Shown here: in pieces, positions 1 through 64,000 of the stretch
Layout: every line of letters begins with the position of its first letter
How positions within the stretch are numbered: position 1 is the first letter of the stretch
Assembly: GCA_030068145.1 (NCBI GenBank)
Contig: JAPJBO010000047.1
Span: forward strand, 248,001 to 312,000
Length of the DNA: 64,000 nucleotides
Reading direction: 5' to 3'
Origin: Diplonema papillatum
Taxonomy: Eukaryota > Euglenozoa > Diplonemea > Diplonemida > Diplonemidae
Program-made: the position numbers and the translations under genes
The notes under the pieces: model-generated
What the model was told of the DNA's origin: nothing
Databases searched by the model: none
The model's input: only the letters and a program-made list of their open reading frames with translations

Positions 1-44
1 CACCACTCTTACGACTCCCAGAGCACAAAGGATATCTTCCCATA

Positions 45-108
45 TTGACGAAGGTCACCCGGAGACTTTAAAACCCCGGAGTTTCAAGCGAACTTTCACT
101 CTAAATAA
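45..108 (+). repeat. Repeat A, partial copy 1
   Basis: This is the 3' part of a dispersed repeat found at least four more times (about 1901-2059, 8607-8776, 29058-29168, 46862-46947). Shared landmarks are a block reading CGGAGAC, then TAAAACCCCGG, then TCAAGCGAACTTT and a CTCTAAA end. This copy is the most diverged and is cut near the left edge of the window. Nothing in it looks coding. Confidence 0.7.
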
Positions 109-841
109 TGACAAAGAGAAGCCTTTGCGTGTCTCCCTGGGCTGCTCCCTCGCATTGCCCTCTGCAACCGGCTTCTCTCAAAACACGCCGCCCCCCCCGC
201 CGTTTATCTATGCAGTGATAGCCCGCCTTTTGCGTCACGCCCTTTCACAACGCGGCGGGATGAACGAGTCTCGCCCAGATCTTCCGTGCCGACGGTAAGC
301 ACCCTTTCGGCGACCTTTGCTCCCCTTTTCGCTGTAAAAGCACAAGGCCTGACTGTCCACCAGCAGCCCGATGAGTCGGATTTTGAAACGACTGTTGAAA
401 GCGCCCAGTGGAATCTCAAACGAACTTTGCTGCGAATCTTTACGTGGCAGGTTCCGACATGTCCACAGCCTGATATGTTGATCCAAGCAAAAAAGGACGA
501 AGTTCTTGAGTCAACGCCCACTGTGCTCTGTTGCACTTCGGTTGTCGAAGTCCTCCCAGCGTGCCAGTTTATCAACGGGGACTAACCCACTTGTCAGGAG
601 ACTTTAGCACTTTGTCTGACCGAGCAAAAAAGTCGGGGTCAGCCAAAACCCCGGTTTTGGGGCTCTGCGGTGCCTGTGGGTGTCTGAGTGCCTGGAACTG
701 TCGCCCCGCGCACGCAAGCAAGGGACCGGAGGGGGGTGGTGAGATATAGGCTTGCGGTGGCGGTGTGCACGTCTATCAAACTACGGAGATGGCGAGTGAA
801 AAGCTTCGAATAGCAGTGACACGCCGTGACGCGCCACGTAC
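109..841. other. Intergenic stretch, no gene recognised
   Basis: I see no credible coding frame. Short open frames exist on both strands but overlap each other and show no motif or codon bias. A faint piece resembling Repeat A (CTCAAACGAACTTT) lies near 412-427. A run of ten C residues lies at 190-200. Confidence 0.5.
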
Positions 842-876
842 CTGCAGTACTGTACAGTAGAGGTACAGTACTGCAG
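842..876. other. Perfect 14-bp inverted repeat (hairpin)
   Basis: The arms 842-855 and 863-876 are exact reverse complements separated by seven bases, and would form a strong cruciform or RNA hairpin. It lies 35 bases upstream of Repeat E copy 1. Copy 2 of Repeat E at 26 kb lacks this palindrome, so it is not part of the repeat. Confidence 0.8.
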
Positions 877-910
877 AGGCCACTTTTTCTTTCTCAAATG
901 GAAGAAAAGA

Positions 911-1168
911 AAAAGGCCGCTCCTGGTCCAGAAACGTGACGGTCAACCACACAGCTTGCAAAGCTTGAGTCGGAGGCAGCACAGTGCTACAACCCCGTCC
1001 GCTCTGCCCTGCGGTTGACCGTCTCGACGAGCTTATGTTCAGCGTGAGCGCCAAGCCCCAAGCTGCGCCACGCCTTGATGCTTTAGTTTGGGAGAGGCCC
1101 GTGGCTCTGCAGTACCGCCGAACACGTGAAGCTTGGCTTCCGTGTAGCAGGCTTTCCCTGGTACCATG
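911..1168 (+). repeat. Repeat E, copy 1
   Basis: A block of about 255 bases that is nearly identical to 26251-26533 in the same orientation. Both begin with AAAAGGCCGC and end just after a TTTCCCTGGTACC segment. The second copy carries about 20 extra bases in the middle and a short duplication at its end. I see no coding frame conserved between the copies, so I treat it as a dispersed non-coding repeat of unknown class. Confidence 0.85.
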
Positions 1169-1336
1169 TACTTTCACAAATCGAAATTTATAAATTATGA
1201 AACCGGGAAACCGGTTTCAGAAGTCCCCGGGCACTTGTCCTCAGAAGCGAGAACATCAGTTCGCGAAAGAGCCATTCTTTTCTACGCACCGGGGGAAGAC
1301 TAGCCTGTTCGTGAACGTGATTATTAAAGGCTGATA

Positions 1337-1392
1337 TCCTCCCAAACACGCTGCCAGCGTTGTCGCCCGAGTTGGCAACCTCGTTGCAGCTG
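1337..1392 (+). promoter_or_regulatory. Upstream block shared with the BRX1 gene
   Basis: This block, about 105-160 bases before the BAG-like start codon, resembles 9103-9155 and 9371-9420 upstream of BRX1. All three contain CACGCTGCCAGCGTT followed by a CGAGTTGGC/CGAGTTTGC piece. The core ACGCTGCCAGCGT is nearly palindromic. It could be a promoter or 5'-UTR element, or simply another dispersed repeat. Two unrelated genes are too few to decide. Confidence 0.3.
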
Positions 1393-1496
1393 CGAAATAC
1401 AATCCTCCCCAGGTGGCGGAGGGGAACAGAAATATCAGAAGAAGTCCGATCAAAAGAGGGGGAATAAACGGGAACTGAAGCAGGACTCCGCTGATC

Positions 1497-3011
1497 ATGT
1501 CTGGCACTTTTCCGGTTTACGTGCACCACGGGAAGCGAAAGCAGCGCGTTGATGTAACGAAGGAAACGCAGATGGTCGAGGTGATGCAGCGGGCGTGGGA
1601 CCTGTACTCGATCCCCGTCGAAAACCAGAGGCTGGTGTACAAAGGACGGCAGGTGGACCCGAACCTCAAGGCGTTCGAAGTCGGCCTGCAGATGAACGCC
1701 AGGCTGATGGTCATTGGCGACCCCATTGCGAAAATCCCCTCCGGGGCAGGCGAGAAGATGTTCGACAAATACGAGACGCAGCTCAAAACCTTGGAAGAAG
1801 AGCTCGGCGCTGCCGAATCCCGGCAAAAGATCGCCGGCGTCGGTGAGGTACGCTAACAATTTTTTTGCGGGTTGCCCTTCGCGTATTGTGCAGACTAAAA
1901 ACTCACAAACAGTCCCGGACAGGGCTAGCCATAACCCAAAACGAAAGCGTGCACCAAATATACAACCCAGCTCTTCATTGCTCCAAGAGAACCCATTTGT
2001 CAACGGTCACGCGGAGACCCTAAACCCCCGGAATTTCAAGCGAACTTTATCTCTAAAAAGACGTAGGCAGCGTGTTTTGGTGGTTGATCAGAATTCCTTA
2101 CCCGAAAATGACACAGGGTAAACACAAGTGAAAACGATCAACCGGCACGCACAAACATAACGAAGGGCTGGCTTTTTTCTGTACTCAAGCTCAAGTCAAG
2201 CGAACTTCAACTCTAAAACACACCGGCAACTAACGCAAAAAAAGCAAAAAGAAAAAAAGAAAAAAGACCACTTTCTCTTAGATCCGCGCTTTTGCGAATA
2301 TGCGATAATCCACAGGGGACACTTTCTTCCTGTTTTGTAGTAGATCCATTCCCGGAAGTCATGCCCCGAAGAGCCTGCCCGAGCTCAGCCCCGGTTAGCC
2401 CCGGGGCCAGCCATTGTAGTAGATCCATTCCCAGAAGCCAGAGCCTGCCCGAGCTCAGCCCCGGGTCCAGCCACCACACTGTATTACGGAACTGCAGAGG
2501 GCACGGCAGCAGTCAGTCCTGGTTTGCTGTTGATAGGTACGTCGCGGCTCCCGACGAAGGCAGCGAAGTATCCAGGTGACGGTCTGGCTTCTTGGGACCG
2601 TAAAATCGACACTTCTTGTGTTCGTATGGGATTGTCGTAATGAGGCTGTCGGTTGTCAACTTCCAAACGTCGATTGACGGGCACGTACAAACAAAACGGA
2701 GCGTCCGTCGTTAGGCAGGTTGGGTTTCAAAGATTCACACGTAGCCAAACATCTGTCGATAACAGGGCACCTGCCGTTCTCTCTGGTCTGAGACTCGGAA
2801 ACCCCTGCAACTTTCACTCGAAAATCCCGACGCTTCGAACCTCAAAAAGCACTCTCTAATGCAGGCATGTCAACGAGCCCTCGAGTCGCTAGACGCCCTC
2901 AGCATCCCCCCTTCCGATGCCGACCTCAAGACGCAACGGAAACAGTACGTGAAGCAGTTTCTGACTCTGCAAGACAACGTCGACACTGCGCTGACGAGAA
3001 GCAGCCTCTAA
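1497..3011 (+). CDS. BAG-domain co-chaperone (BAG1-like, ubiquitin-like + BAG)
   Basis: BAG proteins bind the Hsp70 nucleotide-binding domain and promote nucleotide exchange. Exon 1 is 1497-1847 and exon 2 is 2865-3008, with stop TAA at 3009-3011; together they encode 165 residues. Residues 1-76 read as a ubiquitin-like domain, including the motif RLVYKGRQVD. The rest is a BAG three-helix bundle of the short plant type, ending in ALESLDALS, a QRK turn and LQDNVDTAL. The intron (1848-2864, GTACGC...GCAG) keeps phase 0 on both sides and the fold continues across it, which fixes the join. It contains nested dispersed repeats. The start is the first in-frame ATG after the upstream shared block. 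The ubiquitin-like plus BAG order matches BAG1/plant BAG1-4; I cannot choose the orthologue. Confidence 0.85.
1866..2160 (+). repeat. Repeat B interrupted by a Repeat A copy, inside the BAG intron
   Basis: Repeat B runs 1866-1900 and resumes at about 2060-2160. The uninterrupted version is at 6367-6515, where GTGCAGGCTAAAA joins directly to AGACGTAGGCAGCG. Here about 159 bases of Repeat A (1901-2059) sit at exactly that junction. The 6.4-kb copy therefore serves as an empty site and shows that Repeat A has moved. Repeat B starts only 18 bases inside the intron donor. Confidence 0.75.
2337..2478 (+). repeat. Tandem pair of about 70-bp units in the BAG intron
   Basis: Two adjacent copies begin TAGTAGATCCATTCCC and share GAGCCTGCCCGAGCTCAGCC followed by CCGGG and CCAGCCA. 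The second is slightly shorter. The pair lies within the intron and has no coding potential. Confidence 0.75.
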
Positions 3012-3859
3012 GCCCCACCTCCACGGGCAGGAAAGGAGGAAGAAGGAAGGGCAGACCTCCCGCCACCCCAAAACCCCTCAGTCTGAGGCGTAGCAGTAGA
3101 CTCGCTGTCGCTCTCACGTCTCTGCACCGCTAATGCGAGTCTGAAGGGACTGTGCCTGGCCTGCGGGATCGCTTTCCTGATGTGGGGCGGCGGAAAACAC
3201 AATGGTGCTCGTCCCCGGCACACTGCAACGGTCGGGACAGCACCTTTTCTCTAACCGCACCACGTCCGCTGGAATCTACAGACTGGCCTAGTTACCCACA
3301 TGCCCAAGTAGGACACGGTGCCTTATACAGCAACTCCGTCCTCCTTCGCAGAAGGAGCCGGAGGCCTTACCTGTTGTTTCCTTCATTGCATTACGAGTGA
3401 AATGCAACCGGCTCTGGTAGGCGGCACGCAAGAAAGCCGGGTGTCGATCTCCCCGTGGACATCCTTCTCCACCGATGAAGGCACCACCTGCGCCTGGTCA
3501 GACTGCCGGGTGTGTATGTGTGAATCTGAAGCCAGGTTCAGGGCAGCTGATTCCAGTGTGCTTTGATGTTTGCGCAGGACGTGGGCTGTCTCCGGCGTTG
3601 GCCGACATGCCCCGGCTTTCGACTTTCCTAGCCACCGTCCCGCCGTCAAGATGAACCGACACCCTTCGTGGGATCTGATGAACGATCCCTCGGGTCACCT
3701 CAAGTCAGCTCTCGGTTTATCCCCGTTGCAGAAGTAGTCCAGCACCTTCGGCGCTAAAAAGCTTGCTTGTATGTGTGCGTGTGTGTGTGCGCATACCGGA
3801 CCGTACTACCAGTGTGTCTGGAGAGAAGAAAAGTAGTACGTGCTGATAACGTACTGATT
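3012..3859. other. Intergenic stretch after the BAG gene
   Basis: No gene recognised. Frames open on both strands over 3012-3700 overlap one another and carry no motif. A short GT-rich run lies at 3768-3792, just before the satellite array. Confidence 0.5.
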
Positions 3860-4577
3860 TCAGCATGTGTACATGTACTGATTCAGCATGTGTACATGTA
3901 CTGATTAGCATGTGTACATGTACTGATTCAGCATGTGTACATGTACTGATTAGCATGTGTACATGTACTGATTCAGCATGTGTACATGTACTGATTAGCA
4001 TGTGTACATGTACTGATTCAGCATGTGTACATGTACTGATTAGCATGTGTACATGTACTGATTCAGCATGTGTACATGTACTGATTAGCATGTGTACATG
4101 TACTGATTCAGCATGTGTACATGTACTGATTCAGCATGTGTACATGTACTGATTCAGCATGTGTACATGTACTGATTCAGCATGTGTACATGTACTGATT
4201 AGCATGTGTACATGTACTGATTCAGCATGTGTACATGTACTGATTCAGCATGTGTACATGTACTGATTAGCATGTGTACATGTACTGATTCAGCATGTGT
4301 ACATGTACTGATTCAGCATGTGTACATGTACTGATTCAGCATGTGTACATGTACTGATTCAGCATGTGTACATGTACTGATTAGCATGTGTACATGTACT
4401 GATTCAGCATGTGTACATGTACTGATTCAGCATGTGTACATGTACTGATTCAGCATGTGTACATGTACTGATTCAGCATGTGTACATGTACTGATTCAGC
4501 ATGTGTACATGTACTGATTCAGCATGTGTACATGTACTGATTCAGCATGTGTACATGTACTGATTCAGCATGTGTAC
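3860..4577 (+). repeat. Satellite array, mixed 22- and 23-bp units
   Basis: About 31 head-to-tail units read GATTCAGCATGTGTACATG plus TACT (23 bp), or the same without one base in GATTAGC (22 bp). The unit contains the palindrome TGTACA. Early units alternate between lengths, while the last seven or more are all 23 bp, suggesting local homogenisation of two variants. Open frames through it on both strands simply translate the repeat and are not genes. Confidence 0.97.
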
Positions 4578-4844
4578 AAAAAAAATTAAAAAAAAGTAAC
4601 GGTCCACTGAGAACCCACATCGCCCACTCATATCACTTTCTCGAGTTGTTCTCAAATGGGTGTGAGCCCGGACGACTTCGTTGTGACGTACGAATCCTGG
4701 TTCTCGCACGCAGAGATCTCCTGTCCGAACACTGTGCGAACGGTAACACAACCAGATGCGCCTTTTTTCATCCAGGGGGCGACTGGGCGTACTACTATCA
4801 CCGAGTGTGCAAGGAACAGGTATAGAAAGGAACATGAGGTCGTC

Positions 4845-5427
4845 GAAAAGAAAGAGGAAGGTGAGACTGGCATTCTTAGATCCTGCTGGGTTTGGTCTTT
4901 TGGTAACGCCAGAGTGACTGTCTACTTGTAACCCCGCCTCCTCCCAAACTCTGGTGTTGGTTTGGGTGGGTGCTCATTTTGCCATGCGCTTTGCTCCAAT
5001 TCCCACAGTGAACCATAGGAATTGTGGCTGGCTTCTTCTGGCATCATCGCACTCGTTCTGAGGCGGAGTCTACAGGTTTTCGGCGTGTTCGGCTGGCGTT
5101 CCTCTGGCCGCTCTCTCTCGGCCCACCTGACGGTGGTCATGAAAGAGAACGGTAAAACCAGTCAGGATACTAACATACAAACGAAGGGAAAGAACACCGA
5201 CCATGAGCAGCCATGATCGCCGCTGGGACGACGTCACGCGGGGACGGAGGGTGGAAAAAAGAAAGAGGAAGGTGAGAGACATTCTTTGATCCTGCTGGGT
5301 TTGGTCTTTTTGGTAACGCCACGAGTGACTGTCTACTTGTAACCCCGCCTCCTCCCAAGCTCTTCTGGTGTTGGTTTGGGGCGTGCCATGCGCTTTGCTC
5401 CAATTCCCACAGTGAACCATAGTAATT
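4845..5427 (+). repeat. Repeat D, two direct copies
   Basis: Copies at about 4845-5013 and 5262-5427 share GAAAGAGGAAGGTGAGA, GATCCTGCTGGGTTTGGTC, GACTGTCTACTTGTAACCCC and an end reading CAATTCCCACAGTGAACC. The spacer between them is unique. Copy 2 stops precisely where a small-subunit rRNA fragment begins. The repeat has no coding frame and no obvious terminal inverted repeat. Confidence 0.85.
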
Positions 5428-5493
5428 CCAGCACCCATAGCGTATATTAATGCTGCTGCTGTTAAAAAGCTCGTAGTTGGATCCAGAGCTCAG
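5427..5493 (+). pseudogene. Small-subunit (18S) rRNA fragment
   Basis: The segment matches the highly conserved stretch downstream of the 530 loop of eukaryotic 18S rRNA: TAATTCCAGC, ATAGCGTATATTAA and GTTAAAAAGCTCGTAGTTGG. It differs at conserved positions (CACCCATAG for CTCCAATAG, plus changes in the AAGTTG segment). No adjoining 18S sequence precedes it; Repeat D does instead. I read it as a detached, degenerate rDNA fragment, not a functional gene. Confidence 0.85.
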
Positions 5494-5662
5494 GTTGCAA
5501 GGTGGCCCAGTTTGCTGGGTATCAGCGTACTGCTGGTATTCAGAAGGCTGGGATCAACCCCTCGCATCAAGACCTGTGCTCTATGAACGGTGGTAATGGT
5601 GCCTTGCAAGTAATCCCTTCATCGGGATGAAAGCGGCACACTTTCCTCTGAATTAACGCTAG

Positions 5663-5875
5663 AAAATACTCAAGGGACTGCCTTGTGCTCATTTCGAAGG
5701 AGGCTAGAGGGGGAGAAACAATACAACTACATGTGGGTCTTTTTTGTTGAACGCTTACGCCCGCCACTAAACCCAGATTCACCTGTGTTTCGTGTGGGCT
5801 ACAGCACATTACCTCCTTGATCAATCGCAACTGGCAGTCTCCTCAAGCATTTCCTACAAAGCAGGTGCTTATACA
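5663..5875 (-). mobile_element. Repeat C (MITE-like), copy 1
   Basis: Member of a family of about 210-bp elements with copies at 7452, 23649, 24922, 25378 (partial), 36960 (fragment), 48139 (fragment) and 53710. The ends are imperfect inverted repeats of about 20 bases. One end reads AAATGCTTGAGGAGACTGCC and the other, reverse-complemented, AAATACTCGAGGGACTGCC. The interior has GTAAATCTGGGTTTAGTGGC and CCCACTTTGTAGTTGTATTG. It has no coding capacity, so it is a non-autonomous element. This copy is inverted relative to most others. Confidence 0.8.
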
Positions 5876-6366
5876 AAGAAAAGGTGTTGCGACTCGCCCC
5901 GTTGAAAACCCTTGGTGTGTGCTTTCGAACCTGCCGCTGCGCGCCCCGTGCCGGAGCGAACGCACGAGGGCGCAGCGAGCAGGCGGCCTTTTATCACTGG
6001 CCAAGTCTTTTTGTTTCCCCCCACCCACCCTCACCCCCCCCAAATATACAACGACCCCCCCTCACCCCCCAACGGGATCAGGCGACTGGTCCTCTTGGCA
6101 TTCGTGCTGCTCACGATTGCGGTAGTCGGGAACCCTACCGTACCATGCAGCAGGACCGACCCTACCGCTCTTCCCTCTCTCTCGTGAGAAGAAGCTAATA
6201 ATATGAGCACCCCCTACCTCTTCGTTCTAATCTGTCACGAACTGCACCGACTCCACTTTTCTGCGCAGTAGTGTTGTACTGAAGATTCGCGAAGCGCGAA
6301 TCCGCAAATCCCGTCTTCGGCGCGACGGCCATCCGGCGGATGGGCTCTTTTTAGTACGAACAATCT
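5876..6366. other. Intergenic stretch, C-rich
   Basis: No gene recognised. There is a pyrimidine-rich, C-homopolymer-rich segment at 6017-6072. A short inverted repeat TTCGCGAAGCGCGAA lies near 6288-6302. Confidence 0.45.
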
Positions 6367-6515
6367 TGCGGGTTGCCCTTCAAGGTTTTGTGCAGGCTAA
6401 AAAGACGTAGGCAGCGTGTTTGGGTGGTTGATCAGTGCTCCTGACCTGAATATACACAGGGTAAATACAAGTGGGGAAAAACGATCAACCGGCACGCACA
6501 AACAAAACGAAGCGC
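6367..6515 (+). repeat. Repeat B, uninterrupted copy
   Basis: Matches the two halves of Repeat B in the BAG intron (1866-1900 and 2060-2160) without the Repeat A insertion. Shared landmarks are TGCGGGTTGCCCTTC, GACGTAGGCAGCGTGTTT, GGTGGTTGATCAG and CGATCAACCGGCACGCACAA. A shorter relative of its right part lies at 23386-23452. Confidence 0.85.
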
Positions 6516-7451
6516 CTGTCTTTTGCAAAAAATAGACCCCAGCCGCAGGCGCACGGCGGCCGGGAAGCAAAAAAGAAATTCGAGAAGAAAAACCGAAGCA
6601 CCGGGCGGTGTCACCCGTCTTTTTCTGAGATAGCAAAACCCGAGCGTAGCGAGCTTTTTGTGAGATGGTTTTATTGCCCAAACAACCAGGCCTGCTCTCT
6701 CACTTTATTTTCTCGCACAAAAAAATTCGAAAGTGTAGGTGGCCGCGGTGTTTCTTCCGTGTCACGCCCCGAAAGAGGAATGCCGCGTGCCTTAGGGAGG
6801 GGATAGCCTTGCGATCATATTTCACTCACACGCAGGCTATTCTCCCGTCCCCTCCAACCCCCCCCCCCCCTTCCGACACGAACAGCACAAACCTCGCGCC
6901 TACTTGTTTGGGTCAAAGTTGCTTCCAGTTAACGGGCCCCGATGCTTTCGAAGCTAGGCACCCGCAATCGGGGAGTAGTGTGTAAAAAATGTCGAAGGCG
7001 AGTGCGGAGTCGTGCATACCCACCTTCTCCCCTCAGCCAGCTTTTTCTGTGTCTTTCTTGCCTCCGGCGTCCGGTTTGAAGAGAGAAGTGAGACCGTGGG
7101 ACCGCTGGAGGCGAGGTGTCAGCGGCCATGTTTCCCCTCTTTTTGAACCGGCGATAGGGACACCAATTAGAATGAGAATCGACGACGGGCCACCTGCTAG
7201 AAAGACAGCGAGAGGGAAGGCAAGGTGCATCGGTCAGGTGCCAATGACAACGCCACATCCAAGACCGCTCAACCCCCCCTGCTGGTTTCTGCTGACTGCT
7301 GCCGCCCGGGCTCATTGCTCCCACCCACCAAGCTTTTCCCCACCCTCCATCTTCCGACAGACCGAAAGAAAAGAAATGAAGAAGCAGTGGAGAACAGATC
7401 CTTTCCCGCTCCGGCATCTCTTCTTCGTTTCCGGCTTTTCTTTTTTTGTAT
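6516..7451. other. Intergenic stretch with one unsupported ORF
   Basis: An open frame at 6989-7453 (+, 154 codons, first ATG after an A-run) has no recognisable domain, is Pro/Arg/Ser-rich, and runs straight into the end of Repeat C at 7452. That makes it more likely chance than a gene. A run of 13 C residues lies around 6858-6870. Confidence 0.35.
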
Positions 7452-7661
7452 AAGCACCTGCTTTGTCGGAAATACTTGAGGCTGCCAGCTGCAAAATATC
7501 AAAGGAGGTGAATGTGCTGCAGCCCACACGAAACACAGGTGAATCTGGGTTCAGTGGCGGGCGTAAGCGTTCAACAAAAAAGACCCACTTTGTAGTTGTA
7601 TTGTTTCTCCCCCTCTAGCCTCCGTCGAAGTAAGCACAAGGCAGCCCCTCGAGTATTTTGC
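7452..7661 (+). mobile_element. Repeat C (MITE-like), copy 2
   Basis: A full-length copy of the Repeat C family, bounded by GGAAATACTTGAGGCTGCC on the left (first TIR base about 7468) and CCTCGAGTATTTTG on the right. It is more diverged than the 23.6-kb and 53.7-kb copies (for example GTCGGAAATAC for GTAGGAAATGC). Confidence 0.8.
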
Positions 7662-7864
7662 TCGTGCTCGCAACCTCGCCCGACACAACGAGTTGTGAAG
7701 GCTACAAGGACGTAGGCATGGCGTGTTTCGTGGATGTTAAAAATTCCAGGCCAAAGAACAGGCGATGCGTGAAGATCGTGAATAGTGGCCGAACCCGCGA
7801 ACAAAAATCACCGATACCACCCTCACAACAATAACATTTCACCGCATTAATTCAATGCTGTTGA

Positions 7865-8251
7865 TACAGCTTCAAAGAGCCCGTAGACAACGAAGCGACG
7901 AACTGTACCGCTAAACGCGCCGAGCACTCTATCACGCTATCAGGACAAAACACACCACTAGTTCTCAGAACCGTAGCAGTACACTCCGGCCACAACAACG
8001 CAGGGCACTACGTCATCCACGCCCCCAACGACATCGACGCTAACCAACGATGGCCTCGCTTCGACGGACTACAGACGCACTCCACTTCGACGCAAAACTA
8101 CGCCGACAACGAAGTTCTCCTCTGCGTCTACCAGCTCAAAGACTACGCACAAACGGATGTCCGACCACTATTGACGCATCATACCACAACCACTATGAAC
8201 CCCCACGAGAACCACAACACAAGAGCCGGACTCGACGCAAAGCATCCTTAG
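7865..8251 (+). pseudogene. Ubiquitin-specific protease (peptidase C19)-like C-terminal fragment
   Basis: An open frame without an ATG near its start, bounded by TGA at 7862 and TAG at 8249-8251, encodes 128 residues. The central part has the pattern of the USP histidine box and what follows: LRTVAVHSG, then AGHYVIHA, a W..FDG segment, and NEVLLCVYQLKD. In the family, His of GHY is the catalytic histidine. The upstream Cys box is absent, so the piece is a truncated domain or a single exon of a split gene. The coding strand is unusually rich in A and C with A/C-ending codons, unlike the G/C-ending codons of the host genes nearby, which suggests a different origin. Assignment to C19 is from pattern recognition only. 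Confidence 0.55.
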
Positions 8252-8255
8252 AACC

Positions 8256-8555
8256 ATGCGCGGAGACGAGACATCTACCGACACACCCACACAACGACAC
8301 GACAGCACACCCCCCACACGAACACCCACAACACCAGGCACGTCACAGACCTCCAGTACCACCGCGGAAACAGAGACCAACAGTGAAGACGACTTACGAT
8401 GTCCCCACTGCCACACACGCACAACAACCACCAACCCGCACCACGTGAAGAGCCGCAAGTGTCACGAAACCCAAGCGCTACTCTACGAGAAAATACATAA
8501 AAACGCGGATAACAGACCAGTACGGGCTACAAGGCAACCCCTGCTCAACTTGTAG
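8256..8555 (+). CDS. Small Thr-rich ORF with a CxxC...H...C zinc-finger-like motif
   Basis: Begins with ATG five bases after the stop of the protease-like fragment and encodes 99 residues. The first half is Thr/Pro/Ser-rich. Residues 49-70 read CPHCHTRTTTTNPHH followed by VKSRKC, a plausible C2HC zinc knuckle. It shares the A/C-rich strand composition of the upstream fragment, so the two may be remains of one gene or element. The last residues run into a repeat shared with 59186-59245 (GGGCTACA, GGCAACCCCTGCTCAAC), so the true 3' end is uncertain. Confidence 0.35.
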   Translation: MRGDETSTDTPTQRHDSTPPTRTPTTPGTSQTSSTTAETETNSEDDLRCPHCHTRTTTTNPHHVKSRKCHETQALLYEKIHKNADNRPVRATRQPLLNL

Positions 8556-8606
8556 AACGTGGGGGGCCCAAGACTACACTCCACGAAGGAATGTACTTGG
8601 TGTCGG

Positions 8607-8776
8607 TTACAAACAGCCCCGGACATGGCTAGCCATAACCCATAACGAAAGCGTGCCCTAAATATACAACCCGTAACCATATAGCCCTTTCTTGCTCTAA
8701 GAGAACCCGTTCATCAACGGTCACACGGAGACCCTAAAACCCCGGAATTACAAGCGAACTTTAACTCTAAAAAACG
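8607..8776 (+). repeat. Repeat A, full copy
   Basis: The longest clean copy of Repeat A. It begins ACAAACAGCCCCGGACATGG, passes through AACGAAAGCGTGC and CTCTAAGAGAACCC, and ends with AACTTTAACTCTAAA. It has no coding frame. Confidence 0.85.
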
Positions 8777-8814
8777 AGAACACAGGTCACGAGGCAGACA
8801 GGTCACGCGGCAAA

Positions 8815-9015
8815 CGAAGATCCAAGCTCTGTACAAGTGGACGTTCAAGAGCCTACTCAAACGAAGATACAAGCTCTGTGCATCAAAACCATCTCCTTCT
8901 GATTATAGCAGACGTTCAAGAGCTACGCGAACGAAGATACAAGCTCTGTGCATCAAAACCATCTCCTTCTGATCATAGCAGACGTTCAAGAGCTACGCGA
9001 ACGAAGATACAAGCT
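8815..9015 (+). repeat. Tandem repeat, about 64-bp unit
   Basis: About three copies carry CGAAGATACAAGCTCTGTGC, ATCAAAACCATCTCCTTCTG and GCAGACGTTCAAGAGC. The second and third are almost identical; the first is shorter. The array ends about 90 bases before the duplicated BRX1 upstream block. Confidence 0.85.
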
Positions 9016-9102
9016 AGATTCCCTTAGCGCAGGCAGCTTCCCTCCTGACCCGCAAAAATCCGGTTCCCAACCTATTATAAACATGGTCGTAAGGCCAATC
9101 TC

Positions 9103-9372
9103 CCCCCAAGCACGCTGCCAGCGTTTTCTTACGAGTTTGCGGTCAGTTGTTATTATGAATGGCATATGCACCTCCGCCAGCTGCTCCCCCACCGCAAGGC
9201 GTAGAGCAAGCTCGACGAGAAGCGCCCGGCTTTCGGGCGTGATCCCGGTGATCTGCAACCTCAAGGGCTGCAACAGCACGATCTTCTTCGAAAACCGCAA
9301 GCACAAGGACCTCTACATGTGGCCCCCCCAGGCGCACGAGGGGCCGTCGTCTGGTTGCTGCTGAGCAACGCC
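9103..9372 (+). pseudogene. Broken partial copy of BRX1 exon 1 with its upstream block
   Basis: The first 65 bases copy the sequence just upstream of BRX1 (CACGCTGCCAGCGTTTTCTT). The copy then jumps at about 9168 into coding sequence equivalent to 9665-9865. It carries an in-frame TAG (AAGGCGTAG), an extra C after GAGAAGCGC that shifts the frame, and a collapsed TGGCCCCCC end. It ends where the parent's upstream block starts, so the two are arranged in tandem. It cannot encode a Brix domain. Confidence 0.85.
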
Positions 9373-9434
9373 CCCAAGCACGCTGCCAGCGTTTTCTTTC
9401 CGAGTTTACGGTTAGTTGCTATTACGAAAAGCAA

Positions 9435-10986
9435 ATGCAAACCAAGCAGGATACACGAACAAAGAGAACAAAAAGAAGCAAGCGAGTCGGGGGGAGAACG
9501 ATGAGCGAGGACAAAACGATGAGCGAGGACAAAGCAATCACGGCGACGAGCATGATCGGCAACGTGTCGATCGCGCCGACGCCAAGCCGCGTCAAAAGCG
9601 CGAACAAGCAGAAGTGCCTGGTTTTCGCGAGCCGCGGCATCTCGCGGCAGGAGCGGCACTTCCTGATCGACCTCCGCCAGCTGCTCCCCCACCACAAGGC
9701 GGAGAGCAAGCTCGACGAGAAGCGCCGGCTTTCGGACGTGATCCCGGAGATCTGCAACCTCAAGGGCTGCAACAGCACGATTTTCTTCGAAAACCGCAAG
9801 CGCAAGGACCTCTACATGTGGCTCGCCCAGGTGCCCGAGGGGCCGTCCATCCGGTTCCTGCTGAGCAACGTGCACACCATGGACGAGTTGAAAATGCCCG
9901 GCAACTGCCTGAAGGGCTCGCGCCCCATCCTGTCGTTCGACAAGGCGTTCTCCGAGCAGCCCGAGCTGCAAATCATCCGCGCGATGCTGACGCAGACCTT
10001 CGGCACGCCCCGGCACCACCCGAACTCCAAGCCTTTCATCGACCACGTCTTCTGCTTCTTCTACATCAACGGCCGCATCGCGTTCAGGAACTACCAGATC
10101 GTCGACGAAGTGGACCCGCAGACGAAGAAGCTCGACCGGTCCTTGCTCGAAATCGGACCCCGCTTCACGATGCAGCCCATCCGCATCCTCAACAGCACGT
10201 TCGTGGGTAGCACAGTCTGGAAGAACCCGGACTTCGTCAACCCGAACGAGGTGTGTTTTGATAGTGTCAGAGTGTTGCTGTACAAAACGCAAAAAGTACT
10301 GGGCCGCGAAACAACGTATCAACACACGCCTGCGTGGCGGTCTCGTCCGTCAGTCAGAACGAACCCAGCTGCGCCACCATCGGTGCAATCATCATCTTTG
10401 ACTGGGCCGCGGCCCGCACCGCGCCCACGACGTAACGACTTACGCCCGCCGTAGTAGTACGGGACAGTAGTGGGGCGACCGGATACTCCCCGGAGAGATG
10501 GTCCCTGCACTCTAGCTCGTCTCTCTCTCTCTCACACTTTGTTGTGTATGGTTAGCAGATCGATCCAAGATGTCAGTTGATATGTTCATGTCGACCCTGT
10601 CACAGAAACCCCAGGAGTAATCTGTAGGTGCTCCGTCGGGACTATAGGGTTAGCGTGAATAGAACAACAGAAGCTCTTCAACAATGCTTTCGTGGGTACG
10701 TGACTTGATTCGAGCCCAGCTTCAGGGTTGCCCTCGGAAGAGGTTCACTGGGAAAAGGTAGGTTGTTCTGCCTGCACGAAACTGATTGCCCTGCATTCAT
10801 TTCATATTAACTCACGTGGCTGGGAGCCATATACCTCAAAACACTCTTGAACAGATGCGGGCGCGGGCCAAGGCGAAGGCCACTCGTTACGTGGAGAGAA
10901 AGCGGGCCATCAACAAGCGTGAGAAGTACGTCGGCGGCAAGGGCAGCGCTCCCGAGCCGTCGCCGGTGGACAGAGTGTTCAAATGA
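9435..10986 (+). CDS. BRX1: Ribosome biogenesis protein BRX1 (Brix domain)
   Basis: BRX1 is a nucleolar factor for assembly of the 60S ribosomal subunit. Exon 1 is 9435-10250 and exon 2 is 10855-10986. The intron 10251-10854 begins GTGTGT, ends CAG, and is phase 0. Hallmarks of the family read through in order: FASRGISRQERH, DLRQLLPH, DLYMWLAQ, FLLSNVHTMDELK, NCLKGSRPILSFD, FIDHVFCFF and LLEIGPRF. The Brix domain covers about residues 50-250. Exon 2 supplies the basic tail typical of BRX1. The protein is 315 residues from ATG 9435 or 293 from ATG 9501, which has a better context; yeast BRX1 is about 290. The intron carries Repeat F. A broken copy of part of exon 1 lies immediately upstream. 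Confidence 0.95.
10351..10536 (+). repeat. Repeat F, copy 1 (in the BRX1 intron)
   Basis: About 185 bases similar to 51945-52131 in the same orientation. Both start CAGTCAGAAC, share GCTGCGCCACCATCGGTGCA, CGACTTACGCCCGCCGTAGT and GGGGCGACCGGATACTCC, and end in a TC dinucleotide run. One copy is intronic and the other lies upstream of VPS26C. Confidence 0.9.
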
Positions 10987-12283
10987 GGTCCGGATGGAAG
11001 CCGGGGGTCCATCCCCACCGTGAAGACAGCCAGCAAGTTCAACGCGGAGCACCGCGAAGGTTTGAGGTCAGAATGCAGACAGGTATCTGCAGCGATGGCC
11101 TGCATGAGTCACTAGGTGACCACCTCCTCGATCGTACCGCGTCGCGCTTCAAGCGCTTGCACTCAGTCGAATCCTTGGATAAGTCGAGGAACGCTGGTTG
11201 AGTGAAGCGGCATCCGGCTCCAGTGTGTCACCAGCATCGCTCCTGGTGTCCCAGGGGTTCTTTTGCGTTTCACTGCATCTCGCGCCTAGGGAAACCACAG
11301 ACACCGCCCAGCTTCTCTCAGCGTAGCACTTGCAGTAGGGGAATGCTTCACCCCGCTTTCGTCATGCTCGTACGTGCAGATTACAGACGAAGGACCCCAC
11401 ATGGGCTGTGAGACGAGCTGTTGCTCGTCGGCAATCACTGCGAAAGTTAGAACGTACAGCACGTTTTCGTTTCTGCTGTTTCACACACGAGTTCTTCGGG
11501 CGGGCTTCACAAAAGCTTGCCATCGCGCTCCCGTAGCATGGCTGGTCCTGGCTGCGGCGAGCTACGAACAGCCGCCTGACGAACCAGACACCGCTGTCCT
11601 GTCTGTAAACACTCAGGTTTTGCGCTGATGGATCGTGGCCCGCCTCATGTGTCGGTTTGTGGCTCACCAAATCGCGGCGCAGATACGACACGGCGCGGTG
11701 TCGAGCACTTTCTTGCATTTCCTCCCATCCCCCCTCCCAGAGCGGCTTCAGCTTTCTAGCTTTTTTTATACTCCATTGTCCTCTCTTTAGCTCAAACTCG
11801 ACGAGAGAGGTGGTCCAAGGGTTTGGACATTCAGTTAGTTACACGCGAAGGTAGCTCATAGCACGCCGGACTTCAGAACACCTGAGCATCTCGAGCGAAA
11901 CACACAAAACCCTTATCTATGAAAAATCGGCGCGCTGCGAAGGCGAAGTAGGTGCAGTCATTCGTTGACAACGAAACGTGTAGCTCCTTTATGCTCAGAC
12001 TGGGCATCTCGGGTGGATGCCAATATCCCGAAGCAGAAAGTTGTTGTATCCACAAACACGTGCACACTGTACTTATAGTACACGCCGTTCCCCCCTGCGT
12101 TTAGTAGTCAACAAAAAGATCATAGCGCGACACAGTGCAGTATGTCCCCACAAGTTCTGTAGCATTTTATTCAGAAGCCAGCGGTCTCGATCAAAACTCT
12201 GTTGGTGCCACAGCCCTTTCTTCGGGGGAAAAAGCCCTGTGCTGATTACTACCCGTCATTGATCACCTCCCGTGGCACAATTT
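10987..12283. other. Intergenic stretch after BRX1
   Basis: No gene recognised. Several short frames on both strands overlap and lack motifs. I see no dispersed repeat of the families described here until the inverted-repeat element at 12284. Confidence 0.45.
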
Positions 12284-12406
12284 GAGCCAATTCACCTAGC
12301 CCCCCTGAAAGTGACTTTAGCTCGATTACGCGTCGATTACACTCGATTACACTCGATTACGCTCGATTACGCTCGATTACACTCGATCAACATTTGGGTG
12401 AATTGG
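12284..12406 (+). mobile_element. Repeat J (MITE-like) with internal 10-bp satellite
   Basis: The left end reads GAGCCAATTCACC and the right end is its near reverse complement, GGTGAATTGG. The interior holds CCCCTGAAAGTGACTT followed by six units of CTCGATTACR (10 bp). Relatives are at 13863-14000 (right end and satellite) and 63534-63835 (both ends, different filling). Confidence 0.7.
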
Positions 12407-12763
12407 GGGGGTACTGCAGTAATTGATTAAAGGCGTGACACTCAGCCAATCTTGATAGGCCGGTTCAACGGGCCCACTAACGCACCTTCTTCCGGGGCTA
12501 AAAAGGTGCTGATGACAGGATATTGAAATTGGAATAAAAACAAGAATATTAGTCTGAAAAAATGACCGCGACAGGCAGTGTAGCTGGAGACCGTCAGCCG
12601 TCGCATCGCGCTCTTCATCGCGTACGATTTCGCGGTCGCCGAGTCCCGATACTCGGCCGTCGCTCGTCTCTGAACCTCATCCATCGCGTGATTCGATAGA
12701 GCATCGGCGTCTTCTTGTTGCGTCAGTGGGGAGTCATTTGCATGCAAATGAGTACCACACTAT

Positions 12764-12975
12764 CATGCAGGGTCAAAACCTTGTGTCTTTTTAAAACGCT
12801 CCCGCGGGGCCGATGGAGCCCTAAAAAATTTTTTGGAAAAAAAAAAATTTGCTCAACTACCTCAAAAATTACTGCAGAGTTTGTTCCAAACTTTTAAAAT
12901 TCAAAAAACCCATTTTTTTTCCGGAATTTTTTTTTTGGCCATTTCCAAAAAGACACAAGGTTTTGACCCTGCATG
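12764..12975. mobile_element. MITE with perfect 29-bp terminal inverted repeats
   Basis: Arms 12764-12792 and 12947-12975 are exact reverse complements, beginning CATGCAGGGTCAAAACC. The element is 212 bp, AT-rich inside and non-coding. CTAT flanks both sides (12760-12763 and 12976-12979), consistent with a 4-bp target-site duplication. Perfect arms suggest recent insertion. I see no second copy in the window. Confidence 0.85.
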
Positions 12976-13106
12976 CTATCTCGCAATAGCTCGCATATAT
13001 TAAATTTAGCGCAGTTAGTACTTGAGCCTTTTGGCATTCGGTGCGGGCCAGTTCCAGGCGATAGGGTGTTCGCCGAGCGCTCGGTAGGCACCTTGTCCTC
13101 GGTGAC

Positions 13107-13437
13107 ATGGAGTTTCTGCTCCGGCTTGGGGGTGGTGACTTCGTCATTGCCGGGGATGCAGGAGAGCTTCCGGGGAGCAAAGATATCCTCTGCCTGACGT
13201 TCTCGTACCTGGACACGATGGAGCAGAGATGGAGGATGCGGCTTGTGTTTGCAGCACTTGTGCGGCAGAAGGATCCAGCAACGACAACCAAGTATCTCCA
13301 GTACGTGCTGGATTACTTTCAGAAGCTGCAAGAGTCGCTCCTTGCCTTGGGGTTCGATCTCCCTGGCGATGCACTGCTCCCAAGGATGAAAAAGGTGGTT
13401 ACAGACAGAGGCCTCTTCACGACGGCTAGTGAGTGTA
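13107..13437 (+). CDS. ORF of unknown function, possibly one exon or an element fragment
   Basis: An open frame runs from a TAG near 13065 to beyond 13430 with an ATG at 13107. It has balanced amino-acid composition and alternating hydrophobic/charged residues (LTFSYLDTMEQRW, LVFAALVRQKD, YLQYVLDYFQKL), which looks more like real protein than the neighbouring frames. A GTGTAC donor-like site follows GCTAGTGA at about 13432. I do not recognise the family. It may be an exon of a split gene or a transposase remnant. Confidence 0.35.
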
Positions 13438-13862
13438 CGCCTGTGGGGCCGTTGACGAGGTCATCATGGAGCCCGTGCATCGCCTGCACCTTGCTGACAA
13501 AGCCGTCCAAAAATGTCTGGCTACCGACCTTCCTTTCAAGGAAGGTCGGTCGCCAGACAAGGACCTTTGCGATCACTTAGCGCTTCTTCATCATTCATCA
13601 TCCCGTCTTGCTAGGCTGCTCACAGTCGCTCGAAGATCTTTCTGTCCCTTTTCGCCACCAACCCGCCTGCAGTCCCCGTGCTTGCTGCCATGATTTAGAA
13701 CATCTTCATCTCGAGAGCTTCCGGTCTCATATGCACATCGCCCACTTGCCTGCGGTTTCCGTCCCTCGTATGCTTATGCTTGGCACGTCTTGGGCCAGAC
13801 AGTGGTCAACATGGTCGCCCATGGGCCAGTCAGGGGTCCACCAGTGGTCGAACCCAAAATAC

Positions 13863-14000
13863 TAGTGTCAATCTCGATCACACTCTACAACGCTCTACTA
13901 CACTCTACTACACTCTATTACGCTCGATTACACTCGATTACACTCGATTACACTCGATTACGCTCGATTACACTCGATCAGGGGGTAGGTGAATTGGCTC
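13863..14000 (+). repeat. Repeat J relative: 10-bp satellite plus right terminus
   Basis: An irregular run of CTCTACTACA and CTCGATTACA decamers ends in CTCGATCAGGGGG and GGTGAATTGGCTC, the right terminus of Repeat J. The left terminus is missing. The decamer is the same as in the 12.3-kb copy, so the satellite belongs to the element. Confidence 0.75.
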
Positions 14001-14185
14001 ACAATTACGCACCGAGGGTATCCATCTGGTTTGACAAAGAGTGGGCGGACAATCATTTTACGTTCTCTTCGCACCGTTCTCTTTTTTTCTTGTTTCTTTC
14101 ATAAGTGTCCTCTCTTCGCCCCCTTGCTTCCGAATATCAGTCAGAAATACCGTCAGCCCAAAGCTTTCTCGGAGAGAAACCGAAA

Positions 14186-14483
14186 AATACTCGACGTAGC
14201 TGCTTCGACTCCGAATGGAAGGGGGGAAATATAGAGGTAAGGGGCAAATACAATACAAACACAATCTGATTTGTTCTTCGCTTACACCACCGTGTGTTGT
14301 TTTCTCACTCAGGATTTTTTGACCTGTTGTGTTTGTGTGATTTGTCGTGTAGGGGTAGACCCGCATGACCTCACGTCCGTTCAACACGTGGTTCGGTAGT
14401 TACAGCACTTGGGATCCCTTCTGTTCTTTGTCGGGCAGCATCGTCGAGCATTTCCTTTCAAGCTGGCGCTTATGTAAAAAAAA
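14186..14483 (-). repeat. Repeat G, copy 1
   Basis: The reverse complement of this segment matches 24229-24600. Shared landmarks read on the - strand are GCCAGCTTGAAAGGAAATGC, TCGACGATGCTGCCCGACAA, GGTCATGCGGGTCTACCCCT and CGGTGGTGTAAGCGAAGAAC. The 24-kb copy contains about 70 extra bases before the shared end GTCGAAGCAGCTACGTCGAG. It is non-coding. Confidence 0.85.
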
Positions 14484-14558
14484 AAACCTGGCCTTTCACC
14501 TTTTTCAGTGTTGTGGCAGCGAAAAGTCCAGCGAGCTCCGCGCTTCTGCATCAGGTGG

Positions 14559-14698
14559 GGAGCTTCTTCGCCGCCAGGCCCTCGACGCGCGGCTTCAACC
14601 AGTCGATGTCGGCGCCGAAGCTCTGCCAGAAGCGCAGGGCATCTTCCGACCCGACAGAATCGACCACGCGCTTGTCAAAGCGGAGCTTCTCCGCCGAG
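14559..14698 (-). pseudogene. Inverted fragment copy of the 5' coding region of the Ser/Pro-rich gene
   Basis: Read on the - strand, 14559-14661 matches 15187-15290 of the downstream gene with few differences (GATGCCCTGCGCTTCTGGCA, GCTTCGGCGCCGACATCGAC). A second short inverted piece (14662-14698) repeats the CGGAGCTTCTCCGCC segment. A third, direct-orientation piece at 14886-14925 matches 15349-15388. None is open in the parent frame across its length. Confidence 0.8.
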
Positions 14699-15116
14699 GT
14701 CATCTTAGATTCAGTGATGATTCACAATCGGACAGGGTAGCAGGGGGGTATAGCCGCGCCTTCCGGCAGCCCTACGGTTTATCCCTATCCAGGTGTCGTG
14801 TTGCATGTGTTCTCATAGTCATCGCTCTGCGCCAAGAGAGAGAACACACACAAAACAAGCCAAAGAAAAAGGTGTGGCATAACACCGCTGCGCCGGCTTC
14901 AAATGCAGGTGCAACCGGAGGGTGGGTTGTACTACCAAAACGCGTGTGAATGCCCACCGCTTTCTAACTCCAGTTTCGACTCCAGCTTCTGAGGCTGTAC
15001 TCCACCGTGTAGTCCGGTCTATCGTATGTGTGACGGATCGCAACACCAAAACCGCTCAGGCCGCAAGGCCGACAGGACAGCCAAAGGAAAAGCAAAGGAG
15101 GAGGGAAGACCCAGCC

Positions 15117-16784
15117 ATGGCGGGCCGGATCGCCGCCGTCCCGAGCGCCACGAAAGGCGCGGAGAAGACGCCGGAAGACGTCGTGGTCGACTCTGTCCGG
15201 TCGGAAGATGCCCTGCGCTTCTGGCAGAGCTTCGGCGCCGACATCGACTGGCTGAAGCCGCACGTCGAGGGCCTGTCGGCGGAGAAGCTCCGCTTCGACA
15301 AGCGCGTGACGGCGGCCGTCGACCAGAACAACCCGATCTGGCTCGAAGCGCCGCTGCGCCGGCTCCAAATGCAGATGCAACCGGCCGCGGGCACCCGCGC
15401 GCCGAAGGCCCGCGCCGACGCCCGAGCGCGGGAAGAAGCCGTGTTCAGAGAAATCACCCGGATCCTGCACACCTGGGACGCGAGCACGCTGAAGGACCCC
15501 GAACAGTTCGTCGTGTCCCTCCGCCAGGTGCTGAAGCACGCGGCAGGGGTCCATGCTTCAGCGAAAGTCGGCGGCATGTCGCTGCTCGTCCACGTTTTGA
15601 AGGAGGCCCGGGTGTCCATGGACGCTGCGAACCTGCTGCTGTCGACGTGGGCCTTCGTCCTGTTCGAGTTCGAAGAGACGGCGGCCCGCCTGAGACCCCT
15701 CCAGATGCTGGCCGATGAGCTCCGGAGTGAGGGATTCGCGCTCTTTTTGAAGACAGCGCTCGCCTTCGTCAACGACTGCTTCCCCACACGCCGGGTGGAA
15801 GGGTTCAATCTGTACCTGCTCGGCGAGATCGACGGCCCGCTGCTGCGCGCCTTCATGGCGTCCCTCGAGAAGTATGACCCCCAGGGCTCCATCCACCGGT
15901 ACCTCACCAAAACCCTGTCGCCGATTGCGGATCGGGCGTCGGTGCTGGTGGACAGCTCGGCGGACAAGGAGGGGTTCGAGGACTTGCTCGCCGGAATGGC
16001 TGCGTGCCGGCGGCTGCTCGACGTTCCGCGGCTCGACGGGGGGGTGAAGGGCAAGGTCGTCGCGTTCCTCGCGGACAACCAGGCGGCGGCGGCCGCGCTG
16101 GTGGCCACTGGGGGGTTCCTCGGGCTCGTTGATGAGCGCGGGGTGTACTGCGAGCCGGGCCAGGCGACCTTCTGCAAGCACGGCCTGCCCAGCTGGATCT
16201 CCTGCGCCCGGGACCCCGCCCGAAGGCGCCCCATCGGGGCACCCGCGCCGAACGGCGGGCATCCCCCCCCGTGTCCACCAGCGGTTTCGGGAAGCAATCC
16301 CGGCGTGCAGGGCAGCCCGGGTCTGGCGCTGCCGGGCGGCGGCAACAGCAGCAGCAGCAGCAGCGGGGGGGTGTCGCCCGCGCTGCCGCTTCCGAATGCG
16401 GTCGGAGGTGTGCAGCACGCCGGCCCTAATGGGGCGGGTCAAGTGCCGGTGCCCCCGGCGGCGGGGACCGCGACGGGTGCACACCCGCCGCCGCCGCCTC
16501 TGCAACCGAACACGGGTTTGCAGGCCCCTGCAGGAGGGGTCGGGAGTAGTGGAAGCAGCAGCAACAGCAGCGGCAGCAGCGCCGTCCTGGCAGCGTCAGG
16601 GCCCCCCGTGCCGCCGCCCCTGCCAACCACGGGTTTGCAGGCCCCCGCGGGAGGGGTCGGGGGCGGCAGCAGCAGCAGCAGCAGTTTCGTCCAAGCAATG
16701 CAGACCTGGGCGACTCCAGCGCCCGCGCCCCCCGTGCCGCAGGCAGGCGTCACGAGTTCGCAGGCCCCCGCTGGGTTTGGGGGT

Positions 16785-16850
<66 letters not shown>

Positions 16851-16949
16851 TTCGTCCAAGTAATGCAGACCTGGGCGACTCCAGCGCCCGCGCCCCCCGT
16901 GCCGCAGGCAGGCGTCACGAGTTCGCAGGCCCCCGCTGGGTTTGGGGGT

Positions 16950-16991
<42 letters not shown>

Positions 16992-19367
16992 TTTGTCCAA
17001 GTAATGCAGACCTGGGCGACTCCAGCGCCCGCGCCCCCCGTGCCGCAGGCAGGCGTCACGAGTTCTCAGGCCCCCGCTGGGTTTGGGGGTAGTAGCAGCA
17101 GCAGCAGCAGTAGTGCCATGCAAGGAGGCCCAATCGGGGCGCCGGGGCCCCCCGTGCCGCCGCCGCTGCCGAAGCCGGGCGCTGCCGGCGCGGCGGCGCC
17201 GCCGAACGCGCCGAGCCTGCCGGCGGACCGGATGCTGCTCCGGCTCGCCCGCGGGCGGCAGCCGCGGATGTTCCCGTCGCAGGACTTCTCGGCGAAGCGG
17301 CTGCTGCGGTGCGTCGCGTCCGTCTGCCGCGCGCTGCGCGGCTACGACCCGAAAAACCCGCGCTTCCGCGGCGATTTCCAGCCGTGGCGCCTCCAAGGCT
17401 ACGTGATCCCCGCCGCCACCCACGGCCTCTGGAAGACCATCAAACAAGCTCACCTCGCAGGGCTCGAATCCCACTTGGAAGGCGTGCTGCGCGAGATCAA
17501 AACCATCGCGGAAATGCCGGAGTCCGACCTCGACACGAAGCTCCTGACGCTGGTGTACATGATCAAAGACCTGGACGACACGCCGTGCGGCGATGACGCC
17601 GGGGTGCCGGAGCAGAACGTCGCGAAGCTTCGGTGGCTGGTCGACAGCATTTACGTGCTGTACCGCCATCTGCACGGTTCGGAAGCTTTGCAGGGCGAGG
17701 GGGCTTTGTACAAGGTGCGCAGGCTGACGAAGCTCTTCGCGGACATCGGAATAGACCCGCGGAGGAGACTCGCCGTGTGGGAGACGATGATGAACTTTCG
17801 GAAGAAGTTCGACGAGCGGTCCCGCGGCACCGCCGAGGTGCAGGCGCGGTTGTTCTCAGTCATGCAGGAAGACTCCATCAAGCAGCTGGTCTCAGCGGCG
17901 TTGATGCACGCGAGGCAGCTCAGCGGGTCTGCGCAGGTGGACACGAACCGACTCGCAGCCTGCCGAAGCCTGTGCAAACACTTCGCCCTTCTCCGCGCTA
18001 TGGTCGACAACTTGTGCAAGAATTACAGGGGCGTCCTCGTCCTTGAAGACGCAGCCCGGCTGTTGCCGTCCCTCCTCAGCATCAACGCTCGGATGAAAAA
18101 CGTGGACGGTGAGCTGCTGGGCCTTCTCGCTCCCGTCGATCTCGAGCTGCAATCCGAAAGCTGGCATCGGCTCGTCCGGAAGCAATCGTCGACATTTCGT
18201 CTGCCCGCACCTCTCCGCTCGCCGCAACCGCCTTGCACCTCGGAGCAGCGGCTGTCCCCAGGCGTTGCTTCGATGCCTAGCTCCCAACAAGGCCCCGAAC
18301 GCGAGAATAGTCCGCCCCTGGGCTCGCCGCAACCGCCTTGCACCTCGGAGCAGCGGCTGTCCCCAGGCGTTGCTAGCTCCCAACAAGGCCCCGAACCCGA
18401 GAGTAGTCCGCCCCCGGGCTCGCAGCCACCGTCCGCAACCAACACCCAGCCAACGCATGGTCTGCACGGGCCCGAGACAAAGGCCTGCGGCACTCATCCG
18501 CAACCCGACTCCCCGCCAACGCAGCATGTTGATTGTGGCGCTGATTTGAAAATCTCCGACTCCCAGCCAACGCAGCATGTTGATTGTGGAGCTGATTTGC
18601 AAATCTCCGACTCCGAGCCAACGCAGCATGTTGATTGTGGCGCTGATTTGCAAATCTCCGACTCCCCGCCACCGCAGCAAAACCCCGGAACTAAGAACAC
18701 TTCACCCCCTGGCACGCAGCAGCAGGAGCCTGGTGCGCCGCAGTTTCCTCCCGATGCCGCGACCTTCGACACCGCTTCGCAACCCCCAGGCTTTTCGTCG
18801 ACCACAGCCGAAACCGAGACCAGTTCTGGTTTGCGGAGCCGCGACCCTGCTCCCACTGCACCCACGTGCCACGAGCCCGAAACCAAGCTGTTTTCGGTGA
18901 ACGACCGCCAGTTTGCACTGCGCGTGGACCGGTTGCCCCCTGGCTCGTTGCTGGAAGCATTCGCTTTCACGACGCTGTCCGTTGATGTCGACGCCAACGA
19001 GAGTGTCGTCCTGGACCCGGATTGTGTCGACGCAATGTCGTTCGCGCACGTTGCCGAGATCGTGAACTACGGCTCGCTCCCTACGGGGCTGGCAACCTGC
19101 GAGTGGAACAAACTCAAGCAGACGCTGAACTATTTGAACGCGCACGAAATTCTGGACTTCCTCGTCGAGTACGACTACATCTACTTCGACAAGCTCACCA
19201 ACTTCGCTGCCGGCGCTCATGCAGACGTTGCTGCGGTATCGCCCGTGGCTGAAGAAGCAACGGACACCCTTGAGGTGCTCACGCTGCTTCTCAAAAGTGT
19301 GACGCGCATTTACGAGCACATCGACACGCGACACGTCACCACCTTCTTTCGGCAGGCGGACTTATGA
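15117..19367 (+). CDS. Large Ser/Pro-rich protein with C-terminal BTB/T1-like domain, function unknown
   Basis: A single open exon encodes 1,416 residues. Residues 1-360 are mixed-charge and mostly helical-looking, with no family I recognise. Residues 360-700 are a low-complexity linker with poly-Ser runs coded by AGC. It holds three near-identical modules containing MQTWATPAPAPPVPQAGVTS. Residues 700-1025 form a second ordered region (FSAKRLLRCVASVCRALRG, LLTLVYMIKDLDD). Residues 1030-1255 are another Pro/Ser linker with repeats PTQHVDCGADLQISDS. Residues 1259-1350 resemble a BTB domain of the potassium-channel tetramerisation (T1/KCTD) type: LFSVNDRQFALRVDRLPPGS, then VLDPDCVDAMSF and EIVNYGSLPTG. 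If so, a role in oligomerisation or cullin recruitment is possible but unproven. ATG 15117 is the first in-frame ATG after a purine-rich leader; the frame is open further upstream. Confidence 0.75.
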
Positions 19368-19529
19368 CGTCTACACTGACGTGTCAACGACAGCCGACGG
19401 TGAACTTGTGCACCTGTCGGCTTCTGACGACCGAACTACGCTGGAAGCCAAGGACCTCAGTGCCCGTATATCTATTTCGCCAACCTTTTGCAGCCGTCGC
19501 TGCGGTGCAGCTTACTTGCTGATAAGGCG

Positions 19530-19606
19530 GGACACCTTTTTTGAGGGCTCATTCTCAAAAGCGTGACGCTGATTTACGGACACATCGACACACGACACGT
19601 TACCTT
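19530..19606 (+). pseudogene. Echo of the 3' coding end of the Ser/Pro-rich gene
   Basis: The segment CTCATTCTCAAAAGCGTGACGC and the following ACACATCGACAC, ACGACACGTTACC pieces match 19276-19345, the last codons of the gene just upstream. Related fragments occur at 19381-19500 (ACTTGTGCACCTGTCGGC has no parent, but TTCGCCAACC and GCAGCCGTCGCTGCGG resemble 19199-19240). It is a decayed tandem copy of the gene end, without an open frame of its own. Confidence 0.65.
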
Positions 19607-21735
19607 GTCACACCTGAGCCGTCAAGAGGGGCGTGGTCAACGAGCTGGCCTATTGAAGGCAGTCAACGGCATTGCCAACTTTGGGTTTGCACGAAATACA
19701 CAGCCTGCGGCTAGCTTTTGTCCACTGCGGAGAAGGACGACCACAACCTTCCTCCTGGACGGAAGATCGCCCAGCTTTGTGGTTTCGTGCGGCTTGCATC
19801 CACTTCGACAAGCTGGCCCAACCTTGGCAGCACCCTTTGCGAACCCCGCTGTATCCGAATGGTTGTCCCCCTTCCTGGTCTCCAAGCAATTTTCTATGAA
19901 GCTCCAGGGGATAGGGACGGACCTGATAGACAGTGGTGTACCGCGGGAACACGGTGAGAGCCAGCGGCGGGCAATTCGATGCAGCGCCGGGGAGGTGGAC
20001 CGGCTCCATGGTATCTTAACTGCCGCCGAGGCCGGCGTGTGCTGTGTGCGCGCGCGTGTCTCGGGCGGTCCGAGTTGCCCCTCTCTTGGGTTCCTTGTTC
20101 GGCCCCCTGCCGCTTGCCTTCGCCGCCGGGAAAGCGTCTGGCCCTTCTTTCTCGATGCTCTTCTTGCCCTCCGACGAAAATGGAACGAAATTTTTGTTTC
20201 TTGCGTTTCGCCTTTTGTGAGTATTGGCAAGGGGCAAAGATCCGCGCAGCGGGTGTCTCAAAAACGCCGACCTCGCCTGCCCCGTGTTATAACAGGTGCT
20301 ACCGGCAGTATTTTCACGTGAATTGTACAGGGCAAACTCGGTACCACACGCTGCTGTTTTGTCGGACTGAGTTGTAGGCGGCTGAGACTTTTGGCCGGCT
20401 TGTGTCACAGTGGTGTGGCCGAGCTGTATGGGGGCCGCTCCAACTGCGCATGGTGCTTACTGCGGCCGGGGGCCCGTCAATGGCATTTCTGTCCGGGTTC
20501 TTGTGAAACGTCTGATTAGTGCATACTTCGGTCGGCCTGAATCGAGGCTATGGCTTGCGCTCTTGCCAAGAGCCGGCCGCTCCAGGCCGTACAGTTGTAG
20601 GGCAACAACCAGGAACACACTGGTAGGTGAGCAGCGACACCTTCCGTAAGTGAGCCAAGGGCGAAGGACGTATCTGCGGCTGCTGCGGCCGTTGCCCGGT
20701 GGTAACCCCACACGCAGAACGCGGGGAAGGGGAACGTGTTTTTCCAACTACTTTGAAGCCCCTTCCCGACCGTAGCATCCGAGGAAGGTGCAAACATGGA
20801 GGGTGCTACGGTAGCCGTGCACGGGGGCGCGTGCCTCGTACGAGAAGAGGGCCCGTGGCATGTCAAGACGGTGCTCCCCCGCGGGGACGCCTGCCAGAAA
20901 GGCCCTGGGACTGCGAAGGCGTGACGCCTCCTCTCAAATCATAGCCACAAAGATAGCTCAAAGCATTTTTACAGAAAAACACGAAAAGCCTCCAGGCAAA
21001 ACCCCGTTTTCACCTCTTCTCCTGCTGGATGGAGTTGCGGTCCGCACACAACGTCTAGAGGCGAATCCCCGGGGTGGGTTGCCCTAACCTTAGGGGGAGC
21101 CATTGGGACAAACCCATGGTACCGCGTGAATGGCGCGACCGGGTCCACGGCGGCGCAGGCCAGCTGCAACGGTGGTCGCGCACGCAGCCTGTCTGCTCGC
21201 GGTCGCGCCCGGCCCGCAACCGCACCATGTGGCGGCCACATTTGCCCAGCTGCGCGCGTGGACGACGTCCGTTGACGAGGATTCCGATAGTGGATGACCG
21301 TTTTTTTTTTTAATAGGACATCTGCAGGGCCTTATATATAAAAATTCCTCCCACGTAGCTGTCCATAAGTTGCTCGGAGTTACTAAAAATCCCAGTTGCG
21401 GCACAACTGCACGTTTATGTACCCGACAGGGTGCACCTCTTTTGTGGTTGTCACTACTGTCCACCACAGAGACTATACCAGCGCCGCAGGCGCGGAATTT
21501 TTTTCAAGCTATTGGGCCAGTCGCAGGTTCCAAAATTGAGGCTGTACGTTGCTTCAACGATGATCCAAAGGTGCAGTAACCGGTGCTGTGTACTGCTAGT
21601 GTGATTGCTGTACTGTAGCACTACTACTGGGCCCCTCAGCCGGGGCATCATTCTGTGCTTTTTTTTTTTTTTGGTTGCTCGGACTTGGTCCGAGCACCAG
21701 ACCTATATATAAGCCACTGGACATCTGTACTGACG
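19607..21735. other. Long intergenic stretch, no gene recognised
   Basis: About 2.1 kb. Overlapping frames exist on both strands over 19637-20410, without motifs. A segment near 19985-20012 (CAATTCGATGCAGC, GGTGGACCGGCTCC) resembles parts of 25590-25682 and 61915-61997, a weak dispersed repeat. An AT-rich TTATATATAA piece lies near 21331-21341. Confidence 0.4.
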
Positions 21736-21947
21736 GGAACATTTCCGGAACAACGGTTGCACATGAACGAGAAAACGAAGCCAACGAAAAAGTGCTAATA
21801 CAGGAAACCCCCCCCCAGAGAGGTTTATACCCTGTACACGCGAAGAACAAGAAACTTTTGCCTTATCATTTTCATCACCTTTGGTCAGTTGATGCTGATC
21901 GTCCGTTGCTTCGTTTATCAGTGCAAGCCCCAACTCCGGAAATGTTC
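21736..21947 (+). mobile_element. Repeat P (MITE-like), copy 1
   Basis: The left end reads GGAACATTTCCGGAACAACG then GTTGCAC. The right end reads GTGCAAGCCCCAACTCCGG then AAATGTTC, an imperfect reverse complement. The element is about 210 bp and non-coding, with a TATATATAAG box just outside on the left. A relative is at 50930-51075. A single right-end-like piece (GTGCACGGTCTGTCAACTCC) lies at 62349-62368. Confidence 0.65.
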
Positions 21948-22590
21948 TTTTTAGGGTTTCTTGTTGGGCGTTCTGGGGCCCAAGAGCGCCGGGCTGACTT
22001 CCTGCGGACCGGAGTGTGAAGTTTCGAACGACTAGGAAACGGTTCTCGGCTACAGTTAACGACTTTTTACTGGCCAACGGCTCTTGACGCTGTTGTTGTT
22101 GTTGCTGTTGTTGTATAGATTAAGAAAATGATACAGGTCTACGGAACTAAAAACGAACGAGGGGCATACTTCCACGACGCAGTGACAAGTCACCCGAAAC
22201 GAGCAATACCATTCCATTCCGTTATCTTTCTCCCCGAGATCCCTATCTCACCCCAAGTCGAACCGGAGACTTTGAAAGGCGGGCTTAAAACGGGCTGCAA
22301 CAACAAGCTACAAACAGCGCAGAGCACCTCACCAAACCCGGGCCGCGCAACTGGGTGGGTTCGAAGTCGGATCCTTTCCGTCTAGACCAGGTGACTCTTC
22401 CTCCCTTAGGAGGATTGTATCTGTAACCACTTCAACTATCTTGCAGGCTGTCGAGCAGCGCTACCCGTGTTGGGGTGCAAGGTTCATTGCGGCGGGTTCA
22501 GCACTCAAACAATCTCCAGCGACGGGCGGGTCTGGCGGGAAAATACCGAATTGAATACAAAGAACAGAAGGGGAAAGAAGCAACGCGAAG
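21948..22590. other. Intergenic stretch before the four-helix membrane gene
   Basis: Contains a short GTT-rich microsatellite (22090-22114) and no repeat of the main families. The last 100 bases before the ATG at 22591 are purine-rich (AACAGAAGGGGAAAGAAG), as are the leaders of several other host genes here. Confidence 0.4.
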
Positions 22591-23133
22591 ATGTTGATGC
22601 ACAAAGAGTACCTGCTCGTTATCATGGCGTTCGTCGTGTTCGTGCTCCTCGTGACGGCGATGGCGGAAAACCAGTCGCATTACACGAATTACAACGGCGG
22701 CTGCGGCATCTTTGTGTGCAGCTACCCAAGCGACGGCAGAGTGGAGGCGCAGAGCTTCGGCTGCAAGGACTACGAGCACCACATCCGGTCCGTCCAGGCC
22801 TTCACGGTGATGGCCGCGGTGCTGACCGGCGTCACCTTCATCGTGACGGTCATGCAGCTGACGGTGCCGGCAAAGGTCCCGCCCGCAGTGGATGCGAACA
22901 TCATGTTCGCCAACCTGCTTTCGGCCGCGTTCCTGCTCATCGCGTGGTGCATCATGTGCGCGGCGTACGAGAGCGGCAGGATATGCCGAGACTTCCGCAT
23001 CAGCGGCATGCCCGGAGCGGCGCCTGGGTACGGCATCTTCTTCGTCGTTTGCTGCTCGATTTTCGAATTCATGGCGTTTTTCATCCGAAAAGAAATTAAA
23101 GAGGAACGGACCTACTCGTCTTCGCCGCTCTGA
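22591..23133 (+). CDS. Four-transmembrane-helix protein, function unknown
   Basis: A single exon encodes 180 residues. Hydrophobic segments lie at about residues 6-24, 68-90, 105-125 and 147-164. The first loop (25-67) is polar with three cysteines (C38, C43, C58), and the tail is short and basic/acidic (FIRKEIKEERTY). The arrangement of a Cys-containing first outer loop and four helices is that of claudin/PMP22/amastin-like tetraspan proteins in general, but I see no family signature and do not assign one. The start is the first ATG in frame; a second Met is at residue 3. No intron is needed. Confidence 0.75.
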   Translation: MLMHKEYLLVIMAFVVFVLLVTAMAENQSHYTNYNGGCGIFVCSYPSDGRVEAQSFGCKDYEHHIRSVQAFTVMAAVLTGVTFIVTVMQLTVPAKVPPAVDANIMFANLLSAAFLLIAWCIMCAAYESGRICRDFRISGMPGAAPGYGIFFVVCCSIFEFMAFFIRKEIKEERTYSSSPL

Positions 23134-23648
23134 CGCATGAAGGGGTGCCCTCACCATGTATCGCGAAAGCTAAAATGACGTATACCCTGAGCGTGTTTTG
23201 GTGATAAGCGTTCTTAACGGGTAAAGGGGAAGCCGTGTTCAAGCAGAATGCTGCCAATCTACCCAGCTTGACGCGGGGTGGAGGTTGGAGAAAGGATTAC
23301 TAATTAGCAAGCCATTGTTCATGGGAACAGAATCGTAGATCGTCTCCTCGACACGAGTGTTCTGGATGTTCTCAGCCCTCAACCTGACCTAGAACGAGAG
23401 TGAGTACAAGTGGGAAAACGAGCAACCGGCACCAAAACACAAACGAAGCGCATGGAGCCGTCGAATTGGAACCGGGAGAGGAAAGCATAGAATTACAGAA
23501 AAACCTTCCTGAGGGGGGCTGGTCCCCCAGCGAAACGGACGGCATCGTCAACGAAACCACGCCGAGCAAGCCGCCGCCCCCTCTCTTTTTTCCCAGGGAT
23601 TCGGGAGAATAATTGATCGGAAATGCCTTCAGTTTCTTCTTTTTTGAA
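23134..23648. other. Intergenic stretch with a Repeat B fragment
   Basis: No gene recognised. At 23386-23452 the sequence ACAAGTGGGAAAACGA, GCAACCGGCA and CAAACGAAGCG resembles the right part of Repeat B. A frame over 23400-23612 is driven by this repeat and is not credible as a gene. Confidence 0.45.
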
Positions 23649-23856
23649 TAAGCACCTGCTTTGTAGGAAATGCTTGAGGAGACTGCTAGTCGCGATAGAT
23701 CAAAGGAGGTAAATGTGTTGTAGCCCGCACGAAACACAGGTAAATCTGGGTTTAGTGGCGTAATCGTTCAACAAAAAGACCCACTTTGTAGTTATATTGT
23801 TTTCCTCCCTCTAGCCTTCTTCGAAATGAGCACAAGGCAGTCCCTCGAGTATTTTG
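23649..23856 (+). mobile_element. Repeat C (MITE-like), copy 3, abutting LSU rRNA
   Basis: A full copy of the family. Its right terminus, CCTCGAGTATTTTG, is followed without a gap by large-subunit rRNA sequence. In intact 28S rRNA that position is preceded by a GCGGG motif, absent here. The junction therefore marks either an insertion into rDNA or a recombination breakpoint at the element end. Confidence 0.8.
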
Positions 23857-23991
23857 TTAAACGGCGGGAATAACTATGACCCTGAGGTAGCGAAATGCTC
23901 TTCCAATTAAAGACGTGCATGGATGGACCAATGAGATTCCTTCTGTCCCTACCTACAACCTGGCGAAACAGCAGACAAGGGAACGGACTTG
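23857..23991 (+). pseudogene. Large-subunit (28S) rRNA fragment
   Basis: The segment follows 28S rRNA over about 135 bases: TTAAACGGCGGGAATAACTA, GGTAGCGAAATG, GACGTGCATGGATGGACCAA, GAGATTCC, CTGTCCCTACCTAC, GCGAAACAGCAGACAAGGGA and ACGGACTTG. It lacks three bases around the normally invariant CTTAAGG motif (here CCTGAGG). It stops abruptly in unrelated sequence. It is a degenerate fragment, not a functional gene. Confidence 0.9.
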
Positions 23992-24228
23992 AAACTCGCC
24001 GGGAGCCGCCAAATTAGAACGAGAGAGAGAAAGAAATACGAGACGGAATAGCCAACAAAACCACGCTGAGAAGACGAGGGGCCAGCCTTTTTGCCTACAT
24101 CCAAGCTGTCGGCCGCTGTGTGTGCCTTGCCAAGCAAAGCGGGACTACTCGAAGGAAGAGGTAGGCAGATAGGCATATAAAATGGGCTGCAGGCAGGACA
24201 CCGGATTGAACACGTCGGGTTGTTTTTT

Positions 24229-24600
24229 TGAACACAAGTGCCAGCTTGAAAGGAAATGCTCGACGATGCTGCCCGACAAAGAACAGAAGGGATCCCAAGG
24301 GCACCACGTGTTGAACGGGCGTGAGGTCATGCGGGTCTACCCCTACCCGACAAATTACACAAACACAACAGGTCAAAGTCCTGAGTGAGAAAACAACACG
24401 GTGGTGTAAGCGAAGAACAAATCAGATTGTGTTTGTATTGTATTTGCCCCTTACCCCCCGCGCATAAGATGGATAACCAACCCCCTTGATTAAGATGGAT
24501 AACGGGCGAGAATGCCAATCAATCTTAAACACGGGGGTGAGGTACTCCCGTGTAAGGCGACTAGAGTCGAAGCAGCTACGTCGAGTATTTCAAGGTGATA
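24229..24600 (+). repeat. Repeat G, copy 2
   Basis: Inverted relative to 14186-14483. This copy contains an extra segment (about 24458-24570) with two ATTAAGATGGATAAC-like pieces, between the shared body and the shared end GTCGAAGCAGCTACGTCGAG. It has no coding frame. Confidence 0.85.
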
Positions 24601-24921
24601 CAACCGACCGAAAACGAAAATGGCTGGGCGGACCTGCCATGAAGAGAATATACAAAATGCCCAGTCAGTTTACTTCACAGATGCCGCCACCCTGCGAAAA
24701 GAAACCAAATTGCAACCTCAAGTTGGGCCGGCACCTCGAGTGATTTAACAGATCGCTCAAAACTTAGACACGGCTGTGAGGGGCTTCTCCCAAAGACGGA
24801 ATTTCTTGTACTCTGGAGGTCCTGGCTGCAAAAGTGACTGGTCTGACCAGTTTGGCCTTTGCCCGGTGTACTGCTCCCCTTTTCACACTGCCAGTCAGTT
24901 CCGTTTGTTTTCTTTTTTTTG

Positions 24922-25200
24922 TATAAGCACCTGCTTTGTAGGAAATGCTTGAGGAGACTGCCAGTTGCAAAAAATCAAATAGTGTCGTGCATCGGCATGC
25001 CGGTGACTCCCCACTATCGCAACAATATTCCAAGATCAGAGGAGGTAAATGTGCTGTAGCCCACACGAAACACAGGTAAATCTGGGTTTAGTGGCGGGCG
25101 TAAGCGTTCAACAAAAAAGACCCACTTTGTAGTTGTATTGGGTTCTCCCCCTCTAACCTCCTTCGAAATGAGCACAAGGCAGTCCTTCGAGTGTTTCTGT
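24922..25200 (+). mobile_element. Repeat C (MITE-like), copy 4, with an internal insertion
   Basis: Both termini are present (AAATGCTTGAGGAGACTGCC; CCTTCGAGTGTTTCTG). Relative to other copies there are about 60 extra bases after AAAAAATCAAA (about 24978-25038). They interrupt the usual GATCAAAGGAGGTAAATG junction and repeat part of it (AAGATCAGAGGAGG). A further truncated copy of the left half lies at 25378-25510. Confidence 0.75.
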
Positions 25201-25377
25201 GCTCGAGGAAATGAGAACGCATCGCAGACCATCCGGTATAATCGTGGTTGGCAGGGATGCGCCTTGTTTTTCTTTGAAGGTATGCTAATACAGTACGGGG
25301 TTGTCGGGGGTACCAATAAAAACACCTTTTTTCCATCTGTCGTTGTTAAGAGCTGCGACTCAACTATTCCTTCTTGA

Positions 25378-26250
25378 GTAAGTACCTGCTTTGTAGCAAA
25401 TCCTTGAGGAGGCCAGTTTCGAATCGAAAGATGCCCGGTGCTAGGCACAGGTAAATGTGGGTTGAGTGACCCGTGTAAAGCGTTCAACCAAAAGCAACCT
25501 CGCCCCTGCTTCCTGAGCCGGTCCGTCCCTATCTCTTGAAACTGCATCGAAGTGCCTGCCGCTGTTAATCAGTGAAAATCGGTCCACCACGGTCTATCAG
25601 GTCCATCCCTAGTCCCTAGAGCTGCATCGAATTGCCCGGTGCTGTATCCTTCGGTCTATCAAGAGGGGATGGACCGGCTTACCCCCACAAAAGAAGAATT
25701 GTAGGTGTACTGGTTCTCCCTTCCTCTAGCCCGCCAAAATGAGCACCCGGGCGGCACCGCACCTGCGACAGCATGTATTTCTACAGTACCTACAGGTATT
25801 TCCTACAACATCTTTCGATACGAGGAAAAGAAGCGGGGACTTTTTTGCGCCCTTGCAAAAGACAGAGAAGCCCCGACTCCACGCCACCGAGCAGCCTGAG
25901 CGTTTGTCCTTTGAAAGCCTCTCTTTATTGTTATTCCACAATCTGTTCGCTTATGTTCAGTCTGTCCAGTATCCTTCATGCATAGAACCCATCCTCCGTC
26001 CTCCGTCCCCCCCCGTCAGCTTTCAGTTGCTGTGCCTGATTGTTTTCTGGTTGGTCTGCCGTTTGTCTTCTTAACCCAAGCTGACCAGAGAGTTGCGCAT
26101 GAAACTGCAGACACTTCATTGCAGAATCTCCATCGGCTATATATCCTCAGTGTTGGGCATTGCCGTAGGACATTGCAGTCAGGCTTTGCTGCTGTGCATT
26201 GCAGCAGCGGTTTTCGTTCAATGAGAGGAAAGGAATGATAGATAGATAGA
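25378..26250. other. Truncated Repeat C and unassigned intergenic sequence
   Basis: 25378-25510 is a diverged left half of Repeat C (GTAAGTACCTGCTTTGTAGC, TCCTTGAGGAGGCC). 25585-25682 resembles 61915-61997 (GAGCTGCATCG, CGGTCTATC, GGATGGACCGG). 26045-26140 resembles 29826-29910 (GGTCTGCCGTTTGTCT, GCTGACCAGAGAGTTGC, CTTCATTGCAG). No gene recognised. Confidence 0.5.
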
Positions 26251-26533
26251 AAAAGGCCGCACCTGGTCCAGGAACGTGACGGTCAACCACAGCTTGCAAA
26301 GCTTGAGTCGGAGGCAGCACAGTGCCACAACCCCGTCCGCTCTGCCCTGCGGCTGACCGTCTCGACGAGCTTGTGTTCAGCGCGAGCGCCAAGCCCCAAG
26401 GTGCGCCAAGCCTTGATGCTTTAGTTTGGGAAATCGGTAGCCACTTGACCCGTAGGCCGTGGCTCTGCAGTACCGCCGAACACGTGAAGCTTGGCTCCCG
26501 TGTAGCAGGCTTTCCCTGGTACCTGGTACCATG
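26251..26533 (+). repeat. Repeat E, copy 2
   Basis: Nearly identical to 911-1168. It differs by an insertion of about 22 bases after TTAGTTTGGGA (ATCGGTAGCCACTTGACCC) and a duplicated GGTACCT at its end. It is preceded by a GATA tetranucleotide run. Confidence 0.85.
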
Positions 26534-26675
26534 GAAAGGAATGAAGAAAACCGAATAACAACTTACGATGTCGCCCAGTGCTCCCGCTAACGAAAAAGTG
26601 CGAGGAGCATAGGATAATACAGGGGGTCTTTTGCGCACCTCAAATGCTGAAAAATATATATATATATTCACGGTT

Positions 26676-26885
26676 GGCATGTAATAATTATTATTAGATT
26701 CGATTAGATTTTATTAGATATTATTAGCCTGATTATTACGTATTATTAGATCTAATAATGGGTAATAACTAATAATTTCTAATAATTTCTAATAATAATT
26801 ATTACCTGGTAATAATTTCTAATAATTTCTAATAATTTCTAATAAAATCTAATAATTTCTAATAATTTCTAATAATCTAATAATC
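26676..26885 (+). repeat. TAATAA-type low-complexity array
   Basis: Dense repetition of CTAATAATTT and TTATTAGAT, with an internal switch of strand sense. 28109-28210 is a smaller array of the same words. Such AT-only tracts contrast with the roughly 50% GC surroundings. Confidence 0.9.
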
Positions 26886-27824
26886 GCCTGTAGAGAGTCC
26901 CCAGGATGTGGGAGGATCCGGGAAAGACTACTCAGTCGGACTAGGATCTTGGCAATGAAGCCGCGAAAATGGAGGGAACCCAGAAATCAAAGTAGCTACA
27001 CCCAAATCTCAGACTTGTACTCAGTGAAAATATCTGATTTAGCTCTCGGTGAAAATCTCAGATTCAGCTTTCGGTGAAGATCTGCAGATTGTTCCTCCAA
27101 TCTCAGATTATGCACTCAGCCCAAAACTCACATGCGAGTTCAAAATCTGCGAGTTTGTGAGCGAAAACCCGGCGCCCGCCCAGAAAACATCACGGTCCCG
27201 GACGATGCTCAATGGCGACGAACGCAAAGAAGAAGAAACACGAAAACAACACCAGAATCCATGCCAGGCAAGAGACTGGGTGGCCTGGCAGTGCAAGCCA
27301 AGCGGTGACGCCAAGGTGTTTTTAAGCAATGGTATTGTATTAATGTCGCCCCATAATGTACTTAATCACCGCAAGTCCCAGCGCTTCATCAAAGCGGTTG
27401 TGGGTAAGCCGCGGTGAAAAAGGCAGGACGTGACTATGGTGCTTGCAGAAGACAGTCCGAAGAACCGGCAGAAGATCACAAGCAGGCCGTACATTCCGCG
27501 TGCAGATGAACGTGAAACGACACGGGATCTTATTGTCTGCTTCGGTCGGGTTCCAGCGAATGCCGATCATCAAAGGCCACATGCAACGGACTGTATGCCC
27601 AACGAACGGGATTCGTGCTCAAAAGAAGAAGGTTTCCCAGATGGAGGTAGACCCCCGTTCTGCCCGAAGAATACGGGTTCTGGCGGGTAGAGGTCACATA
27701 CCCCACGTGCCACATCATCGTCCTCTGCCAGGATCATGCCTCAAACCTCTCCTACCTCTTTTGGCATCCTTCCATTTCGACTTAGCAACAAACGGAATTG
27801 CGAACGGGGTGAAAGGAGGCAGCT
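26886..27824. other. Intergenic stretch between arrays
   Basis: 27000-27130 holds an irregular repeat of CTCAGATT, GGTGAAAATCT words. 27160-27720 has overlapping frames on both strands, none with a motif. No gene supported. Confidence 0.4.
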
Positions 27825-28020
27825 CTTCGGTTAGAGTCGCACAAGGCATTTCCATTACAAAAAACTTCGGTTAGAGTCGCAAGCCATTTTCATTGAGAAA
27901 AACTTCGGTTAGAGTCGCGTAGAGCATTTTCATTACAAAAAACTTCGGTTAGAGTCGCAAGCCATTTTCATAGAGAAAAACTTCGGTTAGAGTCGCGTAG
28001 AGCATTTCCATTACAAAACA
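27825..28020 (+). repeat. Minisatellite of about 38-bp units with alternating variants
   Basis: Five units start CTTCGGTTAGAGTCGC. Odd units continue with a GCATTTTCATTACAAAAAA type ending and even units with AAGCCATTTTCAT then GAGAAAAA. The higher-order unit is therefore a dimer of about 78 bp. Confidence 0.9.
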
Positions 28021-28108
28021 CTTCCTGAAAGGAATGGTTTGGACGCACGAACACCCACCGTGACGATCACCTTCCACTCCTAGGGGCACTTTTGCTGTGA
28101 GAATGCAT

Positions 28109-29057
28109 GGTAATAATGGATTATTACCTGGTAATAATATCTAATAATTTCTAATAAAATCTAATAATTTGGGGCGGATTTCGGAAATCTAATAATAGGT
28201 AATAATCGTGATTATCTGCCAACCGTGAATATATATATAAATCCGTGCCCGGATCTTGTGTCAAGGTGTACTCCAGTACACACATGAACTGTGGGTGGGG
28301 CTCCGGGTGTGCATGGGAGGGAGGGCCGGCGGAAGGTTGTGGAGGGTCGAGGGCGGTTGCGAAGGGTCGAGGAGGGTCGGCAGAGTAAGCCCTACCCACA
28401 GTCCATCGATCGCAAACTGGGACCAGTCAGAGGTACTTTTTAACAAGAACATCCTCCTCTATCGGAAACAAGCATTTGCTTTTGTGTGACAGTTCAAAAA
28501 TTTCCGCGCCTGCGGCGCAGGCATAATTTGCATCTGTCTCTGCGGTGGGTGGTCGGGGCATAGCTAGTTCCCTGTCCCCAAAAAGGTCGAGTGCCTGTCC
28601 AAGAGTCTGGACAAGAAATATTAATTCTGGGCCCCTCCAAAAAGTAAAATAATTCGGCCATAAATTGCATGGCCATAAAATAGAATTCCGCAAATTAAAG
28701 GGCCATAAATTGTCAGGGTGTACAAAGCCTTCAGGCCAAAAAACGTCCAGATGCGCAAAACACCCTTTTTTGGCCAAAATCACGTCTCTGTATTATGCAC
28801 TGGCGAGGAGTTCCTCAAAAAAAAAAAGAGGCTGGAAAAAAGAGGGTGAGGAATTCCTCATGAGGATTCCTCACCTTTTTCCCATTGATACCATTCGCCG
28901 GGGGCCCCCCGGACCCCCCCTTTGGAAGACTCGGGTGCCCCCCCGCGAGGGCCTAGCGGGGGAGAAAAAAAAAATCCTAACCCAGGTTTTTGGGTTTCCT
29001 CACTAAAAGTGAGGTTAGCGGGAGCACTGCTGTCGCCAGTTAAAAACAAACAAAAAC
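28109..29057. other. TAATAA array and unassigned intergenic sequence
   Basis: 28109-28210 is the second TAATAA-type array. 28320-28385 has GGGTCGAGG words. 28640-28760 has repeated GGCCATAAATTG words. 28890-28975 is very G/C-homopolymer-rich. No coding region supported on either strand. Confidence 0.45.
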
Positions 29058-29168
29058 CATATACAAACCGTAACCATAAAGCCCTTTCTTGCTCTAAGAG
29101 AACCCATTCATGAACGGTCACACGGAGACCCTAAAACCCCGGTATTTCAAGCGAACTTTAACTCTAAA
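29058..29168 (+). repeat. Repeat A, copy 4
   Basis: Contains AACCATAAAGCCCTTTCTTG, CTCTAAGAGAACCC, CGGTCACACGGAGACCC and ends AACTTTAACTCTAAA. It lacks the 5' part seen in the 8.6-kb copy. It lies just before an antisense LSU rRNA fragment. Confidence 0.85.
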
Positions 29169-29282
29169 AACAAGAAGTACCCCCGTAGAACAGACACCCT
29201 GATTCGTCAAGCCTCGCAGATTCCCTCGGAAAATCCGTGAGACATAAGAAGGAATCGCGAGGAGCCGCGGCATCCCGCATGT

Positions 29283-29362
29283 GTCCTGAGAGCCGATTAT
29301 TACCCCCGAAGTTACGGATGTACATCCGACTTCCCTTACCTACGTTGTCAGCTGAGCTTTTA
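29283..29362 (-). pseudogene. Antisense large-subunit (28S) rRNA fragment, copy 1
   Basis: Read on the - strand it shows the conserved 28S block AAGGGAAGTCGG...CCGTAACTTCGGG...GGCTCT in altered form (AAGGGAAGTCGGATGTACAT, CCGTAACTTCGGGGGTAATA, ATCGGCTCTCAGGAC). It is part of a unit of about 650 bp that is tandemly repeated, the second copy being at 29943-30020. It is degenerate and oriented against the host genes. Confidence 0.8.
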
Positions 29363-29470
29363 GACCCGGTGCAAGCGAATGATTCCTCATGTGTAGGATG
29401 GTAACCCAGTCCCCCCGCACGGATCGACCCTTTTTCCAAAAAGAAACGACTCGACACATCATCCAGGTTC

Positions 29471-29832
29471 GTCCGAAGCTTGTCACAAAGATTTTACTAA
29501 AGCAGGGGTCCCCAGGAATGGTGAAGAGCAATGGCGATCCTTTTGCCTTGGAGGAGGAAGAGCGAGTGAAGGAGCTGTACTACCAGCGCACCGAGCTGCT
29601 GCGTCGGCCGGGGGTGGACGGGATCAGCGACTTCTTGAGGGAGCTCGCCGTGGAGCCCGCGGGGGACCTCTTGCAGCGGGCCCGCGCGCGCGCGGCGGAG
29701 ACGGGCTCCGCCTGGTCAACGCCATCGCGCTTGTGTCGGAGCACAAGGCGCGGTTCCTGCAGCAGCGCGGCGCCGCGGCGGCCGAGCAGTACCAGCTCGA
29801 GAACGCGTTCGCCGCCCTCCGTTTCCGGCTGG
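29471..29832 (+). pseudogene. Frameshifted copy of exon 1 of the EF-hand/IQ gene
   Basis: Matches 30146-30510 including the 5' flank (CCAGGTTCGT, GTCACAAA, GTCCCCAGGAATGG). ATG 29519 opens MVKSNGDPFALEEEER and stays in frame for about 60 codons. A four-base deletion at GGGCTCCGCCTGGTCAACGCC, versus GGGCTGGATCCGCCTGG in the parent, then shifts the frame. The copy ends at about 29832 in sequence shared with 26.05 kb. It probably preserves the original start context better than the intact gene does. Confidence 0.85.
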
Positions 29833-29942
29833 TCTGCCGTTTGTCTGCGCAGCCTGCGTGAAGCTGACCAGAGAGTTGCCGACCCTTCATTGCAGGCATG
29901 CCATGACAAGAAGCAGTCGGGAGCCTCGCGACATCCCCGCAT

Positions 29943-30020
29943 GTGTCCTGAGAGCCGATCCTTTCCCCCGAAGTTACGGATCCAGATTACCGACTTCCCC
30001 TACTTACGTTGTCGACTGAG
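29943..30020 (-). pseudogene. Antisense large-subunit (28S) rRNA fragment, copy 2
   Basis: Same 28S block as at 29283-29362 but closer to the canonical sequence on the - strand: AAGTCGGTAATCTGGATCCG, TAACTTCGGGGGAAAGGATC, GGCTCTCAGGAC. It lies about 190 bases upstream of the EF-hand/IQ gene start, on the opposite strand. Confidence 0.85.
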
Positions 30021-30207
30021 CTTTGAGACCCGATGCAAGCCCCCTGTCTTTTTTCATGGATCAGGATGATTAACCCAGCACCCCACCCGCATGTATCGAC
30101 CCTTTCTTCAGAAAGAAACGACTCTAAGCATTGTCCAGGTTCGTTCGAAGTTTGTCACAAAAGAATTCTCTAGGAGTCCCCAGGAATGGGTGTGGGGGTG
30201 AAGAGCA

Positions 30208-33200
30208 ATGGCGATCCTTGCCTTGGAGGAGGAAGAGCGAGTGAAGGAGCTGTACTACCAGCGCACCGAGCTGCTGCGTCGGCCGGGGGTGGACGGGATC
30301 AGCGACTTTTTGAGGGAGCTGGCCGTGGAGCCCGCGGGGGACCTCTTGCAGCGAGCCCGCGCGCGCGCGGCGGAGACGGGCTGGATCCGCCTGGTCGACG
30401 CCATCGCACTCGTGTCGGAGCACAAGGCGCGGTTCCTGCAGCAGCGCGGCGCCGCGGCGGCCGAGCAGTACCAGCTCGAAAACGCGTTCACCGCCCTGTC
30501 CGCCGCGCAGACCACCGGCAAAGCCGCCAAAACCAGGCCCCTGCCCGCCAACCCCGTGAACCTGGCCGACTGCACCGTATCCCGCAACGTCCTTCGAAAG
30601 ACCCTCCAGCGGCAATACAGCGTAACTTTCCCTTTCGACGGCGCAAGCGGCCTTCCCGAAAAGGACTCGTCTTCTGGCACCCAGTCGCCTCGTAGCAGCG
30701 ACGATGGGAGTGCGAGGTCAGGGGCTTCCCCCTGCGGGCAGCCTGAGGACACGCGGTACAAATTGGAGGACCTGCACGCCAAGCTGTACCCGCCCGCGGA
30801 GCGGGAGGCCTTCCAGCAGTTCCGGCAGCTTGGCGCGCGGGCGGACTACACGGGCGACTTCTCCATCCCGACGAGGAACATTGGCATCGCGCGCGCTTTC
30901 GGGAAAGAGATGGTGTCGGAGTTCGCAAATGAGCGGAAGGTATGCCTCGCTGTCTTCTCAATGGACCCAGTCCGGCCCCATCTCTTTGGATGCATCGAAT
31001 GGCTTCGGAATAGGGTTGTCCGTGGGTCTGCAGACGGCTCTGTTAAGTCGGCGGCAATCTACGCGGGAAAGGCGCCCCAGTTGAATGACAATGGTAACTC
31101 CATTGCGAAATCATGTCAACTCGATTCAACTCCGTGGCCTTGAAACCGGGTTAAATACCACACAAGCTGCTACTGTGATCAAGAAGTTATCCATCGAATA
31201 GCAGAAATCAGCGTTCTGCTCACCAGCGCATGCCAGAAATCCGACATGACATGACATGACATGACATGACATGACATGACATGACATGACATGACATGAC
31301 ATGACATGACATGACATGACATGACATGACATGACATGACATGACATGACATGACATGACATGGCATGGCATGACATGACATACACAACATATGTCAAGG
31401 GAGTTTAAAACCACCACAGATCAGCCGTTTCACGTTCAACGATTTTCTTGACCTAAGCGCGATCGCAGCCGAACGTGAGGCGCAGGCGAGGGCGGCGATG
31501 GAGGAGGCCCGGAACGCGGCCCTGTACAAGCTGCTGTCGACCGACCGGAAGCCGCCGCAGAAGATGCACTCGTTCAAGAACCCGTCGCACCTTTTTGCGT
31601 CGAAGGACAGCGCGAGCACCAGCGAGTCCAGCCGGCTGACGGACTCCCTCCTCAACGCAAACGAGCGCACGAAGCCCTCCACCACCGCCGACACGGGAAA
31701 GGCAAACGCAAAAGGAAAGACAAAAGGCACGCGACCCCCAACCCAACGAAAGGCCGCTGTTCCGGTAGTCATGCGATCTTCGCTGAAGGAGGGAGCAGAC
31801 GGAACTATCGAGGATATCGGCACACCCGGCGAAGGAGGATCGCCAGCTAGTTGGAAGCGACGTGTGATCAAGCCGTACGGTTGTGATCCAGGGACCCCGA
31901 TGCACCTGCACGCGTTCCCGCCTGTCGTCGGCCCCGTCACGTTGAACGCGCCGGCGCCGACGGCGACCCTCGTGCAGGTCGCGCGCCACCTCCGCACGCA
32001 CCTGGCCGCGCACGAGCCGGCGGCGGCGCGAAGCATCCGGCACCAATCGTTCGCCTTCCCCGCCAACCACCTCGCATGGCGGCAGGGCACGGAGCACGAG
32101 CCGCAGCGCGGGTTGACCGGCTGGCGGACGCTCAGCGTGGCTCGAACCGGCACAAACGACCGTATTCAGAACGGATGGTCCGTCGGCCCAGCCCCCGAAG
32201 ATCACGCGAGTATGTACCGCCGCGCGCCGATACCGCCGCAGTCCTCGCACCCCGCCCGCGCTGCCGCTGCCCAGCACCCTGTACGTAGTAGCCGCTCGCC
32301 CGACCCTTCGCACACCAGCACCCCCGGGCCGAGCTCCGCACGCAACGCAGCAGCCCGGCGGGACTCCCGCCAACCGGACGACTCGCGTTCCCCCCAACTT
32401 TTGCCGTCTCCTCACGCCGCCGCCCCCCCCCCGCCGCAGTCTTTCGCCTCTCCCGGGGCGTCGGCCCCCGCGCCGCACCGTGCGAGAGGCCGCCGAAAAG
32501 CCGCGGGGGGTCCTCGGAACAAGATCGCGCCGGCCCAGCTTTTGTTGTGCGCCCTCCCCAATTCGCCGGCCCACCGGTCTCCGGAGGCATCGCCCGGCTT
32601 GACCCCGGTGGAGGACGGCGCCGTGCCTGAGAGAGAACAGCTTTCGCTGTGTTCCCTCCGCACCCCAACAGAGGCGTCGCCCTTGTTCATCGCCGCGAAG
32701 GCCTCCGCTGGCAACGGCGCTCCGCACCGCGCGGGAGGCCGCGAAAAAGCGCCGGACAAGCTCGTATCGCCCGGCCCCGACAACGTGGACCCGTCGTCGA
32801 GGCCTCGAACCGAGCCTGCGAGAGGACACCTTTCGCTGCCCCTCTTCCGCGAGCGCGCAACGCAGCTCTCCCCAGCAGAGGCGTCGCCCGCTGGCAACAA
32901 AGCGTCGGACAAACTCGTATCACCGCGCCCCGACAACGAGGACCCGGCCCCCGGCGGCGGCGGGGGTGGTGGCGGGCGGTACGTGCTGCGGGCGCCGGGG
33001 AACGATGAGCTGGCGGCGGGGTTTTCGGCTTTTTTGGTGACGCCCGCGTCGGGGGCCGGGCGGAGGGGCGCGGCGCAGAACGCTGCGAGCGGGGGCCACT
33101 GCTTGGGCCCCGCGATGAGCGGGCCTTTGGGGACGGGCACGAGGTGCGCGGCGGCGCGCGAAGGAGTCGGTGTGTGGCGTTTTTCTTTTGTTGTTGCGCG

Positions 33201-34396
33201 CCATATGTCCAACTTGAGTCCAAAACCTGCTGCTGCATTTTGGGAGATTTACCACATTAACTAGAGATGGTTCGCAGCGTATCATGTTCTACCTGTTCAA
33301 ATAGGAACTACAAACGTGCGCACAAACAAAATGTAGTACGCTGCCGACTAGTCCTTGTACCAACAACGCATTATTATCGCAACACGTCATTTTTGATCGA
33401 AGACTTCGCGCCCTGGGGTTTCGTTCCCGACCGTTTCCTTAACAATCCTTCAATTACCCCGCGGTTAGAAAACCTGGCCTTCAGCACCACGCGCTCTTTT
33501 TTCTCAAGAAATCATTAATCCCTCCACGAAGACTCGATGCTAGTATCATGCGTGAGATACAGTGTTCTGTCTTAACATAAAACTAAATCGTACCCCCCGC
33601 AGTCGGCATTTCGGCGTCCCAAGCACCTGACGAGCGGGACGACGAGGAGCAGTCCGACCCGGCGGCCGGTGAGATCGAAGACTTCGCGCGGGGCCCGACG
33701 GCGGAGCGCTTCGGCGCGCGGGTGTGCGAGCTCCTCGAAGGCCTCGCACGGAGGAACTGCGGCGCGCTCGAGCGGCGGAAGGAGCTGCTCACGTGGATCG
33801 CGGACCCGTGCGTGGCCGTCGCTGCTAAAGTGTGCCTCGCAGCGGCCGGAGTGAGGCGGGCGTGCGTCGCCGTGCAGTGCTGGGTGCGCCGGATAGCCGC
33901 CCGGCGGCTGTTCGAAGCCTCCCAGCGGGGCGTCGCGCTCGCGCTTCTCCAGGCCCAGGTGGACGAAGCCGCGGCAACGCTGCAGCAGTGGGCCGGAAAG
34001 GTCATCCGGCGCCCTACTCTGCGCACGCTGGCCAAGGACGGCTACCGCGCGCGGCGCCAGGCGGATGTCGCCAGCCAGGCGGCGCGCAGGCTGCAGAAGG
34101 GGCTGCGTGGCCTCTGGATCCGGGAGCGCGTCCGTCAGTACCACCTGTTCTTCCACCGCGCGGTGAAAGCGCCGGCCCCGCCGACGACGGCGGTGGCCCG
34201 CAGGGCGGCGCGGGTCATCGCCGGGATGCACCGCATGCAGGTAGCGAAAAACGGCGCGCGTCTCAAACTCGCCGCTCTGCGCCGCGCGCGCGACGCCGAA
34301 CAAGCAACGGATCACGCTGCCGTCGTCATCCAAGTCTTCGGCCGTTGCTTTCTCTCGCGCATTCACTCCGCTCTCACACGACGCGGTTGGCTCTAA
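30208..34396 (+). CDS. EF-hand-like and IQ-motif protein (predicted calmodulin-binding)
   Basis: Three exons: 30208-30939, 31420-33169 and 33603-34396 (TAA). Lengths sum to 3,276 bases, an exact multiple of three, giving 1,091 residues. Introns are GTATGC...CAG (phase 0) and GTGTGT...CAG (phase 1). Exon 1 is charged and helical. Its end and the start of exon 2 together form a degenerate EF-hand-like pair (RNIGIARAFGKEMVSEF joined to FTFNDFLDL), which supports the first join. The middle is a long disordered Pro/Ala/Ser-rich region. Exon 3 has at least four IQ-type motifs: VQCWVRRIAAR, LQQWAGKVIRR, LQKGLRGLWIR and IQVFGRCFLSR. IQ motifs bind calmodulin or EF-hand proteins. The second join is less certain than the first. 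The N-terminus is probably altered by a two-base loss relative to the upstream copy. Confidence 0.7.
31246..31382 (+). repeat. Pentanucleotide array (CATGA)n in intron 1 of the IQ gene
   Basis: About 27 near-perfect units of ACATG/CATGA with two variant units (CATGG) near the right end. The array lies wholly within the intron 30940-31419. Both strands are open through it, which yields spurious long frames. Confidence 0.97.
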
Positions 34397-35826
34397 GACA
34401 GTCTTCTGTGAAGACAGTCTTCTCTGAAGACAGTCTTCTCTTCTGCTCTGAAGACAGTCTTCTCTGACGACAGTCTCTCTGACGACATCACGCTGGCGGT
34501 TCACCAGTCCAAGGGGGAAGACGCGGCTACGCTGCAGCAGTGGGCCGGGAAGGTCATCCGGCGCCCTACTCTGCGCACGCTGGCCAAGGACGGCTACCGC
34601 GCGCGGCGCCAGGCGGAGGTCACCAGCAGGCTGCAGAAGGGGCTGCGTGGCCTCTGGATCCGGGAGCGCGTCCGTCAACCGCGCGGTGAAGGCGCCGGCC
34701 CCGCCGACGACGGCGGTGGCCCGCAGGGCGGCGCGGGTCATCGCCGGGGTGCACCGCATGCAGGTAGCGAAAAACGGTGCGCGCTTCAAACTCGCAGCTC
34801 TGCGCCGCGCGCGCGACGCCGAACAAGCAACGGATCACGCTGCCGTCGTCATCCAAGTCTTCGGCCGTTGCTTTCTCTCGCGCATTCACTCCGCTCTCAC
34901 ACGACGCGGTTGGCTCTGACAGTCTCTTTGACGACAGTCTTCTGTGACGACAGTCTTCTGTGAAGACAGTCTTCTGTGAAGACAGTCTTCTCTGAAGACA
35001 GTCTTCTCTGAAGACTCCCTCTGACGACAGTCTCTCTGACAACATCACGCTGGCGGTTCACCAGTCCACGGGGGAAGCCGCGGCTACGCTGCAGCAGTGG
35101 GCCGGGAAGGTCATCCGGCGCCCTACTCTGCGCACGGTGGCCAAGGACGGCTACCGCGCGCGGCGCCAGGCGGAGGTCGCCAGCCAGGCGGCGCGCAGGC
35201 TGCAGAAGGGGCTGCGTGGCCTCTGGATCCGGGGGCGCGCCGGCCCCGCCGACGACGGCTGTGGCCCGCAGGGCGGCGCGGGTCATCGCCGGGATGCACC
35301 GCATGCAGGTAGCGAAAACGGTGCGCGCTTCAAACTCGCACCTCTGCGCCGCGCGCGCGACGCCGAGCAAGCAACGGACCACGCTGCCGTCGTCATCCAA
35401 GTCTTTGGACGTTGTCTTCTCTCGCGCATTCACTCGACACGACAGTCTCTTGACAGCAGTCTCTTGACGAAGTCTCTTGACGACAGTCTCTTGACAATAG
35501 ACTCTTGACGACAGTCTCTTGACGACAGTCTCTTGACAATAGACTCTTGACAATAGACTCTTGACGACAGTCTCTTGACGACAGTCTCTTGACGACAGTC
35601 TCTTGACGACAGTCTCTTGACGACAGTCTCTTGACGACAGTCTCTTGACGACAGTCTCTTGACGACAGTCTCTTGACGACAGTCTCTTGACGACAGTCTC
35701 TTGACGACAGTCTCTTGACGACAGTCTCTTGACGACAGTCTCTTGACGACAGTCTCTTGACGACAGTCTCTCTTGACGACAGACTCTTGACGACAGTCTC
35801 TTGACGACAGTCTCTTGACGACGCTC
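34397..35826 (+). repeat. Minisatellites between and after the exon echoes
   Basis: 34397-34490 and 34917-35043 are made of GAAGACAGTCTTCT-type units, each almost a perfect palindrome (GAAGAC-A-GTCTTC). 35441-35826 is a long array of the 14-mer TCTCTTGACGACAG with occasional TCTTGACAATAGAC variants. The three tracts clearly share the CAGTCT core and flank each echo of the IQ exon. Minus-strand frames through the array merely translate it. Confidence 0.9.
34500..35430 (+). pseudogene. Two decayed tandem copies of the IQ-motif exon
   Basis: 34500-34916 and 35045-35430 each repeat the end of exon 3 (from CTACGCTGCAGCAGTGGGCC). The first lacks about 30 bases in GTC-CAGCAGG and joins CGTCAACCGCGC. 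The second lacks the HLFFHRAV-coding segment. The frame breaks differ, so these look like non-functional echoes of the gene end. Spacers between copies are minisatellite. Confidence 0.8.
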
Positions 35827-36392
35827 ACGAGCCGCGCTGAAGGGCAATGTGCCAAGCCTTGAAGATGCCTGGATAGGTTGCGGTATTGGCCTGCAAATCG
35901 CTCGTCAAAGCTGAGCAACTGGCGTGTCACTCCGAAATTTCGTCACAATAGCTAGAACCAAAGCAGGAGTGACGCCAAAGCGAATGATTGGAGGCTTTGG
36001 GTTCTTGCATTTTGCCTCCTACCCCCGTCTCCAACAACAGACCCGTCTTCGTATCGCTTTTCACTGAACTTGCCCTGCAATGCAACGTTATGCTCAGATT
36101 GCGCCTGGCTTTTATCAAGGCACGGCGCATCTGTGACAGTACACTACGGTCCGTTTTAACCTGCGTAGCGCCGTTTTCCCTTTTGTTGCCTTTATGAATT
36201 GTGACACAGAAGATGTCATCAGGACAGCACCCAAGCCGCGGGGGCGGTCGCGGCTTGACGTGTCCCTAAAGGACCGATGCACGGGGGACCAGTGCGGTGT
36301 TGCGCACGTAACCTTTCCAAGCACGTTCTTGCAATCCCGCGTGCTCCGAAGGAGGGCAAAAAAAAAAGGAGGGTCAGAGAAAAAGGGGAAAC
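35827..36392. other. Intergenic stretch before the cold-shock gene
   Basis: No gene or known repeat seen. The last 40 bases before ATG 36393 are purine-rich (GGAGGGCAAAAAAAAAAGGA), the usual leader type in this window. Confidence 0.45.
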
Positions 36393-39300
36393 ATGGCAGT
36401 CTCGGGCAAAGTCGACAAGTGGCTGCCGCAGAAGGGGTGCGGGTTCATTAAGGGAGACGACGGCGAGGAGTACTTCACGCACAAGGACGCGTTGGTCGGC
36501 GGGGCCCGGCTGGAGAACGGGGGTCGGGTCACGTTCGACGTCGACCGATCGCGGCCGCGCAGGGACCAGCACAGAGTCGCGCTGCGCGTCAGCGGGCCCG
36601 CGGTGCTCCCGGCCGTGAAGGGGAAGAGCGTCGGAACCGTCGTCGAATGGTACCCCGCCCGCAGCTACGGCTTCATCGCTCCCTCGAAGCTCCCGAACAG
36701 CAAAGTCTACGTCCACTTGTCCGCCTTTGAAGGCGCGTCACTCCAGGTCCGCGCTCCCTCCTATCTACCTCTGTTTCAGTGAAGGGGGGGGTCGAATAAT
36801 AGCACTGTGTTATTATTCGATTTGTCGAATAATAAAAAAAGTTCCGGTAGCCGAACAGTAGCAGGATCAAATAGTGGTAGTGTTTTTAGACAATCAGACG
36901 TGTGTCAAATAACTGTTATTATTCGACCCCCCCCTTTGTTTCCACGAACCGAAAAAACATACTCGAGGGGCTGCCTTGTGCTTACTTCGAAGGAGGCTAG
37001 AGTCTAGCAGGGGATAAGCTTCTATATCCACATTTGGACCGTCGGTCAGAATTTGGAAAGGCCGCCGGAAAAAAAAAAAAAAAAATGGCACTACCGTGAC
37101 TGCATCGTCCCCCAGGCGCCGGCAGCGGTGGCCAATGTGCAATTGGAGGGGCAACCACTGCACCAGCAAAGGCTACAGAAGGAGTGCACGCAGGGGGAAT
37201 CCCACTTCCCAGCACCAGTAGAAGTGGCCAGTTTGGATGCAAGTTGGACGGGCACGGGGGAAAGAACAACAGCTCTGCATGACACATCACGTGCGAAGAG
37301 ATAACCGCCGGCGATGCAGATTATCGCCACAGATTCTTTGCATTCTGACCCAAACTATCTACCAGACAAAATGCCAGGGATAAAACACATAGAAAGTCGA
37401 AAAATGAAGCGTCAAACAAGTCAATCGACCTTGCAAGGCTTTGTCACAAGTAAGAAGCCCAAACCTGCTCCAAAGCCAGCAGACGAGCCGAAGGCTGTTC
37501 GCGAGGATGCAGAGTGGGGGAAGCTGTACTCGCAAGACTATGCCAAGTGGACAAAGAAGGACGTGGCGAGCCTGGGAGGAGGTACAAAGACGCTGAAGGA
37601 GTACGTGAAAGTCCAAGCAAAGGCAAGGCATATGACACGTGGAGGTTGGCAAAATTGGCCAACCGCCCTCCTCATCTCCACCATGACAATCTTTGATTCA
37701 TTGGTTGATGAGGACAACAAGAACCCGCCCCATCGGCGCCAGACATTGGAGCAGCTGCAGTCTTCCGCCTACTCAAGCGCATCCTTGCGCCTTTCCCCCG
37801 TCTTCTCCTCTACACTACAGGCAGCAGCTTTGGTTTGCACTGCATTGGGGGACTCACATCTTCCAGTGTTCACTACTCGGCCCATGCTTGCTCCAGAGGT
37901 ACTCGGTCTCGATCCCGGCACAGCCGAGGACGCCGATGTCGTGAATGCTGCATATGAGGGTCTGGAAGGCTTCACAGCAATTGATGCACGATTCATTGAG
38001 GCCTACCACACAGAACACGCAGAGCCGTACCTCAATGCGTTACTCTCTGCCATTAAAAACCGCCTGCGCATTGCCCCTCTTCTTACTGCGATGAGCTCAC
38101 TGTTTGATCCTAGTGGACCTGTTCTTCGGGAAGGTGGTGACCCCGACGTTGCAACAACGCATCTCTCCACCATCCTAACGTTTTATGGTGAAACCAAGGT
38201 GCTGGTGAACGCAAATGGGCAGCCCACAGGGCCAATGCTTTTTTTTAGCCCCCAATTCTGCAGGAAGCTGAGGGTGAATTGCCGGGTGTGCTTGCGGCTC
38301 TGAAGAGGCTTTACGAAGCCAACCCGCATGGAAAGACGTACTCCGGGGCAGTCACCCTTTTTTAAACGACCGCACCACCCCCGCACTTCCACCATCATGA
38401 GCATATCGCTGCTCATGCCACTGGCGAACGCAAGCCCTGAACGGCTCTTCTCCATGCTGAAGCTGTTGAAGACCCGCCTGCGTGGCAGTCTGGGGGATGA
38501 TTCACTGCAGGAGCTGTTGACGCTCTTATTAGTGGCCGAGTACAGCGACACTGATGGATTGCCAAAGAGCGAGGTAAAAGCCTTTCTTGAGGCATTCCTC
38601 TCCGAGAAAGAACGGCACAGGCAGTTCCGGTCAACTCCTTTCTACTTTTCTCAGAGACAAGATACTGCGGATTCGGGTCGGCAGCTCCTGCTGTTGCTTA
38701 CCTGCGACTGGAGGGCAGGTGCAGGTTGAGGCCGGAGAGGAGGCAGAGACACCGGCAGGCGAGCCAACTCAGTGCAAAAATTGCAGAAAAACAGTGAAAA
38801 CGCAAAAAAGCCGTTCTCGGTCCAAATTTGGAAAATGGGCCGGAGACCAAGCTGTACTGTAGTACGTAGTGTCAGCTACCGACAAAGCATTGTTACCGGT
38901 TTACGCCCCCCACAGCGGTGCCCGAAGAGGCAGCTTGACGGGTACTCCCGCGTTGCAAAGCGCAGCTTCCTTTCAACCCTTCAAAGGTAGGACAAAGCAC
39001 AAGAGACAACCAATAGCCGTTTTTCCCTTACCCCTTCCCTCCTCCCAATGTTTTTTGGTTCCTAGTTGTGCTTGTGACACTAAGAGGGGGTCAGTCGCGA
39101 ATTCAAGCTCAAGGCATTTTCGTAATGAGCGAATGGCGAATGTCTTACGGTAGTCCCGACGCCGTCTGAGAACACGAGAACACCATGAAGGGAAGACGTA
39201 TCGGTGCTATGACAGGGGCGCTAGCAGTTAGCACGCCGCAAAAGCCTACACTAGTAGGAAATACCTTTCTTTTGGACTTAATGCTGGAAGTCGCCATTGA

Positions 39301-42300
39301 AAATCCCAAGGTACGGCTGCCCTCTCGAATGAAAGTGAAGCAACATAGATGGCCGTTATATAACGTTATATAACGTTATATAACGTTATTCCCGGAGTTA
39401 TTTGTTACCCCCCCCCTAAATCCAGAAAAACCGTTATTGACCGTTATAAAACCGTTATTTGCCATTTTTGGTCGAAAAATAACGTTATTTGACCGTTACC
39501 GTTATAATAACGTTATAATAACGTTATATAACGTTATATAACGTTATAATAACGTTATATAACGTTATATAACGGTTTTTTACCAGTCCATAGGAGGTCA
39601 CTCTGTCCTCCAGATTTTGGTCGTTTTTGGCCATTTTTGCCACATTTTCCAGATTTTGGCCAATTTTGGCTATTCTTGCCAATTTTTCCAGAATTTGGTC
39701 AATGTTGACCAGTTTTGCCGTGTTTTCCAGATTTTGGCCCATTTTGGCCGTTTTTGCCGATTTGGCCAGGATTGGCCATTTTTGCCATGTTTTTCAAAAA
39801 TTGGCTATTTTTGCCGATTTTCCAGGTTTGCCATGTTTTCCAGACTTTGCCCATTTTGGCCGTTTTTGCCGATTTTTCCAGGATTTTGGTCATTTATGCC
39901 CTGCCCTCACCAGAGCTATTCTTGTCTGAGTTTCTTGGGCCCGCACAAGCTCGAACAGGCAGTCCGTGCGCGGAAAAAATAAAGTCGAAAGACACCAATC
40001 TGTACCCCCATTCGGGATCGTCGGAAACATAAAAACACGTGTACCGCCCCACCCGCTTCGATTTCAACCACACTAGTCTTTCCAAAGGGAAAATCGACTA
40101 TGCCTGCGAAAAGCTCCCCGAAGGTCCAGCCGAAGCCGAAGGCTCAGCCTAAAGCTCAGCCGAAAGCTCAGCCGAAAGCTCAGCCGAAGACCCCAGGTAC
40201 ACAGCGCAAACGGCCTCGCGTCGAAAGTACGGATAGCAACAGCAGCAGCAGCAGCAGCAGCAGCGCCTCGGTTGCAAAGGCGCGACGCGGAAGGAAGAAG
40301 GTGGCGGAAACGCTGCGCGTCGAGGCCTTGTCCCGCGACCTGGCATTGGCTGGCCCAAGCGTTCTCCCTGTCACGAAACCACCAAGTAAGAGCCCGGAAC
40401 AACGATTCATGGACCGGATCAAGAAAACCGACCCCGGGCTGGCTGGGTTCTACGACGTCCGAGACGTCGATGCCCTCGACGTCAGTGACCTACAAAAGAC
40501 GGCCTTCAAGGCGAATAGCGATCAAGTCGTTTTCTGCTTGGCGTGCAAAAAGGCGATGCCGGGAAAGAATCCCTATCACATGGGCAACATGCGCTCTCAT
40601 GCTGTAACGCATGGCTACAGTTTACAGCCAAAGTCACCGAAGACGCCGACGGCAGGGTTCCCCCACGACAGCGTTTCGCTCGCAACCCCTGAATCCAGCC
40701 TCCAGGAAGTGCCGACGGACTTCGACACAGCCGTCGTGACCGCAATGGCGTACACCGGCATCTCGATGGAACAGATGGATGGCATCCTTTGCTGTCTGTC
40801 GAGGTTTGTGCCCGCAACATCTCGCGTGCGCAATCTAAAAGAACGACTCCTGCAGACGGTATTTGACACATCCCTGTCAGCGTTGCGAACACGACTGGCA
40901 ACCGTTGACCCGCGGTCGTTGGCGCTTGTGCATGACGGGTCGACCATTGGGACTTGGGGGTCGTGTGTTGAGGCACTCGTGGTTATCCACGGGATGGAAC
41001 AGTTTGTCCTCCCCATACAAGAACACACCGATGGGAAAGCCTGGACAGGTGCGGAGCTCAAGGTGGTGGGGCTGCGAGTGCTGCAGGAGGTGGGGGTGAG
41101 TACATGGCCGAGTGTCATGTACTCCGACTGCGGAGCCGCCAACGGTGCCCTCTCGCGTGAGCTCGCGAGCTCAGGCGCGGTTTCATTGTTCATCAGGTGT
41201 ATTTTACACTTTGCATAAAACACGATCAACGACTTCGACAAGAAGGCAACGCGGGACGCAAAGGGCAGGCGCATTGCGCGTCTTTTTTCTCACCTGTTCG
41301 CGGGTGAAATGTGCACCGCTCGCAAAACGCAATGGACGGATCTGCAGGAGCGGTACACGGCTCCAGCTATGAAGGTGAGGTGCGGGCTTGAAAAGCTGCA
41401 CGAAAGGTTGCTGACGACGAGGCTGATGTTCGAGAAGAAGCTTCTCAGTCATGCTGAGTACGCAGACGTTCTGCTCGAGCTGAACAACGAGGCAGGCTGT
41501 ACCTCACTGGAGGCCTCTGCCGAGTTCCAACGGTCCGTGAGAAGCACTTCTCCGGGTTCTTCAGCAGGACGCCCACCATTCGAGGGCGTCTCTGAGGTTA
41601 CCGTTGAACGCGGACCACGCCTCCTTTGCGCCCGCTCTCCGGTAGAGGGCGCTCAGCATGGCTCTCCCGCACCTCCAAAAAGGGCGCTAGATGCAAACAA
41701 AAGCTTCCCTACCAGGCTCTCCGCTTCGCCGATCGACATCTTGTTGTCTCGGAAGTGCCGTCCTACACTCCAGATCAGCTTCTTCTTCCGCGGACCACTC
41801 AAAGAGAACTCGACTCCTCCTCTAGTCACTCTGTTCACTAAACCGAGGAAAGTTACCATCCGACCATCCTCCACCTTGTCTTCTTTGAACCTCGTTCGCA
41901 AGATCTCGCCGAGGAATTCGCACAGGTCGTCTTTCAGATACCGATCCTCTCCGTCACCAGGGGTGATGAAATCGTCAAAGTATGCTACTAACGGAATCCA
42001 CAGGATCCTCCTAACCAGACCGTCGCCAACGCATTGTAATGCGGCACCGACGCTTTCTCACCGAAGGTCAACTTATCCATCACAAAATATCGCAGCATCC
42101 CTTGGGGGTCTCTGGCGACAATAATCCTCGTTACCTCGTCATTGCAGGCTTTGACTTGTCGGTACGCATCTTTGTGATCCAGTTGACACACTTAAAATGA
42201 CGCCGGCCAGCAGCCCCTACCATCCGCACAAACAGCCTGGCCACCTCCGCGAACTTGTCAATCGTGTGTAGCGACACCTTCGTCTCGACGGCAACAGCTT

Positions 42301-45300
42301 CGTTGATCCCCTCCCGCTCTCTTCCCGTCGTCACAGCCTCTGGTCTTGTAGACCCACCCGCTCTGGTCTTGTTTCAGCTGCTGTATCACAAATCTCCTGA
42401 AGAACACCGCATTCCTTGGCAGCTGCGACTGGGCCACCTCGTGTGCGTGCCCTTCCAAAACGTCCTTCTCTACGGACCTCCAAACAGCCTCTCTCTCCTG
42501 TTGCCCGTCCTGGTCGATGGCTCCTGTGCACAGCCTCTCGCAGCCGCTCCTCCACGGATATCTCTAGAACACTCTCCTCTCTTAAGGGCCAGTACTCAGG
42601 ATACCCTATCACTCCCGTCATGGGGCAGCCTTCTCTCAGGTTCCGGATAGGCTGCGGTACTCCCTCTGCTTCTGCGCAAACTCCAGTCTCCCGCACCATC
42701 TCCAGGAGCAAGTCTGTGAAGACGCCTTCGGATTCCCGGTGGGAAAGGGCCGCGCCCCTTCTCCTCCAGAGCTCGATCGCGGCCTTCCTTCCTCGTTGTA
42801 ACTCCGCCCTCGTCAACACCGCCGCCCTCTCGATCGCCTCGCGGATATCTGGTTCCACCTTCCACTTTTGCGCTCCAAAGATCACCGGTAGCGCCTCAAC
42901 CGCCTTGTGCACGTGATCACTCTCATTCACTGCCCCCGCTATCGTTTCATACAGGCCTCTCTGCTTACCGCACTCCGGGCTCCCAGCTGACTTCAGCGCA
43001 TTGACTGCAGGCAACTCACGCACCCCCCCCTCTGTGGCTTGCATACCTTTGCCTCCTACCTTCAATGTGGTCTTCGGTAATGGGGGCAGAGGCGCCTCCG
43101 ACTGAGGCTCCTCCGTCCGTCGCGTCTTCGCAGCCGGCGCCTCGGTTCCTGGAGCGAACTGGCGCTTGAGGCTGATCTGGTCTAACACTTCTCTGTCGAG
43201 GCTGACCAGCATGCGCCATGCGTCCTCATCAGTCGTCGTCAATGACAGCCTGCGCCTCAGCTTTGCGTCATACTCCACCGCTACAGCCTGGCTCACCCGC
43301 GATGCGAGCTCTTCCAGCACCGCCGAGTAGCTCAGCGCCGCCCCCAGTGTCCTGCTCCCGTGGTTCACTGAGTGCACGCCCGTCGTCTCCTGGGCGAAGC
43401 AGCCCGTTACCCCCCAGCAAACAATCAGCCTCTGCAGCGCTGCAAGCTGCATGTTGAACGGGAGCCGCACCCCGTTCTCCTTCTGCGCGGTTCTCATCAG
43501 GGACGTGCTGATCGCCCGGTCGACCGCTCCGTCCGCAGAGTTCTCGAGTTACGCTCTCCCAGAAGAACTCCTTGTCCCCTCCGTCCAGAGTGGAGCTGCC
43601 GTTCTCCGGGTCCTTCCAGTCCCTATCCCTTGGGACCCAAGGCGCGCGTTTCAAGTCGACCAGGGAAAGCTCCTCTTCTCCTGCTCTTGCTTGAACCTGA
43701 CGGTGTCCACCATCTCCTGCGTCGGCTTCAGCATCCCGTACACCGCCGTCAGCTCCATCTTGGGCCAACCCTCCTCCACCAGAACTCGCCGAACCGGACG
43801 TTTCCTGCTGCTGGCGAGCTTTCTCTCGGCGTCCCTCTTCTGCACCTCGCACCTCTCGACCAGCTTCCTGATCTTGAGGCAGACCGAGATCTCCTTCGGC
43901 TTCAGGCCTTCGTGGCGCATGTCCGCCGCAGCCTCGTACACTGAAACGAACTCGGTGACGCTCAGGCACGCAACTTTCACGAGAGTCCGAAGAAGTACCC
44001 AGCCCTCCCGACAGAAGAAGGCGTCGGACCCGGTCGCTCTCCCCGCAGTCACCACCTCGTAGAACACTGTCGTCATCAGCTGGCGCCTTTGCTCCGCGGA
44101 CAAGTTATCTGCCGGCGCTAGCGGCTGCACCGGATCCAAGCCAAGGTTGTCGTACGCCTGCCTCATGTCGGAGGCGACTCCTAGGGCCCCATCCGCCGGC
44201 AGAAGCCTTTTCCGCCATTGATCTTCCGTTATCGACTCCATTCTTCCTTCGTAGTTAGTTCCTTCACTCCTGCTCAAGATGGTGGCACTTGTTTACAGAT
44301 GCATGCCGGCTAGCGGGCCAGCTCGTTCTACTCAAGACCCTCCCGCACATGACTGCTACAGCTCATGCGCTGGGCATGCCTCGAGCCTGATTCCATACGC
44401 TCGGCTGCCGACCATTACTATGCCTGATTCCAGACGCATGACGGCCAGCGGGCCAACGTGCGCGGGCCTGAATCCGGACGCCCGGCCACCTCCTCCCGCA
44501 CATGCCTGATTCCAGCACATGGCGTTCGGAGAGTTGACTCGTACTCGATCCTGATTCCAGACACTCGGTACTGCCGACCTATGTCCTGCCTGATTCCAGA
44601 CGCATGACGGCCAGCAGGCCAACGTGTGCGGGCCTGATTCCAGACGCCCGGCACCTCCTCCCGCACATGCCTGATTCCAGCACATGGCGTTCGGAGCGTT
44701 GACCCGTACTCGAGCCTGATTCCAGGCGCTCGGTACTGTCATGCCTGATTCCAGACGCATGACGGCCAGCGGGCCAACGTGCGCGGGCCTGATTCCAGAC
44801 GCCCGGCACCTCCTCCCGCACATGCCTAATTCCAGCACATGGCGTTCGGAGCGATGACCCGTACTCGAGCCTGATTCCAGACGCTCGGTACTGCTGACCA
44901 ATGCCATGCCTGATTCCAGACGCATGACGGCCAGCGGGCCAACGTGCGCGGGCCTGATTTCAGACGCCCGGCACCTCTTCTCATCTGCCTTCCTGCGTTC
45001 AGACTTCCTTATCTGTCCCGTGCCACATCCAGGACAAAGAATTCTCGCTTCTGCTGCGAGGGAGTTGAGCTGTTTCTCTCGTCCGGTGTCCAAAGCATGG
45101 ACGCCCAGCTTCTGATACAAAATTCTGGCATAGTGGCACAGGTTGATCTTGCTGACTGGCTCGACAGGTACTCCCGCGTTGCAAAGTGCAGCTTCCTTTC
45201 AACCCTTCAAAGGTAGGACAAAGCACACACACAAGAGACAACCAATAGCCATTTTCCCCTTACCCCTTCCCTCCTCCCAATGCTGTTGGTTCCTAGTTTG

Positions 45301-47145
45301 GTTCTGCTGATGCTGCTGCTGCTGTTCTACTGCTGCCCTTTCTGCTCTGCTGCTGCTGCTGCTCTGCTGCTGCTCTGCTGCTGCTGCCGCCTTTCTCGGG
45401 TAAGGCCACAGCGGTGGCGGTGATCAGAGAGCACAGAGGAGAAATAGGCCCCTGAGCACCGGTCACCCTTCTACGAATTTGCAGCGCACCCCCTCCCACC
45501 ATTCATGTTCGTGGTGTCGGTCGCAGGAGCGTTTTTCGGCGTAAGTACAAGAGTGAAAGAGTACGTACAGTAGTGAATAGAGAAGAGAACGAGTGCAGAA
45601 GAGCGGTGATAGTGCAAATTATCGAACCGACGAAGCACCGCCGATATCCTTGACTTCTCTGATTCCACAAAACCAGAACCATTAACCACGGCTCCCTTCA
45701 GATCAACAAAGCCGTGTTCTTCGACACGGTCGACATCGACCACAAGACGGGGAGGAGAGTGGCGATCAACGTCAGCGGAGGCGCCGTGCGACCGCGGGGG
45801 AAGTGCCACTGCGTCGTGAAGAAGTGGATCGACGAGAAGGGTTACGGTTTCGTGGAGGACGTCGAGACGGGGGACGAGATCTTCGTGCACGCGAGCACCC
45901 TCGGCGAGGGCGGGTACCTGGAAGAGGGCCGGGAGGTCTGGTGCGACACGCAGGTCGAAGAGCGCAAAGGCGACAAAAAGTCCGGCTACAACCTCACGGG
46001 ACCCGGCGTCCGCGACTCTCAGGACGCACCGCCCGCCGCCAGTTACCCGGCCGCTGGCTACCGTGCCCATCCGGCCCGGAGCCAGGCGCGTGCCGGCGGC
46101 GGCGCCGGTGCCGGCGGCGGCGGCGGCGCCGGCGGCGAAAAGCGGGCGGACGTCGACGGCAACATGTACACGCGGGCCGAGTTCGTGCAGCACTACGGCG
46201 GCACCAAGCAGTGGGACGAGAGGGAGAAGCGCATCTCGCCGAAGAACGGCCAAGCCTACACCAAGGACAAGTTCATGGTAATGCCCTTCCCTTCCCACCC
46301 TTTGGTGGGGCGGCACATCTTTTACACATTAACGCAGGTGTCCTAAGGCAAGCTCAGCGGGAGCAGAAATCTCGCGTAGAGCATAAGGGTAAAAGCATGC
46401 TCGATACACGATCTTCAGTACCGATCCTCGGTGTGAAAGCATGGCCTAACGATCCTTTGGTCTCGCTTCATGTTCAAGGGATGAAGCCGGAGGTGACATA
46501 AAAATTACCACAGGGATATCTGACTTGTGGCAGGTACAGTACAGTGAAGTCCAGCTTCAGAAGCAGGAGCTGGAGCTGGAGCTAGAAGCCCGTCCCCTCT
46601 CAGGACCCTCATGGCCTCTGCGGAATTTACATTAGTTTTTTTTTCCTCTGGAGGTTACGGCAAACCTGTCGGAGTCTTCAAAGAAACAGGGTTCCTTACA
46701 GGGCAACTTACACTCGAAAAAGTGGCCCTTACCCAACGAACCAGCAACCTGAGGTACACACCACACCGACAGTCTAAAACCACCTTTAAGAACACGCAGC
46801 ATTAAAAGGTTATCCCTACTGCTGCGAAAATCAGCCCGACACCTCTAAAAACCACCACGAAGTTCTTGCTCTAAGAGAACCCATTCATTGACGGTCACAC
46901 GGAGACCCTAAACCCCCGGAATTTCAAGCGAACTTTAACTCTAAAATAATGCCTCACAGAAGCATTTCGGCGGACTCGACGAGTGGAAGGCCGCGAAGAA
47001 GTTCCAGGAGGGCATGTCTGTGCCGGCTCCCCAATACAACGCGAGACCGCAGTTTAACGCGCAAACGAACCAACGCGACGCAATCGTCGGGCGGGGAGGC
47101 AGCCGAGTTGTGCTCGGCGGCATCCAGGGCAGGGGAAGCCGTTGA
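36393..47145 (+). CDS. Triple cold-shock-domain nucleic-acid-binding protein, split by a 9-kb intron
   Basis: Exons 36393-36746, 45702-46277 and 46960-47142 (TGA 47143-47145) encode 371 residues. Cold-shock domains bind single-stranded RNA/DNA through RNP1 and RNP2 strands. CSD1 is residues 3-65 (KGCGFIKGDDG, EYFTHKDAL). CSD2 starts at about residue 76 (RSYGFIAPS, KVYVHLSAF), ends exon 1 at GASLQ, and resumes in exon 2 as INKAVFFDTVDID...AINVSG, completing the fold in phase 0. CSD3 is in exon 2 (KGYGFVEDV, EIFVHASTL), followed by a Gly/Ala linker. The exon 2-3 join gives KDKFM-KHFGGLDEWKAAKKF, also phase 0. The tail is RG-like. Intron 1 (36747-45701, GTCCGC...CAG) is packed with transposon remains. 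Intron 2 (46278-46959, GTAATG...CAG) holds an rRNA fragment and Repeat A. Unspliced, exon 1 alone would give CSD1 and half of CSD2. Confidence 0.85.
36782..36936. mobile_element. MITE with G-run terminal inverted repeats (Repeat R)
   Basis: The left end, AAGGGGGGGGTCGAATAATA, and the right end, its reverse complement, bound 155 bp of AT-rich non-coding DNA. It lies 35 bases inside the 5' end of the giant intron of the cold-shock gene. A lone right end (TGTTATTATTCGACCC) lies at 58571-58586. Confidence 0.85.
36960..37003 (-). mobile_element. Repeat C fragment (copy 6)
   Basis: Only one terminus with about 40 bases is present (ACTCGAGGGGCTGCCTTGTG, CTTCGAAGGAGGCTAGAG), reversed. It lies 20 bases after the Repeat R element. 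Confidence 0.75.
37371..38730 (+). pseudogene. hAT-like transposase remnant 1 (with C-terminal dimerisation segment)
   Basis: An open frame 37371-38303 (310 codons) begins with a basic leader containing QSTLQGFV and continues as an unrecognised helical region. A frameshift near 38240 moves the frame (PPILQEAEGELPGVLAAL...), and a second break follows TAA near 38364. From 38398 a third frame gives the hAT dimerisation signature, LLMPLANASPERLFSMLKLL then KTRLRGSLGDDSLQELLTLL. The central RNase-H-like region with its acidic residues is largely missing, so the copy is inactive. The segment 37313-37361 just before the ATG recurs at 63598-63643, probably an element end. Confidence 0.65.
38935..39070 (+). 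repeat. Repeat N, left copy
   Basis: About 130 bases nearly identical to 45161-45302 in the same orientation (GGTACTCCCGCGTTGCAAAG, TCAACCCTTCAAAGGTAGGA, CCAATAGCC, TTACCCCTTCCCTCCTCCCA). The pair encloses 6.1 kb holding the second hAT remnant and the reverse-transcriptase remnant. They could be terminal direct repeats of a retroelement or a segmental duplication. Confidence 0.85.
39352..39575 (+). repeat. ATAACGTTAT palindromic array
   Basis: Tandem and partly degenerate ATATAACGTT units. Each contains the palindrome AACGTT, so the array reads nearly the same on both strands and could form many small cruciforms. The middle third (39400-39480) is diverged, with ACCGTTATT words. Confidence 0.9.
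39600..39905 (+). repeat. GGCCATTTTTGCC-type degenerate array
   Basis: About ten imperfect units combine TTTTGGCCATTTTTGCC, GATTTTTCCAG and ATTTTGGTC. The spacing is about 28-33 bases. The pattern is T-rich on this strand and open in all three frames, so translated products are artefacts. Confidence 0.85.
40100..41530 (+). pseudogene. hAT-like transposase remnant 2 (zinc finger + catalytic core), one in-frame stop
   Basis: ATG 40100 opens a basic, KAQPKAQP-repeat leader, then a BED-like finger (CLACKKAMPGKN...HMGNMRSHAVTH, about residues 149-173). A core of the RNase-H-like transposase type follows: LVHDGSTIGTWG, a YSDCGAANGAL segment and a RCILHFA box like the hAT C..LH motif. At 41216 one TAA interrupts the frame. 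The same frame continues (NTINDFDKKATRDAKGR) to about 41530, where similarity-like sequence gives way to the antisense retroelement. The C-terminal dimerisation part is missing. Family assignment is by motif pattern only. Confidence 0.6.
41560..44277 (-). pseudogene. Retroelement remnant with gag-like and reverse-transcriptase regions
   Basis: Read on the - strand from ATG 44277, a Gag-like helical region (about 209 codons) runs on through at least one frameshift near 43655. A frame follows to about 42331 (LPFNMQLAALQRL, RRGAALSHRES). Several more shifts lead into reverse-transcriptase motifs: DHKDAYRQVKAC (palm aspartate), FGEKASVPHYNAL, the catalytic box LVAYFDDFITPG at about 41970-41985, and TFLGLVN...GKLLF near 41690-41870. 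The order fits an LTR/DIRS-type pol. RNase H, integrase or recombinase domains are not visible. Multiple frame breaks make it inactive. It lies antisense in the cold-shock gene's giant intron. Confidence 0.75.
44400..44990 (+). repeat. Tandem array of about 150-bp units
   Basis: About four units consist of CCTGATTCCAGACGCATGAC, GGCCAGCGGGCCAACGTGCG, CACCTCCTCCCGCACATGCC and CACATGGCGTTCGGAG. The word CTGATTCCAGACGC occurs several times per unit, so the unit itself arose from a shorter repeat. A long minus-strand frame (to 45120) is a by-product of the array. Confidence 0.9.
45161..45302 (+). repeat. Repeat N, right copy
   Basis: Direct partner of 38935-39070, about 90% identical by eye, with an extra ACACAC in AAAGCACACACACAAG. 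It is followed immediately by a CTG-rich tract. Confidence 0.85.
45300..45395 (+). repeat. CTG-rich microsatellite
   Basis: Interrupted TGCTGCTGCTG runs (about 45308-45390) within the giant intron. There is no associated coding frame on the + strand. Confidence 0.85.
45509..45600 (+). repeat. Repeat K, copy 1 (100 bases before an intron acceptor)
   Basis: Matches 59252-59356 upstream of the TauE/SafE gene: GTTCGTGGTGTCGGTCGCAG, GAGTGAAAGAGTACGTACAG and TAGTGAATAGAGAAGAGAAC. Both copies are followed within 60-130 bases by CCACAAAACCAG and then by a coding exon. Confidence 0.8.
46347..46540 (+). pseudogene. Large-subunit (28S) rRNA domain V fragment inside an intron
   Basis: Follows the 28S peptidyl-transferase region: GCAGAAATCTCGCGTAGAGC, AAGGGTAAAAGC, TTCAGTACCGAT, GTGAAAGCATGGCCTAACGA, TCC, GAGGTGACA and TTACCACAGGGATATCTGAC, TTGTGGC. 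The near-universal GGGATAACTGGCTTGTGGC is changed at two positions, so it is a pseudogene. It sits in sense orientation in intron 2 of the cold-shock gene. Confidence 0.9.
46862..46947 (+). repeat. Repeat A, copy 5, ending 13 bases before a splice acceptor
   Basis: Carries TTCTTGCTCTAAGAGAACCC, GGTCACACGGAGACCC and ends AACTTTAACTCTAAA at 46946. The acceptor CAG of intron 2 is at 46957-46959, so this repeat lies over the usual branch-point/polypyrimidine zone of the intron. Confidence 0.85.
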
Positions 47146-47379
47146 GCTTCCTCTTCTAGACTGTTTCTTCTTGAAAGTATGCAAACACTGCGCGGCGGAA
47201 AATGGTTGACTAGACGTCTTTTGAATTGGTGCTGCTCGCGATCGTGCGAGCCGGAAACCCAAACGTTATACTCTAAAGCAGGACCCAAATCCCTCCCCCT
47301 TTCGCGAAGAATAGAGTCTTTGCCCGGGGAAGGTAAGGATTTCCTTCTTCCTATTCATGATAACCAACTACATATAATA
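47146..47379. other. 3' flank of the cold-shock gene
   Basis: No gene or repeat recognised in this short stretch. It ends at the first GGTGTCAC element. Confidence 0.4.
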
Positions 47380-47512
47380 GGTGTCACAAGCCGGCAGCCG
47401 CTGCTTAACTTGAGTGCATGCTGATCCGTGTGGTCCGTGTACTTACAAGTTTCCAGTGCTTAACGACGTTATCAGGTGGGCACCCCTGAGATTACCCCCC
47501 TCAGGTGACACC
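47380..47512 (+). mobile_element. Repeat I (MITE-like), copy 1
   Basis: Bounded by GGTGTCAC on the left and GTGACACC on the right, with internal AAGCCGGCAGCCGCTGCTTA and GAGATTACCCCCCTCAG. It is 133 bp and non-coding. Copies 2 and 3 are at 47758-47924 and 61054-61243. Confidence 0.8.
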
Positions 47513-47757
47513 ACTTTCTCTTTAGCCATACTTCAACCTTCTTAGCTCTACTTCTCTGGGTTTCCGGCATTTCTGCCGTTGCAGTGCGGCAGACAGAGCA
47601 GCACTGCACTAGCGTAACGTACAAGCCGGTTCTCTCCAAATCCAAACCTGAAACGGTAACATACCCAGTTTCACTGGAGTGCCCGTTCCCGGCGAGCTAC
47701 GAGGGAACGAACCTGTAAGAGTGCCAACGCTACTCTTTCAATAATGTACATATAAAA

Positions 47758-47924
47758 GGTGTCACGGGATAAGCCGGCAGCCGCTGCTTAACGGTAATGC
47801 AAGCTTACCTGCATTTCAAGTTCACACTGCTTAACGGCTCATGTAGGTTCATGTACTTAAAAGAACTCAATGCTTAACGGCTCATCACGTGGGCGGCCCT
47901 GAGATTACCCCCTCAGGTGACACC
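47758..47924 (+). mobile_element. Repeat I (MITE-like), copy 2
   Basis: Ends GGTGTCAC/GTGACACC, internal GGATAAGCCGGCAGCCGCTG, CATTTCAAGTTCACACTGCT, CACGTGGGCGGCCCTGAGAT. It is 167 bp. It contains three TGCTTAACGG words. It lies 245 bp from copy 1 in the same orientation. Confidence 0.85.
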
Positions 47925-49264
47925 TCTTTTACAAGTTCAACAGCAAGCACACTTAATGTTGCTTCCGAAACCGGTAGCCCAATGCTGGAAGCTGGGACCC
48001 CGGCTGAAGTTGATTTTCCTGGTTTTGGTTAGAGGGGTTTTCTCCCCTTAAGTTTTTGAATTCTGGGACTACGGCAAAACCTTTTGGTGCGGGGTTCCTT
48101 TAAAGTGAACGTCTTTACCAAGACATGACAGTTTTACCTCCGTCCTTCCTTCGAAGTAGGCACAAGGCAGTCCCTCGAAGTATTTTGTGACGAATATTTG
48201 CGAAACCCATCCCCCTACCGCCTGTTCGAATGACTAACCATGCCCGCAGGAGAGGGAACATGCGCCTTTTTGCCGGGAATTTCTTTTTCCGTCTCGGGGG
48301 CACTTTTGGAGATTCTAGTTTTTAAGAAGGGGACACGGGGGGGGGGGGGGGGGGGGGGAGTTTTTTTAGAATAAAAAAAACTGCACGTTTCTTTTTCCCC
48401 CTCAGCGCTAACACACGGGCAGGAGACCCCTTTTAATTCTTTTCATTTTGTTTCCCGCTGGCTCGAACTATGGCACTCTCGCTTTCTTGTACCCCCCTTC
48501 CTTTCTTTCTCCCGCTGGTTTTCCACCGAACGAGGTCGAGCAGATCGGAAGAGGGCACCCACCGGGGCAAGCAACCGCTTGTCTCCATACGCAATACGCG
48601 CAGCGCTAGGCATGCAAATTCGTGCCGGCGCTGCCCATGTGCTTACTTCTTACTATTGTTTCATATTCAGTGTTTTCCCGCTCGGCCAAGTTCGAATTTC
48701 CCTGGGCCCAGCTCGACTGGTCCTCGGCTCTTCTACTTGGACACCGCGACGATGCACTGTCGAAAAACAACCACTGGGCACGTCAGCTTTTAAAAGATCG
48801 ACCTCACGGAGCCCCCCGTGGCTAAAAGACCTTTTCGTGGAAGGGGATTCAACCAGGGGACACCGGCTTCCTGAAAACAAGAAACAGTCCGAACTTGGCA
48901 ACACGGAAGCGGATCACCTTTCTCGTCGAAAGGCACAGTTTGGCAACTACCAATTTTTTAACAATCCAGGGTTTTTTCTAGGATTTCAAATTTTCGAGCT
49001 GGAGTGGGGAAACTTTTCGACGCGTTTTCAGAGCCGAATTGCCAAGCAATCCACGCAAATTGCGCTTTGTGGTGCTGGCTGCGGGCTTTTCCCCCAAGGC
49101 AGCTTAGTTCGACGTTCTCCTGGTGCCTATTAGGCCGGTTAGTTCGTTGTCTTCACATGGGTTCAGTTGCCACAGCAGGAAGGGAGTGAACGAGGGTTGT
49201 GTCACAAAAAAACGGGTGCTGCATTTAGGAATGATAGTCGTGGAACAACCTGGGACAGATCCCA
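47925..49264. other. Intergenic stretch with a Repeat C fragment and a long G-run
   Basis: 48139-48187 is a Repeat C right terminus (TCGAAGTAGGCACAAGGCAG, CCCTCGAAGTATTTTG). 48338-48358 is an uninterrupted run of more than 20 G. Frames over 48470-49133 lack motifs. No gene supported. Confidence 0.5.
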
Positions 49265-50307
49265 CTATGCAGAATTGGCACGTGGGAGTGCTTGCGCCTC
49301 GTGCTTCATGGCATAAAGCAAGGCATCCTGAAAGCTGAAAGCCTCGGGATCTGTGCACCTTTCCTTGGTCATCTGAATGGTCTTGAGCAATTGGGGTAGC
49401 TCGTGCTTCACACCCCGACCCTGGGCAGCACTCCACATCGGCTGGAAATGTCTGTCCTCTTTTCCTGTCACTTGGACCGTTTTGCACGTTGTGAAGTGTT
49501 CAACGAAAGTGTCGATCAATGCTGCATCACTATCGCAGTCGTGTCCGAACGCGTACTTTGGGTCAAAGAGTCTTCAACAACAACGCTCTGATCCAATAAC
49601 CGCGAGACCTCAAGATCCCACTGCTCATACGAAGCGATAGGTTGAACAGGGTCCTTCGTCTCTTTCTTCTTTCTTGCTGCCGCTCTTTCGTGCGGAGGCA
49701 CAGTTCGTTCCGACACCGGTATGAATGTCTTCGGTTCTGCACTCCACTCAAAACCCTCCTCTCCTTCTGCTTTTCCCGCCCAAAGAACGTCGTCAGTGAC
49801 CCCTGGAAACTGACACCGCAGCTGCTTTTTGCTCACCTTCGTGTGCCACTTCTTTGAGCTCTGCGACGTTCTCGAAGCCTGCGAGGCGGCGGAGTCGTAG
49901 CCCTCGGATGCTTTGTCGGCGTCGGGCTGCTTGCTGCGTGGCCTGCTGCTGACGTTGTCGTGTTCCTGGACTCGAGCCATGAAATCAGCTTTCTTGAGGT
50001 ACCCGATCCCTGTTCTCTTCCACGTCAAACCCCGCAGTTTTCCTTGCTCTTCCAACAACACTGCCGACCAAGCCATGTAGTTATGGAGGATCTGCTGGTT
50101 TGCTGGGACTTGGCGTTCAGAGGCAGGTGGCTGAGCTTGAAGTGGTCCAGGAGGGGGTTGTGTCGGTGGCTGTACTTCAGGTGTCGGCTGAGAAGGTGGA
50201 TCACCTTGTTGGGTTGGTGGTGTCTCTGTGGCCTCATCGCCTGTCGAGTCCTCGCGCTTACGTTTGAGTGGCGTAAAAAACCCTGCAAGTGTTCCCTGCC
50301 GCGACAT
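49265..50307 (-). pseudogene. Frameshifted ORF with N-terminal PCNA-interaction-like peptide
   Basis: On the - strand, ATG 50307 opens MSRQGTLAGFFTPLKRKRED, whose QGTLAGFF fits the PIP-box pattern Qxx(L/I/M)xxFF and is followed by a basic stretch. A Pro/Gln-rich region and a charged central part (SSKKWHTKVSKKQLRC) follow. At about 49560 the frame shifts by one: in the next frame LFDPKYAFGHDCDSDAALID and DTFVEHFTTCKTVQVTGKED continue smoothly to a stop at 49265, about 345 residues in all. I do not recognise a catalytic domain. The opening resembles that of hAT remnant 1 (QSTLQGFV then basic). It may be a transposon protein or a decayed host gene. Confidence 0.5.
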
Positions 50308-50929
50308 TGTTTGTGTTTCCGACGATGAACGTCAGTCCGTCGTTTTTTATGTTGTTATTGTTTGTCTTCACACCCGCACCATTTCTTTTCCTTTATGTTG
50401 GTAGTTTCGGCTGATGCCCACCCTTTTGACAAGGTGTGGTGGGATGGCGATTTTGCGTAGTCGTCGGGTACCGATTTGCAGGTCTTTGTTGGTTGCCACG
50501 ATGCCCGTTCTGCCGCCTTGTCATCCCGGTTCCTGGTACCTATTACGAAGCCGTTGAGAACCTCCTCCAGTGTCATCTCGTTTTCGTCGGCGCCGCACAG
50601 GGGCTCGTTCTGTACTCTCTCAGGTGGGTCTCGTCGTTGGTTGTCAACACGTGCTGCATTTCCTGCCTGTCTCGTCCTTTTTTCTTTCTTCCTTTCTCTT
50701 CTTTTTTCTGCCCCTTTTTTCGCACTTCTGGAGCGATTGCGTTGCGATGTGGGGTCGCAGCTTTTCTGGCGATGCTGCAATGAACAGAAAAATAATACCC
50801 ACTCCAGCCCACTCAGATTTTCGCCAAGAATCTGGAGTGGGGAAAATCCCCACTCCAGCCCACCCCAGAAAAAACCCTGCGACAATTCGCTTGTGTCCGT
50901 TTCTTTCTCTAGTAGTAGTACTGTTGTAC
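50308..50929. other. Intergenic stretch with a short hairpin
   Basis: No gene supported. 50787-50864 contains CCCACTCCAG twice and its complement CTGGAGTGGG between them, so alternative hairpins are possible. Confidence 0.45.
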
Positions 50930-51075
50930 TGAAGGGATCATTACCGAAACAGCGGCTGCACATTAGAGCCAATTAAAGTGCAAATACAGGAGCCGGTCCC
51001 ACAAATAGAGGTCCATTGATCTGGGATCGCCGTTGCTCTGCTTATTGGTGCAAGACCGTAACTCCGGAAATGTTC
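50930..51075 (+). mobile_element. Repeat P (MITE-like), copy 2
   Basis: Left part GGGATCATTACCGAAACAGC then GGCTGCACAT; right part GGTGCAAGACCGTAACTCCG then GAAATGTTC. It resembles 21736-21947 at both ends but is about 65 bp shorter and more diverged on the left. Confidence 0.6.
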
Positions 51076-51208
51076 TCAATGCTTTGTCGGTACCTTTTTG
51101 TCTCTCTGTCTCCCCCTTTTCTTTGCCATCGTTTCCTTCCTTCAACAAACGTAGTGCTGCCCAGCTTCAGTTGGAATCGTAGTTCTGCGATCGCTAAAAC
51201 ATTAGGCG

Positions 51209-51314
51209 GTGTGGCTTTTTTGTCTTCCCGTGTCTTAGTTTGTCCGACTTTGTCTGGTTCATTGGAAAACAGGCGATTCCAATCACGAGACATAAAAAGA
51301 CAAAAAAGCCACAC
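51209..51314. mobile_element. Inverted-repeat element with perfect 18-bp arms
   Basis: Arms 51209-51226 (GTGTGGCTTTTTTGTCTT) and 51297-51314 are exact complements, and the stem extends imperfectly inward (CCGTGTCTTA against CACGAGACAT). The loop is about 70 bp. It is MITE-like in form, with only one copy in the window and no clear target duplication. Confidence 0.7.
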
Positions 51315-51742
51315 GGCATTCCATGCAAGTCACCGACACACACACACACTCACAGAGAACTGGCTGAACCGTATGATACCTGAGTGCCAGTGTTCCAGAA
51401 GCATCCATTGATACGTGGGAAACGGCAAGCCACCCAACGTTTTAAGTATCCATTGATGCATGAGGACTACGAACCCCGAAATTTCGCTCTTTTAACCACA
51501 AAGTCGTCACCGACGTCAACAGATTGATTGTCGGTACCCGCAACTAAATTCCAGGCCAACGAACGTGGATGGGTGCGAACAACGCGCGTCTCGTTTTTTC
51601 GCGGCCAAGACCCCCCCCCGCTGTCGTTGCGAGTCTGTTCAACCTTCTCGTTTGCCATGCTCCTTTTTCTGTTTTCGCACGTCGACCGGTCCGCCAAGTA
51701 CACTCCATTTACTCGATGACTGCCGCGATCAATTGCGCTGGA

Positions 51743-51890
51743 ACGATGCAGTCCCTGGGTTTGATCAACTTCCGGGCCCCCATACTAAGACAAACGAGCT
51801 CAGCTGTCAGATAGAGAACGATGCAGTCCCTGAATTTGATCAACTTCCGGGCCCCATACTAAGACCAACGAGCTCAGCTGTCAGATAGAC
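51743..51890 (+). repeat. Tandem pair of about 75-bp units
   Basis: Two copies of GATGCAGTCCCTG, TTTGATCAACTTCCGGGCCC, CATACTAAGAC, AACGAGCTCAGCTGTCAGAT, differing at few positions. They lie 540 bases before the VPS26C start. Confidence 0.9.
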
Positions 51891-51944
51891 GAGAGGATGC
51901 ATGCACTTCCGTCTGCACTCCCACCGCCTCGAATTATAGTTCTT

Positions 51945-52101
51945 CAGTCAGAACGCCCCCGGCTGCGCCACCATCGGTGCAACAATCATCGTTGACTGGG
52001 CCACGGCTCGCTCCGCGCCCACGGCGCAACGACTTACGCCCGCCGTAGTACGGGATAGTAGTGGGGCGACCGGATACTCCTCGGAGAGATGGTCCCTGCT
52101 C

Positions 52102-52131
<30 letters not shown>
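51945..52131 (+). repeat. Repeat F, copy 2 (upstream of VPS26C)
   Basis: Direct relative of 10351-10536. It ends in a perfect run of about 16 TC dinucleotides (52099-52132), where copy 1 has a shorter run. Confidence 0.9.
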
Positions 52132-52135
<4 letters not shown>

Positions 52136-52427
52136 TTGTGCGATTGTGCGACAGATAAGCTGTTGCAGAATTCCAACCTTGCTCTGGCTTTCCCCAAAAC
52201 GCACCAAACCTCCAAATTAGGCACGAGCAGATTCTGAGCGTCGTGTGGAGAGGTCTCAGGGGCGGAGTCCCGACTGAACTACCGAACTACCCTGGCTTTC
52301 ACTCTACTATACAAAAGGAAGAAATAAAAGTCGTCGGCAACAAAAGGAGCAGTGGGGTTATTGACGCATTTACGGTCGTCCACCACGGGAGGGGGGCGGG
52401 CAGTGTCCGGTTGACCAGCGCGGGAAA

Positions 52428-53378
52428 ATGGCGGTTATGAACATTCACATGGATCGGCCGGGTGTCCCGCCGGTGTACAGCAGCAGCGAGACTGTGAAGG
52501 GGGTCGTGACCGTGCAGTCGCCGAGCGCGCTGTCGGTCAGCGTCCTCTCCCTGCGCGCGGAAGGCACGGTGGCCCTGCAGCTGAGCCCGAAAGCGGTCGG
52601 CATCTTCGAGGCGTTCCACAACACCGTGAAGCCGCTCAAAGTGTTCGCCGTCGAAATCCCGCTCGTCACCGAGGAGAAGTTTCCGGAGGGCATGACCGAA
52701 ATCCCGTTCGAATTCGAGCTGAAAGTCCCGCCCGGCAGCGTCGGGTTCTTGGAAACGTACCACGGCGTATTCGTCGACGTCCAATACCAAGTCGTCGCTG
52801 ACCTCCAACGCGGCATGTTCGCAAAGAACCTGAGCTGCACGAAAGCTTTCGCTGTCCGCAACCCAGGACAGGCGTACAAGCCAGAGTTCGACACGCTGAA
52901 GGACCCCCTCCCATTCGTTTTAGAACCCACCACGCTACGCAACGTGAGAAAAACAAACCTCCCGCACGTCCCGCAATTCAAGATCACCGGCCAACTTGAC
53001 GCGTACCAGTGCGACATCTCGAAGCCGCTGACCGGGTATTTGAAGCTGGAGTCGTGCTCGCAGAAAATCAAGTCCATCGAGCTCCAGCTCGTGCGCGTCG
53101 AGTACTGCGCGGCGCAGGAGGCCGTCGCGAAGGAGGCGACCGAGATCCAGAACATCCAGATCGCCGACGGCAACGTGGTGGTGGGGCTCGATATCCCGCT
53201 GTACATGGTCTTCCCGCGGTGGTTCACGTGCCCGACACTCGTCGTCAACAACTTCAAGGTCGACTTCGAGGTGAACCTCGTCGTCCTGTTGGAAGACAAC
53301 CACCAGATCACCGAGAACTTCCCGATCAAGCTCTACCGCAGACACGACGACATCGAGGAGTACGCACCGAACCAGTGA
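52428..53378 (+). CDS. VPS26C: VPS26C (DSCR3), retriever complex subunit
   Basis: VPS26C, an arrestin-fold protein, is part of retriever, which with the CCC complex recycles membrane cargo from endosomes. A single exon encodes 316 residues, close to the roughly 300 of animal and plant proteins. Family landmarks appear in order: LRAEGTVALQLSPKAVGIFE, FHNTVKPL, EIPFEFEL, ETYHGVFVDVQY, PLTGYLKLES, SIELQLVRVEYC, EATEIQNIQIADG, IPLYMVFPRWFTCPTL and a terminal ITENFPIKLYR. These are specific to the C paralogue rather than VPS26A/B. ATG 52428 is the first in-frame ATG and is followed by a second Met at residue 4. No intron interrupts it. The organism therefore probably retains retriever. Confidence 0.95.
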   Translation: MAVMNIHMDRPGVPPVYSSSETVKGVVTVQSPSALSVSVLSLRAEGTVALQLSPKAVGIFEAFHNTVKPLKVFAVEIPLVTEEKFPEGMTEIPFEFELKVPPGSVGFLETYHGVFVDVQYQVVADLQRGMFAKNLSCTKAFAVRNPGQAYKPEFDTLKDPLPFVLEPTTLRNVRKTNLPHVPQFKITGQLDAYQCDISKPLTGYLKLESCSQKIKSIELQLVRVEYCAAQEAVAKEATEIQNIQIADGNVVVGLDIPLYMVFPRWFTCPTLVVNNFKVDFEVNLVVLLEDNHQITENFPIKLYRRHDDIEEYAPNQ

Positions 53379-53709
53379 CGAGCCGGCCGCCGTTCTTGCC
53401 AGTCGAAGACAGGCAAAACTACCTAGTGACACTAAACAGCGCAGTCCGACCGAAATACGGGGTTGTACGTCCCCGTCTCTAGCTCGTGGTCTCCACGGTT
53501 GTTCAACCGAACGCTGCTGTGGCTTCGGCTGGGACGTGAAGACAGTGGAGGTGTAGGGGATGCGCGCGTCCACGAAGCTACCAGCTTCGTGGCCAGCTTT
53601 CATCTGTCCCCGGTACCTCGCTGGGCGGGTGACCCCCAAAGTGGTGGAAATAGCTTGGCCATTAACCACGCCCATCAGCCAGGGGGTGGTTTTCCCGTTT
53701 TTTTTTGTG
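53379..53709. other. 3' flank of VPS26C
   Basis: No gene. A short inverted repeat, CACGAAGCTACCAGCTTCGTG (positions 53571-53591; 10-bp arms), could form a hairpin in a transcript. Confidence 0.5.
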
Positions 53710-53924
53710 TGAGCACCCGCTTTGTAGGAAATACTTGAGGAGACTGCCAGTTGCGATAGATCAAAGGAGGTAAATGTGCTGTAGCCCACACAAAACACAG
53801 GTAAATCTGGGTTTAGTGGCGGGCGTAAGCGTTCAACAAAAAAAGACCCACTTTGTAGTTGTATTGTTTTCTCCCCCTCTAGCCTCCTTCGAAATGAGCA
53901 CAAGGCAGTCCCTCGAGTATTTGT
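53710..53924 (+). mobile_element. Repeat C (MITE-like), copy 8
   Basis: The cleanest full-length copy: left terminus AAATACTTGAGGAGACTGCC, interior GATAGATCAAAGGAGGTAAA and GGTAAATCTGGGTTTAGTGG, right terminus CCCTCGAGTATTTG. It is very similar to 23649-23856, indicating recent activity. Confidence 0.85.
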
Positions 53925-54934
53925 TGGTTGCCTGGGCATGGTCTTGTCCAGGTGAAAACACATGCATAAGGTACCCCGAATCTTTGGAGTCAACTATTGT
54001 ACGATGAAGAGGGTCCAATCGTCAAGGCGACTTTGGAGTCAACCAATGTACAATGAAGGGGGTCAAACCGTCAATCTGGGCGTGGAATGGGGGTCCTGGG
54101 CAGTGCCCCCCGGACGGTATGGCACATTGAATTTGTGGCTCCAATGTAAAATCGCGCATGCATAGCATTTTCTTGTGTCTAACAAATGCAATTTGTCAAG
54201 AACAAAAACAGATCGATGGCAGCGTACTATCCTCCCTCCCGTTAGATGAACAAAACAGGTTTGAAGGAAGTGCGCACAAACAAAAGAAGCGCCAGATCCG
54301 TTTTTGACAAACGCGTACCGTTTACGTTAGAATGCAAAGAACTTGTGGCGATGACGTACTCCCTACTGAGTACTTTCTTCCGAAGCGTGTGCCGCTTTGG
54401 TGATGTCGTTTGGCCTCCGGCAAAGGGACCAAGGCAGGGCACTCATACACCTCAAAAACAAGACAAGCATACGGTACTTCAGCGTCGCTGCTGGCATCGT
54501 TCGCTGGTGCATCGCTTGGCAATAAGAAGCCAACAGTAGTTCCTAGTGGCTTTCAAAGAAAAGAGTGCGCCCCTCTAATTAATACTCTCGTTCTCTTGCC
54601 TGAAGCCTCTCGCCCGACACACGCGCAGGGCAAGTTGGCGAAAGCGGGGCCCTAGTGAAACGTTGTATCCTTTCCAAACGTGCATCTTGGTGCTTTCTTC
54701 GCTCAGTGATTCGAACTCGTCTGCTGCTTGTTCAATTCTTTCTCCGTTCTCCCTTTTGAGGCCCGTGCCGTATACCTAGCTCCCGCACCCCGCTAACGAA
54801 AAGCTGGAAATTCAGTGGCTTGCGTCACGGGACCGTCCAGCAGCCACAGGGACCAGAAACGGGAGTTCCTCTGCACCCCACACCCTTAGACGGAAAAGGG
54901 CTGCACTTGACATCGGACGAGTGCACACACGCGA
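53925..54934. other. Intergenic stretch
   Basis: 53995-54065 contains two copies of GGAGTCAAC.ATTGTACGATGAAGRGGGTC (a 45-bp direct repeat). No gene recognised in the remaining sequence. Confidence 0.45.
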
Positions 54935-55670
54935 ATCACTTCGTTGTAGCAAATTCGGCGTAGCATGCTAAGCCATCGCTGAAGAGCATCGGCACACCGC
55001 ATTTATGAATCGACGCAGGTACACCGCGCGGCGGCAGTCACCTAGTTGTAGCCAATTCGGCGTAGCATGTTAAGCCATCGCCGAAGGGCATCGGCACACC
55101 GCAGTTATGAATCGACGCAGGTACACCGCGCGGCGGCAGTCACCTAGTTGTAGCCAATTCGGCGTAGCATGTTAAGCCATCGCCGAAGGGCATCGGCACA
55201 CCGCATTTATGAATCGACGCAGGTACACCGCGCGGCGGCAGTCACCTAGTTGTAGCCAATTCGGCGCAGCATGTTAAGCCATCGCCGTAGGGCATCGGCA
55301 CACCGCAGTTATGAATCGACGCAGGTACACCGCGCGGCGGCAGTCACCTAGTTGTAGCCAATTCGGCGCAGCATGTTAAGCCATCGCCGTAGGGCATCGG
55401 CACACCGCAGTTATGAATCGACGCAGGTACACCGCGCGGCGGCAGTCACCTAGTTGTAGCCAATTCGGCGTAGCATGTTAAGCCATCGCCGAAGGGCATC
55501 GGCACACCGCAGTTATGAATCGACGCAGGTACACCGCGCGGCGGCAGTCCCCTCGTTGTAGCCACACAATTCGGCGCAGCATTCTAAGCCATTGCCCAAG
55601 GGCATCGGCACACCGCATTTCTTTCTGAATCAGAAACCAACGCAGGCCACACCGCGCGGCGGCAAGCCAG
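54935..55670 (+). repeat. 102-bp tandem array upstream of the choline-transporter-like gene
   Basis: About seven units carry GTTGTAGCCAATTCGGCG, TAGCATGTTAAGCCATCGCC, GGGCATCGGCACACCGCA, GAATCGACGCAGGTACACCG and CGCGGCGGCAGTCACC. The central units are almost identical; the first and last are diverged. The last unit merges into the gene's leader about 110 bases before the ATG. It could be a multiplied promoter or 5'-UTR module. Confidence 0.95.
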
Positions 55671-55776
55671 CGGCGAGAACAGCAAGGAAAAAGGAAGATA
55701 TCCATGCCATGCCTGCACAACCGCGCGTTCAACGCCAGCGCCCGTGGCGTCGTGGCGGCGGGGTTCGTTGACCGGC

Positions 55777-57942
55777 ATGGCGGACGCCCCTCTGGACCGG
55801 CTGGATTCTGATGCAGGCGAGGCAATCTTCGACAGCAGGCGCTGGCGCGAGGTGCAGAAGACCGGCATCCCGGGAGAATTCGAGCGGGTCCTCCCGGATA
55901 CCGTACTGTGCACCGACGGTCTGTCGGTGCTGTGGCTCCTCGCCGCCGTGCTGTTGTACGCCGGCCTCTGCTATCTGGCCGCGCAAGACGTGAGCCGCGG
56001 CGTTTGGTCGACGGAGCCGGCGTACGACTACGAGCGCAACGCGTGCGGCGTCCCGCCGCTGGCGGGTCGCCGGTTTTTGTACGCGCCCCTCCCCACGCGG
56101 CCACTGGTCCCGCTTTGCGTGGAGGGCTGCCCCGGCACCGGGTCCGTCGTGTGCCGAAACGGGTACGCGGGCAACGGCACGGGGGGGCTGGGCGGCGCGA
56201 TCTCGAAGCGAGAGTGCTTCACGGTGGAATACAGCTCGGAAGCTGTATTCGACCGATGCATTCCGACCAGCCGGGTACATTGGAACCAAACAGAGGTCCA
56301 CGCAACCCTCGAAGGGAGTGATCCCGTGACCGTGTCAACGGACGCGATCACCTCCCAGCTCCTCGGCGGCGTTCTACAGGCAAGCCTCCTCGAGCTTCCT
56401 GCTGCGCTCCGCCCGGCGGCCGCCGCCTTCGCGGCGGCCTTCGCCACGTCGCTGCTCTGGCTGCTCGCCCTGTCGACGGCGTCGCCGCTGCCGCGGCGGG
56501 GCCGGGCTGTCTGCCTAGGGCTGCCCGGGTTCGGCGTCGTGGCCGCGGTGCTGGCGGCCGGGGGGGCGTTCTTCGGGGAAGGCAGCCGCCGCGTGCCCTA
56601 TGTCGGCGACGGCGGCGCCGGCGAGGAGCCGGCCGGCGGCGTCGACGCGTCATGGGCATATGCGGTGGGCTGCGGGCTCCTGGTCTGCGCGGCGGCGTGG
56701 TTTTCGGGGTGCATGGCGCTGCGGTGCGGCCGCTGGGGCAGTGCGGGCGTGGCGGTTGACCTATTGGCGCCGCTGACCGGGGGTTTGCGGGAGGGTCCCG
56801 GAATCGCGCTCACGACCGTGTTGCTGATGCTGGTGCAGATTTCAGTGCTGGTGGTCGGAGCCGCCGTTCTGCTCCAGCTGGCATCGAAACGAATCCTCGC
56901 CGTTTCCACCGTCCAGCTCCCGCACCTTGACGGCGACGCCACGGAGTACACGACGTATTCCGTGACCACAGCTTCTGTGAACATGTGGTGGCAGCTGCTT
57001 CACCCGGTCAATCTGGGGCTCACCTTGTTTCTCTTCAACTTCGTCGGGTCCTGCTCTGCGTTCCACCTGGTCCATGCGACCGCCTTCTGGTACTTTTCAG
57101 CCCGGACGCCCGGGAGTCCGACGCTTTCCGCGCCTGTATTGTTCTTGTCCCCCGTGTTTTGGAAGCGCCTGGGCACCGTCGCTGCGTCGGCGGCCGCGGC
57201 GTCGTTCCTCCCGCCCGCGGTGCTCCTGCGGTCGGCGGCCGGATGCCGGGGGGGGAAGGCCGGGCGCGGGCTCGTGCGGGCGCTTCCGGAGAAGGGCTGC
57301 TTCGCGTTCACGCTGCTTTTCGGGTGCGACTGGGGGTCCGCGGCACGGTTGTTTGCGGGGGTAGAGGCGCTGGACTCGCCGCTGCGGCCGGTGGCCGAAG
57401 GCGTTGCCACGCTCCGGGCGTGCTTGTCCATCAGCAAGGTCTTCTGCTCGGTCGCGACCTCCGTCGCGCTGTGGGTGCCGCTGGTCCGAAACTCCGGGTT
57501 CCCCGTCGGGCTGGCGCCGTTCGCGGCCATGGTCGTCGCGTCGTACGCCGCTTCTTTCCTCGTTATCGGGCCCGTCTCCACAGCCGCCGACGCCACGCTT
57601 CTCCTCTTCCTCATCGAATCCTCCGCCGTCCTCCCGACCTCCGACTCGACCCCCATTCGCGCCCCATCCCCGCTGCTCGGCCTCGTCTGGTCCCGGGAAG
57701 GCGGGGTGCGTCCTGCCGGAAACCCGCCGCCGGCGGCCTTCATGCCGCAAGCGGTCGAAGGCTACCCGTTGCAGACGCCCGAGATCGTCGACCTGTCCGA
57801 AGAAGAGCCGTCGGCCGGCGCGGCCGAGGGTTTCGGGGTCGAAAGCGTCTCGCGTGCGGGGTCCCGCGTCAACTCGTCGGCTCGCGAGGCCTGGAGCGAT
57901 GTCGAGATGACTAAGAGCGATGGCACAGCGGTGCTATCTTGA
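55777..57942 (+). CDS. Choline-transporter-like protein (CTL/SLC44 family)
   Basis: CTL proteins are multi-pass membrane proteins; animal members carry choline or ethanolamine. A single exon encodes 721 residues, within the usual 600-750. TM1 is at about residues 49-68. The following outer loop has the family's Cys pattern (YERNACG, then LCVEGCPGTGSVVCR). Many hydrophobic segments follow (about nine more). The C-terminal CTL domain shows LFNFVGSCSAFHLVHATAFW then YFSARTPGSPTLS, a VFWKRLGTVAASA region and ISKVFCSVATSVALW. The start is ATG 55777; a GTG upstream in frame is not needed. Directly downstream lie two copies of the last 70 or so codons, and upstream is a 102-bp tandem array. Substrate cannot be inferred. 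Confidence 0.75.
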   Translation: MADAPLDRLDSDAGEAIFDSRRWREVQKTGIPGEFERVLPDTVLCTDGLSVLWLLAAVLLYAGLCYLAAQDVSRGVWSTEPAYDYERNACGVPPLAGRRFLYAPLPTRPLVPLCVEGCPGTGSVVCRNGYAGNGTGGLGGAISKRECFTVEYSSEAVFDRCIPTSRVHWNQTEVHATLEGSDPVTVSTDAITSQLLGGVLQASLLELPAALRPAAAAFAAAFATSLLWLLALSTASPLPRRGRAVCLGLPGFGVVAAVLAAGGAFFGEGSRRVPYVGDGGAGEEPAGGVDASWAYAVGCGLLVCAAAWFSGCMALRCGRWGSAGVAVDLLAPLTGGLREGPGIALTTVLLMLVQISVLVVGAAVLLQLASKRILAVSTVQLPHLDGDATEYTTYSVTTASVNMWWQLLHPVNLGLTLFLFNFVGSCSAFHLVHATAFWYFSARTPGSPTLSAPVLFLSPVFWKRLGTVAASAAAASFLPPAVLLRSAAGCRGGKAGRGLVRALPEKGCFAFTLLFGCDWGSAARLFAGVEALDSPLRPVAEGVATLRACLSISKVFCSVATSVALWVPLVRNSGFPVGLAPFAAMVVASYAASFLVIGPVSTAADATLLLFLIESSAVLPTSDSTPIRAPSPLLGLVWSREGGVRPAGNPPPAAFMPQAVEGYPLQTPEIVDLSEEEPSAGAAEGFGVESVSRAGSRVNSSAREAWSDVEMTKSDGTAVLS

Positions 57943-58440
57943 AAAACGACATCCCGCCTCGCTTCCTTTGCTCATTCTTCTCCGCTGCTGGACCTCACCG
58001 GTTCATGCCGCAAGCGGTTGAAGGCTACTCGTTGCAGGCTCCTGAGATCGTCGACCTGTCCGAAGAAGCCGTCGGCCGGCGCGGTCGAGGGTTTTGGGGT
58101 GGAAAGCGTCTCGCGTGCGGTCCCGCGTCAACTCGTCGGCTCGCGAGGCCTGGAGCGATGTCGAGATGACTAAGAGCGATGGCACAGCGGTGCTATCTTG
58201 AAAAACGACATCCCGCCTCGCTTCCTTTGCTCATTCTTCTCCGCTGCTGGACCTCACCGGTTCATGCCGCAAGCGGTTGAAGGCTACTCGTTGCAGGCTC
58301 CTGAGATCGTCGACCTGTCCGAAGAAGCCGTCGGCCGGCGCGGTCGAGGGTTTTGGGGTGGAAAGCGTCTCGCGTGCGGTCCCGCGTCAACTCGTCGGCT
58401 CGCGAGGCCTGGAGCGATGTCGCCTCCCAAGCCCACAAGG
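57943..58440 (+). repeat. Two tandem copies of the 3' end of the choline-transporter-like gene
   Basis: A unit of about 259 bp (57940-58198, then 58199-58417 and onward) begins TGAAAAACGACATCCCGCCT and includes a copy of the last coding part (ATGCCGCAAGCGGTTGAAGG to GCCTGGAGCGATGTCGAGAT). The two copies are identical as far as I can see until the second leaves the pattern at CGATGTCG. Relative to the gene they lack 6 bases in GAAGAAGCC and 4 in GCGTGCGGTCCC, so they are not in the parental frame throughout. Confidence 0.9.
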
Positions 58441-59251
58441 AGATCGGCTAGTCGTGTGCGCCCGCGCGGGTCCTTTTGCACCGGGCAACGTACCGAGAGT
58501 GGTACCGCCCCCACGGGCGACCTTCTTTCCGGCATCGCTCCAACGTTTTCCGCGAGCAGCACGCGAGCAATTGTTATTATTCGACCCTTCCCTTTCCTCT
58601 AAGCATCTATAAACCTTTGCGGTGGTGAGAGAAAGACACCGCAAGTCCATTCCTTGACGCAGAAAGACACTACGGCGGACCAGCCCTTCGTTGCTTGACA
58701 CACACCCTTGCGACGCAGAAAGACACCGATAATACATCTTCCACTGTTGTTTGCACGTGAAAGTCCCTCCGGGGTCTGTGCTCCAAGCCAGATGAAGCGA
58801 AGTTGTGCACGTCTCCCCCCAAAAGGTTGCGCCCTTGCAAGTCATCCTGCGTTCATTTCCATGCACGCGGGCATCACATCATGCACCAATTTACTTCATA
58901 TAGGTTTTCTGCGCGTTTCATGCCGTTGCTGGCTTCATTTGACGGTACCCGTTTCAGTGCAGCAGTGGGGATGACACCCTAGGCCTCGCACATGTTGATG
59001 TTGCTGGGTAGAGGCCATCACACTGTTGACAGCCCAAGATCAATACGTCCTCTTTGGCGACGCCTAGCATATTGCGGTTTCAGCCCGCGTGGGCCTCGTA
59101 CTTGAAAGCTGAAGGATCACCTGCAACCAGAAACCTTTCCCCCCCAGGTGAACATCCCATGAAAGTAACAGTGTTGACTTAGACCGATACGGGCTACATG
59201 GCAACCCCTGCTCAACATGTATGCACGTGGGGCGGCCCAGTGCCATTCATT
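58441..59251. other. Intergenic stretch
   Basis: 58569-58590 holds a lone Repeat R right end (TTATTATTCGACCC). 58625-58740 repeats GACGCAGAAAGACAC three times at irregular spacing. 59186-59245 resembles 8519-8570 (GGGCTACATGGCAACCCCTG). No gene recognised. Confidence 0.45.
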
Positions 59252-59356
59252 GCGAATGTGTTCGTGGTGTCGGTCGCAGGAGTCTTTTTTGGCTAGCCAA
59301 AGAGAGTAAAAGAGTGAAAGAGTACGTACAGTAGTGAGTAGAGAAGAGAACGAGTG
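59252..59356 (+). repeat. Repeat K, copy 2
   Basis: Direct relative of 45509-45600, including GTGTTCGTGGTGTCGGTCGC and GAAAGAGTACGTACAGTAGT. It lies about 175 bases before the TauE/SafE start; copy 1 lies about 100 bases before an intron acceptor. This raises the possibility that an upstream intron ends here too. Confidence 0.8.
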
Positions 59357-59529
59357 TAAAAGAAAGGAGGTAGCACGGACTACCAGACCAGCGGAGACCA
59401 CCGCAAAAAAGAAATATTTTCCCTTACCTTATCCCACAAAACCAGCACAAATAACAACGTCCCCCCCCAGGAGAAACACCCGCACATCAAACACAAGAAA
59501 AAGAAGCCAAGAAGCAAACCCCAAAAGGC

Positions 59530-60462
59530 ATGCAAACAGTATGGCGCACCCAATCCCGCTTGCGCAAGGGGACCGAGTTTTATATGCGGTTCCGGGGAAG
59601 CCGGGCGGCAGGCGCGCACGTGCACCGAGAGTTGCCCGTGCACGTTAAGGTGAACGACACCGGGATCGACGTGTCGAGTGTCCTGCGCGGAGGGGGGGTT
59701 GGGTTTGCCACCGGGTTGATGGGTTCCATGGCTGGGTTGGGCGGGGGCCCGTTTTGCGTGCCGTTGCTCGGATACGCGGTGGGGCTGACGCATCAGCAGT
59801 GCATCGGAACGTCGCTGGTGTGCGCGCTGTCCACGCTGACCGTCGGAGGCGTCACCACGTACCTTGCCGCCGGCAGCCCGGTCTCTGTGTTGCCCATCGC
59901 GGTCCTCGCAGCCATCGCCCCCGTGTTCGGGTACGCGGCGTCAACCCGGTGCCGGCACATCGCCGACGCCTCGCTGAAGCGGCTTTTCGCCTTCTTCCTC
60001 TTGGGTTCGGCGGGCATGGTGTTCGGGCGGGTCCTGATTTGGAACGGAACCGAAGAGTCAACGAACCCTACCAAACAGCTACTTCGATCCATGGTGGCCA
60101 CCCCGGAGGGTACCATCGCTTTCCACGCCGTTCTCGCAGCCGTAGCAGGGACGTGTAGCGGCCTGCTAGGCATCGCTGGGGGATCGGTGGTGGTGCCCCT
60201 GATGTCGCTGGCGGATGTGGCCTCCTGGCAGGCCATCACCACGACTTCACTCATCTCGATGATTCCGACGTCGCTCGCGTCGTTGTCCGCCCACTACAGG
60301 ATGGGGAACGTAGTTCGACCGCTAGTTCCTTCGCTGGTTGTCGGAACCTGCGTTGGCGCCTTCACCGGGCCCAAGTTGCTGGCAAACGTCGACGAAGACA
60401 CCCGAAAGCTTGTGTGTGCCACAGTTCTGCTCGTTACTTCCATCGTCATGTTCGTGAAGTGA
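59530..60462 (+). CDS. TauE/SafE-family anion permease (predicted sulfite/sulfur-compound exporter)
   Basis: TauE/SafE proteins are two-repeat membrane permeases linked in bacteria to export of sulfite, sulfoacetate or related anions; eukaryotic roles are less clear. 310 residues, in the family's usual range. The first repeat has the glycine signature GLMGSMAGLGGGPFCVPLL (about residues 62-80) followed by LTHQQCIGTSL. The second has CSGLLGIAGGSVVVPLM and the WQAITTTSLISMIPTS counterpart. Seven to eight hydrophobic helices are visible. The first 45 residues are basic and could be a targeting or cytosolic leader. The frame is open upstream of ATG 59530 to a CCCCCCCAG acceptor-like site at about 59460-59470, so an earlier exon is possible. 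Confidence 0.8.
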   Translation: MQTVWRTQSRLRKGTEFYMRFRGSRAAGAHVHRELPVHVKVNDTGIDVSSVLRGGGVGFATGLMGSMAGLGGGPFCVPLLGYAVGLTHQQCIGTSLVCALSTLTVGGVTTYLAAGSPVSVLPIAVLAAIAPVFGYAASTRCRHIADASLKRLFAFFLLGSAGMVFGRVLIWNGTEESTNPTKQLLRSMVATPEGTIAFHAVLAAVAGTCSGLLGIAGGSVVVPLMSLADVASWQAITTTSLISMIPTSLASLSAHYRMGNVVRPLVPSLVVGTCVGAFTGPKLLANVDEDTRKLVCATVLLVTSIVMFVK

Positions 60463-61053
60463 GAGGCTCGTTTGCGCTGTCGAAGAAGCATGTGCGACCT
60501 TTTTTTTTTCGTGCAACAGCAACAGCCGAGAACAAAGGGGGCAAGGAAAATAAACAAGAAAACGTAGGCGGGCGCTGCTTTCGTCGGGCTGACCGGCAAA
60601 GCATCCCGGCGGCTTGCCGCGTCCAGGATCGGGGGAGGGAAAGCGCAGGGTAACTTCTAATGCCGGTTTTCGGGGTTTGAGGAAACACCATCTGTTTGAA
60701 TATGACGGACCAAAGTTCTTCCGCAATAAGTTGTAAGTAATAATAGGTGAAACAGTCTAGATGCAGGAGTACTTGTACTACAAGACAGGTGTGTTCAGGC
60801 AGCACATGTGGCTACCAGTTTGCATCAGAAGGTGTGCGGAAGAGGACTGTTCGAAGGCTCCTTGTTCCCCGGAATTTGCTTGCAGAATGAGATTTTTGGT
60901 CCTCGTCGTTGTAATCATTCGACGCCTTGTTTGCGAGGTTGTCGAGCACAAGTGCTGAAGCAGGCGTTGCCGCTTCCCGTCATAGCTGAATGCACCAGCT
61001 GCGGTGAGGAATGCGTACTCAAAAGGGAGTTGAAGTATGGCTAAAGATAAAGT
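60463..61053. other. Intergenic stretch
   Basis: No gene recognised; short frames overlap. It ends at Repeat I copy 3. Confidence 0.45.
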
Positions 61054-61243
61054 GGTGTCACCTGAGGGGGTAATCTCAGGGCCGCCCACGTGATAAGCCG
61101 TTAAGCAGTGTGAACTTGAAATGCAGGTACCACAGGGGTAAGCTTGCATTTGTCATAGGCTAGGGTTATTTGAATACGTCGTCCGAGGACGATCTCAAAG
61201 TGGACGAGGTTAAGCAGCGGCGGCCGGCTTATCCCGTGACACC
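61054..61243 (-). mobile_element. Repeat I (MITE-like), copy 3
   Basis: Inverted relative to the 47-kb copies: GGTGTCACCTGAGGGGGTAA at this end, AAGCAGCGGCGGCCGGCTTA and GTGACACC at the other. It is 190 bp and carries about 60 bp (61135-61200) absent from copy 2. Confidence 0.85.
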
Positions 61244-63533
61244 TTTTATATGTACGTAATTGAAAGAGTAGCGGAGTCCAAAAGAGTCTGCACGGTGTGC
61301 AGAAGGCAGCCCTCTCTCTAGCGAGGCAGAACCGCACGTTCACTGGCTACATACGCAAACCGGTTTACTTTTTGGCTCGAAAATTCCTGCCGGCGCGTCA
61401 CTACTGCTGTGTGCGCTCGGATCGGCGTCGTCCAGGACTTTCAGACCTGCTCCCAAACTAGAATGTCATATGCCACTGCCGGTACTTTTGGCTCAAACGT
61501 CAGTTTCAAGGTCAAGGGAAAGGGGCAAATCAAAACAAAAGAAGAAGAGTGACCCCAACGACAAACGGCTTGAAATGTCCCACACGAAAATCGGGCACGC
61601 CCGTCCGGTGTCTGGTGGCAGGTCGTGGCCGATGGATGGACTACAAACCGCCGCGCAGCCAAAAACGACAACGCGCAAGAAGAAAGACAGTCCAATGGCC
61701 GAAAGCCATCTTTTGGTATTAGTCTCAAGCGAGCTCTCACTCGAAAAAAGCAAACAAGAGAACGTTCCCTCCCTCACACGCGCTTCAGGGCAAATCAACC
61801 AGACCCCCGTCCCAGCATGTATGACTAGACTCACATGCTTTGACTAGGCCCTGCTCCTGTGGTACGCATTTCAAGTTCTCACTGCCAGGGGCGAATACGT
61901 ATTAAGCCCGTCCACTGGAGCTGCATCGCATAGCCTGGAGCGGTCTACCACGGTGTACGATACATCACGGTCTATCCGGAGAGGATGGACCGGCCCATAT
62001 ATAATATTTCCCAGGTCCATTCTGGACAAGTCTTTTCTTTAATTTTCCTAGTAGTAAATCCCCGGGCTCCTCGGCCAGTGAACAGCCCCGCAACGCTGCA
62101 GTGGCCCGCGTTGTACTTAACCGTGTTACCGTATCTGGAGTCAACGCGTCAACCAGCGAACGGCCGCGCTCCGTGACCTGGATTACTTATTCGTCTGCAT
62201 ATTTATTCGCCCCTCCTTTTTACCACTCATTCGGAGTTTTAGAACATGGCCTCCAGTAGTGCAAGCACCACGGTCTCTTAATCCACACGACTACTTGTTA
62301 CGGAATGAGACCGGGTTGATGCTGATGGCCCGTTGCTTTGTTTATGAGTGCACGGTCTGTCAACTCCGTTCATGTTCCGTCGCACGCAACGTTCTAAGAG
62401 GAATACCCACGAGCACGGGGGTGAAAAAAAGTGTGCAATCAAGCCGGATATGTATCCGGTTACTGAAAACCAGAAACCCCGTCACTAGAAGGCACGAAAC
62501 GACGCTAAAAGTAAACACTGTCTTTGACAGCCATCACAAGTAAAAGAAAAGGAGTAAATACAAACCTGCGCTTTCCTTCACCCCGGACCGCTCCACTTCT
62601 CCCTTCCGTCCGTCCACCTGGTAATGCTGCTTCCACCACGCAGTAATCACCCACCGCACTACCGAAAGGGTTTCAGCTCTCTTGGAGGGATAAAACGAAA
62701 CTACGCACTTCTTTCGAAGTTTGTTTGTCACAAATTCACGTCCCCTGCGGTCGTGGAAGGGTAGTGATTCCGCTGGTCTCTCTCTTCCCTGTTTGAGCAT
62801 GACCACCCTTCGACCGGTGCGATTTTGTGTCGGTAATTTGGACTGCTGTCCAACCTTGGAGGTCAAAGTGTCGCACGCCGACATCCACCTCCCCCCAACG
62901 CAACCGTCACGAAACGAGCTCATGCGTTTAAGCGCAGCTCGATTTCACAAAACCCCTTACCTCCCACGCAAACCTTTCGCGGTGCACGTAGCACCACTTG
63001 GCAAATGGGCCCACGTGCTGGACAAGTGGAGAACCTACGGCGTTGAAGTAGCAAAGCTTGCTCAAGTGCCAGATAAAGCCCTCGTCAATACCACCCAACG
63101 GAGACTATGTCCGCCTGGCAAGCAGAACATGCTACAACCGTTACTGTACGGTGACGAGAGGAACCGGTTGTTCCGCGTACTAGACAAGTGACACATCACA
63201 TGGGACGGTGCCAAGTGGCCGCTTGTCATGATCAATAGCACACGTGCGTCTTTTTCGCTTGTCGTCTAGAGGCAAATGACTACTTGCCGTGTGACATCAC
63301 CGTTGCCACCTGTCAGCTGCTGAGCGAGAGATGGGTGACTGACTTCCGCGCGCCGCATGGCTAGCGACCAGTTGCCATCGTGCTGTCACCATGATCACAT
63401 CGTGGCAACTGCACCCCAGGGGGGGCCAGGACTGCTGTCCCACAACGGTGTGGAGGGGGTCAGGTGCTGCGCACTGACAACCCTCCAACACAACTGGTTA
63501 GGAACCGAGCTGCGCGTGTCTGATATTTTGTAG
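61244..63533. other. Long intergenic stretch with one unsupported ORF
   Basis: 61915-61997 is a weak dispersed repeat shared with 25585-25682. 62349-62368 is a lone Repeat P end. A + frame at 62721-63191 (up to 156 codons) has a fairly balanced composition (LGKWAHVLDKWRTYGVEVAK) but no family I know, and the opposite strand is also open over part of it. I do not call it a gene. Confidence 0.4.
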
Positions 63534-63835
63534 GAGCCAATTCACGTACATCCCCTGAAAGGGACCTGAGCTCGATTACGCGGATGCAGATAGATGCAGA
63601 TTATCGCCACAGATTCTTTGCTTTCTAACCCAAACTACAAGGCTCGAACCACCCAATCCAACTAAAGGGGGGGTAGACCTACTATCCAGGGGGACCTATT
63701 ATCCTAGGATAGTAGGTCGACTGGTTTTGGAGATAAATTTAACTTTTTAATTTTTCAGTCGCGAGTGAAATTTTTATGGAAGTGGGCCTATCCACCCGCT
63801 GTGAGTGCAACGAACGGGCACGGGGTGAATTGGCT
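63534..63835 (+). mobile_element. Repeat J (MITE-like), copy 3, with hAT-end fragment inside
   Basis: The left end GAGCCAATTCAC and right end GGTGAATTGGCTC frame about 300 bp. After CCCCTGAAAGGGACCTGAGC and CTCGATTACGCG, the sequence GATGCAGATTATCGCCACAG with ATTCTTTGC (63598-63630) repeats 37313-37345, next to hAT remnant 1. 63674-63722 contains a hairpin (ACCTACTATCC against GGATAGTAGGT). Confidence 0.6.
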
Positions 63836-64000
63836 CATTGCAGTCAGAAACACAGCTCCGGATTTGACGACCATCCCTCTCTTCCCCCCCTGGGGTTTTG
63901 TTCATTCTTGTCCGTCCGCCCGTCCGGGAATTCTGGCCAAGGTGCAACAAAAGACCCTTGCCCACCACCCCCCACCAGCAAGCAAACCTTTCTAATTCCG

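Follow-up and report, generated by a model that had tools for sequence, protein, structure and literature searches.

Partial, local copies of gene ends accompany four of the nine host genes (BRX1, a Ser/Pro-rich gene, a gene at 30-34 kb and a choline-transporter-like gene) in a 64,000-nucleotide stretch of the Diplonema papillatum genome, which we refer to as the window. These echoes are very likely the products of ordinary partial DNA duplication filtered by selection, a phenomenon that has already been described for this organism (Valach et al. 2023, PMC10161547). The first-pass annotation had counted echoes at five of the nine genes or more, and self-blastn and pairwise alignment of the window lowered this number to four. 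The same methods bore out its description of the echoes as partial, local and recurrent, and the coordinates it had given were close to ours. The features of the window are as follows:

9103-9370, plus strand: upstream copy of parts of the BRX1 5' region, made up of pieces A1 and B1 with the middle piece lost (self-blastn, alignment)
9371-9870, plus strand: parent stretch at the BRX1 start, with A2 (9371-9439), an uncopied middle (9440-9669) and B2 (9670-9870)
14559-14697, minus strand: two overlapping inverted pieces that copy 15182-15308, at the 5' coding end of the Ser/Pro-rich gene
14885-14918, plus strand: short direct copy of 15351-15384 of the Ser/Pro-rich gene (self-blastn, alignment)
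16490-18679, plus strand: in-frame internal duplications of the Ser/Pro-rich gene (16490-17170, 18217-18431, 18505-18679), with offsets that are multiples of 3
19552-19604, plus strand: short copy of 19288-19340, at the 3' coding end of the Ser/Pro-rich gene (self-blastn, alignment)
29246-29818, plus strand: frameshifted copy upstream of the 30-34 kb gene, comprising its 5' flank and roughly the first 290 coding bp
29908-30497, plus strand: parent stretch of the 29246-29818 copy (self-blastn, alignment)
33933-35822, plus strand: last-exon region of the 30-34 kb gene; two decayed copies come after it, together with a 14-bp satellite at 35439-35822
54936-55664, plus strand: array of 102-bp tandem units preceding the choline-transporter-like gene, which may lack coding sequence from that gene
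57739-58422, plus strand: 259-bp unit in 2.6 tandem copies at the 3' end of the choline-transporter-like gene (self-blastn, alignment)

BRX1 was identified by its Brix domain (Pfam) and by BRX1 structures as homologues. Directly upstream of it we recovered the broken copy that had been noticed before, and its two parts resemble the parent at 87% (9103-9170 vs. 9371-9439) and at 93% (9170-9370 vs. 9670-9870). The order of the pieces is A1-B1-A2-X-B2 and the 230 bp between A2 and B2 are absent from the first copy; this arrangement reads as a tandem duplication combined with an internal deletion. Piece A is a member of a dispersed family (43 matches, 3 of them inside the window), and since A1 reaches further into this family than A2, the duplication unit probably began inside the dispersed element. 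When copy and parent were compared, 11 of 13 differences fell on first or second codon positions, which indicates no constraint of the kind seen for the 29246-29818 copy. At positions 9080-9160 of the window we also noted an 80-bp dispersed element that involves a short palindrome (ACGCTG C CAGCGT) and occurs at about 40 other places.

For the Ser/Pro-rich gene all three echoes of the first-pass annotation could be aligned. Its 5' inverted piece (14559-14697 vs. 15182-15308) consists of two overlapping parts, 14559-14668 and 14665-14697, and the two pieces match at 94.5% and 97%. This inverted piece departs from a same-strand tandem geometry, and its two-part structure looks like the outcome of template switching. 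The 5' direct piece (14885-14918 vs. 15351-15384) is only 34 bp long with 94% identity and represents the weakest of all echoes, but still reaches an E-value of 3e-7 for the 64-kb window. The 3' piece downstream (19288-19340 vs. 19552-19604) comprises 53 bp with 87% identity (E = 1.7e-10).

The gene at 30-34 kb had been labelled as EF-hand/IQ gene, but a search of three reading frames yielded no Pfam family at E ≤ 0.001. Its frameshifted upstream copy is real (29246-29818 vs. 29908-30497, 85% identity) but begins upstream of position 29471, where the first-pass annotation had placed its start. This 573-bp copy includes about 284 bp of 5' flank upstream of the start, compared with a usual 5'UTR of about 70 bp (PMC10161547), and may extend beyond the transcribed part. 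In its coding part we counted 8 substitutions at 286 sites, 6 of them at third positions, and in the flank 39 at 274 sites. Because the coding part is far less diverged than the flank, this copy is unlikely to have been dead at its origin; its low coding divergence would be explained by gene conversion, or by a functional or constrained period before the frameshift. Downstream of the gene, the two decayed last-exon copies were confirmed as parts of the 3' array (33933-35822).

Two kinds of repeated sequence touch the surroundings of this copy. Positions 29272-29348 in its 5' flank match, at 82%-85%, places in rDNA repeats (e.g. C217, C15, C196), which lie on the other strand and 690 bp from the rRNA match of 46322-46530. 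These matches point to an antisense rDNA fragment, to which a diverged segment in the flank of the parent corresponds; Rfam listed no rRNA match at 29272-29348. Further upstream, a 112-bp dispersed repeat at 29059-29170 has at least 39 matches elsewhere at 99%-100% and resembles positions 8662-8773 at 95%; both are located upstream of echo-bearing genes.

At the choline-transporter-like gene, the 3'-end copies reported downstream were verified as 2.6 copies of a 259-bp unit, which consists of the last 204 bp of coding sequence including the stop and 55 bp downstream; between copies 2 and 3 there is no difference over 166 bp. The multiplied module upstream was likewise recovered, as 6.6 copies of the 102-bp unit. 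With the exception of transporter copies 2 and 3, copy and parent share 78%-97% identity and frameshifts are found; most copies are 3%-22% diverged from the parent, indels included. For BRX1, the 30-34 kb gene and the transporter gene, pairwise alignment indicated that the copies reach beyond the coding part, and self-blastn placed them on the parent's strand, with the 5' part copied upstream or the 3' part downstream.

Clustering of local duplications within 1 kb of gene ends was quantified in the window and in 200 kb from elsewhere in the assembly. For this purpose, local duplication clusters were defined by arms less than 2 kb apart, which gave 32 clusters in the window, some of them parts of one event; the borders of the nine genes were set by hand and are approximate. 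All clusters were shifted circularly around the window, 44% of which lies within 1 kb of a border. Here, we found 16 of the 32 clusters within 1 kb of a border, compared with a mean of 17.2 for the shifts (P = 0.745), and 11 within 500 bp, compared with 12.05 expected. Thus, there was no excess in the window at either distance. Seven clusters straddled a border (at least 25 bp both inside and outside the gene) vs. 5.0 expected, which is a non-significant excess (P = 0.225). The sample from elsewhere comprised 20 stretches of 10 kb each (bases 30001-40000 of the even contigs C2 to C40). In these 200 kb, the 1-kb zones around the 32 coding ends make up 22% of the sequence and contained 7 of the 48 clusters, so that no excess was seen there either, and none of the 48 straddled a coding end. 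The window is therefore richer in straddling clusters than the sample, and its cluster density (32 in 64 kb) is twice as high (48 in 200 kb). Gene calls in the sample were crude: a threshold of 30 gave 17 segments in the real vs. 7 in the reversed sequence, and 6 of ten proteins submitted to Pfam scored over a cut-off. The 19 coding segments were reduced to 17 entries, since two of L030 were joined and a weak reverse-transcriptase-like segment (L023, 5740-6039) was dropped.

These data do not agree with the earlier view that the echoes are confined to gene ends. In addition to the lack of a border excess on shifting, duplications were found inside coding sequence (16490-17170, 18217-18431, 18505-18679, 32746-32946) and away from the nine genes (e.g. 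3851-4578, 4846-5427, 27825-28024, 39614-39903, 44380-44980). For the coding-frame duplications of the Ser/Pro-rich gene and of the exon at 31.4-33.2 kb, which form four clusters, the offsets are divisible by 3 in all 8 rows. Another cluster within gene bounds, the fifth (31243-31391), falls between open frames and is probably intronic. The same process thus operates inside genes, and the in-frame offsets suggest that selection keeps frame-preserving duplications. Outside the window, a 9.8-kb coding-like stretch of the sample (L026, 74-9841) carries diverged internal repeats with 43 self-matches, the best-scoring of which has 68% identity; it is probably a giant repeat protein. Its repeats are in frame at the start in 42 and at the end in 43 of 43 rows.

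Outside the window, we searched 271,365,524 bases in 2910 contigs with profiles of six families. The full set of the genome paper comprises 280,293,864 bases in 6181 contigs (PMC10161547), and short contigs were presumably left out of the searched assembly. The search gave 339 matches at 221 loci, a number that is approximate because loci were grouped by proximity of exon matches. A clear partial copy within 2 kb was present at 10 of the 221 loci: 3 of 80 for Ras, 5 of 53 for cyclophilin and 2 of 27 for actin, with none for the proteasome (0/15), E2 (0/31) and TCP1 (0/15) families. Partial copies beyond the profile escape this search, and classing was done partly by hand (C292, C137). In all ten clear cases the copy has the parent's strand and lies on the side that is expected for tandem duplication across a gene border. 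Six copies are located upstream; five of them carry the N part (C137, C304, C1278, C200, C403). The sixth (C292) was detected at profile positions 40-143 of 162, and its DNA alignment takes in the flank as well as the parent's match except for the final 56 bp; one of its two rows was labelled as C part, but the alignment sets in 102 bp ahead of the parent's match. The four downstream copies (C738, C221, C301, C1430) all carry the C part. C137 was counted despite a similar-length label, since the downstream exon copy alone is followed by the next exon.

Five of the ten loci were read as DNA. They contain direct repeats of 301-709 aligned bp with 83%-96% identity, and three copies each are present at C304 and C301. 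At four loci the DNA repeats exceed the profile match by at least roughly 100 bp, and at C137 the overhangs measure 11 and 47 bp; this flank may be partly coding. At the four window genes and at these five loci a terminal gene part is repeated adjoining the gene. Four loci with fuzzy exon ends (C859, C970, C61, C129; 26-30 overlapping profile positions) and five with whole-gene or whole-domain repeats (C1847, C71, C40, C972, C348) were left uncounted. The latter include C1847, where a row labelled as upstream with the C part is the first unit of a whole-gene array at the contig start. A decayed E2 copy at C36 lies about 3.5 kb upstream, beyond the 2-kb rule. Whole-gene tandem arrays were also seen for actin (C40; C972, spaced by 1652 bp, where four N-terminal matches contain one TGA each), for cyclophilin (C71, four equal scores) and for the Ras profile (C1847, units of about 1.3 kb).

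The window contains further elements. Just past the second cold-shock-domain exon there is a large-subunit rRNA fragment (46269-46508), which is perhaps intronic, with a GT following the ATG at 46278. At least 39 further sites match positions 46322-46530 at 98% identity, and several of these belong to repeats spaced by about 7.6 kb, i.e. rDNA; the rDNA unit of this organism measures about 7.6 kb and about 3600 scattered 28S pieces were reported for its genome (PMC10161547). When 12 of the 20 sample stretches were searched for rRNA with Rfam, fragments above the cut-off were found in 3 of these random 10-kb stretches (L013 7424-7610, L021 9249-10000, L023 8950-9102). A dispersed repeat of about 230 bp occurs on both strands (5663-5883, 7434-7659, 23632-23855, 24907-25196, 53693-53922). 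Pfam gave an amastin-family match in the window, and the best PDB match of eS6 was 6zj3, the Euglena ribosome. A tRNA scan gave no tRNA, and weak Rfam miRNA matches were dismissed, since they were mostly on simple repeats.

The echoes are very probably partial tandem and in some cases inverted DNA duplications, mostly shorter than 0.7 kb, with ends that would fall anywhere. A duplication wholly inside coding sequence would survive only if the frame is kept, whereas one across a gene border would leave an intact gene and a truncated outside copy, which would usually then decay. Replication slippage, template switching and unequal exchange are likely sources. A shared DNA-level process of this kind (slippage or tandem duplication), which the first-pass annotation had considered, fits the data; the pattern recurs at 10 of 221 loci and in the published gene models (PMC10161547). 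Since an outside copy from a short tandem duplication must span the border, copies that are partial, local and at gene ends need no border mechanism. A border-specific hotspot, e.g. where R-loops or stalled forks form at the trans-splice acceptors or poly(A) sites of polycistronic transcripts, is very unlikely. The seven straddling clusters vs. 5.0 expected, the 10 of 221 family loci with a partial copy and the dozens of cases met during expert validation, for which the three largest contigs were inspected (PMC10161547), would be compatible with it, but there was no excess at 500 bp or 1 kb from the window borders, nor in the 200-kb sample, and such a hotspot is unneeded where short local duplication can derive outside copies solely from gene ends. 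It is very unlikely that borders are mild duplication hotspots, or that additional 5' ends provide reserve trans-splice acceptors, with border copies consequently retained or homogenised rather than being debris; the weakly diverged coding part of the 29246-29818 copy might hint at such retention or homogenisation.

RNA-mediated reinsertion of truncated copies near the parent appears highly improbable. About 2500 gene models are annotated as retroelement proteins (PMC10161547), the copies are truncated, and with the presumed polycistronic transcription (PMC10161547) the flank in a copy is compatible with an origin from nascent RNA. However, local reinsertion as envisaged in the first-pass annotation does not match the ten clear cases, in which strand and side are never random but always those expected of tandem duplication, and several echoes are three-unit tandem arrays (C304, C301, the transporter gene). 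Assembly error or unmerged haplotypes, which had been named as the dull alternative, are just as improbable. The C527/C2510 pair with its identical match patterns may be redundant and the identity of transporter copies 2 and 3 over 166 bp would be in line with such an error, but most copies differ by 3%-22% with indels and the duplicated BRX1 coding piece was found, among the best 40 candidates scored, on the window's contig only. Moreover, D. papillatum is haploid, its assembly is PacBio-supported, and long reads confirm one array of this kind at DIPPA_19968 (PMC10161547).

Partial DNA duplication thus remains the preferred reading, and it has precedents. The paper on this genome describes dozens of gene models that are flanked by a repeat of one of their terminal parts; in these 'repeat-bounded' genes part of the 5' region (5'UTR and CDS) or the 3' end of an exon is repeated, and the repeats are reportedly absent from mature mRNA (PMC10161547). 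Copy identities of 71%-96% (47% for the most distal copy) were given there, compared with 78%-100% here, and tandem repeats are spoken of, whereas the Ser/Pro-rich gene also carries an inverted 5' piece. The sections of PMC10161547 examined contain no test of border preference, and ours on the window and 200 kb is a small first one. In other organisms, partial gene duplicates are truncated, arise at the DNA level, are often adjacent and sometimes inverted, and are favoured if the duplicated span is shorter than the gene; 21% of 290 young pairs in C. elegans and 53% of the pairs in D. pseudoobscura were assigned to this class (Katju 2012, PMC3449122; PMC2728529, 2009). These surveys concern annotated duplicate gene pairs, whereas the copies described here are mostly short decayed fragments. 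Echo copies mislead gene prediction, and they show how frequently short duplications cut across genes. That outside copies necessarily come from gene ends guards against inferring a special border mechanism.
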